Source: Oscillospiraceae bacterium (GTDB lineage Bacteria > Bacillota > Clostridia > Oscillospirales > Ruminococcaceae). From it: 64,000 bases of DNA. Of this stretch, positions 1 to 64,000 are shown piece after piece. How positions within the stretch are numbered: the stretch's first letter is position 1; every line of letters begins with the position of its first letter. The DNA lies in the NCBI GenBank assembly GCA_017472965.1, contig JAFUNR010000008.1, forward strand, positions 26,017 to 90,016, read 5' to 3'. The notes below the pieces were generated by a model that searched no databases, was not told the DNA's origin, and saw only the letters and a program-made list of their open reading frames with translations. Made by a program: the position numbers and the translations under genes.

Positions 1-1874
1 ACCGTGACCTTGTCCGTTTTCTGGAAACGGCAAAGGAGGTCGGGCTGCAGGTAACGCTGCGTCCGGGTCCTTATCAGTATTCCGAACTGGTCAACGACGG
101 CCTGCCCGATTGGCTGCTGACCGGTTATCCCGAGGTGCTTGCGCAAAATATTCACGGCGAAGTCTTCCGTGAATCCAGCGTTTCTTATCTGCATCCGCTC
201 TTTTTGGAAAAAGCGAGAAAATATTACCGTGCCTTTGCGGAAGCGGTGCGCCCGTATATGGGTGATCCGGTGACCATGCTGCAGGTGGATAACGAACTTG
301 CCGGCATCCATGTATGGTTCGGCTCGCTGGATTATCATCCCGTCACCATGGGACAGGGAACAGAAAACGGTCGTTATCCCTGCTTTTTGAAAAAGAAATA
401 CGGGACGATTGCGGCGCTCAATGAGGCTTATGCGCTGAATGTCAGCAGCTGGGCCGAGGTGATGCCCATCGCTTCGGGCGATAAATCCGATGCTGCCGTC
501 TGCCGCAGGCTGCAGGATTATTACGACTTCTACTGCGGCACGCTGGCGGAATACAGCTGTCTGCTGACAGCATGGCTGCGGGAGGATGGCCTGTACGCCC
601 CGATCTGCCACAACTCGGCCAATCCCACCATGAACAGTATGTTCACCGAAACGGTGGAAGCCATGGGAGAAGGTTTCCTGCTGGGTTCCGATCACTACTA
701 TACGCTCAACCAGATGTGGAAGCAGAATAATCCCACCCCGCAGTACGGTATCCATGTGTATTATTCCATGGAGATGATGCGCCTGATGGGTATGCCGCCT
801 TCGGTGCTGGAAATGCCCGGCGGCACGCCCGCCGATACCCCGCCCATCCTGCCCGAGGATCTGCTGGCCTGCTACATGACCAATCTGGCTATGGGTATGA
901 AGGGCTGCAATTACTATATATATACCGGTGGACCGAATTTCCCCGGAACCGGCAACACTGCCGGGATCTATGACTACAATGCCCATGTACACGCCGACGG
1001 CTCTCTGAACCCCACTTATGAAAGCCTGAAAACCTTCGGCAAATTCTGTGAAAGCCACAGCTGGATGCAGCGCGGCAGCCGCAGGGGCTCCGCCGTTATC
1101 GGCTTCGAATGGAAAAGCACCCGCAGCGCCGATGTGGAATACGCCGGTCAGGTCTTTACCCGCACCGATTGCTGGGAGTTTGCACGGCTTGGCTTGATGT
1201 ACACCATGATGTGTTCCGATATGGCGCCGGAGCTGGTCAATCTGGATGGCGCTCTGGATCTTTTCCGTCCGCTGATCGTTCCCTGTCCCTCTGTCATGTC
1301 GGCGAAAGTACAGCGGGCGCTGATCGATTTTGCCGAACAGGGCGGTCAGCTGCTGTTACTGGGAACGCTGCCCGATCTGGACGAAGAGTTCCGCCCCTGC
1401 ACGCTGCTGCGGGAATATCTGGGCAGCCCTGAATTGAAAAAACCGTTCCGCACCGGCGCAGTGGTCAACTATGCCCCCTGCGGCGATGTCTACAACATGA
1501 CCCCGCTGCACACGGTCGAAGCACTGCCCGAAGGGGCCGAAGCGCTGCTTACCGCACCGCGTTCCGGACAGCTTCTGGGCTTCAAAAAAGGCAATGTGCG
1601 CTTCATGGCCGTCAAATGGCTGATGAATACCTTTGACCAGCCCGCCATGCTGGAGCAGCTGCTGCGGGAGATGGGCGCTGTTCCCTGTGTGAGATCCTCC
1701 AACCGCAACATTTTCACCGCTCTGTGGGAGGACGATAAAGGTAACCGCCTGACCATGGTGATGAATCTGTACAGCAGTCCGCAGACCACAGAAATCACCG
1801 TGTACGGAAGGAACGGCGAGGTGCTGCGCACAGAGCAGCTGAAGCTTGCCGCGATGGAAGTGCGCGTTCTGTAA
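1..1874 (+). CDS. GH35 family beta-galactosidase-like glycoside hydrolase, 5' end outside window
   Basis: The reading frame is already open at base 3, so the N-terminus lies upstream; 623 residues are visible. The first residues contain the LRPGPY block and a GLPDWLL segment typical of the GH35 TIM barrel. The motif QVDNE (Glu near base 295) matches the GH35 acid/base region, and VLEMPGG (Glu near base 811) is the likely nucleophile region, followed by a GGPNFPGTGN segment like the family GGTNFG motif. The C-terminal 200 residues resemble the glutamine-amidotransferase-like and beta domains that follow the barrel in this group. It should release terminal beta-galactose or a related sugar. Export cannot be judged without the N-terminus. 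A terminator follows closely. The family call is firm; the exact substrate is unknown. Confidence 0.85.
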   Translation, partial: RDLVRFLETAKEVGLQVTLRPGPYQYSELVNDGLPDWLLTGYPEVLAQNIHGEVFRESSVSYLHPLFLEKARKYYRAFAEAVRPYMGDPVTMLQVDNELAGIHVWFGSLDYHPVTMGQGTENGRYPCFLKKKYGTIAALNEAYALNVSSWAEVMPIASGDKSDAAVCRRLQDYYDFYCGTLAEYSCLLTAWLREDGLYAPICHNSANPTMNSMFTETVEAMGEGFLLGSDHYYTLNQMWKQNNPTPQYGIHVYYSMEMMRLMGMPPSVLEMPGGTPADTPPILPEDLLACYMTNLAMGMKGCNYYIYTGGPNFPGTGNTAGIYDYNAHVHADGSLNPTYESLKTFGKFCESHSWMQRGSRRGSAVIGFEWKSTRSADVEYAGQVFTRTDCWEFARLGLMYTMMCSDMAPELVNLDGALDLFRPLIVPCPSVMSAKVQRALIDFAEQGGQLLLLGTLPDLDEEFRPCTLLREYLGSPELKKPFRTGAVVNYAPCGDVYNMTPLHTVEALPEGAEALLTAPRSGQLLGFKKGNVRFMAVKWLMNTFDQPAMLEQLLREMGAVPCVRSSNRNIFTALWEDDKGNRLTMVMNLYSSPQTTEITVYGRNGEVLRTEQLKLAAMEVRVL

Positions 1875-1920
1875 GAAGGACACGCCGGATATCCCGCTCA
1901 AAACCGAAGAAACGATCAAA

Positions 1921-1956
1921 AGAGAAGTTCGGGTTTTGCGCCTGAACTTCTTTTTT
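1921..1956 (+). terminator. Intrinsic terminator after the GH35 gene
   Basis: A 10-bp stem (GAAGTTCGGG with CCTGAACTTC, one G-U pair) around a 7-base loop is followed directly by six T. It lies about 50 bases after the GH35 stop codon. Confidence 0.8.
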
Positions 1957-2081
1957 GCTGCCGATGCACAAAAAGCGGGCCGAAGCCGTTTTCGATCGGC
2001 TGAATGTTTCGATGATGTTTTTTGGCTGCAGTAAAAAATATGGGGTTTTGGAAACCTTTTGCAGGGATAAAAAATATCTGG

Positions 2082-2110
2082 TTGTGTATTTATGAGAATT
2101 ATGTTAGAAT
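2082..2110 (+). promoter_or_regulatory. Probable sigma-A promoter for the acyltransferase gene
   Basis: A weak -35 (TTGTGT) and a good -10 (TAGAAT) are separated by 17 bp. A TG one base before the -10 gives an extended -10. It sits between the GH35 terminator and the next gene. Confidence 0.45.
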
Positions 2111-2146
2111 GTATAAACAGGAGACATTGAGGGGAGGCGTGCGACA

Positions 2147-3382
2147 ATGGCGTTCCGGCAGCAGGCCGGGCGAAAAGCGCCCAAAAACACGGTGCAGCCG
2201 GTGAACGGCTTTTTGATGAATGTCCTGTATTATGGGGCTCGTTTCTATCTTTTTCTCTGTGGTGTCCGGATCAGGACGGTGAATAAGGTCGGAAGACCCG
2301 AAAAGCCTTCCATCGTTCTTTGCAACCACGGATCGTTTATTGATTTCATTTACGCAGCGGCACTGCTGCGCAGGGATAAGCCTCATTTCATTGTGGCAAG
2401 GCTTTATTTTTACCATAAGCTGCTGGGCTGGCTGCTTCGCAAAGTGGGGGCTTTCCCCAAAAGTATGTTTGCTATGGATCTGGAGAGCACCAAAAACAGC
2501 CTGACAGTGCTGAAAAAAGGCGAAATTCTGGCCATGATGCCGGAGGCGCGGCTTTCTACGGCGGGGCGGTTCGAGGATATCCAGAGCGGCACCTATTCCT
2601 TTATCAAAAAATCCGGCGTGACGGTCTACACCGTTAAAATCGGCGGCGACTATCTGGCAGATCCCAAATGGGGCAAAGGATTCCGCCGTGGTGCGGTGGC
2701 CGATGCAGAGCTGGATATTCTTTTCACGGCTGAACAGGTAAAAGAGCTTTCTTTGGAGCAGCTGAAGCAGGGGATCGAGCAAAGGCTTTTCTTTGATGAA
2801 TTTCAATGGCTGCAGCAGCATCCGGATATTCATTACCGTTCGCCGCGCATAGCGGAAGGGCTGGAAAACATACTGACCGTATGTCCGGCTTGCGGCGGAA
2901 AGTATACCCTGACCACCGACGGAAACGCGGTTTCCTGTGAACACTGCGGCGCATTGACCACGATGGATGACCGCTACTGCTTTGCAAAGGATTTTCGTTT
3001 TGAAAATCCCGGCCGGTGGTACGACTGGCAGCTGGCACTGCTGAAAAAAGAGATCGCTGAAACGGAGAACTTTACGCTGCGCTCGAAGGTGGAGCTTCGG
3101 CTGCCCGGTGATGGCAGCAGTCTGACACGGCACGGCGGTCATGGCATCTGCACCTTGAACAGGGAAGGTCTTACATATGCCGGTACAAAGGACGGAGAAA
3201 CTGTCGAACTGCATTTTTCGCTCGGGCGTATCTACCGGCTGCTTTTCGGAGCGGGCGAAAATTTTGAGATCTATGACGGCACACAGATCCTGTATTTTGT
3301 TCCTGAGGAAAAACGCTCTGCTGTAGATTGGTATATGGCATCCATGCTTTTGTACGATATGACGGCAGAAGCGGAGGAATGA
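2147..3382 (+). CDS. 1-acyl-glycerol-3-phosphate acyltransferase-like protein with C-terminal zinc ribbon
   Basis: This 411-residue protein belongs to the PlsC/LPLAT family, which transfers fatty acyl groups to lysophospholipids at the cytoplasmic membrane. The catalytic HX4D box is seen as NHGSFID (His61, Asp66) and the PEARLST segment near residue 130 fills the place of the family PEGTR motif. After the roughly 220-residue acyltransferase domain come two CxxC pairs (CPACG near 246 and CEHCG near 264), a zinc ribbon, and then about 130 residues with no recognised domain. Ordinary PlsC proteins are about 240 residues, so the second half is an addition. The start is set by GAGGGGAGG about 9 bases upstream. 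It looks monocistronic or weakly coupled to the carrier gene that follows. Confidence 0.8.
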   Translation: MAFRQQAGRKAPKNTVQPVNGFLMNVLYYGARFYLFLCGVRIRTVNKVGRPEKPSIVLCNHGSFIDFIYAAALLRRDKPHFIVARLYFYHKLLGWLLRKVGAFPKSMFAMDLESTKNSLTVLKKGEILAMMPEARLSTAGRFEDIQSGTYSFIKKSGVTVYTVKIGGDYLADPKWGKGFRRGAVADAELDILFTAEQVKELSLEQLKQGIEQRLFFDEFQWLQQHPDIHYRSPRIAEGLENILTVCPACGGKYTLTTDGNAVSCEHCGALTTMDDRYCFAKDFRFENPGRWYDWQLALLKKEIAETENFTLRSKVELRLPGDGSSLTRHGGHGICTLNREGLTYAGTKDGETVELHFSLGRIYRLLFGAGENFEIYDGTQILYFVPEEKRSAVDWYMASMLLYDMTAEAEE

Positions 3383-3467
3383 AGGGGGAGTACATATCCT
3401 TACAAAAGAAAAGATAAGCGGAAAACGGGAGAAGGCTGCAGCAGGTATCAGCGTCCGGTCCTTTGCG

Positions 3468-4844
3468 ATGGTGACGGCGATTTTGCTGGCGATCCTGCTT
3501 TTCTGTGGATCGTTATCGTATTTTATTCCGCAGGGCTCCTTTGAAACCGATGCGGAGAACAACATCATCCCCGGTACATACCAAAAAGGCACGGTGGAAG
3601 GCATTGCCTTCTGGCGGGTGCTGACGGCGCCGGTGCGGGTGTTTGCATCGGAGGATGCGCTGACCATTATTATGATCAGTATTTTTCTGCTGGTGATGAG
3701 CGGCGTATTCAATCTGCTCGAAAAAACCGGCGGCATAAAAACCTTCATTGTTGCGATCATGCGCCGTTTACAGGATCGCGGGACTCCGGTGGTCTGCATT
3801 ACGGTGCTGATCTTTATGCTTTTCGGCAGTCTGTTCGGTATGTTTGAGGAACTGGTGACGCTGCTGCCGCTGATCATTGTGTTCATGCTTTCGATGAATA
3901 TGGATACCATGGTCGGTCTGGGCACCTGTCTGATGGCAGCGTGCTTTGGGTTTTCCACTGCCATTACCAATCCGTTTTCTGTGGGAACGGCAGCGCAGCT
4001 GGCGGGGATCCGTGTTTCCTCCGGCATGTGGCTCAGAGTAGTGTTTTTCTGCGTTGTTTATCTGATCCTGTGTGCGTTTTTGCTGCAGTATCTGAAGAAG
4101 CTCCGCCGCGATCCATGCATTTCGCTGACCTACGAGACGGATATGCAAAAGCGGGCAGGTCTTGTTATCCAGTCGGAAGCGCTTACCTCTGACCAGCAGC
4201 GGATTTTTTGGATCTATGCGGTGTTTTTTGCCATACAGGGCCTCCTGCTGACGGCGATCGCCTGCATTCGTGCGATCTCCGGCCTTGCGATCCCCATTCT
4301 GGCGGTCAGCTTTTTGATCACCGGCCTGATCGCGGGACAACTTGTCTGCAAAAACTTCCGGCAGGTGCTCGGATATTTTCTGCGGGGAGCGGCGGCCATG
4401 CTGCCGGCAGTGGCCATGATCGCGCTTGCTTCCTCGGTGAAGCTGGTCATGGCTGAAAGCAACATTCTGCATACGGTGATGAATGCCGTACTGGGGCTGC
4501 TGACGGGCAGAGGGAAATTTATCACAGTTCTTCTGATCTATGCGCTGATCCTGTTTTTGCAGCTTTTTATCGGCTCGGCCTCGGCAAAGATCTTTCTGGT
4601 GATGCCCATCGTTCTGCCGATCACCAATGCGCTGGGCATTTCTCCTACGCTGGTCATTCTGACCTATTGCATGGCGGATGGCTTTACCGATGTGATCCTG
4701 CCGACCAATCCTGTGCTGCTGATCGGGCTTTCCATGGCAAATGTATCCTATGGAAAATGGCTCAAATGGACATGGAAGCTGCAGCTGCTGCTTCTGGCGG
4801 TTTCGGTGCTGGTGCTGCTTTTCGGCACAGCCATCGGGTATTGA
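3468..4844 (+). CDS. YfcC-family (C4-dicarboxylate/amino-acid type) membrane carrier
   Basis: This 458-residue polytopic protein has about ten to twelve hydrophobic segments and an N-terminal FIPQGSF segment like the WxxPxGxF stretch of YfcC/DcuC-type carriers. Typical signatures are the GMFEELV and FSTAITNPFSVGTAAQ loops and ADGFTDVILPTNP near the C-terminus. Family members move organic or amino acids across the cytoplasmic membrane; the substrate here is unknown. The ATG used has no ribosome site. A strong AAGGGGGAG lies at 3383-3390, and the frame stays open from there through a basic stretch to this ATG, but it contains no ATG, GTG or TTG. The true start may therefore be a rare codon (for example ATC at 3396). 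The nearby sugar-acid operon suggests, but does not prove, a linked substrate. Confidence 0.7.
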   Translation: MVTAILLAILLFCGSLSYFIPQGSFETDAENNIIPGTYQKGTVEGIAFWRVLTAPVRVFASEDALTIIMISIFLLVMSGVFNLLEKTGGIKTFIVAIMRRLQDRGTPVVCITVLIFMLFGSLFGMFEELVTLLPLIIVFMLSMNMDTMVGLGTCLMAACFGFSTAITNPFSVGTAAQLAGIRVSSGMWLRVVFFCVVYLILCAFLLQYLKKLRRDPCISLTYETDMQKRAGLVIQSEALTSDQQRIFWIYAVFFAIQGLLLTAIACIRAISGLAIPILAVSFLITGLIAGQLVCKNFRQVLGYFLRGAAAMLPAVAMIALASSVKLVMAESNILHTVMNAVLGLLTGRGKFITVLLIYALILFLQLFIGSASAKIFLVMPIVLPITNALGISPTLVILTYCMADGFTDVILPTNPVLLIGLSMANVSYGKWLKWTWKLQLLLLAVSVLVLLFGTAIGY

Positions 4845-4881
4845 TATAGAAAACGGTAATGGGTGCCTGGATATTTTACTC

Positions 4882-4926
4882 AAAAAAACGGCAGTCATCT
4901 CTGAAAAGAGACGGCTGCCGTTTTTT
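4882..4926. terminator. Bidirectional terminator between the carrier gene and iclR-type gene
   Basis: Seven A, then an imperfect 14-bp stem starting CGGCAG and ending CTGCCG, then six T. The A run and T run let it serve both convergent genes. Confidence 0.8.
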
Positions 4927-4952
4927 GATCGTCTTTCGGATATCGACAACAG

Positions 4953-5729
4953 TTATTCCTCATAGGAAAGCCGGCGGTGGATCTCGCTCGTTCCCTTGAG
5001 TAAAATGCGGCAAAGCATTTCTTCGGTTTCGCAGCTGACCTGCATATCGGCAGAGGGCAGCGTCCATGCCAGACCCACCGCACCGATGCACACCTTGCGG
5101 CGAAACAGCGGGCAGGCGTAGCCTGCAGCAATTTTTGAACCGTCCTTCTGGGAGGCTTCCGTGATGACCACATCCATTTTACGGATTTTTTCCAGCTCGT
5201 CCAGCAGGGAGTCGTATGTGCTGACCCGGTTCCAATGGCCGGGCTCCGGCTGACCGTATTTTTCCCAGACAGCTTTCAATTGCTCACGGTCCATGTGCGC
5301 AAGGATAGCTCTTCCCGTGGCCGTGCGGTAAATATCGTCGATGCGTATTCTTGGATGCTCGGCAAACAGATTCTGTTCGGTGTCCGAATAATCGATGATG
5401 AACTTCTGGTTGCTTTGTATGACCGACAGGATCACTGTTGCGTGGCTTTTCCGCTCCATCCATCGCATGATAGGACGGCACAGAAGCACCAGATCCTCTG
5501 CATAACGCCCGTAACGGGTCAGGTGGTAGGTGGAAGGCCCAAGGATATATCCCTCCGCCTGAGAAACACGCACAGCGTATCCTTCAAAGCACAGGGTCTC
5601 CAGAATGTGCGAGCAGGTCGGTTTGGGAAAGCTTGTTTTTTCGGCGATCTCCATAAGAGGGACGGGCCGGTTCTTTTCGTCGGAGAGAACCGACAGTATC
5701 TGCATTGCCTTTTGAACGGAATGGATCAT
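4953..5729 (-). CDS. IclR-family transcriptional regulator
   Basis: This 258-residue protein has the IclR layout: an N-terminal winged helix-turn-helix (SVQKAMQILSVL, then PLMEIAEKTSFPKPTCSHILETL, read in shorter parts) and a C-terminal effector-binding domain with the TATGRAILAHM and KIAAGYACPLF stretches. The start ATG at 5729 has GGAG 8 bases upstream; the frame continues farther upstream but without a ribosome site. It is divergent from the SDR-UxuA-RraA-lactonase operon and separated by 160 bp that holds a palindrome and both promoters. IclR proteins usually repress or activate neighbouring catabolic genes in response to a pathway metabolite, so it probably controls that operon and itself. 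Confidence 0.88.
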   Translation of the reverse strand: MIHSVQKAMQILSVLSDEKNRPVPLMEIAEKTSFPKPTCSHILETLCFEGYAVRVSQAEGYILGPSTYHLTRYGRYAEDLVLLCRPIMRWMERKSHATVILSVIQSNQKFIIDYSDTEQNLFAEHPRIRIDDIYRTATGRAILAHMDREQLKAVWEKYGQPEPGHWNRVSTYDSLLDELEKIRKMDVVITEASQKDGSKIAAGYACPLFRRKVCIGAVGLAWTLPSADMQVSCETEEMLCRILLKGTSEIHRRLSYEE

Positions 5730-5759
5730 TTGTCTGTCTCCTGTCCGGTGGATTACTTC

Positions 5760-5788
5760 ATTATAGCATAATCGTACGCGGATAAAGC
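5760..5788 (-). promoter_or_regulatory. Promoter of the iclR-type gene
   Basis: On the minus strand TATAAT (complement of 5760-5765) is preceded by TGC, an extended -10. The -35 region (GCTTTA) is poor, as is common with extended -10 promoters. It lies 30 bases before the IclR start. Confidence 0.5.
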
Positions 5789-5791
5789 GAT

Positions 5792-5808
5792 ATTTCACAA
5801 TATGAAAT
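5792..5808. promoter_or_regulatory. Palindromic operator candidate for the IclR regulator
   Basis: A perfect inverted repeat, ATTTCA and TGAAAT separated by CAATA, lies between the two divergent promoters. It directly abuts the -35 of the SDR operon promoter. Size and symmetry fit IclR-family sites such as those of IclR and KdgR. Binding by the neighbouring regulator is inferred. Confidence 0.55.
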
Positions 5809-5811
5809 TTA

Positions 5812-5839
5812 TTGTTTTTGTGCAGTGCGCAATTATAAT
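5812..5839 (+). promoter_or_regulatory. Promoter of the SDR-UxuA-RraA-lactonase operon
   Basis: TTGTTT, a 16-bp spacer and a perfect TATAAT, about 50 bases before the SDR start codon and immediately downstream of the palindrome. Confidence 0.6.
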
Positions 5840-5889
5840 CAGTGTATGGGCGTTTTTTGAAAAAGAAAGTTTGTGAATATGGAGGGCTT

Positions 5890-6618
5890 ATGTTTGATCT
5901 GACAGGAAAAAGAGCGTTGGTCACAGGCTCGACACAGGGCATCGGCTATGCGATCGCAAAAACACTGTCCCGGTACGGAGCACAGGTGTATATCCATTGC
6001 TCGTCGGACGATGAAAAGGCGAAAAGGATCGCAGCGGAGCTGGGTACGGATCTTTGGGTGACGGGCGATCTGGGCATACAGGGCTGTGCGGAAAAGCTGT
6101 ATGAAAAAACAGGCGGCCTCGATATCGTTGCGGCGAATGCCAGTGTGCAGTTCCGCACACCGTGGGATGAGATCCCGCCGGAGGAGTTCGACCGGCAGAT
6201 CAATGTGAATCTGCGCTCCACGCTCGAACTGATGCAGGTGTATATCCCCGGGATGCAGGCGAAAAAATGGGGGCGGTTTCTTGCTGTGGGCAGTGTGCAG
6301 CAATACCGTCCGCATGCACAGATGGCGGTTTATGCCGCCAGTAAATGCGCCATTCAGAGTCTGGTGCACAATGTGGCAAAGCAGGTGGCCTGTGACGGCG
6401 TAACGGTCAATAATCTTGTACCGGGCGTGATCGAAACCCCTCGTAACGATGCCGCCCTCGCCGATGCCGGATATGCCCGGAAGGTGCTTGCGGGGATCCC
6501 TGCAGGCTATGCGGGAAAGCCGGATGACTGTGCCGGTGCGGCGCTGCTGCTGTGTTCGGATGCAGGCCGGTATATCACCGGAACCGAGCTGGTGGTTGAC
6601 GGCGGTATGAGTCTGTAA
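5890..6618 (+). CDS. SDR-family NAD(P)-dependent oxidoreductase
   Basis: This 242-residue classical short-chain dehydrogenase has the cofactor motif TGSTQGIG (residues 12-19), NAS at 83-85, and the catalytic Ser135, Tyr148 and Lys152 (YAASK). The C-terminal TGTELVVDGG is also typical. It should oxidise or reduce a hydroxyl/keto group using NAD(P) in the cytoplasm. The ATG at 5890 follows GGAGGG by 3 bases, and similarity to other SDRs begins here, so the longer upstream frame is unlikely. It is the first gene of a four-gene operon. Next to a lactonase and a sugar-acid dehydratase, the simplest role is oxidation of a sugar to its lactone or interconversion of uronate/ketouronate (as in fructuronate/mannonate reduction). 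Confidence 0.88.
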   Translation: MFDLTGKRALVTGSTQGIGYAIAKTLSRYGAQVYIHCSSDDEKAKRIAAELGTDLWVTGDLGIQGCAEKLYEKTGGLDIVAANASVQFRTPWDEIPPEEFDRQINVNLRSTLELMQVYIPGMQAKKWGRFLAVGSVQQYRPHAQMAVYAASKCAIQSLVHNVAKQVACDGVTVNNLVPGVIETPRNDAALADAGYARKVLAGIPAGYAGKPDDCAGAALLLCSDAGRYITGTELVVDGGMSL

Positions 6619-6628
6619 GGAGGAAGAT

Positions 6629-7585
6629 ATGCTTTTAACCGATTATTTCAAAAGTGAGCACGATGCTGCGTGGGATATTGCGCGCCAGTGCGGTGTGCGC
6701 CACGGTGTGATCCGTCTGCCGGAGGACGGCAGATTTGACTACGGTGAATTGTCTCACTGGAAAAGCGTTTGCGGCCGGTTTACAGGCTTCGGCATCACGC
6801 CGGTTGCGATCGAGCCCATGCCCAATGAGCTGCATGATCATATCAAAGCGGGGGATGACAGGCGGGATGAAGCCATCGCAAAGGTGATCTCCATGTTTCC
6901 TCATATGCGCGCTGTGGGAATTGAAACGATCTGTTTTAATTTTATGGCCCATATCGGCTGGCTGAGAACATCTTCAAAGTATCCGGAGCGCGGCGGTGCT
7001 CTGGTTACGGAATTCAACATGGCAGATTTTCGGCCGACAGGAGCGAAGATCACAGCGGAAGAGCTGTGGGATAACTATGCGTATTTCGTAAAGGCTGTTG
7101 TTCCCGAAGCGGAAAAATACGGCATCAGACTTGCGCTTCATCCCGACGATCCGCCGGTGCCGTGTCTGGGCGATGTGGAGCGGATCATGATCTCCAAAGC
7201 CAATATCAGGCGTGCAGTGTATGATATCGTAAAAAGCGAAAGCCTTGGTATTACGATGTGTCAGGCCAATTACTTTATCATGGGCGAAGATCTGGAAAAA
7301 ACAATCGGAGAATTTGCCGACAGGATCTATCTGGTACACTTCCGGAATACCACGGGAAAACCGGAGCGCTTTCGCGAGACTTTCCATGATAACGGCGATA
7401 TCGCCATGGCGGAGCTGATGAAAACCTACATCAGAAACAATGTCAATGTGCCGGTGAGGGTGGATCATGTTCCGACGATGGCAGGCGAACAGTCCACCCT
7501 GCCCGGCTATGATGTGCTGGGCAGAATGTTTGCGATCGGATACCTGAAAGGAATACTGGAAGCAATAGAAGGAAAGGAAAAATAA
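6629..7585 (+). CDS. Mannonate dehydratase-like (UxuA family) protein
   Basis: This 318-residue TIM-barrel protein shows the UxuA pattern: FNFM near residue 103, LHPDDPP (His171), Cys211, VHFRN (His237) and a FHDNGD segment (Asp257). The four residues His, Cys, His and Asp correspond to the metal ligands of D-mannonate dehydratase, which converts D-mannonate to 2-keto-3-deoxygluconate. It is shorter than E. coli UxuA (394 residues), lacking insert regions, so the substrate may be a related sugar acid. It begins 10 bases after the SDR stop with AAGGAGG upstream. Its neighbours (SDR, aldolase-like RraA, lactonase) support a sugar-acid dehydration step. Confidence 0.78.
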   Translation: MLLTDYFKSEHDAAWDIARQCGVRHGVIRLPEDGRFDYGELSHWKSVCGRFTGFGITPVAIEPMPNELHDHIKAGDDRRDEAIAKVISMFPHMRAVGIETICFNFMAHIGWLRTSSKYPERGGALVTEFNMADFRPTGAKITAEELWDNYAYFVKAVVPEAEKYGIRLALHPDDPPVPCLGDVERIMISKANIRRAVYDIVKSESLGITMCQANYFIMGEDLEKTIGEFADRIYLVHFRNTTGKPERFRETFHDNGDIAMAELMKTYIRNNVNVPVRVDHVPTMAGEQSTLPGYDVLGRMFAIGYLKGILEAIEGKEK

Positions 7586-7586
7586 A

Positions 7587-8489
7587 ATGAAGCTGAACAG
7601 CAGAGAAGAGATCATTGCGCTGACCCCGCTGTGGAAGGGCGAGCGCCTTCCGGACGGCAGACCGCTGGTACCGCAGAAATATCTGGACGAAATGAAAAAA
7701 ATGACGCTGGAAGAGCTCTGGAAGCCCATTTTTCTCAAAGGGTATGAAAGCCAGTTTGAGGGAGATCTGCGCACGCTTCACGATGACAGCCGTAAGCTCA
7801 TCGGCCGCGCCGTCACGGCAACCTTTGTTCCCGCGCGCCCCGATCTGCACGGCGTGATGTTCGATATCGGTGCACAGGAGGGCAGAAAGGGCAACTACAA
7901 TCAGTGGGTCGTCGATTCTCTCACAGAGGGAGATGTGGTCGTGGCGGATATGTACGATAAGATCTTCAAGGGCACTTTCCTTGGCGGCAACCTGACAACG
8001 GCGATCAAAACCAGAACCAAAACCGGCGGCGCTGTGATCTGGGGCGGTATTCGCGATGTGGAACAGATGAAGCAGGTACCGGATGTGCAGGTGTATTACC
8101 GCGGAATCGATCCAACGCCGATCCGTGATTTTGTTATGAAGGATTTCAACGGCATCACCCGCATCGGTAAAGCCACAGTCCTTCCCGGCGATATCGTATA
8201 CGGTGCGGGCGGCGGTGTGCTGTTCATTCCGGCTCATCTGGTGCAGGAGGTGGTTGAAGGCGCTGCCAAGACCCATGTCAAGGACGATTTCGGTTTTTTG
8301 ATGATCGGTCAGAACAAATTTACCACGGCCCAGATCGACCGTGCCACATGGACGGAGGAAATGCTGGATATGCTGGTGGAGTGGATCAATACCGATCCGC
8401 GCGGCGAGCAGTACCGCTATCTGGACTGGACACACGAATACGATCTTGCCAGAAACGGTGATCCCGATGATACACAGACCATGCTGTGA
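7587..8489 (+). CDS. RraA-family protein, probable aldolase
   Basis: This 300-residue protein carries the RraA/HMG-aldolase core: GGNLTTA, then GGAVIWGGIRD near residues 145-155, then PGDIVYGAGGGVLFIP. In the enzyme members the Arg-Asp of the last GIRD and a nearby metal bind pyruvate, cleaving or decarboxylating 2-keto acids such as 4-hydroxy-4-methyl-2-oxoglutarate. The name RraA comes from the E. coli RNase E inhibitor, which is unlikely here because of the catabolic context. It has an N-terminal extension of about 60 residues and a C-terminal extension compared with the 160-residue E. coli RraA. It starts one base after the dehydratase stop, with AGGAAAGG upstream. Inferred role: splitting the 2-keto-3-deoxy acid made by the previous enzyme. 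Confidence 0.8.
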   Translation: MKLNSREEIIALTPLWKGERLPDGRPLVPQKYLDEMKKMTLEELWKPIFLKGYESQFEGDLRTLHDDSRKLIGRAVTATFVPARPDLHGVMFDIGAQEGRKGNYNQWVVDSLTEGDVVVADMYDKIFKGTFLGGNLTTAIKTRTKTGGAVIWGGIRDVEQMKQVPDVQVYYRGIDPTPIRDFVMKDFNGITRIGKATVLPGDIVYGAGGGVLFIPAHLVQEVVEGAAKTHVKDDFGFLMIGQNKFTTAQIDRATWTEEMLDMLVEWINTDPRGEQYRYLDWTHEYDLARNGDPDDTQTML

Positions 8490-9444
8490 GTTTTTTGCGG
8501 CTTCCTGCACGCAGGATGGCGGCGCATACCGGTTCCGTCTTTATGAAGATGGTGTGCTTGAATGTCTGCAGAAGATCCCGATGCCGTTCCCGATGTTTCT
8601 TGTACAGCAGGATGATCTTTTGTGGGCGGTGCTGCGTGCGCCGTTTGCAGGCTGCGATGAAAGCGGCTTTGCGGCATACGATATCAAAAGCGGCAGCCGG
8701 GCGACGGAGATTTCCACCACGAAAGGCGCGGTTGCCTGTCATATCGCCGTGGATGACAGTGATATCTATTGTGCCAATTATACCGGCGGCAGCGTATTCA
8801 AAGCGCCTGATTTGCTTGAAAAGCACGAAGGAAGCAGCGCTGACCCGGTCCGGCAGACAGCGCCGCATCCGCACTCGGCCTTTTTTTCGCCGGATAAGAA
8901 ATACCTGTTGAGCTGCGACCTCGGTCTTGATACGGTTTTCGTGTATGACCGGGGGCTGAAGCTGATCTCGACAGCGCAGGTACCTGCCGGAGCGGGGGTA
9001 CGCCACTTGGTGTTTTCAAAGGACGGCAGCTTTGTTTACTGTGTGAACGAAATGGGCGCAGGCATCAGTGTGTTTTCGTGGCGGCAGGGGCGGCTGCAGT
9101 ACATTGATACCGTATCCGTGCTGCCTGCCGGTTTTCAGAAAACAGGCTCGGGTGCAGCTATCAAGCTTTCAAAGGATGGAAGGCTTCTTTATGTGACGGA
9201 GCGGGCTTCCGGCAGTATTGTGACACTGGAAGCGGACGGCGCGCAGCTCAGGCTTCTGGGGCACACGGACTGCCGCGGTAAAGAACCGCGGGATTTTACT
9301 CTGCTTGCGGATGACCGGTTTGCTGTGTGCACCAATCAGTTCAGCGACGGGCTTTCGCTGTTTCAGATCTCCGGTTCGGGCATTCCGGTATGGATCGATA
9401 CCGTCGGGATGGAGGCTCCGCTCTGTGCTGTGGAGCTGCATTGA
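8467..9444 (+). CDS. Lactonase, seven-bladed beta-propeller (Pgl/YbhE type)
   Basis: This 325-residue protein matches the 6-phosphogluconolactonase (beta-propeller) family. The N-terminal SCTQDGG strand, the PHPHSAFFSPD block in the middle and repeated blades such as VFSKDGSFVYCVNE and LSKDGRLLYVTE (each about 45 residues apart) are visible. Such enzymes hydrolyse sugar lactones to acids in the cytoplasm. The ATG at 8467 overlaps the end of the RraA gene by 23 bases and gives the N-terminus expected for the family; no strong ribosome site is visible, which suggests translational coupling. It would complete an SDR (oxidation to lactone), lactonase, dehydratase, aldolase series. A strong terminator follows. 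Confidence 0.8.
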   Translation: MIHRPCCEFFAASCTQDGGAYRFRLYEDGVLECLQKIPMPFPMFLVQQDDLLWAVLRAPFAGCDESGFAAYDIKSGSRATEISTTKGAVACHIAVDDSDIYCANYTGGSVFKAPDLLEKHEGSSADPVRQTAPHPHSAFFSPDKKYLLSCDLGLDTVFVYDRGLKLISTAQVPAGAGVRHLVFSKDGSFVYCVNEMGAGISVFSWRQGRLQYIDTVSVLPAGFQKTGSGAAIKLSKDGRLLYVTERASGSIVTLEADGAQLRLLGHTDCRGKEPRDFTLLADDRFAVCTNQFSDGLSLFQISGSGIPVWIDTVGMEAPLCAVELH

Positions 9445-9469
9445 CCGATACAGAAAAAAGCTTTTGTGC

Positions 9470-9512
9470 AAAAAAGGTGTATGGACTGCCGCAGCGGTCC
9501 ATACACCTTTTT
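9470..9512. terminator. Bidirectional terminator between lactonase and LuxR-type genes
   Basis: A perfect stem of AAAAAGGTGTATGGAC with its complement around a 10-base loop. The A5 and T5 ends make it usable from both convergent genes. Confidence 0.9.
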
Positions 9513-9562
9513 AACTTTATTCCACCACTGATGGATATGCACGATCTGCTGCAGCGGCCGGT

Positions 9563-10657
9563 TCAGGAAAGCAGCTCGTTCAGTCTGCCGCAGCGGCGGA
9601 AGAGATCGATGTACAGCATCAGTTCATCCCGGGAATTGACGTTCAGCTTCTGATAAATGTTGGCGTTATGCTTGCGGACGGTGTGGATGCTGATAAAAGC
9701 TTTTTCTGCGGCCTCCTGCACGTCCAGTCCGTCGGCATAGTATTGAAGAATGTTTTTTTCAGAGGCAGTCAGCGTCTGGGCACTGCGGGCGAATTCGTCA
9801 AAAAGATCGGCGACATCCTTGGGTAGTGTCTGGCTGTCGTCGGGACCCGAATGCTGCAGCAGCTGCAGCTCGTAATCCTGCAGCATCAGATCCATAAGCA
9901 GCAGGAACATACCGGAGATGACATAAGAGATCGCCAGAAACTCGAAGCTCTCCCGGATCAGCTGCTCCACAAACCATACCAGAATGTTGAAAAAGACCAA
10001 TGAGAGCAGAACGGCTTCCTGTTTGTATGTGGTGAGCTGATGGTGTGCCGCGGAATAGACGATCGCCACGATCATAATACTGAAATAGGCGAAAAGATAC
10101 AGGGAATAAAGAAAATGGCAGGGACCGTAAACCTTCAAAAGGCGCGTCAGACCGTCCGTTGTGTCAATGGAGACCTCGGAATAATAAAGCGGAAGAATAC
10201 CGCCGCTTGCAGCCAGCAGAAAGGCCAGTGTGCTCACGCCAACAAGCACCCAGCCGAGTGCTTTGGGATACCGGATGTTACATACCTCGGCGATGATCGC
10301 CAGCATGATCAGCGGCATATAGGCAGCGCCAAGATAGGCCAGACGGTTGGCAAAAAGGGCGCTTTCCACCGTCTGTGCCACAGAAAGTGTAAAATAGCCG
10401 GTATTGCTCAAAAGAATAGCGGCGTAGAGAAATATATACCACATCTTTTTCTTCTTGACGAAAAGAAGATAGCTGAGCAGCAAAAGCAGCGCCAGCGCGG
10501 CAAAAATGCCGTACAGCACCGGTATGTTCAGCGTGAGCGAATCGTTCTGACGGTATATTGTAGGGATCAGGGCGATAAAAAGCAGCAGTGTTACGCAAAG
10601 CGCGGTCAGTGCGCTGCGCCGTATGGCCCGAAGATAGCCCGTGTTGTATCTGGTCAT
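9563..10657 (-). CDS. Membrane-embedded LuxR-type transcriptional regulator
   Basis: This 364-residue protein has about seven or eight hydrophobic segments in residues 15-265, like the 7TM sensor region found in some histidine kinases. A C-terminal LuxR/GerE helix-turn-helix follows (LTASEKNILQYYADG, then AFISIHTVRKHNANIYQKL, near 295-350). It is therefore a one-component sensor that binds DNA while in the membrane. The ATG has AAGGATGG 6 bases upstream and a near-consensus promoter. It is divergent from the lipoprotein/nucleotidase operon at 10937; the shared intergenic region holds one copy of a 55-bp box that recurs before 14823. It is a good candidate regulator of the large envelope module to its right (inference). 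Confidence 0.85.
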   Translation of the reverse strand: MTRYNTGYLRAIRRSALTALCVTLLLFIALIPTIYRQNDSLTLNIPVLYGIFAALALLLLLSYLLFVKKKKMWYIFLYAAILLSNTGYFTLSVAQTVESALFANRLAYLGAAYMPLIMLAIIAEVCNIRYPKALGWVLVGVSTLAFLLAASGGILPLYYSEVSIDTTDGLTRLLKVYGPCHFLYSLYLFAYFSIMIVAIVYSAAHHQLTTYKQEAVLLSLVFFNILVWFVEQLIRESFEFLAISYVISGMFLLLMDLMLQDYELQLLQHSGPDDSQTLPKDVADLFDEFARSAQTLTASEKNILQYYADGLDVQEAAEKAFISIHTVRKHNANIYQKLNVNSRDELMLYIDLFRRCGRLNELLS

Positions 10658-10707
10658 ATTTCACCATCCTTTTTTGCACAGGGGGAACCGGATGTTTATT
10701 TACTATT

Positions 10708-10736
10708 ATTTTATTGCTTTTTTGTGATTCTGTCAA
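10708..10736 (-). promoter_or_regulatory. Promoter of the LuxR-type gene
   Basis: Read on the minus strand: perfect TTGACA, a 17-bp spacer and TAAAAT, about 50 bases before the start codon. Confidence 0.8.
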
Positions 10737-10810
10737 ATCTTTCTCTTGAAAAATGCGGTCAGAACTTGAAAAAACAGACAAAAAACGGTGTGTGGTTTTG
10801 GGAAAAGCAT

Positions 10811-10865
10811 ACTAATCAAATTGAGTATTTTTGAAATAATGCGCCGGAATACATAACAGAATAAT
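10811..10865 (+). promoter_or_regulatory. 55-bp conserved upstream box, copy 1
   Basis: This stretch matches 14714-14768 at 42 of 55 positions, far more than neighbouring intergenic DNA. The best-kept parts are ACTAAT, AAATTGAGTATTT and AATACATAA. It holds an inverted repeat, GTATTTT and GGAATAC, with arms 21 bp apart start to start (imperfect here, perfect in copy 2). It lies 70 bases before the lipoprotein gene. It could be an operator or a promoter for an alternative sigma factor; no standard -35/-10 pair with 16-18 bp spacing fits. Confidence 0.6.
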
Positions 10866-10936
10866 AGAAAAGAAAGAAGCTTACGGTTTATTGTATAAGT
10901 AAAGAACATCCGGCTGCAGAAAAGGGGGAGCACAAA

Positions 10937-12544
10937 ATGAAAAAAATACTTGCAATGCTGCTTGTGGTAATGATGCTGTTTTCGCTGACCGGCTGCGGAC
11001 TTTCTGCGGCACAGCAGATCCTGGATGAGCTGCTGCCGGAAAGCGGCGCAGATGTCCCGCCGTCCGACACGGAGGATACAGAGAGCGAAGGTACGCCCGG
11101 TGAGGAAGATCTTTTGGCGGCGGAGATCGCCCTGAAGCCGCTGCCGCTGTACTGTGCCCCGCGTGAGGGCGGGGAGTATAACGATGAAGGTCTGTCCCTT
11201 TCGTACCGCTGGGAGGAAATAGCCCTGCGCGAAACCGCAGAGCTGCCGCTGCCGGAGCTGCGGGAGGCGCTGCAAAAGCTGAGCGCCGAAAGAAAGGCGC
11301 AGGCTTTGCAGAACGCAGAGGATCTTGCAGCCACAGCGCAGGCCGATGCGGAAAACGGCGGCTATGCTCCTGCCTATGCATACGAGGATGACATGACAGT
11401 GCGCCGTGCGGATTCGCTTTTGATCAGTCTGCTGTTCTGCAGCCGGTACAATGCGGGCGGTGCACATCCGGCCAGATGGTACGAAGGGATCACGCTGGAT
11501 GCGCGTACCGGCGCTGTCCTGACGATACAGGATGTTTTCGCCGATACGGATATTCTGGCGCAGGCCATCTGGGATGAGGTAGAGGCCCTGTTCCCGGACG
11601 GCGGTCTGTATGAAGGGATGAATGCGGAAAAGCTCGGCCGCATGGTGGAGGAAAATTCTCTGCCGTGGGTGCTGGATCCCGCCGGACTGACCGTTGTGTT
11701 TTCGGAGTACATGATCGCGCCCTATGCTGCGGGAATTTCCTGTGTGACAATTCCCTACAGCTGGTATCCGGAACAGTTTGACGTGCGCTGCACACAGCTG
11801 CCGGAAGCATACGCGGTGGAGCTTGATCCTTTGAGCGACGTGCCGGTTTTCTTTGATGTTGTGCCGGAGGACGGCTATGTTGACAGCGTGAGCGCATGGA
11901 ATGTGATGCAGGACGAGTGGTATTCCGAACAGGTAACGGTGGGCATCAACGGTTCGGAAGCGGTGCTTTACGATGGGCTCTCCGGTGCACAGAGCGCGTA
12001 TCTGCTCCGGATGAAAAACGGGATGAGCGCTGTGTATCTGTTTGTCTCCGACGGGCCGGGTACCGATCTGCATATCGGCCTGCTGGATGCCGGTGGGATC
12101 TGCAGTCAGACCCTCGTCCCCGATGCCGGTCTGCCGTCCTTATATATGCAGGAGGGCGGTCTGTATCTTGAGCTGCTGACCGATCCGGAAAATTTCCGGC
12201 TTTCGTTCTTTGTGGAAATGCTCAGCAGTATGCAGGGGATCCGTGTGTACAAAACGCAGCCGGATGCATCGCCGTATACCGCACAGCAGGACTACCTGCT
12301 GGAAAACGATTTTGAACTGACACTGCTGCGCCCCATGACCTTTGCTCTTTCAGAGGGCGGCGAAAAGGAATTTGCCGCAGGGACACAGCTAACATTCCTT
12401 GCCACTGACGGCAGTACCTGGGTGGATATGTGCACCGGAACAGGCGAAGAGGTGCGTATCTATGTGGACAAAAGCGATTGGCCGGACCGCGTGAACGGTA
12501 TGGATGTGTTTGATTGCTTCGACGGCATGATGTATGCGGGATAA
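10937..12544 (+). CDS. Lipoprotein with RsiV-like DUF3298 domain
   Basis: This 535-residue protein starts with a lipoprotein signal (lipobox LTGC, Cys20) and an acidic, Ser/Pro/Glu-rich linker to about residue 60. Residues 75-290 fit the DUF4163/DUF3298 pair found in RsiV-type anti-sigma factors and other surface proteins (Gly-Gly-Ala-His-Pro and LDARTGAVLTIQDVF segments, then LTVVFSEYMIAPYA). The last 240 residues are unrecognised but contain a segment resembling an SH3-like or SH3b strand pattern (DGSTWVDMCTGTGEEVRIYVD). It is anchored outside the cell membrane. AGGGGGAG precedes the ATG. It is the first gene after box copy 1 and is followed by a nucleotidase-family gene. Ligand sensing is possible; no sigma factor gene is adjacent. 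Confidence 0.75.
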   Translation: MKKILAMLLVVMMLFSLTGCGLSAAQQILDELLPESGADVPPSDTEDTESEGTPGEEDLLAAEIALKPLPLYCAPREGGEYNDEGLSLSYRWEEIALRETAELPLPELREALQKLSAERKAQALQNAEDLAATAQADAENGGYAPAYAYEDDMTVRRADSLLISLLFCSRYNAGGAHPARWYEGITLDARTGAVLTIQDVFADTDILAQAIWDEVEALFPDGGLYEGMNAEKLGRMVEENSLPWVLDPAGLTVVFSEYMIAPYAAGISCVTIPYSWYPEQFDVRCTQLPEAYAVELDPLSDVPVFFDVVPEDGYVDSVSAWNVMQDEWYSEQVTVGINGSEAVLYDGLSGAQSAYLLRMKNGMSAVYLFVSDGPGTDLHIGLLDAGGICSQTLVPDAGLPSLYMQEGGLYLELLTDPENFRLSFFVEMLSSMQGIRVYKTQPDASPYTAQQDYLLENDFELTLLRPMTFALSEGGEKEFAAGTQLTFLATDGSTWVDMCTGTGEEVRIYVDKSDWPDRVNGMDVFDCFDGMMYAG

Positions 12545-12601
12545 AAGAGTACAGATCCCTTTTGGTGAAATATTTGCGCTGTAAAAGTGAGGTGAAGCTG
12601 T

Positions 12602-14089
12602 ATGGGTGAAAAGAAAAAACTGACCATCCTGCATTCCAACGATCTGCACGGCGACTTTCTGGCGGAGGATACGGGCGGCACTCTGCTGGGTGGGGTATCC
12701 ATGCTCTCCGGCTACATCCAGAAAGTGCGTAAGGAAGAAGAGAATGTGCTGTATGCCGTTGCCGGCGATATGTTCCGCGGCTCGGTGATCGACAGTGAAT
12801 ACAAAGGTGTTTCCACCATTGACATTATGAATATGCTGGCGCCGGATGTGGTGACACTGGGCAATCACGAGGTGGATTACGGTGTGGCTCACCTGCTTTT
12901 TCTGGAAAAATGCGCCCGCTTTCCCATCATCAATGCCAATATGTATATTGCTACAAACCGCAGGCGGTTGTTCCGTTCCCACATCGTCCTGAAGAAAGGC
13001 GGGATGCGGATCCTTTTCATCGGTGTGCTGACACAGAAGGTGCTTTCTGCCACAAAGCAGGATCCGCTGATCGGCAGCTTTGTGGATGTGCACGAGGCCG
13101 CCGCCGAGGTGGGGCGTATCTGCAACACCTATCGTACCGAGGATATCGATCTGACGGTGCTGCTGACTCACATCGGTTTCGATGCGGATAAAGAGCTGGC
13201 CCGGGCGCTGGATCCCCGCTGGGGCGTGGATCTGATCATCGGCGGTCACAGCCATACATTACTGGATGCCCCCTGTACGGTGAATGGCATTCCGATCGTG
13301 CAGGCATCCTGCGGCACCGACTGGATCGGCCGGTTCGATATCACGGTGGACACCGATGCCAATTCCATCGAGAGCTATGCATGGAAGCTGATCCCCGTGT
13401 CGGCAGAAAGCTGTCCCCGGGATCCGGCGCTGGAAGAGGTGGTCGCCGGCTACAAGGCGAAAACCGATTCCAAATACGAACGCTTCGTCACGCGGCTGGC
13501 GGACCGGTACACACACCCCGTCCGCAACCGGGAAACGCAGCTGGGCAAGCTGCTGGCGGATGCGCTGAAGGATGCGCTGGGCGTGGATATCGTGCTGCTC
13601 GGTTCCGGCAGTATCCGCGGCGAGGCACTGGGCCCTGTCGTGCGTTATCGGGATCTGGCGGAGGTCTATCCGTACAATGATGAATTCTACCGCATTGAGA
13701 TCAGCGGCGAGCAGCTGTACCGTATGGTTCGGTTCATGCTGCGGGAGGAAGGCGGCCTTGGCGGTTTTTCCAGCTTTTATCAGTTCTCGCGCGGTTTGCG
13801 GGCGGAATATGATATGGCGCAAAAGAGGCTGGTGAGCCTATCCTTCAACGGCTATGAGGTGCAGGCGCACGACCGGTTCACAATGGGGCTGCAGGCTTAC
13901 CATATGAATAATATAAAGAAGGTGCTGGATATTTCACCTGAGGAGATCTTACAGCCGCGCAGGCCAAAGGTGCTGTGCACCCGAAGCGGCGATGTGCTGG
14001 AGGAATACCTCGGTGCGCAGAAGCTGCTGCGGGTCTCGGATGAAAACCGTATCGTTCTGACCGGTGAAGCGGCGGAGGTGACCGTATGA
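12602..14089 (+). CDS. 5'-nucleotidase/UshA-family metallophosphatase, paralogue 1
   Basis: This 495-residue two-domain protein has an N-terminal calcineurin-like metallophosphatase domain with HSNDLHGDF (metal ligands Asp and His), GDMF, GNHEVDYG and GGHSH. A C-terminal 5'-nucleotidase substrate-binding domain has GSGSIRG and YPYNDEFYR. The family hydrolyses nucleotides or related phosphoesters with two metal ions. UshA-type enzymes are normally exported, but this one starts directly with MGEKKKLTILHSND and has no signal peptide, so it should act in the cytoplasm. The ATG follows GAGGTGA. It is closely related to the two tandem paralogues at 18429 and 19926. Substrate unknown. Confidence 0.85.
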   Translation: MGEKKKLTILHSNDLHGDFLAEDTGGTLLGGVSMLSGYIQKVRKEEENVLYAVAGDMFRGSVIDSEYKGVSTIDIMNMLAPDVVTLGNHEVDYGVAHLLFLEKCARFPIINANMYIATNRRRLFRSHIVLKKGGMRILFIGVLTQKVLSATKQDPLIGSFVDVHEAAAEVGRICNTYRTEDIDLTVLLTHIGFDADKELARALDPRWGVDLIIGGHSHTLLDAPCTVNGIPIVQASCGTDWIGRFDITVDTDANSIESYAWKLIPVSAESCPRDPALEEVVAGYKAKTDSKYERFVTRLADRYTHPVRNRETQLGKLLADALKDALGVDIVLLGSGSIRGEALGPVVRYRDLAEVYPYNDEFYRIEISGEQLYRMVRFMLREEGGLGGFSSFYQFSRGLRAEYDMAQKRLVSLSFNGYEVQAHDRFTMGLQAYHMNNIKKVLDISPEEILQPRRPKVLCTRSGDVLEEYLGAQKLLRVSDENRIVLTGEAAEVTV

Positions 14090-14589
14090 AAAGAAAAACA
14101 TTTCTGGTGCTTGCAGCATCGGCTTTTCTGCTTGTATGCGGCGGGGCAGCGCTGCGGAATCGCTGGCAGCATGACGGGCAGGTGTATGGAGATCTGCCGG
14201 CAGAGCCGGATGTGATGCTGGTGGATTTTTACCGTTCTGCCGATGCGGAAGAAGGCGGCTATTATGAGCTGGTGCTGTATACCACCGAAGACCCGAAGCT
14301 GCTGCGGCTGACGGAGTATGTCAAAGCGCACAGGGGCGCTGTGGAACAAAGCAAAGACCATACGGTTTCCGCTGCCGTACTGGAGCAGTGTATGGCGGTT
14401 ATCCGGAAGAACGGTCTGGAGCGATGGGCGAAGCTTCCGGACGGTGTCTGCGAGGAAGGAACAAAGCTGGTGTGCCGCTTCCGCAGCAGTGACGGAACTT
14501 ACTGCCGCGCCGCCAACGATTGCATGCCGGCAAACGGCAGAGTGGTGCTGGAGGAGATCGGCAGTCTGCTGCAGCAATGCTTGCCGTAA
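14086..14589 (+). CDS. Small membrane-anchored protein, function unknown
   Basis: This 167-residue protein begins with a basic then hydrophobic segment (residues 5-24) that could be a signal anchor; the LLVC at its end is a poor lipobox. The remaining acidic/mixed domain includes five Cys (two spaced in CEEGTKLVCRF) but no recognised motif. The gene overlaps the preceding nucleotidase gene by four bases (ATGA) and is therefore translationally coupled to it. A terminator follows 15 bases after the stop, closing the first transcription unit of the module. Confidence 0.65.
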   Translation: MKRKTFLVLAASAFLLVCGGAALRNRWQHDGQVYGDLPAEPDVMLVDFYRSADAEEGGYYELVLYTTEDPKLLRLTEYVKAHRGAVEQSKDHTVSAAVLEQCMAVIRKNGLERWAKLPDGVCEEGTKLVCRFRSSDGTYCRAANDCMPANGRVVLEEIGSLLQQCLP

Positions 14590-14603
14590 AAGCTGCCCGC
14601 ATA

Positions 14604-14650
14604 AAAAGACGGACCTGTCGTATGTGAAAAACACACGGCGGGTCCGTTTT
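14604..14650 (+). terminator. Terminator closing the first module operon
   Basis: A long stem beginning ACGGACC and ending GGTCCGT, with inner G-U and C-G pairs and an A-rich loop, is followed by TTTT. Confidence 0.7.
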
Positions 14651-14713
14651 GCTTTGATAGGATTCTGTTTGGCAAATCGGCCAAACGAAGAAGTGAAAAG
14701 TTGTGGCAGTTGC

Positions 14714-14768
14714 ACTAATTAAATTGAGTATTTCGAAAAATATTGGCTGAAATACATAATGGAGTAAT
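14714..14768 (+). promoter_or_regulatory. 55-bp conserved upstream box, copy 2
   Basis: Matches the element at 10811-10865 at 42 of 55 positions. Here the inverted repeat GTATTTC (14728-14734) and GAAATAC (14749-14755) is perfect, with 14 bp between the arms. It lies 55 bases before the start of the second, long transcription unit. Confidence 0.6.
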
Positions 14769-14822
14769 TCTCTGCAGGGGGATCTGCCTGTTATTCTTGT
14801 GATAAGAAAGGAGGCCGGATAT

Positions 14823-15194
14823 ATGAAGCAGATTCTGAGTAATTCCATAAGAGAAGATTCAGATGCGGACGGTTTTTTGTTTTCTTTGAACTGCACCGAA
14901 TGCGGAAAGAACTGGCACAGCACGCCCATTCATTTCTCCAAGGCGGGGATCGAGCCGAAAAGTGAATTCAAGGAAACGATCTACCGCACCTTGTACAGGC
15001 GCGAACAGCAGCGTGCACGGGAACAGGCGGTCGCAGAGGCTGCGCATTATTTCAACCGCTGCCCTCTGTGCGGCAGACTGATTTGCAATGACTGCTTTCT
15101 GGTCTGTGATGATCTGGATATGTGCCGCAGCTGTGCAGAAGAACTGCATGAAACAGGAGAGCCGGCCTCATTTGCCGGTTGGGCAAGGGATTGA
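14823..15194 (+). CDS. Small zinc-knuckle protein, function unknown
   Basis: This 123-residue cytoplasmic protein has four CxxC pairs: CTEC near residue 24, then CPLC, CNDC and CRSC in the C-terminal half, all spaced for zinc binding. The central HSTPIHFSKAGIEPKSE and YRTLYRREQQ stretches look conserved and helical. The ATG at 14823 is preceded by AAAGGAGG at the right distance, so an earlier in-frame ATG is not used. It opens the long operon that follows box copy 2 and is immediately upstream of the YdjG-like gene. No catalytic motif is visible; a binding or adaptor role is plausible. Confidence 0.75.
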   Translation: MKQILSNSIREDSDADGFLFSLNCTECGKNWHSTPIHFSKAGIEPKSEFKETIYRTLYRREQQRAREQAVAEAAHYFNRCPLCGRLICNDCFLVCDDLDMCRSCAEELHETGEPASFAGWARD

Positions 15195-15245
15195 ACAGGC
15201 GAATCAAATGATGAAGCATAAAATAATTTAAGGAGGCGGTGTCTT

Positions 15246-16352
15246 ATGGCAACAGGCGCGACCAACTACCAGTGTCCGGCGTGTACTGCTCCGCTGCATT
15301 TTTCGGCGGCAAGCGGCAAGCTGGAATGTGACTATTGCGGCGGTATTTACGAAGTAGAACAGATCGAACAGATGTATGCGGCAAAAGATGCTGCTGCAGC
15401 TGCCGCACAGGAAACCATTGACAGGAAAAAGGCGGAACAGGCTGCTGAGATGCAGGCCATGGGGCTTGAATGGAGCGGCGAAGAAAGCGCGGGGATGAAA
15501 ACGTACAGCTGTCCTTCCTGTCGGGCCGAGCTGATCTGCGATGCCACCACAGCGGCGACCAGCTGCCCCTACTGCGGCAACAATACCATTATTCCCGGGC
15601 AGTTTTCCGGCGGCCTGAGGCCGGATCTCGTCATTCCGTTCAAGCTGGATAAAGAGGCGGCAAAAACGGCGCTGAAGAACTTTTATAAGGGAAAGAAATT
15701 CCTGCCCGGAGCATTTACCAAACAGAATCATATCGAGGAAATCAAAGGCGTCTATGTGCCGTTCTGGCTGTGCGACTGCACAGTGGAGGGTACTGCCCGC
15801 TATGCTGCCGAGCGAAGCCTCACCTACGATGTGGGAGATGAGCGTATCACCGAAACGGATCATTTCGAGGTGCTGCGCGAGGGCTGGCTGAAAATGGAGA
15901 AGATCCCGGCGGATGCTTCTACAAAAATGCCGGATGAATATATGGATGCCATCGAGCCCTACGATTATGCGGAACTGAAAGAGTTTTCTCCGGCCTATCT
16001 GCCCGGGTTTCTGGCAGATAAGTACGATGTGCCGCAGCAGGAGAGTATGACCCGTATCGAAGCGCGTGCCAAAACCAGCATCGGCAATGCATTTTATGGC
16101 TCAGCCTCAGGCTTTGATTCCATTGCGCCGGAGGAGGAGGATTACCGCCTGACCGACCCTGTTATGCGGTATGCACTGCTGCCGGTTTGGCTGCTCAGTA
16201 CCCGCTGGAACAAGAAAAGCTATCTCTTTGCCATGAATGGCCAGACCGGAAAGCTGGTGGGCGATCTGCCTGTCAGCAAGGGCAAATACTGGGCATGGTT
16301 TGCAGGGATCGCCGCATCGGTGACAGCATTGCTGCTGCTTGTGCTGCTTTGA
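15246..16352 (+). CDS. YdjG-like double zinc-ribbon membrane protein
   Basis: This 368-residue protein has two zinc ribbons (Cys10/13 with 28/31, and a second set near residues 89-111), an Ala-rich charged helix between them, a conserved domain with VYVPFWLCDC, and a single C-terminal membrane segment (about 350-367). This architecture matches Bacillus subtilis YdjG, which with YdjH and YdjI forms a membrane complex tied to envelope stress and to the PspA homologue YdjF. It starts with AAGGAGG 8 bases upstream. YdjH- and YdjI-like genes lie in the same operon; no PspA homologue is seen in the window. Confidence 0.8.
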   Translation: MATGATNYQCPACTAPLHFSAASGKLECDYCGGIYEVEQIEQMYAAKDAAAAAAQETIDRKKAEQAAEMQAMGLEWSGEESAGMKTYSCPSCRAELICDATTAATSCPYCGNNTIIPGQFSGGLRPDLVIPFKLDKEAAKTALKNFYKGKKFLPGAFTKQNHIEEIKGVYVPFWLCDCTVEGTARYAAERSLTYDVGDERITETDHFEVLREGWLKMEKIPADASTKMPDEYMDAIEPYDYAELKEFSPAYLPGFLADKYDVPQQESMTRIEARAKTSIGNAFYGSASGFDSIAPEEEDYRLTDPVMRYALLPVWLLSTRWNKKSYLFAMNGQTGKLVGDLPVSKGKYWAWFAGIAASVTALLLLVLL

Positions 16353-16371
16353 TGCAAAGGAGGCGACGGAT

Positions 16372-17166
16372 ATGAATAAAAGAGTATTTGCATTTCTGAC
16401 AGCACTCATTTTGCTGCTTGCGCTTTGCGTTCCTGTTTTTGCCGCACCGGAGGATGCAGCATTCAATGCAATGGTGCTGGATACTGCCGAGGTGCTTCCC
16501 GCGCAGCAGGAGGAGGAATTGAATCAGCGGGCATGGAATCTGACCGAGAGGTACGGCTGTGCCGTGTACATGATCACCGTTCCCGGTCTGGAGGGCATGG
16601 AAGCATGGGAATTCAGCGAATATCTGTTTGACGGTTTCGGTCTGGGATACGGCGAGGAAAACAGCTGCATTATTCTGCTGCTCTCCATGGAGTACCGTGA
16701 TTATGATATCATGGCCCACGGCTACGGCAACACCGCATTTACCGATTACGGTAAAGAGGTCATGGCGGAACGTTTCCTGCCGGATTTCGGCGACGATGAC
16801 TGGTACGGCGGCTTTGAGGAATATCTGGATTGCTGCGAGGAGTTCCTGCAGCTGGCAGAAGAGGGGACACCCTTTGATGTGGACAGCGAGGATCATACCG
16901 GCGGTGCGGTACTCATCAGCGTGGCGGTCGGTCTGCTTGCCGCATTTATCACCTGTGCGGTATTCAAGGGACAGATGAAAACGGCGCGTATCCAGCAAAG
17001 AGCCGATACTTACATTTCGCCCGAAGGCCTGATCCTGACCGGCCAGGCAGAGAATTTCCTGTACAAATCCCGCAGCGTGCGGCATATCGAACAGGATGAC
17101 GACAGTGACCGCGGCGGCACTACCGTCAACCGGCACGGCTCTTCGCACAGCAGCGGAAAGTTCTGA
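16372..17166 (+). CDS. YdjH-like TPM-domain protein
   Basis: This 264-residue protein has a signal peptide (residues 1-24, ending VFAAPE), a TPM domain (about 36-150, with VLPAQQEEELNQRA, a YGCAVYMITV strand and a GYGNTAF segment), a membrane segment near 180-200, and a cytoplasmic tail ending in Ser-His-Ser-Ser-Gly-Lys-Phe. TPM proteins (YgcG, YdjH, plant TLP18.3) are membrane-anchored with the domain outside. AAAGGAGG lies 8 bases before ATG 16372. Together with the YdjG-like gene just upstream it rebuilds the YdjG-YdjH pair. Confidence 0.82.
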   Translation: MNKRVFAFLTALILLLALCVPVFAAPEDAAFNAMVLDTAEVLPAQQEEELNQRAWNLTERYGCAVYMITVPGLEGMEAWEFSEYLFDGFGLGYGEENSCIILLLSMEYRDYDIMAHGYGNTAFTDYGKEVMAERFLPDFGDDDWYGGFEEYLDCCEEFLQLAEEGTPFDVDSEDHTGGAVLISVAVGLLAAFITCAVFKGQMKTARIQQRADTYISPEGLILTGQAENFLYKSRSVRHIEQDDDSDRGGTTVNRHGSSHSSGKF

Positions 17167-17189
17167 TGTGTGCCGAAGGAGGATGGATG

Positions 17190-18404
17190 ATGAAAAAGAA
17201 TATTCTGTTCCGGGCATTGGTATTGCTGCTGGCGGTGTGTCTGGCGGCGGCACTTACGGGCTGCGGGGCACTGAATGCCTATGTGGAGATCAGCAATGCG
17301 CTGGAAGCCATGAATGAGACAGATGATCCCGAAAGCAGCACGGATGCGCCGCAGAGCAGCTCCAAACCGACAGATGAGAATGATCCGCAGAGCAGCTCCA
17401 AACCGGCAGATGAGAATGATCCGCAGAGCAGTTTTCAGCCGGAAAGTGACTCGACCGGCGATCCGCAGCAGACACCGGGGGATAATGAGTTTCTTATTAC
17501 GGCAGAGGACTCTCTGGAAGAACTGCGGATGATCATGCAGGATTCCGACTATCTGGCTGCCATCGCGTTTATCGGCTATATCGAGGGCCCGATGGGCGAC
17601 GGCTACGGCGAGCTTTTCCGGCAGAACGGGTATTCGTTCTGGTATCCGTTCGTTGAGGAGATCCCCTACGACCGGCTGGTGGAAACGGACGGCTGGGAGA
17701 TGTACTGCATTGTTCCGCGGGATGAGGATGCCTCCGTGGCGGTCAATCAGTGGCTGATGCGGGAGTACGGCGGGCAGGTGAACGGATCCACCGGCAATGT
17801 GCTGTACCGCAGCGAAAGCGGCGAGCCCATCCTGCTGCTGTGCAACATCGATGCAACGGTGCCCAATACGGATGTCACCGTGACCGCGCCGGACGGCTCG
17901 TGGGTGAATTTCCACCCCTCCGTCACGTCCTATTCCGACGGAACAATCCGGGTGAATACATCGGTCGAGCTGCTGGATTTCACGGTTCCGATTGTGTGGA
18001 GTACCGGCGAACAGCTTGCTTTTGAGCAGCTGCAGGGCAGCTGGACCTGCTGGGACGCCCTGACACCGGCTGGGGACCCGCTTGTCTGCAGCCTCACCTT
18101 CTATCAGGAGGACGGCGCCGACCGCGTGGCTTACGGATACGGCGTGCCGGAAAGCGAATTCTATGAATTCTTTACCGGTGTCTGTTATGAATCGGATCAG
18201 GACCCCAGTGTGACGCTGTTTGAAATGGAACTGACCGGCGGCGTTGCACTGGAGGATATCGAGCCCTATGAGTTCCGCGGCGCCTACCGCATAGAGGCCT
18301 CGCAGGACAGTGCCGATGCCATCATTGTTACGCACATGGATGGCACGCCGCTGGTATACGGCTGCGAGGGCGGCAGTTTCACCTTCTATCGCGGCAACGG
18401 TTGA
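17190..18404 (+). CDS. Lipoprotein with Asp/Pro/Ser tandem repeats, function unknown
   Basis: This 404-residue protein has a lipoprotein signal (LTGC, Cys25) and then a low-complexity spacer rich in Ser, Pro, Gln and Asp encoded by tandem 36-bp repeats. A roughly 280-residue extracellular domain without a recognised family follows. The domain has a late segment with the order GSWTCWD, then Gly-Tyr-Gly and FRGAYRI, perhaps a lipocalin-like or beta-sandwich fold (weak guess). Two ATG codons lie side by side; the one at 17190 has the better distance from AAGGAGG. It is part of the long operon between the TPM gene and two nucleotidase paralogues. Confidence 0.7.
   Translation: MKKNILFRALVLLLAVCLAAALTGCGALNAYVEISNALEAMNETDDPESSTDAPQSSSKPTDENDPQSSSKPADENDPQSSFQPESDSTGDPQQTPGDNEFLITAEDSLEELRMIMQDSDYLAAIAFIGYIEGPMGDGYGELFRQNGYSFWYPFVEEIPYDRLVETDGWEMYCIVPRDEDASVAVNQWLMREYGGQVNGSTGNVLYRSESGEPILLLCNIDATVPNTDVTVTAPDGSWVNFHPSVTSYSDGTIRVNTSVELLDFTVPIVWSTGEQLAFEQLQGSWTCWDALTPAGDPLVCSLTFYQEDGADRVAYGYGVPESEFYEFFTGVCYESDQDPSVTLFEMELTGGVALEDIEPYEFRGAYRIEASQDSADAIIVTHMDGTPLVYGCEGGSFTFYRGNG
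17349..17432 (+). repeat. 36-bp tandem coding repeat
   Basis: Two full 12-codon units (Pro-Gln-Ser-Ser-Ser-Lys-Pro-x-Asp-Glu-Asn-Asp) and a partial third sit in the spacer of the lipoprotein. Units differ by one base. Copy number could vary between strains. Confidence 0.85.
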
Positions 18405-18428
18405 TATGATAAAAAGCGAGGAACGATC

Positions 18429-19895
18429 ATGAGTAATCTGAAAAAGCTGACGATCCTGCACTCCAACGATATGCACGGAGATTTTCTGGCACAGAAGACG
18501 GATGACAGGCTTCTGGGCGGTGTGTCCATGCTCTCCGGCTACATTCAAAAGGTGCGCAGGGAAGAGGAAAATGTGCTGTATACCGTCTCCGGCGATATGT
18601 TCCGCGGCTCGGTGATCGACAGCGAATATAAAGGTCTTTCCACCATCGAGATCATGAACCTGCTGGCACCGGATGTGGTGACACTGGGAAATCACGAGGT
18701 GGATTACGGTGTGGCGCACCTGCTTTTCCTTGAAAAGTGCGCCCGCTTCCCCATCATCAATGCCAACCTGTACCTGACCACCAACATGGTCCGGCTGTTC
18801 AAAAGCCATCACATCGTGAATATCGGCGGGATGAAGGTGATGTTCATCGGTATCCTCACCGAGGAGGTACTGGCGCAGGCGCGGCAGGAGCGGCTGATCG
18901 GCAGCTTTGTGGATATCCGCGAAGCGGCAGTCGAGGTGGGCAAGATCTGCAATGCCTACCGCAGCGATGATGTGGATTTCACCGTGCTGCTCACACACAT
19001 CGGCTTTGAGGAGGATAAAAAGCTGGCGGAGCTGCTGGATCCCGACTGGGGCGTGGATGTCATCATCGGCGGACACAGCCACACCCTGCTGACCGAGCCC
19101 TGTGTGGTAAAGGGGATCCCCATCGTGCAGGCTGTCACCGGTACCGATCAGATCGGCCGGTTTGATATCGTGGTGGATACCGACACCAACTCCATCCACA
19201 GCGCCGAATGGCAGCTGATCCCCATCGACAGCGATCACTGCCCGCGGGATAAGGCTCTGGAAGATCTGATCGGTCAGTATACCGCAGCTACCGATGAGAA
19301 ATACGGCCGGTACATCACCCGCTTTGCGGATACATACACCCATCCCGCACGCAATCAGGAAACCGAGCTTGGCAGGCTGTTTGCGGATATTTTCCGGGAC
19401 AGTCTGGGCGTGGATGTGATGTTTGTACCCTCCGGCGGCATCCGGGGCACGGCAATGGGTCCCATCGTCCTGCTGCGGGATCTCACCCAGATATTCCCCT
19501 ATAACGATGCGGTTTACCGCCTGACGGTGACCGGTGCGCAGCTGAAGCGCATGGTGGAATATCTGTTCCGGCCCGAGGCGCTGGAAGGTGCGCACACCGA
19601 GTTTTACCAGTTCTCCAGCGGTATGCGGGTGGTGGTGTCGCTCGGCGAAAAGCGTGTGACGGAGCTGACCTTTGAGGGAAAACCCATCGATGATGACCGT
19701 CTGTTCAAGATTGGTCTGCAGAGCTATCATTACAAAAATATGCAGGAATTCTTTGGCGTTGCCGAGGACGAGGTGGCTGCAAATGCAAAGATCAAGGTGC
19801 TGGCAACCAACGCTACCGATGTGCTGGATGAAAACCTCAGCCGTATGGAGCTGGTAAAGTGCCCGTCCGACCTGCGCTGGATCACCCTGCCGTAA
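18429..19895 (+). CDS. 5'-nucleotidase/UshA-family metallophosphatase, paralogue 2
   Basis: This 488-residue protein has the same two domains as the gene at 12602: HSNDMHGDF, GDMF, GNHEVDYG and GGHSH for the dinuclear metal centre, then PSGGIRG and FPYNDAVYR in the nucleotidase C-terminal domain. It again begins directly at the first beta strand with no signal peptide. It is followed after 30 bases by paralogue 3, making a tandem pair. Differences cluster in the C-terminal domain (PSGGIRG rather than GSGSIRG, and a different helix after it), which suggests changed substrate choice. GAGGAACGATC precedes the ATG. Confidence 0.85.
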   Translation: MSNLKKLTILHSNDMHGDFLAQKTDDRLLGGVSMLSGYIQKVRREEENVLYTVSGDMFRGSVIDSEYKGLSTIEIMNLLAPDVVTLGNHEVDYGVAHLLFLEKCARFPIINANLYLTTNMVRLFKSHHIVNIGGMKVMFIGILTEEVLAQARQERLIGSFVDIREAAVEVGKICNAYRSDDVDFTVLLTHIGFEEDKKLAELLDPDWGVDVIIGGHSHTLLTEPCVVKGIPIVQAVTGTDQIGRFDIVVDTDTNSIHSAEWQLIPIDSDHCPRDKALEDLIGQYTAATDEKYGRYITRFADTYTHPARNQETELGRLFADIFRDSLGVDVMFVPSGGIRGTAMGPIVLLRDLTQIFPYNDAVYRLTVTGAQLKRMVEYLFRPEALEGAHTEFYQFSSGMRVVVSLGEKRVTELTFEGKPIDDDRLFKIGLQSYHYKNMQEFFGVAEDEVAANAKIKVLATNATDVLDENLSRMELVKCPSDLRWITLP

Positions 19896-19925
19896 ACAGA
19901 AGAACGGAAGAAAGGAGTGTCAGCC

Positions 19926-21386
19926 ATGAAAAACTTAAAGAAGCTGACGATTCTGCACTCAAACGATCTCCACGGCGATTTCATGGCGAAGGAAGTGGAT
20001 CAGGAGCTGATGGGCGGCATCTCCATGCTGTCCGGCTATATCGATAAGGTGCGGCGCGAGGAGCCGAATGTGCTGTACGCCATCTCCGGCGATATGTTCC
20101 GGGGCTCTCTGATCGACAGCGAATACAAAGGCCTTTCCACCATCGAGATCATGAATCTTCTGTCGCCGGATGTGGTGACGCTGGGCAATCACGAGGTGGA
20201 TTACGGCGTGGCACACCTGCTGTTTATTGAAAAATGTGCCACATTCCCCATCATCAACGCCAATATGTATCTGACCACCAATCATGTGCGTCTGTTCAAA
20301 TCGCATATCATCCTCAATGTGGATGGAATGAAGATCCTGTTCATCGGCATTCTCACCGAGGATGTGCTTGCCTCCACACGGCAGGATCGTCTTATCGGCA
20401 GCTTTGTGGATGTGCACGAAGCCGCGACGGAGGTGGGCAAGATCTGCAACACCTACCGCACCGAGGATATCGATTTCACTGTGCTGCTGACCCACATCGG
20501 CTTCGAAGCGGACAAGGAACTGGCGAAAGCGCTGGATCCCCGCTGGGGCGTGGATGTCATCATCGGCGGACACAGCCACACCCTGCTGACCGAGCCCTGC
20601 GTGGTGGAAAATATCCCCATCGTGCAGGCCGCCTACGGCACCTCGCAGATCGGCCGCTTTGATATCACGGTGGATACCGATACCAATGCCATCGACAGCT
20701 ATACATGGCAGCTGGTTCCCATTGATGACGATCACTGTCCCCGCGATACCGAGCTGGAGGAGGTTATCCTGAAATACAAGGCGCAGACCGATTCCAAATA
20801 CGGGCGTATCGTCACCCGGTTTGCTGACCGGTACACGCATCCGGAGCGCAATCAGGAGACCCAGCTGGGCAAGCTGTTTGCCGATGCCTTCAAGGATGTG
20901 CTGAATGTGGATCTGGTGTTTCTGGGTTCCGGCAGTATCCGCGGCGAAGAGCTGGGCCCTATCGTTCAGTATCAGGATCTGCTGCAGATATTCCCGTATA
21001 ACGATGAGATCTACCGTGTTGATGTGACCGGCGAGCAGCTGCGCCGCATGGTAAAGCATATTCTGCGGGAAGAAGCCTTTTCCGGACACACAGAGTTCTA
21101 TCAGTTCTCCCGCGGGTTCCGCATCGAATATGACCGGGCGGCAAAGGAGCTCATCAGTCTGTCCTTCAACGGTTACGAGATCAGGGATTTCGACCGCTTC
21201 ACGCTGGCGCTGCAGGCTTTCCATCTGCGCAACATCAAGGAGTTCATGGATGTGACGGAGGAGGAGGTCTCGGCGATGCGCAAGCCGAAGGTGCTCTCCA
21301 CCAGCTGTACGGATATTCTGGAAGAGTACTTCAGCGGGCAGGAGCGCATCCGTGTGTCGGATGAAAAACGGCTGGTGATCCGCTGA
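19926..21386 (+). CDS. 5'-nucleotidase/UshA-family metallophosphatase, paralogue 3
   Basis: This 486-residue cytoplasmic member of the metallophosphatase/5'-nucleotidase family has HSNDLHGDF, GDMF, GNHEVDYG and GGHSH, then GSGSIRG and FPYNDEIYR. It resembles paralogue 1 more than paralogue 2 in the C-terminal domain (a FYQFSRGFRIEYD stretch, then LSFNGYE). AAAGGAG lies 8 bases before ATG 19926; a GTG nine bases earlier sits inside the ribosome site and is not a credible start. Three close copies within 9 kb, all without export signals, are unusual for this family. Confidence 0.85.
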   Translation: MKNLKKLTILHSNDLHGDFMAKEVDQELMGGISMLSGYIDKVRREEPNVLYAISGDMFRGSLIDSEYKGLSTIEIMNLLSPDVVTLGNHEVDYGVAHLLFIEKCATFPIINANMYLTTNHVRLFKSHIILNVDGMKILFIGILTEDVLASTRQDRLIGSFVDVHEAATEVGKICNTYRTEDIDFTVLLTHIGFEADKELAKALDPRWGVDVIIGGHSHTLLTEPCVVENIPIVQAAYGTSQIGRFDITVDTDTNAIDSYTWQLVPIDDDHCPRDTELEEVILKYKAQTDSKYGRIVTRFADRYTHPERNQETQLGKLFADAFKDVLNVDLVFLGSGSIRGEELGPIVQYQDLLQIFPYNDEIYRVDVTGEQLRRMVKHILREEAFSGHTEFYQFSRGFRIEYDRAAKELISLSFNGYEIRDFDRFTLALQAFHLRNIKEFMDVTEEEVSAMRKPKVLSTSCTDILEEYFSGQERIRVSDEKRLVIR

Positions 21387-21454
21387 AAAAGGCAGAAAGG
21401 GCTGACGGAAAAGCAGCTCTGGGGATATAGGTAAAAAGGATCAAGGAGGAAACT

Positions 21455-22045
21455 ATGGGACTGTTTGATGTATTGAAGAAAAAGGCTGCCGCGGCGGTGA
21501 ATAACGGTACAGCAGCAACCGGGATCCGCAGCGCCCTGCAGAATGCCGGAAATAAATCGGTGGATGTGGTTTTTGCCGAGGTGCCTTCCACCTATGAAGG
21601 CTTTACGGCGCTGCCGCAGGCGGCCATGAGCACACCGTTTGATACAGCGGCGATGACGGTCGTGGCGCTGTGCGCATGGCCCCTGGATGCGGAGCTTTCC
21701 ATCCGTATGCTGAATTATCTGCGTGGGCCGCGTCCGCTGAGCAACATGGATATCAGCTTTATCCGCGATCGTTTCTATGATAAGGATTACGTGCCCCGTT
21801 CCTATTTCAACGGCTCTGTGCCGGGCAACGATTATACGCCGCAGGAGCCTTACACGATCACGGTCAGCGATAATCCTTATAGCTACCAGAACGAAAGCTA
21901 TGCCACACTGTACATTCGCTCCGGCGGTGCGGATAACCCCCGTCAGGTACAGCTGCGTCAGGCAAAGGACGGCAAATGGTACCTGTGGGATCAGTTCCTG
22001 CTGCCGGATATCCGCAAGCCGGAAAGTGAAAATCCCTGGGCATGA
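21455..22045 (+). CDS. Conserved hypothetical protein (DUF6935-like)
   Basis: This 196-residue soluble protein starts MGLFDVLKKK. Its core contains LCAWPLDAELSIRMLNYL, a GPRPLS turn, the FIRDRF and YVPRSYFNG segments, then NDYTPQEPYTITV and LYIRSGGAD, and it ends near DIRKPESENPWA. I recognise this as a conserved Firmicute family, I believe DUF6935, without known function. It has AAGGAGG 7 bases before the ATG. Its place before the YdjI-like gene suggests it works with that complex. Confidence 0.7.
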   Translation: MGLFDVLKKKAAAAVNNGTAATGIRSALQNAGNKSVDVVFAEVPSTYEGFTALPQAAMSTPFDTAAMTVVALCAWPLDAELSIRMLNYLRGPRPLSNMDISFIRDRFYDKDYVPRSYFNGSVPGNDYTPQEPYTITVSDNPYSYQNESYATLYIRSGGADNPRQVQLRQAKDGKWYLWDQFLLPDIRKPESENPWA

Positions 22046-22128
22046 TCACTGTTTCACTGCTTATCGCATATTTGCCGGAATATATGAATAGAGAAAAACA
22101 ATGAAATCAAGGAAAAGGAGAATGAATT

Positions 22129-23565
22129 ATGGGTCTTATTAAAGCTGCATTGGGTGCTGCCGGCGGCGTGCTGGCCGATCAGTGGAAAGAATTCTTTTAC
22201 TGCGAATCTCTGCCTGCCGAGGTGTTGGTAAGTAAGGGTCAGAAGCGTGTTTCCGGTCGCTCTTCCAATACAAAAGGCAGTGAAAACATCATTTCCAACG
22301 GTTCCGTCATTGCCATCAACGAAGGTCAGTGTATGATCATCGTGGAGCAGGGGGCTGTTGTAGATATGTGCGCCGAGCCCGGCGAGTATGTCTATGATAT
22401 GTCCACCGAGCCCTCGCTGTTTACCGGTGATCTGGGCGAGAGCATCAAAGCGGTGTTCAGCACTGTCGGCAAGCGTTTTACCTTTGGCGGCGAGGCCCCC
22501 AAGGATCAGCGCATTTATTTCTTCAACACCAAGGAGATCGTCGGCAACAAGTACGGTACTCCCAATCCCGTTCCTTTCCGCGTGGTGGATGAGCGTGCCG
22601 CGCTGGACGTCGATATCGGCATCAGCTGCTTCGGCGAGTACAGCTTCAAGATTGCCAACCCCATGCTGTTCTACGGCATCTGCGGCAATGTGGAGCAGGA
22701 TTATGTGTTCCGCGGCTCCGATCTGGAGCGCCAGATGCGCAGCGAATTCCTGACCAAGCTGCAGCCGGCATTTGCCCGCCTGAGCGCCAAGGGGCTGCGC
22801 TACTCTTATCTGCCCGGTGCGACCGAGGAGCTGAGCTCCGCCATGCAGGCTGAACTCTCCGTCATCTGGGGCGAAGACCGCGGCATCGAGGTGCGCCGTG
22901 TGGGCGTCTCCTCCGTCAAAGCCAGCGAAGAAGACGAGCAGATGATCAAGGATATGCAGCGCAATGCGGCCTTCATGGATCCCACCCGCGCCGCTGCCTT
23001 CCAGGTGGGCTCTTACGCCGATGCCGCAAAGATCGCTGCGGGCAATACCGCAGGCGCCATGACCGGTTTTATGGGTGTGGGCATGGCGCAGAATATGGGC
23101 GGCGCAAACAACGCAGCCAGCCTGTATGCGCTCGGCCAGCAGCAGGCACAGCAAAGCGTGCCCAATCCGGAAGCCGCCCGGAATCAGAATAGCCCCGCCG
23201 CGGCAATGGGCTGGACCTGTGAGTGCGGTCAGGGCGGCAATACCGGCAAGTTCTGCCAGAACTGCGGTAAGCCCAGGCCCGAGCCCAAGCCTGCTGCCGG
23301 CAGCTGGAAATGTGCCTGCGGCGCCGAGGTCACCGGCAATTTCTGCCCTGAGTGCGGTGCAAAGAAGCCTGCCGACGATGGCTGGACCTGTGCCTGCGGC
23401 GCAGTGAACAAGGGTAAATTCTGCCCCGAGTGCGGTGCAAAGAAGCCCGCCGGTGTGCCGCAGTATAAATGCGACAAGTGCGGCTGGGAACCGGAAAAAG
23501 GCGCAAAAGCCCCCAAGTTCTGCCCGCAGTGCGGCGATCCCTTTGATAACGGCGATGTAATTTAA
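22129..23565 (+). CDS. YdjI-like SPFH-domain protein with four zinc ribbons
   Basis: This 478-residue protein has an N-terminal helix with ADQWKEFFYCESLP, an SPFH/band-7-like domain (about 30-290) with SNGSVIAINEGQCMIIVEQG, and a Gly/Ala/Met-rich linker. Four successive zinc ribbons follow from about residue 362 to the end (each a Cys-x-Cys-Gly or Cys-x2-Cys-Gly plus FC(P/Q)(E/N)CG). Bacillus YdjI has SPFH plus zinc ribbons and builds a membrane scaffold with YdjG and YdjH that recruits PspA. Here the number of ribbons is high. GAAAAGGAG precedes the ATG. Confidence 0.85.
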   Translation: MGLIKAALGAAGGVLADQWKEFFYCESLPAEVLVSKGQKRVSGRSSNTKGSENIISNGSVIAINEGQCMIIVEQGAVVDMCAEPGEYVYDMSTEPSLFTGDLGESIKAVFSTVGKRFTFGGEAPKDQRIYFFNTKEIVGNKYGTPNPVPFRVVDERAALDVDIGISCFGEYSFKIANPMLFYGICGNVEQDYVFRGSDLERQMRSEFLTKLQPAFARLSAKGLRYSYLPGATEELSSAMQAELSVIWGEDRGIEVRRVGVSSVKASEEDEQMIKDMQRNAAFMDPTRAAAFQVGSYADAAKIAAGNTAGAMTGFMGVGMAQNMGGANNAASLYALGQQQAQQSVPNPEAARNQNSPAAAMGWTCECGQGGNTGKFCQNCGKPRPEPKPAAGSWKCACGAEVTGNFCPECGAKKPADDGWTCACGAVNKGKFCPECGAKKPAGVPQYKCDKCGWEPEKGAKAPKFCPQCGDPFDNGDVI

Positions 23566-23591
23566 GCGGTGTAAATAAGGAGGAGCAGGTC

Positions 23592-24131
23592 ATGAAAAAA
23601 CGGTTGTTGGCATTTGCGGCAGCGGCGCTTTGCGGCCTGCTCCTTTTCGCCGGATGCAGTGGAGGTGACTCTATGAAAAAGAAGATCCCCGGAAGCCTGT
23701 ACGGCGTAACCTACAGCTTCCGTCACGGTTCCATGTACGGTGAGGATTTTTACATCGATCTGGCGCAGGATCAGGTGATCTGCGCAAGCTATTTTGATTG
23801 GGAGCTTCGGGACGACGGGCTTGTTGAAGTATTTGGAGCACCCGTTTCTGCAGAGGTCTGGGCAGAGGTGGAAGCTCTGGTACTGGAGCTGTATCCGATG
23901 CTTACACCTGTCCGTGAACCGGGTTTTTGGGATAAGGTGAAAGAATTCCTGCCGTTTTTCGAGATGCCGATCGCACTGGATCAGGACTCGGAATCCCTTA
24001 GCTTTATATGGAAGACGGAGTCCGGTCTGGAAACGGTGCGTTATATCCGCTGCTTCGATGAAAAGGAGCTCAGTCTTCTGGAACTGCTGGAAAAAATAGC
24101 ACGGGCCTGTCCCGTTCCGGAAGAAGAATGA
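23592..24131 (+). CDS. Small lipoprotein, function unknown
   Basis: This 179-residue protein has a lipoprotein signal (FAGC, Cys22). The mature part starts with Gly-Gly-Asp-Ser and Met-Lys-Lys-Lys and shows a beta-rich domain (GVTYSFRHGSMYGEDFYID, then Trp-rich helices) without a recognised family. It would sit on the outer face of the membrane. It follows the YdjI-like gene by 26 bases with AAGGAGGAG before its ATG, so it is in the same operon. A perfect hairpin lies just after its stop. Confidence 0.65.
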   Translation: MKKRLLAFAAAALCGLLLFAGCSGGDSMKKKIPGSLYGVTYSFRHGSMYGEDFYIDLAQDQVICASYFDWELRDDGLVEVFGAPVSAEVWAEVEALVLELYPMLTPVREPGFWDKVKEFLPFFEMPIALDQDSESLSFIWKTESGLETVRYIRCFDEKELSLLELLEKIARACPVPEEE

Positions 24132-24141
24132 TGACAGCAAG

Positions 24142-24177
24142 CAAAACAGCCGGGCAAACAGGCGCGGCTGTTTTGCA
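24142..24177 (+). terminator. Intra-operon hairpin, possible partial terminator
   Basis: A perfect 11-bp stem, GCAAAACAGCC with GGCTGTTTTGC, encloses a 14-base loop. The T run is only four long and within the stem, so it may reduce rather than end transcription, or protect the upstream mRNA. Confidence 0.45.
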
Positions 24178-24202
24178 AACTGCTTTCAGAGGAGGTTTGA
24201 TT

Positions 24203-25015
24203 ATGGGACTGTTTGGAAAACTGTTTGAGAAAAAGATCTGCGATATCTGCGGCGGCGAGATCGGCCTGCTGGGAAACCGCAAGCTGGAAGACGGCAATAT
24301 GTGCAAGGATTGCGCAAAGCTGCTTTCTCCCTTCTTTGATGACCGGCGCAACTCCACTGTGGCGCAGATCAAGGAGCAGCTTGCCTACCGTGAGGCGAAC
24401 AAGGCTGCGGTCGATGCCTTCCGCGTTACCCGTACCTACGGCGAGGATTATACAAAGCTGCTGGTCGATGAAACCGCCGATAAATTCATGGTGACCTCTG
24501 CCGACGATCTGCGTGCGGCGAATCCCGATGTCATCGCCTTTGCAGATATCACCGGCTGCGAATTGGAGATCGATGACAACTACGAGGAGCTTACCCACGA
24601 GGATAAGGATGGCAACGAGGTCAGCTACAAGCCGCCGCGTTACCGTTTTGATTATGATTTTTATCTCAAACTGCGCGTGCGCAATCCGTACTTCGATGAG
24701 ATCCGTTTCCAGCTGAACGACGAGGCGGTTTCCACCGAACGGCAGCTTCGCCCGGGGTATACGCTCAATTCGTATCTGAATGACAAACGGGTGTACGATC
24801 CGGAGAACACCAGCGATTACCGTCGATTCAAAGAGATGGGCGAGGAGATCCGCACACTGCTGCTGCAGCTGGGCGGGACGGAGGAAACCTCCGCAACTCC
24901 GGAGGCTGCCGCACCGGTGGCTCCGGCTGTGATCGAGTGTCCCTACTGCGGTGCTGCCGCAAAGCCGGGTGCTTCCGGCTGCTGTGAGTGTTGCGGCGCT
25001 CCTCTGAGCGGCTGA
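24203..25015 (+). CDS. DUF4428-type zinc-finger protein with C-terminal zinc ribbon
   Basis: This 270-residue cytoplasmic protein begins with MGLFGKLFEKK and the CDICGGEIGLLGNRKLEDG and CKDCAKLLSP pattern typical of DUF4428. A mid domain rich in aromatic and acidic residues follows, with YDFYLKLRV and NPYFDEIRFQLND strands. A final zinc ribbon ends the protein (CPYCG near residue 246 and CECCG near 262). The start at 24203 is set by GAGGAGG 6 bases upstream; a longer frame would run through the hairpin. It is another zinc-knuckle adaptor of the module. Confidence 0.78.
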   Translation: MGLFGKLFEKKICDICGGEIGLLGNRKLEDGNMCKDCAKLLSPFFDDRRNSTVAQIKEQLAYREANKAAVDAFRVTRTYGEDYTKLLVDETADKFMVTSADDLRAANPDVIAFADITGCELEIDDNYEELTHEDKDGNEVSYKPPRYRFDYDFYLKLRVRNPYFDEIRFQLNDEAVSTERQLRPGYTLNSYLNDKRVYDPENTSDYRRFKEMGEEIRTLLLQLGGTEETSATPEAAAPVAPAVIECPYCGAAAKPGASGCCECCGAPLSG

Positions 25016-25077
25016 TTTTCGCCGGAAGGACGGGTGTGAATGATCCTGGCAAAACAGGAAAAGTGAGGATGTTACAG

Positions 25078-27444
25078 ATGAAAAAGGTACTTTGTATCCT
25101 GTTGTGCTGTTTATTTACTGTCGGCCTGCTACCAGTGACGGCCCACGCCGCCGAAGTGACGGGCACAAGCGATGGTTGGGCATATTGCGGCGGCACATTT
25201 GATATGCGGGCGACCATCAGCGAGGGCGCTGACCGGGCGACTTATCAGTGGCAGGTGGATGCCTCTTTCGGTGACGGCAGCTGGTACGATCTGGATGAAA
25301 GTACAGGCATATACGGATATCACGGTACCAAAACGGATAATCTGCAGTTTGCAACGCCGCCGCAGGATAATACCTATGAGTATGGCACCGGATGGGAGGA
25401 TATCCCTTTCCGATGCAAGGTCACACTGGATGGCAGCACCTATTACACGCAGCCCATGTATATGAATTTTGAAAGCTATGCTTCGTTCAAGGGGGCTGTG
25501 TCAAATGCCGGTTACGGTTTGAAAGAGCCGGTGATCTCCGGCGTGCAGAGCCTTTCGGGCAGCGGAAAGCAGTATACCGGAACTGTCAGTGCGGGGCAGG
25601 AGCTGTGGATCTCCGCCGATTGCGTTCCGGTGACCAATGCGGTAATGATGACCTCCGAGCTGATATTCACACCGGAGATCTGGATCACGGAAAATGGGAA
25701 AACGACTCACTCCGGGCGGACAATACGCTACACGCCTTCAAAAGTCGGCAGCGAGGTGAAAATCGAGATCAGGCTGCCGATGAAGCTGGGTGTCAATGAC
25801 ATGGGCTGCTATGATACGAAGTCTGTCACCTTTACCGTGCAAGAGCCGAAATCCGTCGGGACGGGAACCGTCAAGCAGGAAGGCTCTCTGCTGAAAAATA
25901 TGTATAACGAAGCGGAGAAGCTCATCCGTGTTCCCAAAGGCTCTGCTGTTTCGGTCGTGGAGGAAATGGGAAGCTGGTATAAAGTCTCTTACGGCGGATA
26001 TGTGGGATATGTGCCTTCGACTTCTGTCACGCTGAGCAAGCCGCTGATCCAGCAGACAGTCAGCGAGGTTTCTGTTTCCATAGCGGATCCGGCCATCGGA
26101 GATGCCCCGCAATACAATCCTCCCGTAAACACAGAGGGCTGTGAGCTGTATCTTATTGAGCCGGTATCGTGGATCGACAATGAAACAAACCGGTTCATGA
26201 AGCCGGGTGAAAAATTTCAGGAGGGGCATAGCTATACCGTACAGATCTGGGTGGCAGCCAAAGAGGGCTATGAATTCCCGGTGGATGCCTACGGAAACAT
26301 TCAGGTGAAGGGCAATATCGGCACATATAAGGCATCCGTCGGAAAAGCCTATGAGCAGGATCCCTCCCGTGTGATCAGTCTTTCCTATAAATACGGTGCA
26401 CTTGTGAAGATCCACACCTGCAAGGTCTCACTGGTGAAACAGGTGGAGCCGACCTGTCAGAAGCCCGGACGGAAAGCCTATTTCCGCTGCGAATGCGGTA
26501 TGTGCTATGCGGATGCCCGCGCCACGCAGGTGATCGACGGTAACTCATGGGGCGTTATGCCGGCCGTCGACCACAAGCCGGAAACGGTCTGGAAGTATAA
26601 CGGCACCCACCACTATAAAAAGTGTGTCTGGTGTCAGCAGGTCTGTGCAAAAACGACAGAAAAGCATTCCGGCGGAAGCGCGACCTGTATGGAAAAAGCG
26701 AAATGCTCCGTCTGCGGTGCTCTGTACGGCGAGACCGGTGAAAAGCACCGCTGGGAAAAAGAGTTTACTTACAAAACTGCCGACGGTCATGCTGCGGTCT
26801 GTGCGGATTGCAAGGTGCACGGCGAACTGAAAAAACATACGCCCGGCAGCGCAGCGACGGAAACCCAGCCGCAGCTGTGCAGGGATTGCGGCTATGTGCT
26901 TGCTCCGGCGAAAAACCATGTGCATCAGCTGACAAGGGTGGAGAAAACACCTGCAACCTGTACACATCCGGGCAATATCGAATATTATACCTGTTCCGGC
27001 TGTTCGCAGTTGTTTGAAGATGCGGCGGGCAAAAAGAGCCTGCCGGCAGATACCGATGTAACAGTTCCCTGTACAGGACACACTGCTGCCGATGGGTGGC
27101 AGACGGACGAGGAGCTCCACTGGCGTCTTTGTGATGTCTGCGGCGAAGTGCTGGAGGAGACCAGAATGTTCCATGAATTCGAAGAGGGCGAATGCAGCAC
27201 CTGCGGTATCGCGGCAGCAGTGTCAGGCGACGAAGGAAGCGAACAAGGCAAAGATAAGCCGCAGCTGACACCGGAGGAAATTCTTGATCCGGAGCAAAGA
27301 AATGAAAGCGGCGGGGGAAGCCTCTCGCCGGCCGGAGCGTCTTCGTTTAAAGTCATCGCGCTGACAGTGGTCTGTTCGGCAGCGATCGCAGCACTTGTTA
27401 CGGCTCTGATCATCGATAAAAAGAAAAGCGGCAGTAAGAAATAA
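25078..27444 (+). CDS. Secreted, membrane-anchored SH3/Cys-repeat surface protein
   Basis: This 788-residue protein has a signal peptide (1-24, ending AHA), an Ig-like or beta-rich N-terminal region (25-260), and an SH3b domain (about 271-320, GSAVSVVEEMGSWYKVSYG and GYVGYVP). A Cys/His-rich region follows (447-711) with repeated HTC/CxxCG knuckles of the kind seen in many Clostridial surface proteins. A C-terminal membrane segment (756-781) is followed by KKKSGSKK. The GAGG at 25065 points to ATG 25078 and not 25069. It should be displayed outside the cell, C-terminus in the cytoplasm. Ligand unknown; SH3b domains often bind peptidoglycan. Confidence 0.75.
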   Translation: MKKVLCILLCCLFTVGLLPVTAHAAEVTGTSDGWAYCGGTFDMRATISEGADRATYQWQVDASFGDGSWYDLDESTGIYGYHGTKTDNLQFATPPQDNTYEYGTGWEDIPFRCKVTLDGSTYYTQPMYMNFESYASFKGAVSNAGYGLKEPVISGVQSLSGSGKQYTGTVSAGQELWISADCVPVTNAVMMTSELIFTPEIWITENGKTTHSGRTIRYTPSKVGSEVKIEIRLPMKLGVNDMGCYDTKSVTFTVQEPKSVGTGTVKQEGSLLKNMYNEAEKLIRVPKGSAVSVVEEMGSWYKVSYGGYVGYVPSTSVTLSKPLIQQTVSEVSVSIADPAIGDAPQYNPPVNTEGCELYLIEPVSWIDNETNRFMKPGEKFQEGHSYTVQIWVAAKEGYEFPVDAYGNIQVKGNIGTYKASVGKAYEQDPSRVISLSYKYGALVKIHTCKVSLVKQVEPTCQKPGRKAYFRCECGMCYADARATQVIDGNSWGVMPAVDHKPETVWKYNGTHHYKKCVWCQQVCAKTTEKHSGGSATCMEKAKCSVCGALYGETGEKHRWEKEFTYKTADGHAAVCADCKVHGELKKHTPGSAATETQPQLCRDCGYVLAPAKNHVHQLTRVEKTPATCTHPGNIEYYTCSGCSQLFEDAAGKKSLPADTDVTVPCTGHTAADGWQTDEELHWRLCDVCGEVLEETRMFHEFEEGECSTCGIAAAVSGDEGSEQGKDKPQLTPEEILDPEQRNESGGGSLSPAGASSFKVIALTVVCSAAIAALVTALIIDKKKSGSKK

Positions 27445-27495
27445 CGCAAAACACAGTTTGCGGCCGACTGTCTGCTGCAGCAAGGAGGAAACAAT

Positions 27496-28119
27496 ATGCC
27501 ATATTGTGAAAATTGCGGCGCACAGATCAGTGAAAGCGCCAAATTCTGTACCGAGTGCGGCACGCCGCTGCAGCGCACCGTATTGAAAACGGAGCCTGCT
27601 GAAGCGGTGGAGCAGCAGCCGGTCGTCGAGGTAAAAATACCGGAGATGAAACCTGTCGAACAGCCGGTCGCCGAGGTAAAAATACCGGAGATGAAACCTG
27701 TCGAACAGCCGGTCATTCTGCCTGTACAGGAGCCTGCGGCATCTTCGACCGAACCGGCAATTGTACAAACGCCATCCGCTGAAAAAGAGGACAAACCCCG
27801 CAAGGGGATGGCAGTTCTGGCATATCTTGGTCTGCTGGTGGTCATCCCGCTGCTGTTTGCGCGCAGGAATTCCTTTGCGCGGTTTCATACCAATCAGGGT
27901 CTTGTGCTGTATCTTCTTACGCTGGTTTGCAACTGCATCAGCGAGCTGCTGATGGGCACGCTTGTGGAATTCAGCCCGGTTCTTGCCATTGCGGTGTATG
28001 CCGTTCTTGGCCTTGCTTCAGTTCTTCTGCTTGTGCTGGACATTATAGGCTTGTTCGGCGCACTCGGCGGAAAAACAAAACCGCTGCCGTTGATCAGCGC
28101 AATTCGGTTTTTGAAATGA
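27496..28119 (+). CDS. Zinc-ribbon membrane protein (DUF4870-like C-terminus)
   Basis: This 207-residue protein has an N-terminal zinc ribbon (Cys4, 7, 18, 21), a Pro/Val/Glu-rich spacer made of tandem 15-residue units, and about three membrane segments from residue 110. The NSFARFHTNQGLVLYL stretch is typical of small Tic20/DUF4870-like membrane proteins. The zinc ribbon should face the cytoplasm. AAGGAGG lies 8 bases before the ATG. It fits the module theme of ribbon plus membrane anchor. Confidence 0.75.
   Translation: MPYCENCGAQISESAKFCTECGTPLQRTVLKTEPAEAVEQQPVVEVKIPEMKPVEQPVAEVKIPEMKPVEQPVILPVQEPAASSTEPAIVQTPSAEKEDKPRKGMAVLAYLGLLVVIPLLFARRNSFARFHTNQGLVLYLLTLVCNCISELLMGTLVEFSPVLAIAVYAVLGLASVLLLVLDIIGLFGALGGKTKPLPLISAIRFLK
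27616..27714 (+). repeat. 45-bp tandem coding repeat
   Basis: Two 15-codon units (Gln-Pro-Val-x-Glu-Val-Lys-Ile-Pro-Glu-Met-Lys-Pro-Val-Glu) and a 9-base partial third in the zinc-ribbon membrane protein spacer; the units are almost identical. Confidence 0.85.
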
Positions 28120-28129
28120 CCCTTTGCGG

Positions 28130-28159
28130 CCGCTGCACATCCGGAACGGTGTGCAGCGG
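28130..28159 (+). other. Intra-operon hairpin without T run
   Basis: A perfect 10-bp stem, CCGCTGCACA with TGTGCAGCGG, around 10 bases, lies between two module genes. There is no T run, so an mRNA-stability role is more likely than termination. Confidence 0.45.
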
Positions 28160-28214
28160 TATACAGTGCGCTGTGAATTTGGCAAAAAATATCCGGTAGG
28201 GGAGGAAATTGACC

Positions 28215-29495
28215 GTGAAAAGAAGGATCGGCAGTGTTTTGCTTTTTGTATTTGCGCTGGTTTGTCTGACAGGAATATCCGCAGCGGCGGCAGAAGCGGA
28301 ACCTTATATCATTGTTCAGCCATCCAGTCCGGAATATCCGGAAAACGCCGTTGCCATTTATACCTGTGAGGCATTTGGCACAAATCTGACCTTTGACTGG
28401 TATCTGGTTTACGAAGGGACAACTTACCGTCTGGCTGATGCGGATGGCAGCCAGCCATGGGCGGCGCATACGGTCAACAGCGGAACCAATGCCACAGCCA
28501 CAGCCGGCACCTGCTTCTTTGAAGGAATTCTGCCGGGGCTCGACGGTGCGGAGCTGTACTGCGTGGTGGAAGACGGACATTATTCCGTGCGCAGCATGAG
28601 CGCTGTGATCCGTGTGGGCGGCTCAGCCATGCCGCCGCAGCTGCGGGTAGTGGGCAGTATGGAGATCTATCAGAACGAACTTTGTGATCTGTACTGCAGC
28701 GTGGAAACAGATGGAAGCAAAACATACTCCTATTTGTGGTATCAGTCCGGTACGGGCCGTCTGCAGGATATCATTGCCGTTGACCGCGGTGCGCAGACAA
28801 CGGATACGCTTCATATCGATACCTCTGTGCCCGGTCTTACTTATTATGCCTGTCTTGTGACGGATTCTGCCGGCGGCAGTGCATACAGTGCGATCATACC
28901 GGTGCTTGTCATGGAAAAACCGCCCGTGCCGCAGATTCTGACGCAGACTTTGCCGGAAGCAACGGTTGGCGAAAGCTATTATGTTCAGCTGGAAAGCACA
29001 GTTGAGGATATGCAGTTTTATGAATACTATGCACCGGGCCAGTACGACCGCCTGGAAAAAGCCGGCCTTACGATGAACTCTGAAGGAGAGATCTCCGGTG
29101 TGCCCCAAAAAGCCGGAGAGTATTCCATCATCATCTGCGCCGGCAATGTCTCCGGCGAGGTGAGTATGGGGTATACGCTGACGGTAAAGGATCCTGCAGA
29201 AAAAGAGCCGGTAAGTTCTTCTGCTGCTTCCGGCGTAACTTCTGCATCTTCCGGAAAAGAGGACTCCGCCAGCCGCAAGCCGGAGCTGAAGCCTGCGGGC
29301 ACCGGCTCTGCTTCGGAAAGCACCCCGGAAAGCAAACCGCAGAGCACACCGCAGAGCAGCGGAGAGGACAAAACGGAGGAAAAGGAACCTGTCAGCGAAA
29401 AGCGCGGGATGCCCTGGTGGGGCATTCTGCTGACTGCAATGGGTGCGGCAGGTGCCGGTGCGGCCGCTGTGCTGCTTGTGAAGAAGAGAAAATAA
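28215..29495 (+). CDS. Secreted, membrane-anchored Ig-like surface protein
   Basis: This 426-residue protein has a signal peptide (1-24), two Ig-like beta-sandwich domains (about 30-130 and 135-235, with CEAFGTNLTFDWYL and YLWYQSG), and a putative-Ig (He_PIG) domain (236-327, ending in GEISGVPQKAGEYSIIICA). A Ser/Glu/Pro-rich stalk (328-395) and a C-terminal membrane anchor with a KKRK tail follow. GGGGAGG points to the GTG start at 28215 rather than the TTG six bases earlier. It is an adhesin-like or sensor-like surface protein in the same operon. Confidence 0.72.
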   Translation: MKRRIGSVLLFVFALVCLTGISAAAAEAEPYIIVQPSSPEYPENAVAIYTCEAFGTNLTFDWYLVYEGTTYRLADADGSQPWAAHTVNSGTNATATAGTCFFEGILPGLDGAELYCVVEDGHYSVRSMSAVIRVGGSAMPPQLRVVGSMEIYQNELCDLYCSVETDGSKTYSYLWYQSGTGRLQDIIAVDRGAQTTDTLHIDTSVPGLTYYACLVTDSAGGSAYSAIIPVLVMEKPPVPQILTQTLPEATVGESYYVQLESTVEDMQFYEYYAPGQYDRLEKAGLTMNSEGEISGVPQKAGEYSIIICAGNVSGEVSMGYTLTVKDPAEKEPVSSSAASGVTSASSGKEDSASRKPELKPAGTGSASESTPESKPQSTPQSSGEDKTEEKEPVSEKRGMPWWGILLTAMGAAGAGAAAVLLVKKRK

Positions 29496-29532
29496 ACCGG
29501 ATCCATACCGGGCCCTGAAAGAAGGTGAACGC

Positions 29533-30867
29533 ATGTCATTCCAAAACGGTGAATTTCATGAGGAAAGCTTTCACGGTAACGAATACCTGCAGGATGCACC
29601 GGAAGATTTTTCCCAGATGCAGGAAGAATTTATCTGTATGGAGGAATGCGAAGCGTATGGCGAGCAGTTTATCCACGAAGATGAATTCAACCATGATTTT
29701 GAATGCGGATTAAAAGAGACTGACGCGGAGGAAGCGGCAGAGCTTACTGAAGAAGAGCAGGGAACCGCAGCCGGACGGAAAAGACGAAGGATTCCCCTGC
29801 AGAAAATGAAAAAAGTGCTGCGGATCGGGGCGGCAGCGGCTGCTGCAGCAGTTGCGGCGGCGCCGCTCGGGATGCTCGGCGCAGGATTCGCCGGTGCGGT
29901 GCAGACCGCTTTGCATCAGGATCTGGATATTCACAACGCTGCCGCTGAATGGACAGTGTCTGAACGCGCCACCTGCCATAACTGCGGCATACAGGTGCTG
30001 CTTTGCAGGGATTGCGGAACAGCTCTTGCCGAGCGTGAAACAGAGCAGCTGATGCACGCCCCCGGTGCGTGGATGGTATTGGAAGAGCCGGACTGCATAC
30101 ATGAAGGCAGGGAACAGCAGCTATGTACAATGTGTCTGGAGCAGCTGGCTGTCCGGAGCATTCCTGCGGCAGATCACCGTGCGGGCGATTGGCTTGTGGA
30201 CCGTCAGGCCACCTGCTATGAAAGCGGTGAACGCCATACAGAGTGTGTCTTCTGTGGTTGTGTGCTTGCGCAGGAGACGGTCACAGCTGCTCACACAGAG
30301 AGAGTCGTAGCGGCTGTGCCCGCAACCTGTGTTGCCGATGGTCTGACGGAAGGTATTGTTTGCTCTGTGTGTGATACGGTGCTGAAAGAACAGAGCGTTC
30401 TGACGGCGACGGGACACACCGTGGTGACGGATGCTGCGGTAGCGGCGAGCTGCTATAACACAGGCCTGACGGAGGGCAGTCACTGTAGTGTGTGCGGGGA
30501 TGTTCTGCAGGCGCAGACGGTCATTCCGTTCGCGCACCGGCCGGAGACGATCGCCGCGGTGGAGGCGGATTGCTGGAACACAGGTCTGACACAGGGCAGC
30601 TACTGTTCGCTCTGTCAGACCGTACTGATAGAGCAGCAGGTCACACCGATCAGGCACAGCAATATTATTGTGCGGCCTTATGAAGCGCCTACATGCGATA
30701 TGTTCGGTATTACCGAGGGGCAGTTCTGCGGCATATGTCAGGCGACGATTCTGGAACCGATCCAGATCCCGCCTGTCGGGCATAACTGGGTGCGGGATGA
30801 GAGTGTGGCGACGCATGAATCTTATATTTGTACCTATTGTCAGGCCACCACGACCACACCGTACTGA
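29533..30867 (+). CDS. Type II membrane protein with six CxxC-His repeats
   Basis: This 444-residue protein has an acidic cytoplasmic N-terminus (1-80), a basic patch (GRKRRR, 81-86), one Ala-rich membrane segment (97-122), and then about six repeats of roughly 45 residues. Each repeat has an HxxG-type His, ATC, a GLTEG turn and a CSVC/CxxC knuckle. The repeats resemble the Cys-rich surface repeats in Clostridial wall proteins and the 25078 product. Orientation rules put the repeats outside. GAAGGTG is the ribosome site. Whether the Cys pairs bind metal or form disulphides is unclear. Confidence 0.7.
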   Translation: MSFQNGEFHEESFHGNEYLQDAPEDFSQMQEEFICMEECEAYGEQFIHEDEFNHDFECGLKETDAEEAAELTEEEQGTAAGRKRRRIPLQKMKKVLRIGAAAAAAAVAAAPLGMLGAGFAGAVQTALHQDLDIHNAAAEWTVSERATCHNCGIQVLLCRDCGTALAERETEQLMHAPGAWMVLEEPDCIHEGREQQLCTMCLEQLAVRSIPAADHRAGDWLVDRQATCYESGERHTECVFCGCVLAQETVTAAHTERVVAAVPATCVADGLTEGIVCSVCDTVLKEQSVLTATGHTVVTDAAVAASCYNTGLTEGSHCSVCGDVLQAQTVIPFAHRPETIAAVEADCWNTGLTQGSYCSLCQTVLIEQQVTPIRHSNIIVRPYEAPTCDMFGITEGQFCGICQATILEPIQIPPVGHNWVRDESVATHESYICTYCQATTTTPY

Positions 30868-30891
30868 TCTTTGTTAAAGGAGAGGCGGAGC

Positions 30892-31851
30892 ATGAAAAAG
30901 AATACAATACAGGCAAACAACGCCGGAAAAAAGGATGAGGGAAGAAAGAACTCAGGTGTTTTACGGTTTGTGATTTCGCTGATCCTGCTGGCGGGGATCG
31001 CGGCACTGTTTGTTCCGGCGCTGCAGAATTATTTGCCGGAAGGCATCAGACAGACTGTTCAGAACTTTATTGACGGGCACTTTGCGGGTACTGTTTTTGC
31101 GGCAATTACAGTTGAAATGCTGCTTTCTGCGTTGCTGACGCTGGCAGCAACATGGTTTGCGGGCAATGTGGCAAAATTTATTGTTACGCATATCCGTTAC
31201 AAAAAGCGCCGTACCGAAACACTGCATCAGCTTGTAAGCAGACTGTTCATTTATGTAATCTATATTGTGGGCGGTGTCATTGCCCTTGGATGTCTGGGGG
31301 TCGATACCACGGCGATATTTGTTTCGGTCGGCATTGTGGGGATCATTGTCGGCTTCAGTGCGCAGTCCCTGATCGAAGATCTGATCACCGGTATGTTTAT
31401 TGTACTGGAAGGGGAATTTGCAGTCGGGGATATCATAGCGGTGGATGGCTTCCGCGGCGAGGTGAAATCCATCGGCCTGCGCACGGTGAGCATTATCGAT
31501 CCGGGCGGAAATATCCGCATTATCAACAATAGCGAGATCGGCTCGCTGGTCAATCTTTCTGAAGTGTCGTCCGCAGCTGTGGTGAATATCCCGATCAGCT
31601 ATGATGCGGAGCTGAAGATTGCCGAGGCTGCTGTACGGGAGGCTCTGTCGGAGTTGCCGGCGGAATATCCCGATATTTTCCGAAAAGCGCCCGTTTATAA
31701 GGGTGTGGACAAGCTGACAGAGACTCATATGGAGCTGATGGTCGTGGCGGAGGTTGCAGAAAAGGATATCTACAACGCACGCAGGATCATGCACGGCGAG
31801 ATCCGGTACTCCTGTGAAAAAGCGGGCCTGGGCACACCGGCTCCGGGCTGA
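30892..31851 (+). CDS. MscS-family mechanosensitive ion channel
   Basis: This 319-residue protein has an N-terminal basic tail, three to four membrane helices (about 27-160), and the MscS pore and beta domain: GIVGIIVGFSAQSLIEDLI (pore helix TM3, Gly/Ala-rich), then EGEFAVGDIIAVDGFRGEV and NPNNS-like RIINNSEIG. MscS channels release osmolytes at high membrane tension. The ATG at 30892 has AAAGGAG 9 bases upstream. As part of the envelope operon it supports a role in membrane stress. Confidence 0.85.
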   Translation: MKKNTIQANNAGKKDEGRKNSGVLRFVISLILLAGIAALFVPALQNYLPEGIRQTVQNFIDGHFAGTVFAAITVEMLLSALLTLAATWFAGNVAKFIVTHIRYKKRRTETLHQLVSRLFIYVIYIVGGVIALGCLGVDTTAIFVSVGIVGIIVGFSAQSLIEDLITGMFIVLEGEFAVGDIIAVDGFRGEVKSIGLRTVSIIDPGGNIRIINNSEIGSLVNLSEVSSAAVVNIPISYDAELKIAEAAVREALSELPAEYPDIFRKAPVYKGVDKLTETHMELMVVAEVAEKDIYNARRIMHGEIRYSCEKAGLGTPAPG

Positions 31852-31877
31852 TTCCGACAAAGAGGAGGGGAGAAGCG

Positions 31878-32585
31878 TTGCCGAACGAAAGAGCGGAACA
31901 TTTGCTGCATAGCTGGTCAAGACTGGAGGCTGCGGTCGGGGGTTCGATCGGTACGGAACCGGAAGATGCGGTGCTGCGCTTGTGCTGCGAACCCCGTTTT
32001 GCAGAATTCAGGGAACAGCTCGAATACTGCAGCAGCGTATGTACTTTACTGCGCAGATATGGCAGGATCAGCGATGAATATGCGCTTTGTCCCAGCGATT
32101 CAATGCTTGATTTGTTGGATACCGTACTGCACCGGTTGGAAAAGCCTGAAACGGTGCTGGATGTAATGACACCGCTGAGCGGGCTGCTTGTGGCGGACGA
32201 GGATACGAATGTTCTCGCCACGATGGATCATATGAAGGCGCGGGGCCTCAGCCACATTCCGCTGCTGCGGCAGCAGTGCGTGACCAGCGTTTTCAGCGTG
32301 GAGACTGTTTTTCAGGCGGTATTGGATGGCAGGATCACGGTCGGCAGCAAAACGGTCATGCGGGATCTCTGTGAGTATCTGCCGCTGGAAAAGCACATGA
32401 ATCATGAGTATTGCTTTGTGGATGAAAGGACAGATCTGCTTACCGCAGCGGATATCTTTGAAAAAGGCCATACCCGTATCCGCAAACTGAAACTGCTGCT
32501 GGTAACGGTGGATGGGAATCCCGGATCGCCTTTGAAAGGTGTTGTCACACCGTTTGATCTGAAGTGCTGCACCGCACAGAAGTAG
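31878..32585 (+). CDS. CBS-domain protein, function unknown
   Basis: This 235-residue soluble protein has a helical N-terminal third (1-95) and a CBS pair from about residue 96, with VMTPLSGLLVADEDTNV, a GLSHIPLL turn, and a second repeat ending in GVVTPFDLK. CBS pairs often bind adenosine nucleotides. With three nucleotidase-family enzymes in the same module, nucleotide sensing is an attractive but unproved link. The TTG start is preceded by GAGGAGGGGAG. Confidence 0.7.
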   Translation: MPNERAEHLLHSWSRLEAAVGGSIGTEPEDAVLRLCCEPRFAEFREQLEYCSSVCTLLRRYGRISDEYALCPSDSMLDLLDTVLHRLEKPETVLDVMTPLSGLLVADEDTNVLATMDHMKARGLSHIPLLRQQCVTSVFSVETVFQAVLDGRITVGSKTVMRDLCEYLPLEKHMNHEYCFVDERTDLLTAADIFEKGHTRIRKLKLLLVTVDGNPGSPLKGVVTPFDLKCCTAQK

Positions 32586-32639
32586 CCGGCTGCAGGACCT
32601 GTTACTGCAGCAGTATAGGTTATCTTGAGAAAAAGAAAA

Positions 32640-32705
32640 CTCCATGCTGCAGCTTGCGACTGTTCGGCTTGATCATCGCAGACTGCTGCATGGAGAATTT
32701 TATTT
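32640..32705 (+). terminator. Possible terminator or attenuator after the CBS gene
   Basis: CTCCATGC and GCATGGAG pair, extended by GCAG/CTGC across a T-T mismatch, with a 30-base loop and a following ATTTTATTT tail. The long loop makes it weaker than the others. Confidence 0.4.
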
Positions 32706-32734
32706 ATAAGAGACAGGTCAGAGAAAGGGGCAGT

Positions 32735-33262
32735 ATGAAACCTGAAAGCAGAAAAAACAGCGGCAGAAAGGAGAAGTGCAGGGTGTACTGGGTGATTTTG
32801 GGGTTTGCTGCAGCGATAGCTGTTCCGGTTTTGCTTTTGGCCGGCAGCAGAACGAAGGTGGTCGGCAGAAATATCGCTTTGCAGGATATCACAGAGTTTG
32901 TTTATACAGCAGCAGCTTCTTCCTATCCGCCGGATTATCAGAGATACCGTTTTTACAAATCGGAAGGAAACCATTTGTTTTATCATGAAACACGGAAAGG
33001 GACCCATTGGCCGCTGACGGAAAATGATATCACTGTCTCCGGAACAGTGGTACTGACACAGCAGGAGTGGTCGGCTTTTCTGCAATGTCTGCAGGGCGGA
33101 ACGGTGGAAAAGGTAACGGAAAACACCGAATCGGGAGATTCCGGCCCTTGGTTGTACCTGTATTGGAATGAGGAACGGTACAGCTATTCCTTTGTATCCT
33201 ACAGCGAACGCATTGCCTTTGAGGCTCTTTGCACAGAGCTTGCAGCCGGTAAAGACAAATGA
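32735..33262 (+). CDS. Small single-pass membrane protein, function unknown
   Basis: This 175-residue protein has a basic N-terminus with Arg and Lys clusters, one membrane segment (about residues 24-42, with WVILGFAAAIAVPVLLLAG), and a roughly 130-residue external domain. The domain shows no recognised family but resembles the small lipoproteins of the module in having a final helix with CxE and an Ala-rich end. The ATG at 32735 has AAAGGGG 6 bases upstream. A strong terminator follows, ending the module. Confidence 0.6.
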   Translation: MKPESRKNSGRKEKCRVYWVILGFAAAIAVPVLLLAGSRTKVVGRNIALQDITEFVYTAAASSYPPDYQRYRFYKSEGNHLFYHETRKGTHWPLTENDITVSGTVVLTQQEWSAFLQCLQGGTVEKVTENTESGDSGPWLYLYWNEERYSYSFVSYSERIAFEALCTELAAGKDK

Positions 33263-33265
33263 TCC

Positions 33266-33314
33266 CGGTTGATGTGCTGCAGCTGAATACAGCAGCACAT
33301 CAACCGTTTTTTTT
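33266..33314 (+). terminator. Strong terminator ending the envelope module
   Basis: A perfect 15-bp stem beginning CGGTTGATGTGCTGC, an 11-base loop and eight T. Confidence 0.92.
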
Positions 33315-33376
33315 CGGGACAGGGTGAGGAAGAACCGTAAAATTTGTCCGTGCTGCTTTTCTTTGTGCGGCAGAAC

Positions 33377-33385
33377 TGTTATAAT
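33377..33385 (+). promoter_or_regulatory. Extended -10 promoter of lysA
   Basis: TGT followed by perfect TATAAT, about 100 bases before the lysA start. The -35 region (TTTTCT at 17 bp) is poor, consistent with an extended -10 promoter. The leader is too short for a lysine riboswitch. Confidence 0.55.
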
Positions 33386-33482
33386 AAATACCGGTGATCT
33401 GCAGGAATGCTGCCGCATGCAGCAGAAAAATGCAGAAATATAAGGGGATTTTACGGATACCCGTTTTAAAAGAGGAACGACC

Positions 33483-34778
33483 ATGCTTTATGACCATCTT
33501 GCCGTCGGCCCGCAGGGGCACCTTTTGTTCAGAGGATATGATACTGTAACGCTTGCACGGGAATACGGCACGCCTTTGATGCTGCTGGATGAGGAGCGTG
33601 TCCGCCGCCGCTGCCGTGAATACCGGCAGGCGATGGAGCAGTTCCTGCCGGCAGGTTCACATCCGCTTTATGCCAGTAAGGCTCTGAGCATAAAGCAGAT
33701 CTACCGGATCATGGCGCAGGAAAAAATGGGTGTTGATGTGGTCTCCTCCGGTGAGCTGTACACCGCCGTGCAGGCGGGTTTTCCCATGGAAAATGCATAT
33801 TTCCACGGAAACAGCAAGACGAATGCCGATATCCACTTTGCAATGGAGCATGGCATCGGCTGCTTTGTTTGCGATAATGCAGAAGAACTGGATGCCATTG
33901 ATGAACAGGCGGTGCGGTTCGGTATTTGCCAGCGGGTCCTGCTGCGGCTCTCGCCGGGGATCGATCCGCATACTCACGAAAAAATCAACACCGGCCGCGT
34001 GGACAGCAAATTCGGTGCAGCCATTTCCACCGGTCAGGCAGAGGCACTGGCGGTGCGCGCTCTCGCCAAAAAGAATATCAGTCTTGAGGGTTTCCACTGC
34101 CATATCGGTTCGCAGATTTTTGACTGTCAGCCCTTCTGCGATGCAGCGGTGATCCTGCTGGAATTTGCGGCGATGCTGCGCGAAAAGCACGGATACATCC
34201 TTCGCGTACTGAATCTGGGAGGCGGCATGGCTGTGCCGTATACGGAGAAGGATCCGTCGGTCGATTACAGGGAAAATATCCGCAGGCTCGGTGTGTGCAT
34301 CCGTGAGACCTGCAGCCGTCTTTCGGTGCAGCTGCCGGCGATTCTGATGGAGCCGGGCCGAAGCATTGTGGCAGATGCGGGGATCACGCTTTATACGGTG
34401 ACTTCGACCAAGCAGATCCCCGGCTTTAAAAACTACGCTGCAGTGGACGGCGGTATGACGGATAACCCTCGCTACACTCTTTACAGGGCGGCATATACAG
34501 TTTTGCCTGCAAGCCGGATGCAGGATGCGGCAGCACTGTGTTACACTGTGGCGGGATGCTGCTGTGAAAGCGGTGATATCCTGCAGGAGAATGTGGAGCT
34601 TCCGCCGCTTGTCCGCGGGGATCTGCTGGCTGTTCTCACGACCGGCGCATACAATTATTCCATGGCATCCAACTATAACCGTGTGCCGCGTCCGCCCATT
34701 GTCATACTGGGCAAAGACGGCCCGTATCTTGCTGTTCGCCGTGAAACCTATGAGGATCTTGTACGCTGTGATCAGTGA
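33483..34778 (+). CDS. lysA: Diaminopimelate decarboxylase
   Basis: This 431-residue PLP-dependent enzyme makes L-lysine from meso-diaminopimelate in the cytoplasm. The PLP lysine is in YASKA (Lys66). Also visible are the VDVVSSGELY strand, CHIGSQI, LNLGGGMAVPY, EPGRSIVADAG and the active-site Cys region CCCESGDIL, then YNYSMASNYN at the C-terminus. Length and motif order fit bacterial LysA. AAGAGGAACG is the ribosome site. It has its own promoter and terminator and is not part of the neighbouring module. Confidence 0.95.
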   Translation: MLYDHLAVGPQGHLLFRGYDTVTLAREYGTPLMLLDEERVRRRCREYRQAMEQFLPAGSHPLYASKALSIKQIYRIMAQEKMGVDVVSSGELYTAVQAGFPMENAYFHGNSKTNADIHFAMEHGIGCFVCDNAEELDAIDEQAVRFGICQRVLLRLSPGIDPHTHEKINTGRVDSKFGAAISTGQAEALAVRALAKKNISLEGFHCHIGSQIFDCQPFCDAAVILLEFAAMLREKHGYILRVLNLGGGMAVPYTEKDPSVDYRENIRRLGVCIRETCSRLSVQLPAILMEPGRSIVADAGITLYTVTSTKQIPGFKNYAAVDGGMTDNPRYTLYRAAYTVLPASRMQDAAALCYTVAGCCCESGDILQENVELPPLVRGDLLAVLTTGAYNYSMASNYNRVPRPPIVILGKDGPYLAVRRETYEDLVRCDQ

Positions 34779-34850
34779 ACCGCTGCGACGGGAGCGATCT
34801 GAAAAAAGTCAGCGCCGCGCAGAAAGCCGCGGGAGCTTTATCATCAATGA

Positions 34851-34885
34851 AAAAACGGCTTGTCAAAAATGACAGGCCGTTTTTA
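34851..34885. terminator. Bidirectional terminator between lysA and the flavin-reductase-like gene
   Basis: AAAAACGGCTTGTC pairs with GACAGGCCGTTTTT (one G-U pair) around a 6-base loop; A run and T run suit both convergent genes. Confidence 0.85.
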
Positions 34886-34930
34886 TTGCGGTCGGTTTTA
34901 TTTTATAAGTATATACGGCTGCGCGAAGGG

Positions 34931-35857
34931 TCACTTCTGATTTTTTTCCTTGGCACGCTTGTCGTTGATGATCTTCATGTGCTCTTCGGTGATCAGGGTG
35001 ACGTTATTTTCCTTTGCCCATGCAACACAGCCCTTCAGTACGACGGAAAGAAAGACTCTGGGTATGCCCAGGATGGTTTTGAGCGCTTCGTCGGTGAATT
35101 TGACCGTATCGTCAGCGCGGTCGGCGGCGTACCGGACAGATTCCAGCGAGGCCTGTCGCATCTGCAGCAGCTCAGCACGCATTCTGGTCTTTCTGTGGAA
35201 CCAGAAGTTCTTGCTGTCACGGTAGCCATAGTCAACAGGCAGGGCAGGGAAGTCTTTTGCCTTTACACCGTTGATGATGGCATCGCTGTACTTTTTCTTC
35301 ATCAGGATCCTGTCTACGCGCAGAATGAAATGTGCGCCGAACTTGGAGGTGATGCCGTTGAAATCATGATAGGGACCCTCGTAGCCGTTCAGCTCACCGG
35401 CGGTGTCTTTCCCGGCGCCGTCCAACTCGCGTACCCAGGTGCACTCGATGGCTTCGATGGCATCTGTCAGAACCATGGGGCGTACTTCACCGGTCTCCTC
35501 CTCCAGCAGACTTTTCTCCAGCTTAAAATTGCATTTCGGCATTTTTTCTTCGGGCTTGTCGCCGGGCCAGGAAAGCTTGACGGCCTCCTTGAAAGTGGAG
35601 GGCTTGTCATCGATGAAGTTCAGCGTGCACTTGCCGTTGCGCAAAATGTTCTGCGCTGTGTTGGAGGAATTGCGGCAGCACAGAAGCATGGCGTAATAAT
35701 CCTTACCGGCCACATAATACGGCTGAACCAGCGAGTAGGGGCCGAGGTTGGTCGAGCCGTCCTCGCACAGGGTGGAGATGATGACGGTAGGCATCGGGAA
35801 GAAAAGAGAGGTCTGGTAGAAATTGTCAACAATACGAAGGTTTTCGAAGCTGCTCAT
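34931..35857 (-). CDS. Flavin-reductase-like FMN-binding protein with PCP_red-like C-terminal domain
   Basis: This 308-residue protein starts with a split-barrel flavin-reductase-type domain (about 1-200): PMPTVIISTL, then NLGPYSLVQPYY and NSSNTAQNIL. It ends with a small helical domain (about 250-300), FTDEALKTILGIPRVF and ALITEEHM-like KENNVTLITEEHM, that resembles the PCP_red domain of light-independent protochlorophyllide reductase. The first domain binds FMN in related proteins. The pairing of the two domains is unusual. It ends convergent with lysA and follows the TetR gene on the same strand by 20 bases, so TetR probably controls it. GGAGAA precedes the ATG. Confidence 0.72.
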   Translation of the reverse strand: MSSFENLRIVDNFYQTSLFFPMPTVIISTLCEDGSTNLGPYSLVQPYYVAGKDYYAMLLCCRNSSNTAQNILRNGKCTLNFIDDKPSTFKEAVKLSWPGDKPEEKMPKCNFKLEKSLLEEETGEVRPMVLTDAIEAIECTWVRELDGAGKDTAGELNGYEGPYHDFNGITSKFGAHFILRVDRILMKKKYSDAIINGVKAKDFPALPVDYGYRDSKNFWFHRKTRMRAELLQMRQASLESVRYAADRADDTVKFTDEALKTILGIPRVFLSVVLKGCVAWAKENNVTLITEEHMKIINDKRAKEKNQK

Positions 35858-35877
35858 GGGAAATTCTCCTTTATTAG

Positions 35878-36399
35878 TTAATTTAAAACTTTTTCAATAA
35901 CAGGGTAGAGCTCATCAAATGCGGTGTGCTCACCCGACCAGGCGATCAGTGCTTCTGCGATAAATTCAGCGGTAAAGGCAGCACTTTCCGGGGCGCGTTT
36001 TTCGCACAGCGGAAGAAGAAATGCTGCCAGCTGCCCGCGCAGCAGCCGGTGCCGTGCGGCAGAGCCGGAGGAGATGAGTTTTGCTGCGGCTTCGTCCGAA
36101 AACAGTTTTTCGTTTGCAGTGCAAAAGCAAAGCAGCGCATCGTATATTCCCAGCAGCAGCGGCCTTGGTTTGTCGGTGGGAAGCTCTGCCATAGCATCCA
36201 GCTGCTTTTTCCAATCCTCTAGCATAAAAGCGGCGACCAGCATATCCTTGGAAGGGAAATAATTGTAAACTGTACCGATGCCTACGCCGCAGGCCTTTGC
36301 CACAGAACGGATGGTGGTGGATGTGTAGCCATATTCGGTGACCTGCCGCCGGGCCTCTGCGACCAGCTGCCCGCGGACATTTTCGATGATCTTCGGCAT
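35878..36399 (-). CDS. TetR-family transcriptional regulator
   Basis: This 173-residue protein has an N-terminal TetR helix-turn-helix (YTSTTIRSVAKACGVGIGTVYNYFPSK) and an all-helical ligand domain. AAAGGAGG is 7 bases before ATG 36399; the ATG six bases earlier is too close to it. A perfect palindrome sits just downstream of its -10, so it is probably autorepressed. The downstream flavin-reductase-like gene is in the same transcription unit. Effector unknown. Confidence 0.88.
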   Translation of the reverse strand: MPKIIENVRGQLVAEARRQVTEYGYTSTTIRSVAKACGVGIGTVYNYFPSKDMLVAAFMLEDWKKQLDAMAELPTDKPRPLLLGIYDALLCFCTANEKLFSDEAAAKLISSGSAARHRLLRGQLAAFLLPLCEKRAPESAAFTAEFIAEALIAWSGEHTAFDELYPVIEKVLN

Positions 36400-36439
36400 C
36401 GGCATTCCTCCTTTGCGCGAACAGAAATTTCAGATGGTA

Positions 36440-36455
36440 TATGAACGCGTTCATA
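36440..36455. promoter_or_regulatory. TetR operator
   Basis: A perfect 16-bp palindrome, TATGAACGCGTTCATA, overlaps the transcription start of the TetR gene promoter, the normal place for autorepression by TetR proteins. Confidence 0.75.
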
Positions 36456-36460
36456 ATAAT

Positions 36461-36489
36461 TTTATACAGCATAAAAGCGGTATTGTCAA
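36461..36489 (-). promoter_or_regulatory. Promoter of the TetR/flavin-reductase-like operon
   Basis: On the minus strand: TTGACA, 17-bp spacer, TATAAA. A second TTGACA lies 14 bp upstream of the first. Confidence 0.8.
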
Positions 36490-36612
36490 GAGTTTGTCAA
36501 ACCTGCTTGCGATGCTTTTATGGGAAAATATATATGTGATCGCCTATGAAAAGAAAGGGGAGCGGCAGCTGTGAATGGAGTGGTCGTATGAAGTGCGGCG
36601 GATTTTTCTTTT

Positions 36613-36642
36613 GTACTGTTTTTGCGGACAACTTCATATAGT
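36613..36642 (+). promoter_or_regulatory. Candidate sigma-E-type promoter of spoIIIA
   Basis: CATATAGT matches the sporulation sigma-E -10 consensus (CATACANT) at the fixed positions except one, and GTACTGTT, 14 bp upstream, matches five of eight bases of the -35 consensus. In Bacillus spoIIIA is transcribed by sigma-E in the mother cell. Confidence 0.4.
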
Positions 36643-36663
36643 GTGGACAAAGGGGGTGAGAAA

Positions 36664-37569
36664 GTGAAGGCGTATCAACAGGTGGCGGCACAGCTTTCAC
36701 CACCGCTCAGAACAAGGTGCGCACAGCTTTTGCCGCAGATTGCCGCAAGGGTCACCGAGCTGCGGCTGCGCAGCGGGCGCCCGCCGGCTGTGACCTGTGG
36801 AACGGATGTGTTTTTTCTGGATGAATGCGGTGCTGTTCAAAGCGGAGCGAACGGCTTGCCGGCGATTTCACACAGACAGCTGCAGGAGTGTTTTTTGCAC
36901 CTGTGCCGTTATTCTGTATTTACCTATGAAACACAGCTTTGCCGCGGCTATTTTACCTTGCCCGGCGGGCACCGTGTCGGCATCGCTTCGCCTGCTGTGT
37001 GGGAAAAAGACTGTCCGGGACAACCGCAAAGCGTTACTTCCATGGTGATCCGCATTGCGCGCACAGCACCTTTGCAGCAGCCGGAGCGGTGGCAGATGCT
37101 TCTATCCGATTTTCCGCGGCTGCTGCTTGCCGGTGCACCCGGCAGCGGAAAGACCACAGTACTGCGTGCGTTGGCAGAGATTTTTTCCGGCCGCGGGCTC
37201 AATACTGCTGTTCTGGATGAGCGCGGCGAGCTTTTTCCGGTGGATGATAGCGGCTTTTGTCTGCCGGTGCCCTGCAGCTGCGATGTGCTTTCCGGTTACC
37301 CGAAAGCTGTTGCCATAGAGCAGGCACTGCGCACGCTTTCACCGCGTGTACTGCTGTGCGACGAGCTGGGCAGCGGCGAAGCACAGGGGATTCTGGATGG
37401 ACTCAACGGCGGTGTCGGCTATGTTGCGACCGTTCATGCGGGTTCGACCGCCGAGCTGTGGGAAAAACCGCTGATGCAAACATTGACAGCCGCACATGCA
37501 GTGAACAGAGTCGTTTTTCTTGACCGCAGCTTTCCGGGAAGGATCCGGTGCGTCGCCGATGTGGATTAA
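36664..37569 (+). CDS. spoIIIAA: Stage III sporulation ATPase SpoIIIAA
   Basis: This 301-residue cytoplasmic ATPase of the secretion-type NTPase family has Walker A (GAPGSGKTT, about residues 158-166), then LDERGEL, and VLLCDELGSGEA as Walker B, with a conserved late TVHAGS. It powers the SpoIIIA channel between mother cell and forespore. GTG 36664 follows AAAGGGGGTGAG. It overlaps spoIIIAB by 11 bases and heads the complete eight-gene operon. Confidence 0.93.
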   Translation: MKAYQQVAAQLSPPLRTRCAQLLPQIAARVTELRLRSGRPPAVTCGTDVFFLDECGAVQSGANGLPAISHRQLQECFLHLCRYSVFTYETQLCRGYFTLPGGHRVGIASPAVWEKDCPGQPQSVTSMVIRIARTAPLQQPERWQMLLSDFPRLLLAGAPGSGKTTVLRALAEIFSGRGLNTAVLDERGELFPVDDSGFCLPVPCSCDVLSGYPKAVAIEQALRTLSPRVLLCDELGSGEAQGILDGLNGGVGYVATVHAGSTAELWEKPLMQTLTAAHAVNRVVFLDRSFPGRIRCVADVD

Positions 37570-38053
37570 GACGGCGGCAGCACTTGCGGTTTTTGCCGCA
37601 GGCGGCCTTTTGGGGATGGAATATGCCCGTCGTATCGATGCGCGCTGCGGCGCACTGCAGGATGCGCTGCTGCTGCTTCAGCTGGTGCGGATCAGGACGG
37701 AGCGTGCGCATTCGCTCTGGCTGTGCGAGATCGCTGCTGCGGCACGGGACGGAAGCTTTCAGCAGCTGCAGTTTCCCGAAAGCATCCGGGAGGATGAAGA
37801 CAGACAGGCGGCGCTGCACAGGTTTCTTTGTGCTGCGGATGAGAAACATCTGTTGGGGGCAGAAACGGATCTGGTGCAAAATGCGCTGGAATGCGCTGTC
37901 ACCCGCGCAGAAACGGCGGTGAAGCTGGATTATTACATACAGCTGCTGCAGCAGCGGCTGGAGGGTGTGCATCGCGCTGCACAGAATAATAAAGCATTTT
38001 TTGCCAGACTCGGCTGGATGGGCGGCGCCTTGCTGGCGGTGATCTTGTGGTAA
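37559..38053 (+). CDS. spoIIIAB: Stage III sporulation protein SpoIIIAB
   Basis: This 164-residue protein is the type II secretion GspF-like component of the SpoIIIA complex. It has an N-terminal membrane segment (residues 4-20), a helical middle with RIRTERAHSLWLCEI, and a C-terminal membrane segment (145-164). Sequence is only weakly conserved, but place and layout are right. ATG 37559 lies in the end of spoIIIAA. Confidence 0.85.
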   Translation: MWIKTAAALAVFAAGGLLGMEYARRIDARCGALQDALLLLQLVRIRTERAHSLWLCEIAAAARDGSFQQLQFPESIREDEDRQAALHRFLCAADEKHLLGAETDLVQNALECAVTRAETAVKLDYYIQLLQQRLEGVHRAAQNNKAFFARLGWMGGALLAVILW

Positions 38054-38070
38054 AGGGAAGGGCGAACAAT

Positions 38071-38265
38071 ATGGAAGTGGATCTGATATTCAAGATCGCT
38101 GCGATCGGCATTGTCGTTGCTGTACTGAATCAGCTGCTGATCCGATCCGGCCGGGAAGAACAGGCGATGCTCACCACGCTGGCGGGGCTTATCGTGGTAC
38201 TGTCCATTGTTCTGCAGGAGGTCAGTTCGTTGTTTTCCACCATCAAGGATCTGTTTTCTCTGTGA
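38071..38265 (+). CDS. spoIIIAC: Stage III sporulation protein SpoIIIAC
   Basis: This 64-residue membrane protein has two membrane helices: IFKIAAIGIVVAVLNQLLI and LAGLIVVLSIVLQEV. Length matches family members (about 65). AAAGGGAAGGG precedes ATG 38071. It works with SpoIIIAD in the membrane channel. Its stop overlaps the next start (TGATG). Confidence 0.9.
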   Translation: MEVDLIFKIAAIGIVVAVLNQLLIRSGREEQAMLTTLAGLIVVLSIVLQEVSSLFSTIKDLFSL

Positions 38266-38648
38266 TGGGCGTATTTCAGCTTTGTGCGCTGGCGCTGGGC
38301 GGAGCGTTCATCGTTCTTTTGCTGCGGCAGTACCATCCGGTTTTTGCACTGACCGCGTCTCTTCTTCTTTCGCTTTTACTGCTGACACAGGCGGTCGCGC
38401 TGCTGGAACAGCTTCGCGATGTCCTCTCCGTGCTGTTTTCGTGGACGTTAAATAACGAATATTACGGTATTTTGCTTAAAACGGTGGGGATCGGTTTAAC
38501 GGTACAGGTTACGGCAGATCTTTGCCGCGAGGCAGGCCAGCCTGCGCTGGAAGGCAAGATCATCCTTGTGGGAAAGCTGCTGATCCTTGCTGCAGCGCTG
38601 CCGTTGTTTGGTCGAGTAATGGAGCTGCTGACGGAGATGTTGCTATGA
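38265..38648 (+). CDS. spoIIIAD: Stage III sporulation protein SpoIIIAD
   Basis: This 127-residue protein has four membrane helices and the KTVGIGLTVQVTADLCREAGQ stretch (read in part) that marks SpoIIIAD, followed by a conserved lysine-rich turn and LEGKIILVGKL. The ATG at 38265 overlaps the spoIIIAC stop; a GTG three bases earlier is also possible. The end overlaps spoIIIAE by four bases. Confidence 0.9.
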   Translation: MGVFQLCALALGGAFIVLLLRQYHPVFALTASLLLSLLLLTQAVALLEQLRDVLSVLFSWTLNNEYYGILLKTVGIGLTVQVTADLCREAGQPALEGKIILVGKLLILAAALPLFGRVMELLTEMLL

Positions 38649-39754
38649 AGAAAAGGCGGAAGTTCTTTTTGCTGGCGGCGCTTGTATTGCTGCTGATGCC
38701 GGGGATTTCGGCAAAAGCGGCCGAAACGCAGGAAGCGGATAACTGGCAGGCATATCTTCTGGAGGAGGATTGGCTGGAATTCTTTGAGGAACAGCCGGTC
38801 TCTCTGGAAGAATTGCGTGCGGCGGGGCCTGCGCAGGCGCTGAGCGTTCTGTGGAAGCATTTGACGGAGCGGATCCGATCACCGATAAAGGCGGCTCTGC
38901 GGGTGTGCGGCGTTCTTATGCTGTTGGGGATATTCCGTCTTTTGTGCAAAGACAATACACCGCCGGAGCTCGACCACATTCTGCAAACCGTCACTACCGT
39001 TGTTCTGTTTTTGTTTTTGAGTGCACCGGTGTTGGATCTGCTGGAAGGATTTTGTGAAAATATCGGGCGGTGCAGAGTGTTTTTATCACAGTTCGTTCCG
39101 GTTATGGGCGGCATACTGACCGCGGGCGGACAGCCCGGTACGGCTGCGGTATATGCCACGGTGTTTCTTGGGGTGATCCTTGCCGTGTCGGAAGTTCTTC
39201 ACACGGTGGTTTCGCCGCTGATCCGTATATTTCTTGCACTGGCAGTTACACGGGGTCTGTGCGGTTCACTGCGGCTGGACGGTGTGATCGGATTGCTGCG
39301 CAGTGCAGTGAACTGGACAATGGGATTGACGACTACGGTTTTCGGTGCGTACCTGGGGATTCAGAGTGTGCTGGCGAATGCAGCGGATTCGTTGGCAATG
39401 AAGACGGGGCGGTTCGTCCTCGCCGGCGGTATACCGCTTGTGGGAGGAATGGTGTCTGAGGCCATTGGTACAGTGTATACAGGGCTCAAGCTTGTCAAAA
39501 GTGCGGCGGGGATTCTGGGTGTTCTGGCGCTGCTGCTGATGTTTTTGCCGCAGCTGCTGGACAGTGTGATTTATAGTTTCATGTGCAGAGTCTGTGCGGC
39601 TGCTGCACAGCTGCTGGATAATGCTCCGGCGAAAGGGGTACTGGATGGCTTTGCGGAGAGCCTTCGGATGCTTCAGGCCGTGATGGTGCTGTATCTGCTG
39701 CTGACCGTTTTTTCAACTGCACTGATGATCCTGCTGAATACCGGTGCGGCATAA
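38645..39754 (+). CDS. spoIIIAE: Stage III sporulation protein SpoIIIAE
   Basis: This 369-residue polytopic protein has a cleavable or anchoring signal (residues 1-25), an external helical region, then about seven membrane helices with FVPVMGGILTAGGQPG, GLTTTVFGAYLGIQ and GIPLVGGMVSEAIG. These match the SpoIIIAE signature of a transporter-like component. The ATGA overlap with spoIIIAD shows coupling. Confidence 0.93.
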   Translation: MKKRRKFFLLAALVLLLMPGISAKAAETQEADNWQAYLLEEDWLEFFEEQPVSLEELRAAGPAQALSVLWKHLTERIRSPIKAALRVCGVLMLLGIFRLLCKDNTPPELDHILQTVTTVVLFLFLSAPVLDLLEGFCENIGRCRVFLSQFVPVMGGILTAGGQPGTAAVYATVFLGVILAVSEVLHTVVSPLIRIFLALAVTRGLCGSLRLDGVIGLLRSAVNWTMGLTTTVFGAYLGIQSVLANAADSLAMKTGRFVLAGGIPLVGGMVSEAIGTVYTGLKLVKSAAGILGVLALLLMFLPQLLDSVIYSFMCRVCAAAAQLLDNAPAKGVLDGFAESLRMLQAVMVLYLLLTVFSTALMILLNTGAA

Positions 39755-39764
39755 GGGGAAAAGA

Positions 39765-40235
39765 ATGGATGAACTGCGGCGTTGGGTGCTGATGCTTTGC
39801 TGCGGCTGTGTTTTTTACGGTATGCTGGAAAACCTGCTGCCCAGGCGGGGGACATTTCCTGTCATAAAGGCTGTAGCAGTACTATATATTATATTGATTC
39901 TGCTTTCGCCTGTGAGAGAACTTCGGTTTGACAAAAGCTTTCTGCCTGATTTTTCGATATCTTCAGGATCCGCTGCATTGCAGCAGGGGTCAGATGGCTT
40001 TGCACAGCGCACTGCTGCGGTGCTGCGTTATTCGCTTACAGATGCGCTGAAGGCAGAGGGGACAAAGGCAAAGCTGCAGGATGTGCAGCTTCAGTGCAGC
40101 GGAAATGAGATACGCTCGGTGCATCTTGTATTTCAGGTTCTGTCGGAAATGACGGAGGAGAATAAATTACAGATACAGCAGCTCTGTGACGGTCTGCTGG
40201 GAATGGAAGGCGCATATGAATGGCGGGAAGGGTGA
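39765..40235 (+). CDS. spoIIIAF: Stage III sporulation protein SpoIIIAF
   Basis: This 156-residue protein has two N-terminal membrane helices (about 8-27 and 37-53, with the LLSPVREL turn typical of SpoIIIAF) and a soluble domain with a ring-building-motif-like alpha-beta fold. AAGGGGAAAAG precedes ATG 39765. It overlaps spoIIIAG by 20 bases. Confidence 0.87.
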   Translation: MDELRRWVLMLCCGCVFYGMLENLLPRRGTFPVIKAVAVLYIILILLSPVRELRFDKSFLPDFSISSGSAALQQGSDGFAQRTAAVLRYSLTDALKAEGTKAKLQDVQLQCSGNEIRSVHLVFQVLSEMTEENKLQIQQLCDGLLGMEGAYEWREG

Positions 40236-40803
40236 AAATACTTCACTGCTTGTAAGCGTGCTGGGAAAGCTGTTTAACGGGCTGCAATCCGGTGGAAAAA
40301 AAGGAAATAAATGGATTCTTTGGATCGGAATTCTCGGTGCAGGCATCCTTCTTGCGCTTGGTTTTGTCGGAGAAAGCGGGGATGAAGTAACGACCGCTGC
40401 AGTCGGTCGAACGGAATTTACCGCACAGCAATATGAGCAGGCGCTGGAGCAGCGGCTGATGCAGCTGTTGTCGCAGGTGGAGGGTGCGGGCACAGTTTCG
40501 GTGATGGTAACACTGGAAAGCACGGAGCAGACCGTTTATGCACAGGCGTGGCAGGAAAGCAGCGACACAACGCAGACGCAGCAGCAAAACATCAGCCAGC
40601 GCAGCAGCTATGCAGCGGAATATGTTTTGATGGATACCGGCGGCGATGAAGCACCGCTGACGGAAACCACACTGCAGCCGACAGTCAAGGGTGTGGCGGT
40701 GGTGTGTACGGGTGCGCAGGATGTGGGAGTGGTCAGCCGGATCACAGGTCTGATCAGTACCGTCCTGGGTATACCCAGCAATCGTATCTGTGTGACAAAA
40801 TAA
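40216..40803 (+). CDS. spoIIIAG: Stage III sporulation protein SpoIIIAG
   Basis: This 195-residue protein has one membrane helix (about 33-52) and an external ring-building domain. The LLSQVEGAGTVSVMVTLES strand and the ending VKGVAVVCTGAQD, then TVLGIPSNRICV, are SpoIIIAG landmarks. SpoIIIAG forms a large ring in the space between mother cell and forespore. Confidence 0.92.
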   Translation: MNGGKGENTSLLVSVLGKLFNGLQSGGKKGNKWILWIGILGAGILLALGFVGESGDEVTTAAVGRTEFTAQQYEQALEQRLMQLLSQVEGAGTVSVMVTLESTEQTVYAQAWQESSDTTQTQQQNISQRSSYAAEYVLMDTGGDEAPLTETTLQPTVKGVAVVCTGAQDVGVVSRITGLISTVLGIPSNRICVTK

Positions 40804-40819
40804 GGAGGCGGCGAATACG

Positions 40820-41392
40820 ATGACAAATGCAAAGAACCGGCGAAAAATTACAATGGCGGCGCTGGTGGTGGCGCTGGGCGCAGCGGTCTATCTGAACTGG
40901 CAGTACGCCAGAACAGACGATCCGCTCAGCTTTGAGGTGGAGGACAGTATGGTGCTTTCCACGGAAGGGGATGAGATCTCGGATGCAAACAAAAACTACG
41001 GCGATGCGCAGCTTGTCAGTGTGACAAAGGATTCCGGCGATACCTATTTTGAGGAAGCGGAGCTGAAACGGGGCAAAACGCGGGATGAAGCACTGGATAA
41101 ACTGCAGAAATCCCTGAAAAATGCCAAGCTGACCGCCGACGAAAAGCAGGAGCTGACAGCATCGCTCAGCACGGTGATCTCTGCAATGACAGCAGAAGGC
41201 GATATTGAAAACCTTGTAAAGGCAAAGGGCTTTGCAAACTGCCTTGCATTTATTGATGAAGAAAAGGTGACAGTCACAGTCAGTACCGGCGGTCAGGCAC
41301 TGACAAAGGCGCAGGTGGCACAGATTCGGGATATTATTCTGACAAAACTGGATGTGGAAGCGAAAAATATTTCAATTGTTGAGGTGAAATAG
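40820..41392 (+). CDS. spoIIIAH: Stage III sporulation protein SpoIIIAH
   Basis: This 190-residue protein has one N-terminal membrane helix (about 11-28), a linker, then a ring-building domain ending in QIRDIILTKLDVEAKNISIVEV (read in part). It pairs with forespore SpoIIQ across the intermembrane space; SpoIIQ is not in the window. AAGGAGG is 11 bases before the ATG. It is the last gene of the operon. Confidence 0.92.
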   Translation: MTNAKNRRKITMAALVVALGAAVYLNWQYARTDDPLSFEVEDSMVLSTEGDEISDANKNYGDAQLVSVTKDSGDTYFEEAELKRGKTRDEALDKLQKSLKNAKLTADEKQELTASLSTVISAMTAEGDIENLVKAKGFANCLAFIDEEKVTVTVSTGGQALTKAQVAQIRDIILTKLDVEAKNISIVEVK

Positions 41393-41421
41393 TTGTCTAT
41401 TGCCGTAGAATTTGGTATAAT
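41393..41421 (+). promoter_or_regulatory. Promoter of the yqhY-recN operon
   Basis: TTGTCT, a 17-bp spacer and TATAAT, with TGG giving an extended -10. It starts immediately after the spoIIIAH stop. The following leader of about 170 bases holds no gene I can support. Confidence 0.8.
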
Positions 41422-41599
41422 ATGTATAACTTGTATGATGTGGCAGTATGCTTTGCGCTGAATACAGGGCTTTCCGCGGCGGAACAGTATGCCGGTGCGG
41501 CAGGCGATCACCCGGGGTGGGCCGGAATCCGGTTTCGCCCGATCCATACGGTCCGGCAGCTTACGAAGCGGCAGGATCGTACAGAAAGGATTTTGAATT

Positions 41600-41944
41600 A
41601 TGGAAGTAAAAGATAACGGAACCATCGGCAGTCTGCAGATCGCAACGGATGTGCTGGGCAAAATCGCCCGCCAGGCTGTTCTGGAGGTGGAAGGTGTTGC
41701 CGCAGTGGAGAGCAACGGTGTGCGCAATGCGGTGCTGAATCGCATTCAGCGGCCTGTTACCGTCACCATGGTGGATGGCGTTGCAGAGATCAGCGTCAGC
41801 ATCCAGGTGCGCTACGGTGCACGAATCCCCTCGCTGTGCGAGCACGTGCAGGAGAATGTTAAGAATGCCGTGCAGAATATGACAGGCGTTACAGTCTCCC
41901 GCGTCAATGTAGTGGTGGCCGGCATTCGTCCCGAGCAGGCCTGA
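41600..41944 (+). CDS. yqhY: Asp23/Gls24-family protein YqhY
   Basis: This 114-residue Asp23-fold protein has the family GSLQIATDVLGKIARQAV start, EVEGVAAVESNG, and the VNVVVAGIRPE end. In Bacillus, YqhY lies in this same chromosomal position upstream of nusB and influences the acetyl-CoA carboxylase level. GAAAGG precedes the ATG. It is the first gene of the operon after a clear promoter. Confidence 0.85.
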   Translation: MEVKDNGTIGSLQIATDVLGKIARQAVLEVEGVAAVESNGVRNAVLNRIQRPVTVTMVDGVAEISVSIQVRYGARIPSLCEHVQENVKNAVQNMTGVTVSRVNVVVAGIRPEQA

Positions 41945-41968
41945 TTTCTGAGGCAAAGAAAAAAGATA

Positions 41969-42019
41969 CCGCAGCCTCCCTTTTGAAGCATTTCTGTGCG
42001 AAAAGGGAGGCTTGTGCGG
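41969..42019 (+). terminator. Hairpin between yqhY and nusB (attenuator or SD-masking)
   Basis: CCTCCCTTTT pairs perfectly with AAAAGGGAGG, and CCGCA with TGCGG outside a small bulge. The loop is 16 bases. The tail has only three T, so full termination is doubtful. The 3' arm contains an AGGGAGG ribosome-site-like sequence. Confidence 0.55.
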
Positions 42020-42041
42020 TTTGAAAGGTGAAACAGGAAAC

Positions 42042-42452
42042 ATGAAACGTAGAAGTTCCCGTGAAAATGCATTCCTTGCGGAATTTGAATTGAGCTTTGG
42101 TCATACCTCGCTGGATGAATTGCTGGAGACCTGGCGTGAGGACGGCGAATTCGGTCTGGATCAGTTTGCAGAATCGCTGCTGCGCCTGTATGAGGAACAT
42201 GCCGGTGAGATCAATCCGCTGATCGAGGAAAATCTGAAGGGCTGGACGGCAGAACGGCTGACCAAGCCCTGTCTGAATGTGTTGCGGCTGGCTGTGGCTG
42301 AGATGCTGTACGGTGAGCCCGGTATGGACAGCGTTGTCATCAACGAAGCAGTCGAGCTGGCCAAGAAGTATGCCGGCGATAAGGACTATCAGTTTGTCAA
42401 TGGCGTGCTCGGCGCGATCTCCCGCAGCCGGCATCCCTCGCAGGAAGCGTAA
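42042..42452 (+). CDS. nusB: Transcription antitermination factor NusB
   Basis: This 136-residue all-helical protein fits NusB: SRENAFLAEFELSFG, ERLTKPCLNVLRLAVAEMLYG, and DSVVINEAVELAKKY with DKDYQFVNGVLGAI at the C-terminus (read in parts). NusB with NusE drives antitermination on rRNA operons. ATG 42042 lies after CAGGAAAC; upstream TTG codons are possible but fall in the hairpin. It lies in the classical yqhY-nusB order. Confidence 0.93.
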   Translation: MKRRSSRENAFLAEFELSFGHTSLDELLETWREDGEFGLDQFAESLLRLYEEHAGEINPLIEENLKGWTAERLTKPCLNVLRLAVAEMLYGEPGMDSVVINEAVELAKKYAGDKDYQFVNGVLGAISRSRHPSQEA

Positions 42453-42455
42453 GCT

Positions 42456-43418
42456 ATGCTGATCCTTGGCTTGGATACCAGCAATTATGCCACCTCGATG
42501 GCGGTGCTGGACAGTGAAGAAATGCGGCTGGTCTGCGATGTCAAGCGTTTCCTTCCTGTGCGGGAAGGGCAGCTTGGCCTTCGTCAGAGCGATGCTGTGT
42601 TTCATCATACGCAGGCTTTGCCGGAGCTGCTTTCTGCCATCGGCGAGCAGGTGGATCTGCGTCGGGTGGAGGCGGTGGGTGTGTCTGCCCGTCCCCGTCC
42701 GGTGCAGGGGTCTTATATGCCCTGTTTTACCACCGGCGTCACATTTGCAAAGGGGATGACGGCACTGCGCGGGATCCCTCTTATTACGACTACACATCAG
42801 CAGGGGCATATTGCTTCTGCTTTATTTGCGTGCGGAGATCCGTCTCTGTTTGAGAAAGAGAGCCTTGTGTTTCATGTGTCCGGCGGTACCACGGATCTGC
42901 TTCATTGCCGCGGCACGCAGATCCTTGCGCAGTTGGGTACCAGCACGGACTTGTATGCAGGTCAGGCGGTGGACCGCGTCGGCGTGGGGCTGGGCTATGC
43001 CTTTCCGGCGGGTGTGGAGGTTTCCCGTCTTGCTGAAGCCTGCGATGAGGAAATTCGCCCCAAGGTCAGTGTCAAGGGCTGCAGCTGCAGCCTTTCCGGT
43101 CTGGAGAATCAGTGCAATGCTCTGCTCAAGGCGGGCAAAGGCCCGGAATATGTGGCCAAATACTGTCTGATGGCTGTGGCGCGTACACTGGAGAAAATGA
43201 TGCTTGCCGCACGGAAGGAGCATCCCGGTCTGCCTGTTGTTTTTGCGGGGGGTGTAATGAGCAGCAGTGTGGTGAAAAACTATATGTATGCCCGTCATCC
43301 GTTTGTGCGATTTGTGGATGGAAAATTTGCATCCGACAATGCCATCGGTGTCAGCGTGATCACTGCAAAAGAGCTGGCGGCCCTGAACCGTGGGACGGCA
43401 GAGGGAAGCTGTGTATGA
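42456..43418 (+). CDS. Kae1/TsaD-like paralogue, function unknown
   Basis: This 320-residue ASKHA-fold protein is related to TsaD/Kae1, with LILGLDTSNYATSMAVLD at the start, a THQQGHI motif (His114 and His118, the metal pair of TsaD), HVSGGTTDLL, and a final VVFAGGVMSS with SDNAIG. It is shorter and diverged from true TsaD, which makes the t6A modification of tRNA, so its function is not certain. Such a paralogue often lies between nusB and xseA in Clostridia. It begins four bases after nusB. Confidence 0.8.
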   Translation: MLILGLDTSNYATSMAVLDSEEMRLVCDVKRFLPVREGQLGLRQSDAVFHHTQALPELLSAIGEQVDLRRVEAVGVSARPRPVQGSYMPCFTTGVTFAKGMTALRGIPLITTTHQQGHIASALFACGDPSLFEKESLVFHVSGGTTDLLHCRGTQILAQLGTSTDLYAGQAVDRVGVGLGYAFPAGVEVSRLAEACDEEIRPKVSVKGCSCSLSGLENQCNALLKAGKGPEYVAKYCLMAVARTLEKMMLAARKEHPGLPVVFAGGVMSSSVVKNYMYARHPFVRFVDGKFASDNAIGVSVITAKELAALNRGTAEGSCV

Positions 43419-44629
43419 TGAGCGAAAGAAATGTCATTACCGTCACAGCACTGAACCGGTATGTGAAGTCACTGCTGGAGCATGATGCTGTGCTTACGGA
43501 TATCCGTTTGCGGGGCGAGATATCCAATTTTGTCCATCACCGTTCCGGACACTGTTATTTCTCACTGAAGGATTCTGCCTGCAGTGTCAAGGCGGTGATG
43601 TTCCGGGGCGATGCGCAGGGGCTGCGGTTTGAACCGCAGAACGGCATGCTTGTTGTGGCTGACTGCCGCGTTTCCCTGTTTGAGCGCGACGGCAGCTTTC
43701 AGGTTTATGTGGAGCATATGTTCCCGGATGGACAGGGTTCCATTCGCCTTGCCTTTGAACAGCTGAAAGCAAGACTTGAAAAAGAGGGATTGTTTGATCC
43801 GGCACACAAAAAGCCGCTGCCGCCGCTGCCGGCGGTGATCGGTGTGGTCACTTCGGCCACCGGCGCAGCTTTGCAGGATATCCGGAATGTGCTGAGCCGC
43901 CGCTTTCCGCTGGCAAAGCTGGTGCTTGCACCGGTCAATGTGCAGGGAGCGGAAGCTGCCGGCGAGATCGCTGCGGCGATCACCCGTCTGGATGAAAGCG
44001 GGCTTGCCGATGTGATGGTGGTGGCCCGCGGCGGCGGTTCTGCGGAGGATCTGTGGGTATTCAACGATGAGCGCATCGCCCGTGCGGCATATGACTGCCG
44101 TACGCCGCTGATCTCCGCTATCGGCCATGAGATCGATTTTACCATTCTGGATTTTGCTGCCGATGTCCGCGCACCGACACCTTCCGCCGCAGCGGAACTT
44201 GCTGCACCGGATATACGTACTTTATGTGAAAATAATGAATATTTTTACGAAAATATTCATCGTCTGCTGGTGAACAGGCTGCAGATGTGCTATAATAAAT
44301 ATCAGAATATGGCGCAGCATCCGCTTTTGCAGACCACAGGCCGCTTCGTACAGAAGGAAAGTCAGCGGATTGCACAGCTGAGCGATGTGCTGCAAAAACA
44401 GGCGGCACGGCAGTTGGATGTGCGCCGCAGCCGTCTGGAGGAGAATATCCGTCTGGCCGGTACGCTGGATCCCCGGGCCGTGCTGGCACGCGGTTATGCG
44501 GTGCTGCGCGCGCAGGGAAGACCGGCCGATGCACAGCAGCTTTGTCCGGGTCAGGCTGTCACCGTGGAAACGGCAGATGCTCTGGTGGAATGCACCGTGG
44601 ATGCCGTCCGCAGAAAGGAATTGCGATGA
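43415..44629 (+). CDS. xseA: Exodeoxyribonuclease VII large subunit
   Basis: This 404-residue protein has an N-terminal OB fold (about 1-100; LRGEISNFVHHRSGHCYFSLKD in parts) and the Exonuc_VII_L domain with VIGVVTSATGAALQDI, ARGGGSAEDLWVFND, GHEIDFTI and a long coiled-coil region (about 270-350). With XseB it degrades single-stranded DNA. The ATG at 43415 overlaps the previous stop. Confidence 0.96.
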   Translation: MMSERNVITVTALNRYVKSLLEHDAVLTDIRLRGEISNFVHHRSGHCYFSLKDSACSVKAVMFRGDAQGLRFEPQNGMLVVADCRVSLFERDGSFQVYVEHMFPDGQGSIRLAFEQLKARLEKEGLFDPAHKKPLPPLPAVIGVVTSATGAALQDIRNVLSRRFPLAKLVLAPVNVQGAEAAGEIAAAITRLDESGLADVMVVARGGGSAEDLWVFNDERIARAAYDCRTPLISAIGHEIDFTILDFAADVRAPTPSAAAELAAPDIRTLCENNEYFYENIHRLLVNRLQMCYNKYQNMAQHPLLQTTGRFVQKESQRIAQLSDVLQKQAARQLDVRRSRLEENIRLAGTLDPRAVLARGYAVLRAQGRPADAQQLCPGQAVTVETADALVECTVDAVRRKELR

Positions 44630-44868
44630 GCGCAAAAAAGAAGGAACCGGTTCGCTCCTATGAGGAGTCCGTGGCCGAGCTTGAGAATATTCTGGAAAGG
44701 CTTTCCGCAGAGGATGTCACGCTGGAGGAATCCATTGAGCTGTATGCAAAAGCCACCGAACAAATCGTTTTCTGCGATAAAACGCTGAAGGAGGCTCAGC
44801 TGCGCATCGAGACTATCGATCAGGCGCTGGCCGCCGCGCTGGACGGAGAGGAGAACGCCGATGCCTGA
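44626..44868 (+). CDS. xseB: Exodeoxyribonuclease VII small subunit
   Basis: This 80-residue helical protein has the SYEESVAELENILERLSAED start and LEESIELYAKATEQI with CDKTLKEAQLRIE (read in parts), the XseB signature. It overlaps xseA by four bases and ispA by eight, so the three genes are translated together. Confidence 0.95.
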   Translation: MSAKKKEPVRSYEESVAELENILERLSAEDVTLEESIELYAKATEQIVFCDKTLKEAQLRIETIDQALAAALDGEENADA

Positions 44869-45745
44869 GCAATATCTGAAAGTCTATCAGCAGCAGGTGG
44901 AAAATACGCTGCAGCGCATGATGGAGACTGTTTTTCCGCCGCAGGCCGGGTCTGCCGTGGCGCGAGCTGCCGCCTACAGTCTTCTTGGCGGCGGAAAGCG
45001 GGTGCGCGGTGTGCTGACTCTGGCTGCATCGGCACTGGTCTGCGGTGATGCTGCGCCTGCCGAAAGCTATGCTGCGGCATTGGAAATGCTGCACTGCTAT
45101 TCGCTGATCCACGATGATCTGCCCTGTATGGATAACGACGATTTCCGGCGCGGCCGGCCCTCCTGCCACAAGGCCTTCGGTGAAACAACGGCGCTGCTGG
45201 CGGGAGATGCACTTCTGACAGCTGCATTTGAGACACTGTGCCGGAATGAAAACGGCGGTGAAAAGAATGCACGTGCCGTGCAGCTGCTGGCACATGCTGC
45301 CGGACCTCACGGCATGGTTCTGGGGCAGGAGCTTGACCTTGCTGCCGAAGAAACACCGGTGGATGAAGCGGGCCTGCTGCTTATCCACACCAATAAAACC
45401 GGACGCCTGCTGCGTGCGGCTGTCGGTCTGGGAGCGATCGCGGCCGGCGCATCCGGGGCACAGGCTGCCGCTCTGGATGGCTATGCCGAGCGGATCGGGA
45501 TGGTGTTTCAGATCGTGGACGATATTCTGGATGTGACTGCCACCAGCGAGGAGCTGGGAAAGCCCATCGGAAGCGATGCCGAAAATAACAAGACCACCTT
45601 TGTGACGCTGAAGGGCATTGATGCAGCCCGCGCCGAGGCTGAGCGTCTGACGCGGGAGGCCTGTGTCCTGCTGCAGAATACCTTTGGCAAAAGCGCTGAT
45701 TTCCTGTGTAATTATGCACAGAAACTGGTGGAGCGCAGCAACTAA
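44861..45745 (+). CDS. ispA: Farnesyl diphosphate synthase (polyprenyl synthetase)
   Basis: This 294-residue cytoplasmic isoprenoid synthase has GGKRVR near residue 44, the first Asp-rich motif DDLPCMD (Asp85, 86, 91), and the second motif DDILD near 223. It condenses isopentenyl diphosphate with allylic diphosphates to make farnesyl diphosphate for undecaprenol and quinones. It sits directly before dxs, which feeds the same pathway. Confidence 0.95.
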   Translation: MPEQYLKVYQQQVENTLQRMMETVFPPQAGSAVARAAAYSLLGGGKRVRGVLTLAASALVCGDAAPAESYAAALEMLHCYSLIHDDLPCMDNDDFRRGRPSCHKAFGETTALLAGDALLTAAFETLCRNENGGEKNARAVQLLAHAAGPHGMVLGQELDLAAEETPVDEAGLLLIHTNKTGRLLRAAVGLGAIAAGASGAQAAALDGYAERIGMVFQIVDDILDVTATSEELGKPIGSDAENNKTTFVTLKGIDAARAEAERLTREACVLLQNTFGKSADFLCNYAQKLVERSN

Positions 45746-45763
45746 AAAAATGCGAGGTACGGT

Positions 45764-47623
45764 ATGGGCTATCTCGAAAATGTAAAGTCTCCGAAGGATA
45801 TCAAAAAACTGACACTGCGACAGCTCAACGAGCTTTGCGGTGAGATACGCCAGTTTCTTGTTGAAAAGGTTTCAGTAACGGGGGGACATCTGTCATCCAA
45901 TCTGGGTACCGTTGAATTGACTGTTGCTCTGCATCGGGTGTTTGATTCACCCCGGGATCCCATTATTTTTGATGTGGGTCATCAGTGTTATACCCACAAG
46001 ATTCTGACGGGGCGGAAGGATGCCTTTGGTTCCATGCGGCAGGAAAACGGACTTTCCGGTTTTCCCAGCCCGCAGGAGAGCGAACACGATCTGCTGATTG
46101 AAGGACATGGCAATACGGCTTTGTCGCAAGCTATCGGCCTTGCCCATGCCAGAAAGCTGCGCGGGGAGCCGGGCAAGGTGATTGCCGTTATCGGCGATGG
46201 CGCCTTTACCGGCGGTATGGTGTACGAAGGCATCAACAATATTAATGATCTGGACAACCTCATCGTCATTCTCAACGATAACAAAATGTCCATTTCAAAA
46301 AATGTGGGCGCGATCTCCCGCTATTTTACCCGTCTGCGCACCGATACCGGCTATAACCGTGTCAAGCGCAGCGTACAGCATTTTCTGCGCAGACTGCCGC
46401 TGGTGGGCAGGCCCATTGCTGCGGTGATCGTCTGGGGCAAGGGGCTTGTGCGTCGCTGGGTGTATCGCTCTACGTGGTTTGAGGATATGGGCTTTGTTTA
46501 TTACGGCCCGCTGGACGGCCATGATCTGGAACTGCTGTGCGAGGCTTTCACCAGTCAGATGGAAACGGACAAGCCTCTTTTTTATCATGTTGTCACAGTA
46601 AAGGGCAAGGGATATGAGCCGGCAGAGGCAAATCCGGGTGCTTTTCACGGTGTACCGTCGTTTGATACAAAAAAAGTGCCGGAATTGGATCCGGATCTTT
46701 CTCCCAGCGACTCTTTTTCGGAGGAATTCGGCAAAGCACTGTGTATCGAAGCGGAGCAGGATGATCGCATCTGTGCCATTACCGCGGCCATGAAATACGG
46801 CACAGGCCTGCACCATATGCGCAAGGCGTTCCCGCAGCGCACCATTGATGTAGGTATGGCAGAACAGCATGCTGTTACCTATGCCGCAGGGCTTGCGGTC
46901 GGCGGAATGCGCCCCGTAGTGGCGATTTATTCCACTTTTCTGCAGCGTGCTTACGATCAGATCATTCACGATGTGCTGCTGAATCGGGCTGATGTGCTGT
47001 TTGCCGTTGACCGCGCCGGTCTTGTCCCCGGTGATGGTGCGACCCATCAGGGCATTTACGATGCGGCTTTCCTTTCGCAGATGGAAGGAATGTTTGTGGT
47101 TAGTCCGTCCAACTATGCCGAGCTGCGCCACTGGCTGCGTGTATTGATGCGGGAATATTCCGGCCCGCGTGCTCTGCGGTATTCCCGCGGTGCGCCTGCA
47201 CCGGAGCTGGAAGCGCTGGGCTGCACCGGCAAAGCGTATGATGTTTTGGGCGGCGGCGGCAAAACGGCGCTTGTCACCTATGGTGCGCTTACCGAGGAGG
47301 CTTTGAAGGTACGGCAGGCAGATGAGACGGTGGATGTGTTCAAGCTCACCGTGCTGAATCCTCTTCCGCAGGAGCTTGCGGAGGAGCTTGCGGCTTATGA
47401 AAAGATCCTTGTGGCCGAGGAGTGTATCCGTACCGGCAGTGTGGGTCAGCGTCTGCGCAGTCAGCTTGGTGAAGTGAATTACAGCGGCAGCTTTATCCAT
47501 CGCACTGTGAGCAGTGTGGTGGATCATGCGACAGTCCATCAGCTGCGTATCCAGCAGGGGTTGGATGCGGCATCCCTTATCAAAGCATTACAGGAGTGTT
47601 CCCATGAAGGTCAGACTGGATAA
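45764..47623 (+). CDS. dxs: 1-deoxy-D-xylulose-5-phosphate synthase
   Basis: This 619-residue thiamine diphosphate enzyme makes DXP from pyruvate and glyceraldehyde 3-phosphate, the first step of the MEP pathway. Visible are GGHLSSNLG, DVGHQCYTHKILTGR, the thiamine motif GDGAFTGG with NDN, and VAEQHAVTYAAGLA-like AEQHAVTYAAG, then PGDGATHQGIYD. It ends inside tlyA by 20 bases. Confidence 0.96.
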   Translation: MGYLENVKSPKDIKKLTLRQLNELCGEIRQFLVEKVSVTGGHLSSNLGTVELTVALHRVFDSPRDPIIFDVGHQCYTHKILTGRKDAFGSMRQENGLSGFPSPQESEHDLLIEGHGNTALSQAIGLAHARKLRGEPGKVIAVIGDGAFTGGMVYEGINNINDLDNLIVILNDNKMSISKNVGAISRYFTRLRTDTGYNRVKRSVQHFLRRLPLVGRPIAAVIVWGKGLVRRWVYRSTWFEDMGFVYYGPLDGHDLELLCEAFTSQMETDKPLFYHVVTVKGKGYEPAEANPGAFHGVPSFDTKKVPELDPDLSPSDSFSEEFGKALCIEAEQDDRICAITAAMKYGTGLHHMRKAFPQRTIDVGMAEQHAVTYAAGLAVGGMRPVVAIYSTFLQRAYDQIIHDVLLNRADVLFAVDRAGLVPGDGATHQGIYDAAFLSQMEGMFVVSPSNYAELRHWLRVLMREYSGPRALRYSRGAPAPELEALGCTGKAYDVLGGGGKTALVTYGALTEEALKVRQADETVDVFKLTVLNPLPQELAEELAAYEKILVAEECIRTGSVGQRLRSQLGEVNYSGSFIHRTVSSVVDHATVHQLRIQQGLDAASLIKALQECSHEGQTG

Positions 47624-48401
47624 ATATCTTTTTGAACACAATATGGTGCCGAGCCGTGAACGGGGACAGGCTCTTATCATGTCCGGCATCGTGTATGTTA
47701 ATGATGTCAAGGCAGACAAAGCCGGCGATATGGTCAGCGAGGATGCCCGTGTGGAGATCCGCGGCAGCGATATTCCCTATGTCAGCCGCGGCGGTCTCAA
47801 GCTGGAAAAAGCCTTTGGCTGTTTTCCGCTGGATCTGAACGGCCGTGTCTGTATGGATATCGGCGCTTCCACCGGCGGCTTTACCGACTGTATGCTGCAA
47901 AACGGTGCCGCCAGGGTGTATGCGGTGGATGTCGGCCGAGGTCAGCTTGATTGGAAGCTGCGCACCGATGAACGCGTTGTCAATATGGAGCGTACCAATA
48001 TCCGCTATGTTACGGCGGAACAGGTGCAGGACCCCATTGAGTTCTTCAGTGTGGATGTCTCCTTCATTTCGCTCAAACATATCTTTCCGGTGGCTTATGC
48101 CATTTCTACGCCAGGGTGTACAGGTGTTTGCCTTGTCAAACCGCAGTTTGAGGCCGGCAGAGAAAAGGTGGGCAAAAAGGGTGTTGTGCGTGAACCGGAG
48201 ACTCACCGCGAGGTGATCGTACAGGCTATCGCCCATGCCAATGCCAATGGATTTACCGCAGCGGGGCTTTCTTTTTCACCGATCAAAGGGCCGGAGGGCA
48301 ACATCGAGTTCCTTTTGTATGTGGTGAAGGATGGCGGTGAAAATGCGGTCACTGCGGAGCAGATCGCATTGACTGTGGAACAGGCCCACGCAGAGCTTTG
48401 A
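47604..48401 (+). CDS. tlyA: TlyA-family rRNA (cytidine-2'-O)-methyltransferase/hemolysin-like protein
   Basis: This 265-residue protein has an S4 RNA-binding domain (about 1-65; VRLDKYLFEHNMVPSRERGQ in parts) and an FtsJ-type SAM methyltransferase domain with DIGASTGGFTDCML and the KPQFEAGRE active-site segment. TlyA methylates ribosomal RNA in other bacteria. ATG 47604 lies in the end of dxs. Confidence 0.92.
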   Translation: MKVRLDKYLFEHNMVPSRERGQALIMSGIVYVNDVKADKAGDMVSEDARVEIRGSDIPYVSRGGLKLEKAFGCFPLDLNGRVCMDIGASTGGFTDCMLQNGAARVYAVDVGRGQLDWKLRTDERVVNMERTNIRYVTAEQVQDPIEFFSVDVSFISLKHIFPVAYAISTPGCTGVCLVKPQFEAGREKVGKKGVVREPETHREVIVQAIAHANANGFTAAGLSFSPIKGPEGNIEFLLYVVKDGGENAVTAEQIALTVEQAHAEL

Positions 48402-48425
48402 TATTATTCTGCAGGAATATTATTC
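48401..48425 (+). promoter_or_regulatory. AT-rich direct repeat before argR, possible autoregulatory site
   Basis: ATATTATTC occurs twice, 16 bp apart start to start; the second copy is part of the palindrome GAATATTATTC. ARG boxes are AT-rich 18-bp palindromes found in pairs, so this could be a weak ArgR site. The match to the consensus is poor. Confidence 0.25.
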
Positions 48426-48444
48426 GGCAAAGGAGTGCTGCACC

Positions 48445-48906
48445 ATGAAAAACAAGCGCCATGAGAAAATCCTGGAATTGATCAAAAAATATCCCATCGC
48501 CCGGCAGGAGACCATGATGGAATACCTTTCTGCCGCCGGCTTTGAAGTGACGCAGGCTACCATCAGCCGGGACATCCGCCAGCTGCATCTGGTCAAGGCG
48601 TCAGACGGTAAGGGGGGCTATCGTTATGTGGCGCAGAGCAGCGCATCGCAGAGCGTGCATTCTGCCTCCCGTTTTGAGACCATCTTCCGCGAAAGCGTTC
48701 TTTCGGCGGAATCCGCCGGCCATATGGTGGTGGTCAAGTGCTACAGCGGCATGGCCAATGCGGCCTGTGAGGTGTTTGATGCCATGCATTGGGATGATGT
48801 CGTGGGCACGCTTTCCGGTGATGACACATTTTTTGTCGTTATGCACAGTTCGCAGGCGGCGGTCGATATCGTGCAGCGTCTGCAGGAATATATCAAGCAT
48901 CCGTAA
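48445..48906 (+). CDS. argR: Arginine repressor ArgR
   Basis: This 153-residue protein has the N-terminal winged helix (RHEKILELIKKYPIARQETMM in parts, and ATISRDIRQLHLVK) and the C-terminal arginine-binding trimer domain with GTLSGDDTFFVV. With arginine it controls arginine genes. AAAGGAGTG lies before the ATG. Its location before recN is classical for Bacillus and Clostridium. Confidence 0.95.
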   Translation: MKNKRHEKILELIKKYPIARQETMMEYLSAAGFEVTQATISRDIRQLHLVKASDGKGGYRYVAQSSASQSVHSASRFETIFRESVLSAESAGHMVVVKCYSGMANAACEVFDAMHWDDVVGTLSGDDTFFVVMHSSQAAVDIVQRLQEYIKHP

Positions 48907-48952
48907 ATATTGAGTGTAAAGCCGAATAGCTTGCAAGGGAGGGACTGTGTGG

Positions 48953-50641
48953 ATGCTGCGTGAACTGACCATTGAGAATGTTGCAGTCATCGAAAAAGCC
49001 GAGGTTCACTTTGACCGCGGCTTCAATGCGCTGACCGGCGAGACCGGTGCGGGCAAATCCATTCTGATCGATTCCATCAATGCGATCCTTGGCAGCAGAA
49101 CTTCACGGGATATTGTGCGCAGCAAAGCGCCTAAGGCGCGTATCTGGGCGGTATTTTGCGAATTGCCGGAGCGGCTCATCTCGCGTCTGGAAGAGGATGG
49201 TTATGCAGAATCCCCCCAGGAGGATGAGCTGCTGCTTTACCGTGAGATTTCCGCGGACGGCAAGAGCAGCTGCCGCATCAATGGCAAGCCTGCGCCTGCG
49301 GCGTATCTGCGTCAGATCTGTCAGGAGCTGATTACGATCCACGGTCAGCACGATAACCAGAGTCTGCTTGATCCTGCGCGGCATCTTTCCATTCTGGATG
49401 CTTATGCCAAAAATCGAGCCGAATTCGAAACATATTATAAAGAATATAAAGCGCTTGTGGCAGTGGAGAAGGAATTGAAATCCCTGGTGACCGACGAGCG
49501 CGAAAAGGAAGCGAAGATCGAATTGCTGCGCTACCAGATCGATGAGATCGAAGCGGCGGCGCTCAAGCCCGGTGAAGAGGAGCTTCTTGCCGCACAGCGT
49601 ACCCGGATGCAGCATTCACAGAAGATCGCCGATGCGTTGAATGTCGCCCTGCAGGCACTGGAAGGTGACGGTGATGAGGTCAGCGGTGCGGTCGAGCTGC
49701 TGGAAACCGCCGGCTCGGCTGCAGACAGTGTAACGGCTTTTTATCCGGAGCTGGCCGAAAGCAGCGAACGGCTGCGGGATATCTTCTATACGGCGCAGGA
49801 GCTTTCCAACGATCTGCGCACCCAGCTGGAAGCTATGGAAATGGATCCGCAGGCGCTGGCAGAGCTGGAGGACAGACTGGATATTTTCTATCGTCTGAAG
49901 CAGAAATACGGCTCTACGGCGCAGGAGATTCTGGATTACTGTGAAAATGCCCGGCAGGAGCTGGCAAAAATAGAATTTGCCGACGAGTATCTGGACGAGC
50001 TGTATGCCAAAAAGGAAAAGCTGCTTGCCACCACGGTGAAAGCAGCACGCGCACTGACCAAAAGCCGTCTGGATGCGTTTGCCTCTTTGCAGCAGAAGCT
50101 GCAGCAGGCGCTTGCGTTTCTGAATATGGGCGGGGTGGAGTTCTCTCTGCGGCATTCCACCGGCGCACTGACATCCACCGGCATGGACAGTGTGGAATTT
50201 TATATTGTCACCAACCGCGGTGAGCAGCCCAAGCCCCTGGCTAAAATTGCCTCGGGAGGTGAGCTTTCCCGCATTATGCTGGCGCTGAAAAATGCGCTGG
50301 CCGACAGCGATGATATTGGCACGGTCATCTACGATGAGATCGATACCGGTGTCAGCGGAATGGCAGCGGGGCGTATCGGCAGTGTTATGCAGCAGACCTC
50401 CGGTGCCGGTCGTCAGATCATTTGCGTTACCCATACGGCGCAGATCGCAGCCTGTGCGGATACTCACCTTCTCATTTCCAAAAGCTCGGACGGCGAACGC
50501 ACATATACGCAGGTGCATACATTGGAGCCTGCCGCCCGTGTTGATGAACTGGCCCGCATCATCTCCGGCAGCCATGTCACGGAGCTTTCCCGTGCCGGTG
50601 CTGCGGAAATGCTGCAGAATTTTGCACGCAGAACTGAATAA
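48953..50641 (+). CDS. recN: DNA repair protein RecN
   Basis: This 562-residue SMC-like ATPase has Walker A GETGAGKS near residue 30, QHDNQSLLDP, a long coiled coil in the middle, and the C-terminal signature ASGGELSRIMLALK with IYDEIDTGVSG. It acts in double-strand break repair. ATG 48953 is 9 bases after AAGGGAGGG; a GTG two codons earlier is too close. A terminator follows and ends the operon. Confidence 0.96.
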   Translation: MLRELTIENVAVIEKAEVHFDRGFNALTGETGAGKSILIDSINAILGSRTSRDIVRSKAPKARIWAVFCELPERLISRLEEDGYAESPQEDELLLYREISADGKSSCRINGKPAPAAYLRQICQELITIHGQHDNQSLLDPARHLSILDAYAKNRAEFETYYKEYKALVAVEKELKSLVTDEREKEAKIELLRYQIDEIEAAALKPGEEELLAAQRTRMQHSQKIADALNVALQALEGDGDEVSGAVELLETAGSAADSVTAFYPELAESSERLRDIFYTAQELSNDLRTQLEAMEMDPQALAELEDRLDIFYRLKQKYGSTAQEILDYCENARQELAKIEFADEYLDELYAKKEKLLATTVKAARALTKSRLDAFASLQQKLQQALAFLNMGGVEFSLRHSTGALTSTGMDSVEFYIVTNRGEQPKPLAKIASGGELSRIMLALKNALADSDDIGTVIYDEIDTGVSGMAAGRIGSVMQQTSGAGRQIICVTHTAQIAACADTHLLISKSSDGERTYTQVHTLEPAARVDELARIISGSHVTELSRAGAAEMLQNFARRTE

Positions 50642-50649
50642 AAACGAAG

Positions 50650-50690
50650 AAAGCGCCCGCAGATCTGCCTATGGATGTGCGGGCGCTTTT
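50650..50690 (+). terminator. Terminator after recN
   Basis: AAAGCGCCCGCA pairs with TGCGGGCGCTTT, loop 16 bases, followed by a short T run. Also suits the convergent lipoprotein gene. Confidence 0.85.
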
Positions 50691-50698
50691 CTGTATAT

Positions 50699-51163
50699 TT
50701 AATCTGTAATAAGTATTTTATTGAGCTCACGCACAAAATCATGGTAACCTTTGGGGAAATTTTCAGAGCCGACGGCGTGTATTTCCTGTCCGTCATTTAC
50801 GGTAGCTCTGAAGTCAAACATTATCCCGTCCTTCACATTTTTCGGGTGCTTGCCGTGAAATCCGTCCCAGCAGATTACACCGCAGGTATTCATCAGTCCA
50901 ATAAATTCTGTAATATCACAAACAGCACTTGCCTCAAGCTCAAGCGCATCTGCTCCGTTTGAATATACTTTTCTGAAACGCCTGAGTTCTGTTTTCCCGT
51001 CTTCATTTGTGATTTCATACACATTGCAGAATCTCATTCCTTGCAAAGTAAGTGTCATCGATTCAATGGAGGTAATCGTTTTTCTGCAATCATGTGCACA
51101 ACCGCACAGTCCGATTGCTGTCGAAAGCGCCATGGTGGTTATTAAAGATATGAACCTTTTCAT
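50699..51163 (-). CDS. AT-rich lipoprotein gene, function unknown
   Basis: This 154-residue protein has a lipoprotein signal (GLCGC, Cys22). The mature domain includes LQGMRFCNVYEIT, a RRFRKVYSNG segment and CWDGFHGKHP, with no family I recognise. AAAGGAG is 7 bases before ATG 51163. The gene is visibly richer in A/T than its neighbours and lies between the recN operon and the T-box leader, suggesting recent acquisition. It has its own good promoter. Confidence 0.7.
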   Translation of the reverse strand: MKRFISLITTMALSTAIGLCGCAHDCRKTITSIESMTLTLQGMRFCNVYEITNEDGKTELRRFRKVYSNGADALELEASAVCDITEFIGLMNTCGVICWDGFHGKHPKNVKDGIMFDFRATVNDGQEIHAVGSENFPKGYHDFVRELNKILITD

Positions 51164-51222
51164 CAAAGCACTCCTTTAACTGAGGTTTCCCATCTCCGCA
51201 AATTCTTGTTTATCTGACATAT

Positions 51223-51251
51223 ATTTTATCATAAGGATGCAGATTTTTCAA
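51223..51251 (-). promoter_or_regulatory. Promoter of the AT-rich lipoprotein gene
   Basis: On the minus strand: TTGAAA, 17-bp spacer, TAAAAT, about 60 bases before the start codon. Confidence 0.75.
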
Positions 51252-51273
51252 TGCATCCCCCAATGATCCCCCA

Positions 51274-51786
51274 ATGTATGAACGCATCCATGATTGCCTG
51301 TCCTTTTTCCGGTGGACAAATCTGCCTGTTTTTTTGCGATACCTGTATCGGGACTTTCACGGGGGAATGACGGAGCTGGCGGAGACTATCGCTAAAGCTG
51401 TGCACGCTGTGGATGACGATGTCATCAGCGGACTGATGATCGCCGGCGAAGGATACAACACCTTTGATCTGCCGGAATACCGGGACTCTGCCCGCGCCGG
51501 GCTGTCCGGCGTGGAGACCTGTGCCGAGATGGTCATATATCCTTATGTCGAGCGGGGCAAATCCGACCGGATCAATGCGCGGGAGACTGCACTGCACATC
51601 GGTCCGGATGGCAGCTGGCGGCCCATCGGTGAAGGCAGCAGCATTGTGGTGGAAAATATTATCCCCTTTTACCGCGGCTGCTGTGCATCTGAAACCGCTT
51701 GCATAAGAAAAAGAGCGGAGAATGGGCAAAAACGGCAGAATCCCTTGACAAATTTCCATTTTTCGTGTAATGTATTAGCATTGTGA
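51274..51786 (+). pseudogene. Orphan reading frame, probable gene remnant
   Basis: This 170-codon frame has codon use like real genes from about 51367 to 51700 (SGLMIAGEGYNTFDLPEYRD, then VENIIPFYRG). Neither of its ATG codons has a ribosome site, and its last 20 codons run into the promoter of the tyrS T-box. I recognise no family. It may be the C-terminal piece of a longer gene, with the start lost near the duplicated ATCCCCCAATG at 51255-51276. Confidence that it is expressed is low. Confidence 0.35.
51745..51773 (+). promoter_or_regulatory. Promoter of the T-box/tyrS operon
   Basis: Perfect TTGACA, 17-bp spacer and TAATGT (or TGTAAT with 15 bp), about 30 bases before the T-box. Confidence 0.65.
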
Positions 51787-51799
51787 TATTGTATCAGTA

Positions 51800-52057
51800 A
51801 ATTGCGAAGAAGGGAACAAGTAGCCGTTCCGCTCCCATCCAAGAGAGCCCCCGGTGCTGTGAGCGGGGCATGGGAAGAATGTGTGAATACATCCCGGAGC
51901 AGCCAGCCGAACCGCTAAGTAGGCCGGGCCGTGTGCGCACGTTACAGCGCAGCATGAACAATGCACCGAGGCGTTCTGCCGCAAGGCGTACGCAAACAGA
52001 GGTGGTACCGCGTTTTATCACGCCCTCTGTCCCGTAGCGGGACGGAGGGTGTTTTTT
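51800..52057 (+). promoter_or_regulatory. Tyrosine-specific T-box leader
   Basis: The leader contains AAGTAGCC (AGTA box, 51819), GAGAG and GGTG in stem I, the specifier loop GAA followed by TAC (51888-51890, tyrosine codon), the T-box TGGTACCGCG (52003-52012) that pairs with uncharged tRNA, and a strong terminator, CCCTCTGTCCCG with its complement and six T (52023-52056). Uncharged tRNA-Tyr should switch it on. The specifier agrees with tyrS downstream. Confidence 0.93.
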
Positions 52058-52077
52058 CTTTGAAAGGAGAGGATACT

Positions 52078-52710
52078 GTGGATCAGGTGCGCATTACTTA
52101 TCTGGGTCATGCCTGCTTTGATCTGGCCTATGGCGGGCAATCGCTCATCATCGATCCCTATGCAGACGGCATGGTGCCGGGGCTGAAGGCTGTGCAGACA
52201 AGGGCACAGGCGGTGTACTGCAGCCATGAGCATGGCGACCATAACAACCGCGCGGCGGTGCAGCTGGAAGAAGCGGAGTCTTTGACATGGACTGTACAGG
52301 AGCTGGATGTCCCGCACGATGATCGTGACGGAGCGCTGCGCGGGCGCAATTTCATCCGCATTTTTACCTTCGGCAGCCTGCGTGTTGCCCATCTGGGCGA
52401 TTTGGGCAGAGTGCTGTCGGCAGAGGAAGCCGACTGTCTTTTTGGGGTGGATTGTCTGCTGATCCCCGTTGGCGGCTTTTTTACCATTGATGCCGAAGCA
52501 GCGGTGCAGGTGATCGGGCAGGTGAAACCCCGCGTGGTCATCCCCATGCACTACCGCACGGAAAAATCCGGCTTTGACAAGATCGCAAAGCTGGAAGCCT
52601 TTGCGTCGCTTTTTGATGATGTAACTTATGCCGGCGGCTCTTCGGTGCTGCTGGATGCAGATACAAAAAATCAAATTCTGGTGCTGAACGCACAAAATGA
52701 AGGAGTATAA
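52078..52710 (+). CDS. MBL-fold metal-dependent hydrolase (UPF0173/UlaG-like)
   Basis: This 210-residue cytoplasmic protein has the metallo-beta-lactamase fold: TYLGHACF start, the metal motif SHEHGDH near residue 56, HLGDLG near 121, and IPMHYRT near the end. UPF0173/UlaG members hydrolyse diverse esters or phosphodiesters; the substrate here is unknown. GTG 52078 is 7 bases after AAAGGAGAGG. It is the first gene after the Tyr T-box and is thus co-regulated with tyrS. Confidence 0.82.
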   Translation: MDQVRITYLGHACFDLAYGGQSLIIDPYADGMVPGLKAVQTRAQAVYCSHEHGDHNNRAAVQLEEAESLTWTVQELDVPHDDRDGALRGRNFIRIFTFGSLRVAHLGDLGRVLSAEEADCLFGVDCLLIPVGGFFTIDAEAAVQVIGQVKPRVVIPMHYRTEKSGFDKIAKLEAFASLFDDVTYAGGSSVLLDADTKNQILVLNAQNEGV

Positions 52711-52715
52711 ACAAT

Positions 52716-53936
52716 ATGGGTATTTATGAAGAACTGGTTGCCCGCGGCCTGATCGCGCAGGTGACCAACGAAGAACACATCCGCGAAATGATCAACAACG
52801 GCAAGGCCACCTTCTACATTGGCTTTGACTGCACGGCAGACAGCCTGACTGCTGGCCATTTTATGGCGTTGACTCTGATGAAGCGTCTGCAGATGGCGGG
52901 CAACAAGCCAATCGCCCTGATCGGCGGCGGCACCACCATGATCGGCGACCCCTCCGGTCGTACCGATATGCGCAAGATGCTGACCATTGAGGATATCCAG
53001 CACAATGCCGATTGCTTCAAGCGCCAGATGGAGAATTTCATCGAGTTCGGCGAAGGCAAGGCTCAGATGGTCAACAATGCCGAGTGGCTGCTTGATCTGA
53101 ACTATGTGGATATGCTGCGCGAGGTGGGCGCCTGTTTCTCCGTCAACAACATGCTGCGTGCCGAATGCTACAAGCAGCGCATGGAGAAGGGCCTGTCTTT
53201 CCTTGAGTTCAACTACATGATCATGCAGTCCTATGACTTCTACTATCTGTACCAGAAGTATGGCTGCAACATGCAGTTCGGCGGCGACGACCAGTGGAGC
53301 AACATGCTGGGCGGCACCGAGCTGATCCGTAAAAAGCTGGGCAAGGATGCTCATTGTATGACCATCACCCTGCTGACCGACTCTCAGGGCAAGAAGATGG
53401 GCAAGACCGCCGGCAACGCTGTCTGGCTGGATCCCAACAAGACCTCTCCCTACGAGTTCTACCAGTACTGGCGCAATGTGGGCGACAGCGATGTGCTCAA
53501 GTGCATCCGTATGCTCACCTTCCTGCCGCTGGAGCAGATCGATGAGATGGATACCTGGAAGGATGCCCAGCTCAACCGCGCCAAGGAGATCCTCGCCTAT
53601 GAGCTGACCAAGATGGTCCATGGCGAAGAGGAGGCCAACAAGGCCGAGGCTGCCGCGAAGAACATCTTTGCCGGCGGCGGCGAAAGTGCCGATATGCCCA
53701 CCACCGTCCTGACCGGTGATCAGCTGACCGACGGTTCCATCGGTGTGCTGCGTCTGCTGGTGGCCGCAGGTCTGTGTCCTTCCAACAGCGCCGCCCGTAC
53801 ACTGGTGCAGCAGGGCAGCGTTGCTCTGGATGGTGAGAAGGTCACCGACCCCTCCGCCACAGTCAGCGCCGAAGCTCTGAAGAACGGTGTTGTCATCCGC
53901 AAGGGCAAAAAAGTGTTCCATAAGGTCACGCTGTAA
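52716..53936 (+). CDS. tyrS: Tyrosyl-tRNA synthetase
   Basis: This 406-residue class I synthetase has the HIGH-like motif GHFMAL near residue 48, the YDFYYL and QFGGDDQWSNM tyrosine pocket segments, the KMSKS-like KMGKT near residue 228, and a C-terminal S4 RNA-binding domain (about 340-404). It charges tRNA-Tyr. GAAGGAGT precedes the ATG. Codon use is strongly biased to preferred codons, as expected for a highly expressed gene. Confidence 0.96.
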   Translation: MGIYEELVARGLIAQVTNEEHIREMINNGKATFYIGFDCTADSLTAGHFMALTLMKRLQMAGNKPIALIGGGTTMIGDPSGRTDMRKMLTIEDIQHNADCFKRQMENFIEFGEGKAQMVNNAEWLLDLNYVDMLREVGACFSVNNMLRAECYKQRMEKGLSFLEFNYMIMQSYDFYYLYQKYGCNMQFGGDDQWSNMLGGTELIRKKLGKDAHCMTITLLTDSQGKKMGKTAGNAVWLDPNKTSPYEFYQYWRNVGDSDVLKCIRMLTFLPLEQIDEMDTWKDAQLNRAKEILAYELTKMVHGEEEANKAEAAAKNIFAGGGESADMPTTVLTGDQLTDGSIGVLRLLVAAGLCPSNSAARTLVQQGSVALDGEKVTDPSATVSAEALKNGVVIRKGKKVFHKVTL

Positions 53937-53956
53937 TCAGCCGTTTGAAGTAAAAT

Positions 53957-53988
53957 AAAAGCAGCCTGCCGTATGCGGGCTGCTTTTT
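53957..53988 (+). terminator. Terminator after tyrS
   Basis: AAAAGCAGCCTGC pairs with GCGGGCTGCTTTT, followed by T. Confidence 0.85.
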
Positions 53989-54013
53989 ATCCTGCAAAAA
54001 GGAGGAAATGCCG

Positions 54014-54715
54014 ATGCCGTATATCGTTGCGGTGTGTGATGATAATACTGCCGATGCGCAGCGGATCGCCGCCTGCGTAAATGCGTGGGGCGCTGCAGCT
54101 GACTGTGGGGTGCAGGTGTGCTGCTATCCATCCGCCGAGGCGTATCTGTTTGCCTGCGGGGAAAACGGCAGCGCAGATATCCTGCTGCTGGATGTGGAGA
54201 TGAAGGGGATGACGGGCATTGAGTTGGCGAAGCACCTTCGTGGCAAAGACTGCCGTGCCGAGATCATTTTCATCACTTCACATTTTGAATTCTCCGGCGA
54301 AGGGTATGAGGTGGATGCTCTGCATTATCTCGTCAAGCCGGTGGCGGAGCAGAAGCTTTTCGCCGTGCTGGATAAGGCCGCGGAAAAGCTGTGCGTACAG
54401 CCGGCATCCGTCATCGTTTCCTGCGAGGGCGAAACGTACCGGCTGTATCAGAAAGATATCCTGTATGCAGAGTCCTTTTTGCATTACATTGCGATCCATA
54501 CAAAAACGGCGGTATACAAGGTGAAAGAAAGCATTTCCGCATTTGAGGAAAAGCTTGGCGAAGGCTTTTTTCGCATCCATCGCAGCTATCTTGTATCGCT
54601 GGATGCAGTGGTTCGCATCACCCGCACCGAGGCGGAACTGTCCGACGGAACAAAGCTGCCGGTTTCCCGCACCCGCTGCGATGCATTGAACCGTGCTTTC
54701 ATCGCGTACCGCTGA
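54014..54715 (+). CDS. LytTR-family response regulator
   Basis: This 233-residue protein has a receiver domain (1-120; VCDDN acidic pocket, phospho-Asp in LLLDVEMKGM, Lys in LVKP) and a LytTR DNA-binding domain (about 130-230; SFLHYIAIHT, FFRIHRSYLV, LPVSRTR). LytTR regulators bind paired 9-10 bp direct repeats. AAAAAGGAGG is 8 bases before ATG 54014; the ATG six bases earlier is too close. It is paired with the sensor kinase that follows. Confidence 0.9.
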   Translation: MPYIVAVCDDNTADAQRIAACVNAWGAAADCGVQVCCYPSAEAYLFACGENGSADILLLDVEMKGMTGIELAKHLRGKDCRAEIIFITSHFEFSGEGYEVDALHYLVKPVAEQKLFAVLDKAAEKLCVQPASVIVSCEGETYRLYQKDILYAESFLHYIAIHTKTAVYKVKESISAFEEKLGEGFFRIHRSYLVSLDAVVRITRTEAELSDGTKLPVSRTRCDALNRAFIAYR

Positions 54716-54724
54716 GGAGATCCC

Positions 54725-55375
54725 ATGAACAGAAAAACATATCTGAGGCTGGTGGAATACCAGAGCGAGCAAGCCGCGCGGCATCTTGCCGAGGTTCGCG
54801 GTATATATCAGGAGATGCGTGGCTTCAAGCACGATTTTCACCATCATCTGCAAACCCTGAAGGGACAGCTGCAGACAGGCGAGATACAGCGTGCTGTAGA
54901 ATACATCGAGGAGCTTGACCGCAAGCTGCAGCAGATGGATACGCTGCAGAAAACAGGCAATGTTACACTGGATGCCATCCTTTCGGCAAAGCTTTCGCAG
55001 GCAAAGGCCGCGGCCATCCCTGTGACACTGCAGGCTTCGGTGCCGGATGCGCTGATGCTTTCCGATGTGGAGCTTTCCGTTATTTTCGGCAATCTGCTGG
55101 ATAATGCCATTGAGGCAGCCTCTGCGGCTGCGGGCGAGAGATTTATCCGCATTTACATTGGCATGAAAGGGAAAATGCTGTATTTTTCCATGCTGAATTC
55201 CGCAGGAAGAAAGCAAAAGAAGCAGGGTTCGATTTTCTCCAGCGGAAAAACAGGCGCGCACGGTTTCGGGCTGAAGCGTGCCGAGGCTTTGTTGAAAAAA
55301 CACGGTGGATGGTGTAAATTCAACAGTGAGGACGGCGCCTTCACCTCGGAATTCCTTGTTCCTGCTCTGGAATAA
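54725..55375 (+). CDS. GHKL-type sensor histidine kinase without membrane domain
   Basis: This 216-residue protein has only the kinase part: a helical region with the phospho-His motif FKHDFHHHLQTLKG near residue 34, the N box NLLDNAIEAA near 121, and the GAHGFGLKRAEALL G box near 180. LytS/AgrC/VirS-type kinases are normally 400 or more residues with five to seven membrane helices. Here the sensor part is missing, so it must sense inside the cell or depend on another protein. GAGGAGATCCC precedes the ATG, nine bases after the regulator gene. A hairpin follows. Confidence 0.8.
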   Translation: MNRKTYLRLVEYQSEQAARHLAEVRGIYQEMRGFKHDFHHHLQTLKGQLQTGEIQRAVEYIEELDRKLQQMDTLQKTGNVTLDAILSAKLSQAKAAAIPVTLQASVPDALMLSDVELSVIFGNLLDNAIEAASAAAGERFIRIYIGMKGKMLYFSMLNSAGRKQKKQGSIFSSGKTGAHGFGLKRAEALLKKHGGWCKFNSEDGAFTSEFLVPALE

Positions 55376-55384
55376 AAGCAAGCG

Positions 55385-55427
55385 ATTCGTGCACGAAAAA
55401 ATGCATTTCGTGCACGGATTCTTTTTT
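55385..55427 (+). terminator. Terminator made of two TCGTGCACG palindromes
   Basis: TCGTGCACG occurs twice, at 55387 and 55408, exactly 21 bp apart. The two copies pair to form an 11-bp stem followed by six T, so this works as a terminator after the kinase gene. Each copy is also a palindrome on its own (TTCGTGCACGAA), so it may double as a DNA-binding site. Confidence 0.65.
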
Positions 55428-55472
55428 GGGCGGCAGAATGTGGTATTGTTTGCGCACAGGGAGGTGAAAAGA

Positions 55473-57305
55473 GTGGAAAAGAAAAATGGAAGGTATTCGG
55501 TCGCAGGCAATTGTCTGTGGATCTTCCGGCAGCAATTCCGTCTTGCACCCGGCAGCTTCTGGATGATGGCACTGCCGGTTCCGCTGAATATCATTATCAA
55601 ATACTGGCAGGTGTATCTTCCTGCCTTTGTGGTGACGATGGCGGTGGATAACAGCAGCTTTGCGCAGGTGGCGGGCCGTCTGACGGTGTATTCACTTGGC
55701 ATTCTGGCGGTCGCGCTCGCAAACAATGTTATGACACGCTGTGTCGAAGGTGAGAAAAATCTGTTCCGGGGTAAGGTGGAATCATTGCTGCACCGCAGCT
55801 CTGTGACGACCTTTTACCAGATTTTTGAGAAAAAAGAAGTGCGGGAGCTGTACCAGCGGGCGCATGAGACCACGGAAATGTGGGACGGTATGCAGCCGCT
55901 GACAGACCTGCCCAAGAAGTCTCTTTTGCTGGTGCAGGATATCCTGTGCTATATTCTGTTCGGCGGCATGATCGCCGGTGTCAGTCCGTGGCTGCTGCTG
56001 CCGGTCATGGCAGGTCCGGCGTTGCATTTGATCTTTACAAGGCGGTATAACCGCTGGCATCAGAAGATGAGGGAACAGTGCGCCGATCCCCGGCAAAAGC
56101 TGGAGTATGTAATGATGAAAAGCGGTGATTTTACCGCGGCAAAGGATATCCGCATTTATTCCATGGCGGATTGGTTCGTGCATACATTCCATACCCTGCG
56201 CAAAGAGCTGGATGCATGGGAGCTGCGTGCCGCAGACCGCAGATTTCATGCAGACTTTGTCGCGGTCGGATGCAATCTGCTGCGGGACGGTGCTGCCTAT
56301 GCGGTGCTGATCGCCATGGCTCTGCGCGGCGCGCTTTCAGTGGAGCAGTTTGTGCTGTGTTTCGGTGCTGTCGGCTCGTTTGCTGCAGCATTTGGAAGTA
56401 TTCTGAAAGGGCTCGGTGAGCTGCACGGGGTCAGTCTGAAGATCTGCGACTTGCGGGAATATATGGAATTGCCCGAAGCAGAGGATGCCGGGACAGCCTC
56501 CATCGAAGAACATCTGCGCACCGCGCCCGAAGTTACTTTTGAAAATGTTTCTTTCCGCTATGAAAATGCTGCGGAGGATACGCTGCGGGGGCTTTCTTTT
56601 ACCTTGCGCGCCGGCGAATCCGTGGCGCTGGTCGGCTTGAACGGCAGCGGCAAGACCACGCTCGTCAAACTGCTGTGCGGTTTGTACCGTCCCTCACAGG
56701 GCAGAATTCTTCTTAACGGCATTCCGATCGAAAGCTTTCCGCGCAGAGAATACTACCGGCTGATCGCACCGGTGTTTCAGGATTCCCGTACCGCTTTCTT
56801 TTCTTTGGCAGAGATGACGGCGGGGCAGATCGGCAGCGGCTTTGATGAGGCGAGGGCAGAGGCCTGTATGCGTACAGCCGGACTGGGTGATAAGCTTGAC
56901 AGCTTGCCGCAGGGTATTCATACCCGGACGGACAGACAGATGACAGAGGAGGGTATCGAGCTTTCCGGCGGCGAGATGCAGAAGCTGATGCTTGCCCGCG
57001 CACTTTATAAAGATGCACCCATGCTGGTGCTGGATGAACCCACTGCCGCGCTTGATCCGCTGGCGGAAAATGCGGTGTATCAGCAGTATCGGGATATGAC
57101 GCGGGGGAAAACTTCGCTGTTCATCAGCCATCGGCTGGCATCCACCCGATTCTGTGACCGGATCTTTTATCTGGAAAACGGTCGCATCACAGAAGAGGGC
57201 AGTCACGAAGAACTGATCGAAAAAGGCGGAGAATATGCCCGTTTGTTTGAGCTGCAAAGCTGCTGGTACCGTGAGGATTATCGGAAGGACGGTGAAAACG
57301 GATGA
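55473..57305 (+). CDS. ABC transporter half-subunit 1 (permease and ATPase)
   Basis: This 610-residue half transporter has an N-terminal six-helix membrane domain (about 20-310) and an ATPase domain with Walker A GLNGSGKTT near 393, signature LSGGE near 502, Walker B MLVLDEPTAALDP near 524 and the H-loop SHRLA. It should form a heterodimer with the next gene. GTG 55473 is 8 bases after AGGGAGG. The next gene overlaps by four bases. Cargo unknown; no precursor peptide gene is seen nearby. Confidence 0.88.
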   Translation: MEKKNGRYSVAGNCLWIFRQQFRLAPGSFWMMALPVPLNIIIKYWQVYLPAFVVTMAVDNSSFAQVAGRLTVYSLGILAVALANNVMTRCVEGEKNLFRGKVESLLHRSSVTTFYQIFEKKEVRELYQRAHETTEMWDGMQPLTDLPKKSLLLVQDILCYILFGGMIAGVSPWLLLPVMAGPALHLIFTRRYNRWHQKMREQCADPRQKLEYVMMKSGDFTAAKDIRIYSMADWFVHTFHTLRKELDAWELRAADRRFHADFVAVGCNLLRDGAAYAVLIAMALRGALSVEQFVLCFGAVGSFAAAFGSILKGLGELHGVSLKICDLREYMELPEAEDAGTASIEEHLRTAPEVTFENVSFRYENAAEDTLRGLSFTLRAGESVALVGLNGSGKTTLVKLLCGLYRPSQGRILLNGIPIESFPRREYYRLIAPVFQDSRTAFFSLAEMTAGQIGSGFDEARAEACMRTAGLGDKLDSLPQGIHTRTDRQMTEEGIELSGGEMQKLMLARALYKDAPMLVLDEPTAALDPLAENAVYQQYRDMTRGKTSLFISHRLASTRFCDRIFYLENGRITEEGSHEELIEKGGEYARLFELQSCWYREDYRKDGENG

Positions 57306-59122
57306 GAGTTTCGGAGCATATTTCGATCAATTTGAAAGGCTTCCGCTGGCTGTGGCAAAAGGAACGGCGTGCCGTGCTGCTGATAGTGGGCTGTTCGCTT
57401 CTCGGGGCGACAAAATCATATATCCCGCTGTATTTTTCCGCAAAGATCATTGATTCGCTCGTCCTTCGCGCGCCGGTAAATACGCTGGTTCGGTATGTGC
57501 TTCTTACGGTCGGTCTTGCCTTTTTGTTCGATGCGGTTTTGCGCTTTTTAGAGCCGCGCAAGGGCGCTGCGTTTAACCGGATCTTTCAAAATGAGCGCTG
57601 GAGCTACGGCGAAAAAGCCATGCAGATGGCATATGCATCCATTGAGGATACAGAAGTGTCCGTTCTGCGGGAGCGGATCCGTATGGAGAGTCAGACCGGA
57701 TACAATCTTTTCTATCTGCTGCATACGGTCGACACAACGATTTATACAGTGGCACAGATCATCTGTTCGCTGATGATGACTTTGCCCTTTTTTGCCGCTC
57801 CGGCGGTGCAGCTATGGCATAAGCTGCTTTTTGTTGGCATGCTGCTGATCTCGGTTGCGGTGGAAAGTATTTGCGAAGTCAGATTTACAAGGGTCAGCAA
57901 CGAATTTATGGATGAGTGTGTCATGGAGAACATCCGTTTTGAAAAATACGGCACATACATCGCGGATTACGGCACAGGCAAGGACATCCGCCTGTACGGT
58001 ATAGCGGAAAGCCTGCTTCGGGACTGGGAAAAAGGCTCGGCGGTGCTGCATGAAAAGGCAAAGAAGCGTTCCCGCGGATGGCTCAAGGCCGATACGCCGC
58101 GACTGATCATGGATGATGCCGTTAAATTTGCGGCCAATGCGGTGCTGATCGCCGCAGCCATCAGCGGAGCCGTCTCGGTAGGTTCCATTTCAAAATATGT
58201 GTCCGCTGTTGTCAAGTTGCTCTGGGCAGTGACCTATTTGTCTCGCACGGTCATGCTGGCGGCGGCCAACAGCCAGTATCTCAAGCGCTATTTCTCCTAT
58301 TTCGACATTCCCAATAATATGTACAAGGGCAGCCTTACCGTGGAAAAACGGGATGATACCGAGTATTATGTGGAATTTCGGGATGTTTCCTTCCGGTATC
58401 CCGGTAGCGAAAGCTATGCGCTGCGGCACATAAATTTCAAATTCAAAATCGGCGAAAAACTGGCCATTGTCGGTAAAAACGGCAGCGGAAAAACCACCTT
58501 CATCAAGCTGCTGTGCCGCTTGTACGACCCCACCGAGGGAGAGATCCTGCTCAACGGCGTCAATATTCAGAAATACGATTACGATGAATATATGTCCATC
58601 TTCTCCATCGTTTTTCAGGATTTTTCGCTTTTTGCCTTTTCACTGGGTCAGAATGTGGCGGCGGCAAAAAGCTACGATCCGCAGCGGGCGGAGCGCTGTC
58701 TGCAGATGGCCGGTCTGGGCGAGCGGCTCAGATCATTGCCGCAGGGATTGGATACCTGTTTGCACAAGCATTACGATAAGGAAGGTGTGGAGATCTCCGG
58801 CGGCGAAGCACAGAAGATCGCGCTGGCCCGCGCGCTTTACAAGGATGCGCCCTTCATCATTCTGGATGAGCCCACTGCCGCACTGGATCCGGTGGCAGAG
58901 TATGAGGTCTATTCCGGCTTTGATGCACTGGCAGGGGAAAAGACAGCGGTGTATATCAGCCACCGGCTGGCAAGCTGCCGCTTCTGTGATACCGTGGCTG
59001 TGTTTGATATGGGGGAGATCGTGCAGAGCGGCACCCACCGGGAGCTGCTTGCAGATACCGGTGGCGTATACCATGCCCTTTGGCACGCACAGGCGCAGTA
59101 CTATACCGAAAAGAACGGATAA
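57302..59122 (+). CDS. ABC transporter half-subunit 2 (permease and ATPase)
   Basis: This 606-residue half transporter has a six-helix domain (about 25-300), Walker A GKNGSGKTT near 395, signature ISGGE near 497, and Walker B FIILDEPTAALDP near 519. It overlaps subunit 1 by four bases, so the two are made in equal amounts. The pair follows the LytTR/kinase genes and is probably under their control. It could export a peptide, lipid or antimicrobial compound. Confidence 0.88.
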   Translation: MRVSEHISINLKGFRWLWQKERRAVLLIVGCSLLGATKSYIPLYFSAKIIDSLVLRAPVNTLVRYVLLTVGLAFLFDAVLRFLEPRKGAAFNRIFQNERWSYGEKAMQMAYASIEDTEVSVLRERIRMESQTGYNLFYLLHTVDTTIYTVAQIICSLMMTLPFFAAPAVQLWHKLLFVGMLLISVAVESICEVRFTRVSNEFMDECVMENIRFEKYGTYIADYGTGKDIRLYGIAESLLRDWEKGSAVLHEKAKKRSRGWLKADTPRLIMDDAVKFAANAVLIAAAISGAVSVGSISKYVSAVVKLLWAVTYLSRTVMLAAANSQYLKRYFSYFDIPNNMYKGSLTVEKRDDTEYYVEFRDVSFRYPGSESYALRHINFKFKIGEKLAIVGKNGSGKTTFIKLLCRLYDPTEGEILLNGVNIQKYDYDEYMSIFSIVFQDFSLFAFSLGQNVAAAKSYDPQRAERCLQMAGLGERLRSLPQGLDTCLHKHYDKEGVEISGGEAQKIALARALYKDAPFIILDEPTAALDPVAEYEVYSGFDALAGEKTAVYISHRLASCRFCDTVAVFDMGEIVQSGTHRELLADTGGVYHALWHAQAQYYTEKNG

Positions 59123-59125
59123 AAG

Positions 59126-59181
59126 AAAAACAGCCGGAGCGATGCGGTTCAAATGCGGCCGCATCGGTTTCGGCTGTTTTT
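59126..59181. terminator. Bidirectional terminator between ABC and AraC genes
   Basis: AAAAACAGCCG with CGGCTGTTTTT outside and CGATGCGG with CCGCATCG inside form a long stem; A and T runs flank it. Confidence 0.88.
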
Positions 59182-59203
59182 GTGCGATGGGATCAGATGT
59201 ATG

Positions 59204-59992
59204 TCATACGAGATCAAATGGATTCTGCCCGATGATCTTACGGAACATCCGGGCGAAATAGTATACATCGGTGAAACCGACGGCTTCGGCGGCTTCGTTC
59301 ACGCTGCAGCTGTGACTGAGCAGCAGCTCCCGCGCTTTGGCAACACGCTGGTGCAGCTGGAACTGAATGCAGCTGGTGCCGGTATGCTGTTTGAACAGTG
59401 CCCGGAAATGAGAGGGGGAAAGCCCTGCCTGTTCGCTGAGTTCTTCCAGTGTCCATGTGTGTGCTACATCTGCACGCAGCATCTGTACGATGGCCTCCAT
59501 ACGGGCATCAAAGACGGTTGTCTGCTTGTCGCGGCCGTATTCCTGCAGCAGCTGGTATACCAGATCATTCAAAATGCTGCGGCACTTCAGGATACTGCCG
59601 GGGTGCGGCGTATTCCATAGCTGATTCAACCGGTGAAAATCATCGGTGAGCACAGCATTATCGGGACAGGGAAAGATCTCCGGCAGCTGCTGCAGTACCT
59701 CGGCGGCTTCGTCATTCAGACACTCCATCCGGAAGCCGATGGTAATATACCGCCAGGGCGTGTCCGGATCAGAACGTACACTGTACAGAGTGCTCTGCTT
59801 CAGCAGCAGAATATCTCCTGCTTGAACATGGCATTCCTCCAGACCGAACAGAAAGTCGGCGGCGCCATCCAGAATACAGGTCAGCACAAAATGATCCTCG
59901 TTGGCGTGCAGCGGCTGCAGCCAGTGAGCATCTGTCTGGCGGTCAATAACGAAAAGAATATCTCTGACAAGAAGATCCGGCTGTGCAAACAT
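59204..59992 (-). CDS. AraC-family transcriptional regulator
   Basis: This 262-residue protein has an N-terminal cupin-like ligand domain (about 1-130; HANEDHFVLTCILDG, QAGDILLLKQ) and a C-terminal AraC domain with two helix-turn-helix units (LEELSEQAGLSPSHFRALFKQ and VNEAAEAVGFTDVYYFARMFRK, in parts). Such regulators often control sugar use. It lies downstream of the three sialidase-fold genes on the same strand, with its own promoter; it is a likely regulator of them. AAGGAAGGGCAG precedes the ATG. Confidence 0.88.
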   Translation of the reverse strand: MFAQPDLLVRDILFVIDRQTDAHWLQPLHANEDHFVLTCILDGAADFLFGLEECHVQAGDILLLKQSTLYSVRSDPDTPWRYITIGFRMECLNDEAAEVLQQLPEIFPCPDNAVLTDDFHRLNQLWNTPHPGSILKCRSILNDLVYQLLQEYGRDKQTTVFDARMEAIVQMLRADVAHTWTLEELSEQAGLSPSHFRALFKQHTGTSCIQFQLHQRVAKARELLLSHSCSVNEAAEAVGFTDVYYFARMFRKIIGQNPFDLV

Positions 59993-60030
59993 GGTGCTGC
60001 CCTTCCTTTCGTAGCGGCTCTTTAACCATT

Positions 60031-60039
60031 ATTATAGCA
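60031..60039 (-). promoter_or_regulatory. Promoter of the araC-type gene
   Basis: TGC followed by TATAAT on the minus strand, an extended -10, about 40 bases before the start. The -35 region is AT-rich but not consensus. An ATTGCA direct repeat (60064 and 60073) lies just upstream and might bind the regulator. Confidence 0.5.
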
Positions 60040-60114
60040 CGAAATACAAATAAATGAAAGAAAATTGCAAAATTGCAGGAGAAAATGTCGGATTTTCTTG
60101 TCTTTCGAGCAAAC

Positions 60115-60139
60115 AAAAAGGCCTCCGGCGGGAGACCTT
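60115..60139 (-). terminator. Terminator of the sialidase-fold operon
   Basis: On the minus strand AAGGTCTCC pairs with GGAGGCCTT (one mismatch), loop 4 bases, followed by a T run. It starts 16 bases after the last stop codon. Confidence 0.75.
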
Positions 60140-60154
60140 ATTGCATGGATACGG

Positions 60155-61294
60155 TCAATTATCCAGTTTCCACTTCTGCTGCCAGATCACAGCGGGGCCT
60201 TCCTCAACGGTGTGAGCGTAGAAAACCGTCAACAGGCTGCCGTCAGCAAGCTCTACGGTGGCAGGGTAGCCCAGATCGTCGCCGTAATCGCTTTCAAACA
60301 GGATGTGATCGGTATCCCAGCTTTCGCCGCCATCGGTGCTGAACATCAGCCGGATACCCGGCTTGCCGATCAGGCGGTTGCTGTAGGCGGCGATCAGCAC
60401 GCCGGAGGAGTGCATCATGATATGCGATGGTGCACCGCCCTGCGGGTGGATCAGCCGGTGCGGCGTGCTCCATGTTTTGCCGCCGTCATCCGATTCACTC
60501 TGATAGGTGGAGAACTGCAGCTCGGTATTTGCCGTGTACACGCGAAGGTGGCACAGAATGCGCCCTCCCGGCAGTTGGATGGCATAAGGCTCACAGGAGT
60601 AGGTTTTTTCTCCAAGGGTATCTTCGATATCGGGGATGCTGCCGAGCCATGTCATCTCGCCGGTGCCGGGGTCGATGCGGTAAGCATGAACAAGGTCTGT
60701 GTTGGGAAGCTGGTGACGGCAATCACTGCGGGCCTCGCCGACCCACAGAATGGCGCCGTCGTGCAATTCGGTGGGGCCGTGGGGAGAGCTGATGGGTGCA
60801 AGATGCAGCGGCCCGAAAGTGACGCCATTGTCAAAGCTGACGCGGAAGGTGCCGCCGAGACCGATCTTTTCCTGCTCAGCGGTGATCATATCCAGATAGG
60901 CCAGACGGTATTCCTGATCCGGAGTGGCGTTTTTCAGCCAATCATCTGCATTGTGGTGGAAATCACTGAGCGTCCAATCACGCTGGAATTGAAGCGTATT
61001 GTTGAAGGAGGTGACGATGAGGCCGCTTTCGCCAAAGGGCAGCAGACCGGCGTCGCGGTCATCCAGCACAGTACCAATCACGGGTGCGGGCAGACTCCAG
61101 CTTTCGCCCTCGTCATCGCTGAACGAAAGAACAGCCTTTCCAAAGGGGCAGACATGAGTCAGCCGGAAGCCGGAGGCAACGGCTGCAAGTCTGCCGTTTT
61201 TCAGCCGCGCCACGGTGGGCCATGCAAAATAATTCAAGCGGCTGTACGGATTCTCCATAATGATGCGGGGGTCACCAAGCAGATGAAACTTCAT
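60155..61294 (-). CDS. Sialidase-fold (BNR/Asp-box) protein 1, probable intracellular
   Basis: This 379-residue six-bladed propeller has three Asp-box motifs of the SxDxGxxW type (SDDEGESW near 76, SDDGGKTW near 271, STDGGESW near 318). Conserved blocks YFAWPTVARL, PFGESGL and SSPHGPTELHDG are shared with the next two genes. The canonical sialidase FRIP motif with its Arg is not evident, so sialidase activity is uncertain. There is no signal peptide. AAAGGAGG is before the ATG at 61294. The 3' 333 bp are almost identical to the neighbouring paralogue. Confidence 0.78.
   Translation of the reverse strand: MKFHLLGDPRIIMENPYSRLNYFAWPTVARLKNGRLAAVASGFRLTHVCPFGKAVLSFSDDEGESWSLPAPVIGTVLDDRDAGLLPFGESGLIVTSFNNTLQFQRDWTLSDFHHNADDWLKNATPDQEYRLAYLDMITAEQEKIGLGGTFRVSFDNGVTFGPLHLAPISSPHGPTELHDGAILWVGEARSDCRHQLPNTDLVHAYRIDPGTGEMTWLGSIPDIEDTLGEKTYSCEPYAIQLPGGRILCHLRVYTANTELQFSTYQSESDDGGKTWSTPHRLIHPQGGAPSHIMMHSSGVLIAAYSNRLIGKPGIRLMFSTDGGESWDTDHILFESDYGDDLGYPATVELADGSLLTVFYAHTVEEGPAVIWQQKWKLDN
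60164..60496 (-). repeat. Near-identical 333-bp segment, copy 1
   Basis: Counted by eye, about 11 of 333 bases differ from 61330-61662, although the rest of the two genes differ far more. It spans the C-terminal third of the protein. Confidence 0.85.
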
Positions 61295-61320
61295 AGTTAG
61301 CCTCCTTTTTACACAAACCC

Positions 61321-62460
61321 TTACAGTTCCAGTTTCCACTTCTGCTGCCAGATCACAGCGGGGCCCTCCTCGCCGGTGTGAGCGTAGAAAACCGTCAACA
61401 GGCTGCCGTCGGCAAGCTCTACGGTGGCAGGGTAGCCCAGATCGTCGCCGTAATCGCTTTCAAACAGGATGTGATCGGTATCCCAGCTTTCGCCGCCGTC
61501 GGTGCTGAACATCAGCCGGATGCCCGGCTTGCCGATCAGACGGTTGCTGTAGGCGGCGATCAGCACGCCGGAGGAGTGCATCATGATATGCGATGGTGCA
61601 CCGCCCTGCGGGTGGATCAATCGGTGCGGCTTGCTCCATGTCTTGCCGCCGTCATCCGATTCGGATTGATACAACGTGAACATCAGCTCGCCCTTGGGCT
61701 TCTGTACACGGATGTGGCACAGAATGCGGCCGCCCGGCAGCTGGAAAGCATACGGCTCGTAGCTGGCAAGCTCCACGCCGTCGGTATCGGTAATATCGGG
61801 CACGCTGCCTACATAGCTCATTTTACCGCTGTCGGGATCAATGGAAAAGGCCTGGATCTGTGCGGTATCACACAGCTGATCCATGTTTTCCTCGCGTGCA
61901 CAGCCGACCCACAGAATGGTACCGTCATGCAGCTCGGTGGGGCCGTGGGGAGAGGTGATGGGGGAGAGCAGCACCGGCCCGAAGGTGGTGCCGTTATCGT
62001 GACTGATGCGGTAGCAATCACCCAGTGCGGCTTTTTCCTGCTCGGGAGTGATCATGTTCATGTAGGCGACGCGGTAGTCCTCATCTGGAGTGGCGTTTTT
62101 CAGCCAGTCATCTGCAGTGTGATGAAAATCACGCTTGAGCCATTTCCGGTTGCTTTCCAGCGAGGCAATGATGGAGTTATACAGGACGCCGCTTTCGCCG
62201 AAGGGCAGCACGCCCGCATCGCGGTTGTCCATTACTGTATCCACCAGCACCATCGGCGGGCACCAGTGTTCCCCCTCGTCCGTGCTGTAGGAAAGTACGC
62301 CCTTGCCGAAAGGACACACATGGGTCAGACGAAAGCCGGAGGCTGCAACAGCCAGTCTGCCATCGCGCAGCCGTGCCACAGTGGGCCAGGCAAAATAGCA
62401 GTGGCGGCTGTCGGGGTTCTCCATGATAATGCGGGGATCGCCAAGGCGTTCAAATTTCAT
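61321..62460 (-). CDS. Sialidase-fold (BNR/Asp-box) protein 2, probable intracellular
   Basis: This 379-residue paralogue has the same layout: STDEGEHW, SDDGGKTW and STDGGESW Asp-boxes, with YFAWPTVARL and SSPHGPTELHDG. It has no signal peptide. The C-terminal 107 residues differ from protein 1 at only about four positions, while the first 270 differ strongly. AAAAAGGAGTG precedes ATG 62460. It is the middle gene of a three-gene operon. Confidence 0.78.
   Translation of the reverse strand: MKFERLGDPRIIMENPDSRHCYFAWPTVARLRDGRLAVAASGFRLTHVCPFGKGVLSYSTDEGEHWCPPMVLVDTVMDNRDAGVLPFGESGVLYNSIIASLESNRKWLKRDFHHTADDWLKNATPDEDYRVAYMNMITPEQEKAALGDCYRISHDNGTTFGPVLLSPITSPHGPTELHDGTILWVGCAREENMDQLCDTAQIQAFSIDPDSGKMSYVGSVPDITDTDGVELASYEPYAFQLPGGRILCHIRVQKPKGELMFTLYQSESDDGGKTWSKPHRLIHPQGGAPSHIMMHSSGVLIAAYSNRLIGKPGIRLMFSTDGGESWDTDHILFESDYGDDLGYPATVELADGSLLTVFYAHTGEEGPAVIWQQKWKLEL
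61330..61662 (-). repeat. Near-identical 333-bp segment, copy 2
   Basis: Partner of the segment at 60164-60496; sharp boundaries with diverged flanks. Confidence 0.85.
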
Positions 62461-62495
62461 AATAGCACTCCTTTTTTGTTATGTACGGCGGTTCA

Positions 62496-63632
62496 TCAAG
62501 GGGTCAGCTCCCAGCGCTGCTGCCAGATCACGGCAGGTCCTTTTTCTTTTTCAAAGCCGTAATAGACCGTCAGCAGACTGCCGTCGTTCAGTTCGATGGT
62601 GGAGGGATAACCCACATCACCGCTGAATTCATTTTTCACCAGAACATAGTCGGTCTGCCAGCTTTCACCCAGATCGCGGCTCAACATCACATTGATGCTG
62701 GGGGTTCCGATCACGCGGTTGCCGTAAACAGAGATCAGTACGCCGGAGGAGTGCAGCAGCAGGTGCGCCGGTGCGCCGCCCTGCGGGTGCAGCAGCAGCT
62801 GAGGCTTGCTCCATGTTTTGCCCTTATCCTCCGAAATGGATTGGTAGGTGGTGAACATGGCAGGGCCGCCTTCCATTTTCTGCACGCGGATGTGGCACAG
62901 CAGCCGCCCGTCGGGCAGCTCGATAGCGTGTGGCTCACAGGAACTGAGCAGCTCGCCGTCGTCGGAGTAAATGTGGTCGATGTGCCCGATATATTCCATT
63001 GCACCGTTTTCCGCAAGCGACCATGCTTCGATGTAGCAATCCTCCGGCTTCAGGGTGCCGGTGGTGTCAAAAGGTGTGCCCACATAGATTATTTTGCCGT
63101 CGGCACATCTGAGCGGGCCGTGGGGTGCGGAAACAGGGCTTTTCAGAAGAGGGCCGAAGGTGATGCCGCCGTCATGCGAGATGCGCATGGTGGAGCCGTA
63201 ATAGGCATCCTCGTCTTCCGCGGTGACAGCATCCAGATATCCTTTGCGGTAGGCAACATCCGGGAAAGGTGCAAAGGAGGTTTGCTTGCCGTCCTTGCTG
63301 CTTGTTTCGATGCAGCGATACTGCGCTGCGGCACGGTTATTAAAGGATGTGACCACCAGACTGTTTTCTCCGAAAGCCAGAACGCCGCCGTCGCGGTCGT
63401 CCAGTGCGGTATCGATGACAGGAATGGGCGGCAGATAGGTCTTTCCTTCGTCGGCACTGTAGCTGATACAGGTTTTGCCGAAGGGGCAGACATGACCCAG
63501 CCGGAATCCGGAGGCAGCGACTGCAATGCGTCCATCCTGCAGACGGGCCACAGTGGGCCAGCCGAAGTAGTTGTGCTTGCTCATGGGATTGCACATGATG
63601 ATCTGCTGATCACCGATCGGACGAATGTTCAT
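62496..63632 (-). CDS. Sialidase-fold (BNR/Asp-box) protein 3, probable intracellular
   Basis: This 378-residue paralogue is the most diverged of the three. It keeps YFGWPTVARL, PFGKTCISYS, Asp-box-like SADEGKTY (incomplete), SEDKGKTW and SRDLGESW, and ends WQQRWEL. It has no signal peptide. It is the first gene after the operon promoter; GGAGTG lies before the ATG at 63632. Its substrate is unknown; the three copies may act on related sugar acids or sialic-acid-like compounds. Confidence 0.76.
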   Translation of the reverse strand: MNIRPIGDQQIIMCNPMSKHNYFGWPTVARLQDGRIAVAASGFRLGHVCPFGKTCISYSADEGKTYLPPIPVIDTALDDRDGGVLAFGENSLVVTSFNNRAAAQYRCIETSSKDGKQTSFAPFPDVAYRKGYLDAVTAEDEDAYYGSTMRISHDGGITFGPLLKSPVSAPHGPLRCADGKIIYVGTPFDTTGTLKPEDCYIEAWSLAENGAMEYIGHIDHIYSDDGELLSSCEPHAIELPDGRLLCHIRVQKMEGGPAMFTTYQSISEDKGKTWSKPQLLLHPQGGAPAHLLLHSSGVLISVYGNRVIGTPSINVMLSRDLGESWQTDYVLVKNEFSGDVGYPSTIELNDGSLLTVYYGFEKEKGPAVIWQQRWELTP

Positions 63633-63682
63633 ACTTTCACTCCTTGCTGTTTCATTGTGGGGAATATACTCCCTCTGCCTTT

Positions 63683-63710
63683 ATTATATAGGAAAACGAT
63701 GGGAATGCAA
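63683..63710 (-). promoter_or_regulatory. Promoter of the sialidase-fold operon
   Basis: On the minus strand: TTGCAT, 16-bp spacer, TATAAT, about 50 bases before protein 3. Confidence 0.65.
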
Positions 63711-63770
63711 GTGCCAAATCCGGACATGTTTTTCAAAAAACGGCAGGAATGAGAACATTGCCTGCGGATG

Positions 63771-63811
63771 AAAAAAGAGGGAGCAGCCGCAGCGCGGTGC
63801 TCCCTCTTTTT
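63771..63811 (-). terminator. Terminator of the surface-protein gene
   Basis: AAAAAGAGGGAGCA pairs with TGCTCCCTCTTTTT around a 12-base loop. It separates the partial gene at the window end from the sialidase-fold operon. Confidence 0.9.
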
Positions 63812-63840
63812 CTATTGGTGTGATACAAAACAATACAGCT

Positions 63841-64000
63841 TTACTTTTTCACCGTCAGCGTCACGGTTTCGGTGGTGACGGAATTGCCGAAGGCATCGGT
63901 GATGACGCAGTACACCTCACGGTCAGCGCGGGTCTTATTCATCACATCGTCGTAGGTGTTATCCCGCACGGAGGATTTGAACCAGCTCCGGCTTCCTGCA
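63841..64000 (-). CDS. C-terminal end of an Ig-like surface protein, 5' part outside window
   Basis: The last 52 codons on the minus strand translate to a beta-strand pattern with SWFKSSV, NTYDDV, REVYCVITDAFGNSV and TVTLTVKK before the stop. This is typical of the final Ig-like (BIg or PKD-like) repeat of large Clostridial surface proteins. The rest lies beyond the window, so size and function cannot be judged. Confidence 0.65.
   Translation of the reverse strand, partial: AGSRSWFKSSVRDNTYDDVMNKTRADREVYCVITDAFGNSVTTETVTLTVKK

Follow-up and report, generated by a model that had tools for sequence, protein, structure and literature searches.

The window (the whole 64,000-nucleotide stretch analysed here) carries what appears to be a regulon that builds a PspA-independent SPFH scaffold at the inner face of the membrane, most likely for envelope protection or reorganisation under stress; we put the probability of this reading at roughly 0.6. 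The regulon spans positions 9563–33262 and comprises one regulator gene and two operons, with the gene set well supported and the regulatory link reasonably so. The initial annotation had drawn the limits at 14823–33262, which is too small, since a 7-TM LuxR-type regulator (9563–10657, minus strand) and a further operon (10937–14589) also belong. It had overlooked both of these, together with the similar operator-like sequence of the upstream operon, an MGLF N-terminus and a C-terminal zinc-ribbon tail.

Layout of the 17-gene operon

Positions 14823–33262 are filled by 17 open reading frames (g1 to g17), all on the plus strand and lying between two strong terminators. The 16 intergenic gaps measure 19–149 bp and a ribosome-site core, as found by a simple pattern, precedes 14 of the 17 genes, in agreement with the original description of a single run with short gaps and mostly good ribosome sites. 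The terminator preceding g1 (14606–14655, plus strand) has a predicted fold of −30.0 kcal/mol (14600–14665) followed by TTTTGCTTT, and that 3' of g17 (33266–33314, plus strand) consists of a perfect 15-bp stem and then eight T (TTTTTTTT). A promoter and terminator scan of the window performed close to chance (18 against 13.1, s.d. 3.5, and 19 against 18.9, s.d. 4.0, respectively), and both strong terminators are absent from its output; a bulge and a long loop are the probable reason. Since the 149-bp gap upstream of g17 holds a long hairpin followed by AATTTTATTT, g17 may be a transcription unit of its own.

Pfam matches above the curated cut-offs were obtained for TPM, DUF6935, Band_7_1, DUF4428, two 5'-nucleotidases, SH3_3, Zn_Ribbon_1, MscS and CBS. 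At least two CxxC motifs occur in seven of the 17 products (g1, g2, g8, g10, g11, g12 and g14), bearing out the claim of zinc knuckles in at least six.

An SPFH core in a clade of its own

Three genes form the core. The product of g2 (15246–16352, plus strand) has CxxC motifs at residues 10, 28, 89 and 107 and a C-terminal TM segment (350–368). Pfam yielded no YdjG family for it; we call it YdjG-like because it combines two zinc ribbons with a TM segment, and because a profile built from g2 and its relatives matches, with 298 bits, the protein at the YdjG position in the PspA-linked cluster L162. We compared 80 named loci that surround relatives of the SPFH protein, with L084 and L183, being one contig, counted once; an HMM match to g2 occurs in 53 of them. 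The second, g3 (16372–17166, plus strand), encodes a YdjH-like TPM-domain membrane protein (PF04536, E 3.5e-21, 76 bits; TM 180–198) with matches in 43 of the 80. The third, g8 (22129–23565, plus strand), encodes a YdjI-like SPFH protein (Band_7_1, PF13421, E 2.5e-14) with C-terminal zinc ribbons (five CxxC within 376–468) and no TM segment that we could find.

Among known systems this arrangement comes nearest to pspA-ydjGHI of B. subtilis. According to the excerpts consulted of three reports (PMC8581546, PMC9239133, PMC11237479), there too YdjG carries two zinc ribbons plus a TM segment, alongside a TPM membrane protein and an SPFH protein with a C-terminal zinc ribbon, all encoded close together on one strand; both the membrane foci of YdjI and its recruitment of PspA depend on YdjG and YdjH (PMC8581546). 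The two nevertheless differ: the window's set lacks a detectable PspA, its SPFH protein belongs to a separate clade and carries multiple zinc ribbons as well as a conserved tail, it includes 14 extra genes, with DUF4428, DUF6935 and LIM-like partners, and it has a linked LuxR-type regulator where B. subtilis has a sigma-W promoter.

The clade assignment comes from a midpoint-rooted SPFH tree, in which 58 rows including the window's are separated from 21 rows that contain the PspA-linked L162 and L163, used here as stand-ins for B. subtilis YdjI (branch 1.66, support 100/100). The SPFH protein is thus probably not an orthologue of PspA-linked YdjI, and from this tree we judged ordinary YdjGHI orthology unlikely. 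The earlier identification of YdjG, YdjH and YdjI homologues therefore stands for the presence of the three core types, and probably fails for the equation of g8 with YdjI.

Could the module simply be a Bacillus-type pspA-ydjGHI operon that lost pspA and gained neighbours? It has the same three core domains, the YdjG and TPM layouts fit the published description, and one genome on the window's side of the SPFH tree (L073) has PspA as a neighbour inside such a cluster. However, the deep SPFH branch is paralleled by the YdjG tree, which gives the same split with a single exception (L043). Moreover, among 61 genomes searched, 22 of the 28 with a strong SPFH match lacked PspA above cut-off, and PspA was not more frequent in the genomes with SPFH than in the rest (6/28 versus 4/33, p 0.49). 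From the two tree splits and these counts, absence of PspA looks like a widespread condition rather than the outcome of a recent loss, and we consider this alternative rather unlikely. As for the window's own genome, a search for PF04012 that was positive in 9 of 14 control genomes gave no match anywhere in it, this contig included; since the genome is 85% complete, PspA is likely, though not proven, to be missing, which upholds the earlier remark that no PspA gene is visible. The YdjGHI accounts, in the excerpts consulted, tie the scaffold to PspA. Because the window's SPFH clade is separate, common in gut Clostridia and mostly without PspA, its scaffold is probably able to act alone.

Nucleotidases and the upstream operon

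The upstream operon encodes, all on the plus strand, a lipoprotein with DUF3298 (10937–12544; E 6.4e-9; lipobox LTGC; a PdaC match falls below cut-off), a 5'-nucleotidase (12602–14089; Metallophos and 5_nucleotid_C) and a small membrane-anchored protein with an N-terminal TM segment and no Pfam family (14086–14589). The nucleotidase is a third copy, 60–70% identical to the Pfam-matched products of g5 (18429–19895, plus strand) and g6 (19926–21386, plus strand). The metal-site motifs are intact in these three as in all 15 copies checked, and the C-terminal domain is present. In both Pfam domains and these motifs the window's copies resemble UshA and CD73; unlike those enzymes they show no detected signal peptide and stand in tandem inside an envelope cluster. 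Indeed, we found no signal peptide, TM segment or lipobox in any of them, albeit with no dedicated signal-peptide predictor, so that they are probably cytosolic; a surface role was dropped accordingly. The subfamily is tied to the module: of 24 matches above 500 bits across 50 genomes, 18 adjoin other module genes.

A linked regulator and operator-like sites

The minus-strand gene at 9563–10657 encodes HisKA_7TM (E 1.4e-12) and GerE (E 1.2e-13) domains on one chain, with no kinase domain matched, as would befit a one-component regulator. Both domains are familiar from HisKA_7TM sensors and LuxR regulators. In the window's protein, by contrast, the 7-TM region is joined directly with a LuxR HTH, and the gene is associated with an SPFH module, a combination for which our literature search found no report. 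In 18 genomes picked for rich modules, some of them previously known to carry the regulator, there were 21 matches (one to three each in 16 genomes); a match adjoins module genes in 12, lies elsewhere in the genome in four and was not found in two.

Two promoters share an operator-like sequence. Site 2 (14728–14759, plus strand), upstream of g1, reads GTATTTC-N14-GAAATAC, and site 1 (10825–10856, plus strand) lies 5' of the DUF3298-lipoprotein/nucleotidase operon. When 48 bases of the g1 promoter were compared with both strands of the 64-kb window, the best match was the DUF3298 promoter (36/48; the next scored 30), and the 60 bases around site 2 are identical to the site 1 region at 42 positions. 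Shuffled sequence gave an expectation of 0.00 for the pattern, a figure that lacks independence, the pattern having been derived from the same sites.

The same pattern occurs upstream of the LIM gene in L073 and L158 and, with changed spacing, in L068. The regulator HTH is 69–70% identical to the window's in L073 and L068, and 27–30% identical in L086, L091, L093 and L098, which have a different palindrome (ATTACCC or ATCACCC with GGGTAAT); L086, L091 and L093 are near-copies of one another (HTH 95–96%). In L071, L087, L096 and L099 the HTH identity is 52–64%, but the pattern is absent in front of the LIM gene. The pattern-A site of L099, one of five, falls within a gene and looks fortuitous. 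An operator with a linked regulator makes this a defined and testable regulon.

Recurrence of the gene set

We scored 12 window families across the 80 named loci. Two loci (L086 and L093) hold 11 families, L091 holds 10, L070 and L098 hold nine, and 13 others hold five to seven, so that at least five are present in 18 of 80, with the gene order shuffled. Smaller loci dominate (three families in 26, one or two in 30), many of them on short contigs, and a genome of the same genus (G001) showed the core only, within the 13.5 kb examined. Relatives that carry part of the module include the cultivable Anaeromassilibacillus sp. An172 (L085) and Faecalicatena contorta (L099). The initial annotation had named co-conservation beforehand as a point on which it could be refuted; much of the set is in fact co-conserved.

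The families that recur beyond the core, a well-supported observation, are the nucleotidases, the MscS channel with its Cys/His-repeat partner, and the LIM-like, DUF4428, DUF6935 and lipoprotein genes (all plus strand). The small LIM-like zinc protein g1 (14823–15194) has eight invariant Cys in an alignment with nine relatives and HMM matches in 11 loci. The lipoprotein g4 (17190–18404; lipobox LTGC, alignment) has its family in 13, and the lipoprotein g9 (23592–24131; lipobox FAGC) matches in five. Matches to g10 (24203–25015; DUF4428, PF14471, E 2.3e-16) occur in 25, and to g7 (21455–22045; DUF6935, PF22043, E 1.5e-57) in 18; in a sample of the class, DUF6935 co-occurs with Band_7_1 (Fisher p 0.01, uncorrected for kinship). 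Binomial probabilities from that analysis presuppose independence and random placement and are given no weight here. For DUF6935 and the g4 lipoprotein, profile searches of the PDB returned nothing below E 0.09. The channel noted earlier is g15 (30892–31851; PF00924, E 2.8e-14; five loci), whose MS_channel beta domain and three TM segments predict a channel role. Its neighbour g14 (29533–30867; seven loci) has, by eye, an Ala-rich hydrophobic segment and then Cys/His repeats with nine CxxC, and a g14 homologue adjoins MscS in all five named loci carrying that MscS gene.

The remaining plus-strand genes have few matches or none in the 80 neighbourhoods and are therefore probably local additions. 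These are g11 (25069–27444; a surface protein with signal peptide, SH3_3, Cys/His repeats and a C-terminal TM segment; three loci), g12 (27496–28119; zinc ribbon and three TM segments; three loci) and three with no match above 45 bits: the surface protein g13 (28209–29495), the CBS-domain protein g16 (31878–32585; PF00571, E 3.6e-6) and the single-TM protein g17 (32735–33262). Of the Ig/SH3 surface proteins announced at first, SH3_3 in g11 is above cut-off, whereas g13 matches Ig weakly (21.5 bits against a cut-off of 30), and both are probably local additions. The count of five lipoproteins or surface-anchored products was correct, comprising the two with a lipobox (g4 and g9) and three with an N-terminal hydrophobic segment and a second TM segment (g3, g11 and g13).

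The rarity of g11–g13, g16 and g17 and the shuffled order would suit an accretion island, in which SPFH, YdjG and TPM are the sole functional unit and the rest arrived by chance or shared mobility. Yet the LIM, DUF4428, DUF6935, nucleotidase, g4 and regulator genes and the g14–MscS pair adjoin the core repeatedly in varied order, most close nucleotidase and regulator matches genome-wide adjoin module genes, and an operator-like sequence is common to two promoters; we regard such an island as improbable, more so than loss of pspA. An anti-phage or conflict module, with a membrane SPFH scaffold and nucleotide-depleting nucleotidases, could draw on the duplicated nucleotidases, the membrane proteins and the DUF4428 predicted at the N-terminus of some SNIPE anti-phage nuclease homologues (in the excerpt consulted of PMC13190303), but is very unlikely, given that the PADLOC comparison of ten window proteins lends it no support (a weak 1TM match to g3, E 0.0043, the others confined to the regulator HTH region), that none of the 17 products has a nuclease, protease or toxin domain passing the Pfam cut-off, and that the plasmid and phage collections contain no close counterpart of the SPFH protein (best 51.6%, an unannotated fecal record).

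A proposed model for a PspA-independent scaffold

A putative role in envelope sensing or scaffolding is still the best reading of the set. The initial interpretation was partly supported: it stands for the YdjGHI-like core, the apparent absence of PspA, the richness in zinc ribbons and the co-conservation of much of the set, and needs correcting for YdjI orthology and the peripheral genes. SPFH domain proteins are expected to oligomerise at the membrane. The window's protein shares this domain with Flotillin/HflKC-type scaffolds and, unlike them, would be anchored through YdjG and TPM as in B. subtilis, having no TM segment of its own that we found.

We propose the following for the PspA-independent scaffold. 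The 7-TM LuxR regulator would sense a membrane change and bind pairs of half-sites (spacing about 21 bp) at the two promoters, turning on both the 17-gene and the lipoprotein–nucleotidase operons. By analogy with Bacillus, the SPFH protein would oligomerise beneath the membrane, with the TM proteins YdjG and TPM as its anchors. The DUF4428 and DUF6935 proteins may join it, with the zinc-ribbon tails mediating assembly. The lipoproteins would work on the outer side, MscS and its Cys/His-repeat partner could relieve tension, and the cytosolic nucleotidases could clear or salvage nucleotides. DUF4428 and DUF6935 thereby gain a context; our literature search found little on the former and nothing on the latter.

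The SPFH, DUF4428 and DUF6935 proteins share an MGLF-type N-terminus. More tentatively, this PspA-independent branch with its own 7-TM LuxR switch might use such end tags, the N-terminus and/or the C-terminal zinc-ribbon tail, as a portable address on peripheral parts (SPFH, DUF4428, DUF6935 and one genome's PspA). The MGLF termini show no clear amphipathic signal (mean moments 0.17 for SPFH, 0.21 for DUF4428 and 0.35 for DUF6935; background 0.22). A general, genome-wide zinc-ribbon tag was rejected: matches occurred in 40 of 100 relatives, the strong ones being nearly all SPFH-length frames, and several short-frame matches were truncated SPFH proteins. The tail is fused to PspA in one of 80 genomes, G067.

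A predicted seventeen-gene operon and its domains

The run of seventeen plus-strand genes read in the initial annotation was recovered as 17 ORFs at 14823-33262, with intergenic gaps of 19-149 bp and strong terminators on both flanks (14606-14655 and 33266-33314). Pfam backed the main domain labels, namely TPM (g3), 5'-nucleotidases (g5 and g6), DUF6935 (g7), Band_7_1 (g8, the SPFH protein resembling YdjI), DUF4428 (g10), SH3_3 (g11), Zn_Ribbon_1 (g12), MscS (g15) and CBS (g16), the exception being g13, whose Ig match fell under the cut-off. At least six products had been credited with CxxC zinc knuckles, and indeed 7 of the 17 carry two or more CxxC motifs. Strong hairpins lie in the g9/g10 (24132-24202), g12/g13 (28120-28208) and g16/g17 (32586-32734) gaps, the last of which, with its T-rich tail, may be a terminator. 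A T-box leader is present at 51798-52030 (Rfam RF00230, 104.7 bits).

The gene set recurs around SPFH relatives

The main sample comprised the best 80 named loci of at least 591 confirmed SPFH relatives, that is, the closest among the matches listed. They were scored by HMM for 12 families drawn from the window, whose own 12 of 12 holds by construction. YdjG was found in 53 loci, TPM in 43, DUF4428 in 25, DUF6935 in 18, the g4 lipoprotein in 13, the LIM-like protein in 11, the regulator in 8, the nucleotidase in 8 (one, in L142, a distant relative), the Cys/His-repeat protein g14 in 7, the g9 lipoprotein and MscS in 5 each, and PspA in 1. The counts per locus are lower bounds, since many contigs are short: at least five families in 18 loci, four in 6, three in 26 and one or two in 30. 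The richest loci were L086 and L093 (11 families), L091 (10), and L070 and L098 (9); in L086, L091, L093 and L098, MscS, g14 and the regulator are divergent from the LIM-nucleotidases-SPFH-DUF4428 genes. Co-conservation in relatives, which the initial annotation had proposed as a check, held for much of the operon; g11 and g12 had matches in 3 each of these 80 loci, and g13, g16 and g17 had none above 45 bits. Further loci were drawn from the order (31, unnamed) and the class (40), L084 and L183 being the same contig in two sets; the order-level loci held mostly core genes, with 1-3 families in 27, 4-6 in 3 and none in 1.

In 50 of the 80 genomes, the window's nucleotidase gave 24 matches that scored above 500 bits and were at least 52% identical; 18 of them adjoin other module genes, and 5 of the remaining 6 lie on contigs shorter than 10 kb. 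All three copies in the window's own genome fall inside the window, and all 15 copies checked have intact metal-site motifs. In the class sample of 118 genomes, DUF4428 occurred in 19, in 5 of which (the window included; one under the cut-off) it lay no more than 5 kb from Band_7_1. DUF6935 occurred in 11, 10 of them also with Band_7_1, but the two domains were that close in just two genomes (G000 and G116). We found no publication describing this gene set in the titles, abstract starts and some passages of open-licence PMC literature, where DUF6935 was likewise absent and DUF4428 appeared in two papers.

The module is usually free of PspA

Passages of PMC8581546 report that in B. subtilis YdjI and PspA are brought to the membrane by YdjG and YdjH, and that cells lacking YdjG or YdjH become misshapen under alkali stress; Ravi et al. 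(PMC11237479) propose that PspA, aided by TPM and Band-7 proteins, assembles membrane complexes. By analogy with B. subtilis YdjGHI, the window's module would form a scaffold on the membrane face; sensing, assembly, the nucleotidase substrate and the role of MscS are all things we infer.

The initial annotation saw no PspA gene, and PF04012 had no match in the window's genome, which is 85% complete. Across the order, 61 genomes were searched, among them the window's, and PspA exceeded the cut-off in 10. These are 6 of the 28 genomes that have a strong SPFH match (above 180 bits; again including the window's) and 4 of the 33 without. In none of those 6 do PspA and the SPFH match share a contig. 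In the class sample, Band_7_1 was over the cut-off in 58 of 118 genomes (a count that takes in both SPFH tree clades), PspA in 15 and both in 10, with PspA within 2 kb of Band_7_1 in two (G138 and G224). Among 152 SPFH stretches, the PspA profile matched three: L162 and L163, which are these two cases, and L073. Since the module usually lacks PspA, these results suggest that PspA is not the sole client of the scaffold.

In a midpoint-rooted SPFH tree of 79 rows, 14 of whose 76 inner forks are open, the window's protein falls in a 58-row group parted from 21 others by a branch of 1.66 (support 100/100). The 21 include the G138 and G224 proteins linked to PspA; one row of the larger group, L073, has a PspA neighbour too. 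The window's SPFH protein is placed in a clade separate from the PspA-linked proteins, orthology being judged from these relatives in place of B. subtilis YdjI. In a quick YdjG tree, proteins of the second SPFH group also cluster apart, except that L043, a first-group row, lies among them. Close SPFH relatives in L090, L105, L130 and L136 come from MAGs labelled Treponema or Spirochaetaceae, and YdjG and TPM adjoin SPFH in L090, L130 and L136; this suggests transfer between phyla or mislabelling.

Shared protein ends

An MG[LIFM][FLIG] start was present on 125 of 128 SPFH proteins that are of the same kind as the window's, versus 8 of 28 other SPFH proteins, on 30 of 34 DUF4428 and 13 of 25 DUF6935 proteins, and on 4 of 1054 background ORFs, spurious ones included. 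In the window all three proteins carry it. Inside one family such a start is shared ancestry; its occurrence across three unrelated families suggests a common docking mode. The window's and other DUF6935 proteins start MGLF and should be cytosolic, whereas those at L070:11709-12470, L086:12259-13017, L091:12318-13088 and L093:12273-13046 have a lipoprotein-like start, so that the domain may occur on both sides of the membrane.

At the opposite end, a CxxCGW-like...FCPxCG tail closes 114 of 128 distinct strong SPFH proteins. It is also C-terminal on the L073 PspA, on an L099 DUF4428 protein and on an L254 frame of 268 residues that has no Pfam match; short proteins adjoining SPFH in L067 and L070 end in it as well. 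The tailed PspA (L073:6883-7773, Candidatus Faecousia), whose zinc-ribbon tail resembles that of the adjoining SPFH protein, sits within a LIM-YdjG-TPM-DUF6935-SPFH cluster; such a fusion was seen in 1 of 80 genomes searched. In genome G051, contigs C15, C114, C44 and C119 carry separate frames, two of 74-75 residues that match the SPFH N-terminus and two of 47 residues that match its tail.

A candidate regulator and operator-like sites

A regulator with HisKA_7TM and GerE domains (Pfam) lies at 9563-10657 on the minus strand. In 18 module-rich genomes, chosen in the knowledge that some hold it, we found 21 matches, and this low copy number is the informative point of the search. A match adjoins module genes in 12 genomes (in G062 and G067 by the HTH part only, in G064 at a second module locus); all matches are elsewhere in 4, and 2 have none.

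The best match in the window, on either strand, to 48 bases of the g1 promoter is the promoter of the DUF3298 operon at 10937-14589 on the plus strand (36/48; runner-up 30/48), and over 60 bases the two share 42. Each carries predicted operator-like half-sites of the type GTATTT-N16/17-AATAC. A mismatch search found only these two sites, the expectation of 0.00 not being independent, as the pattern was drawn from the sites themselves. When 223 stretches (2.65 Mb) were scanned, the pattern turned up at five sites, of which two are those of the window, one lies upstream of LIM in each of L073 and L158, and one is intragenic in L099; the counts in simulated sets were 1, 1, 0, 1 and 3. In L068 the LIM gene is preceded by a variant, and the HTH of the L073 and L068 regulators is 69% and 70% identical to the window's. 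In L086, L091, L093 and L098 the HTH is only 27-30% identical and another palindrome is present, ATTACCC or ATCACCC with GGGTAAT. L071, L087, L096 and L099 (HTH 52-64% identical) have neither pattern at the corresponding place, which counts against a link between regulator and site. Long hairpins lie upstream of LIM at L087:9444-9607, L071:4170-4347 and L096:4109-4310, and are perhaps terminators or another type of operator.
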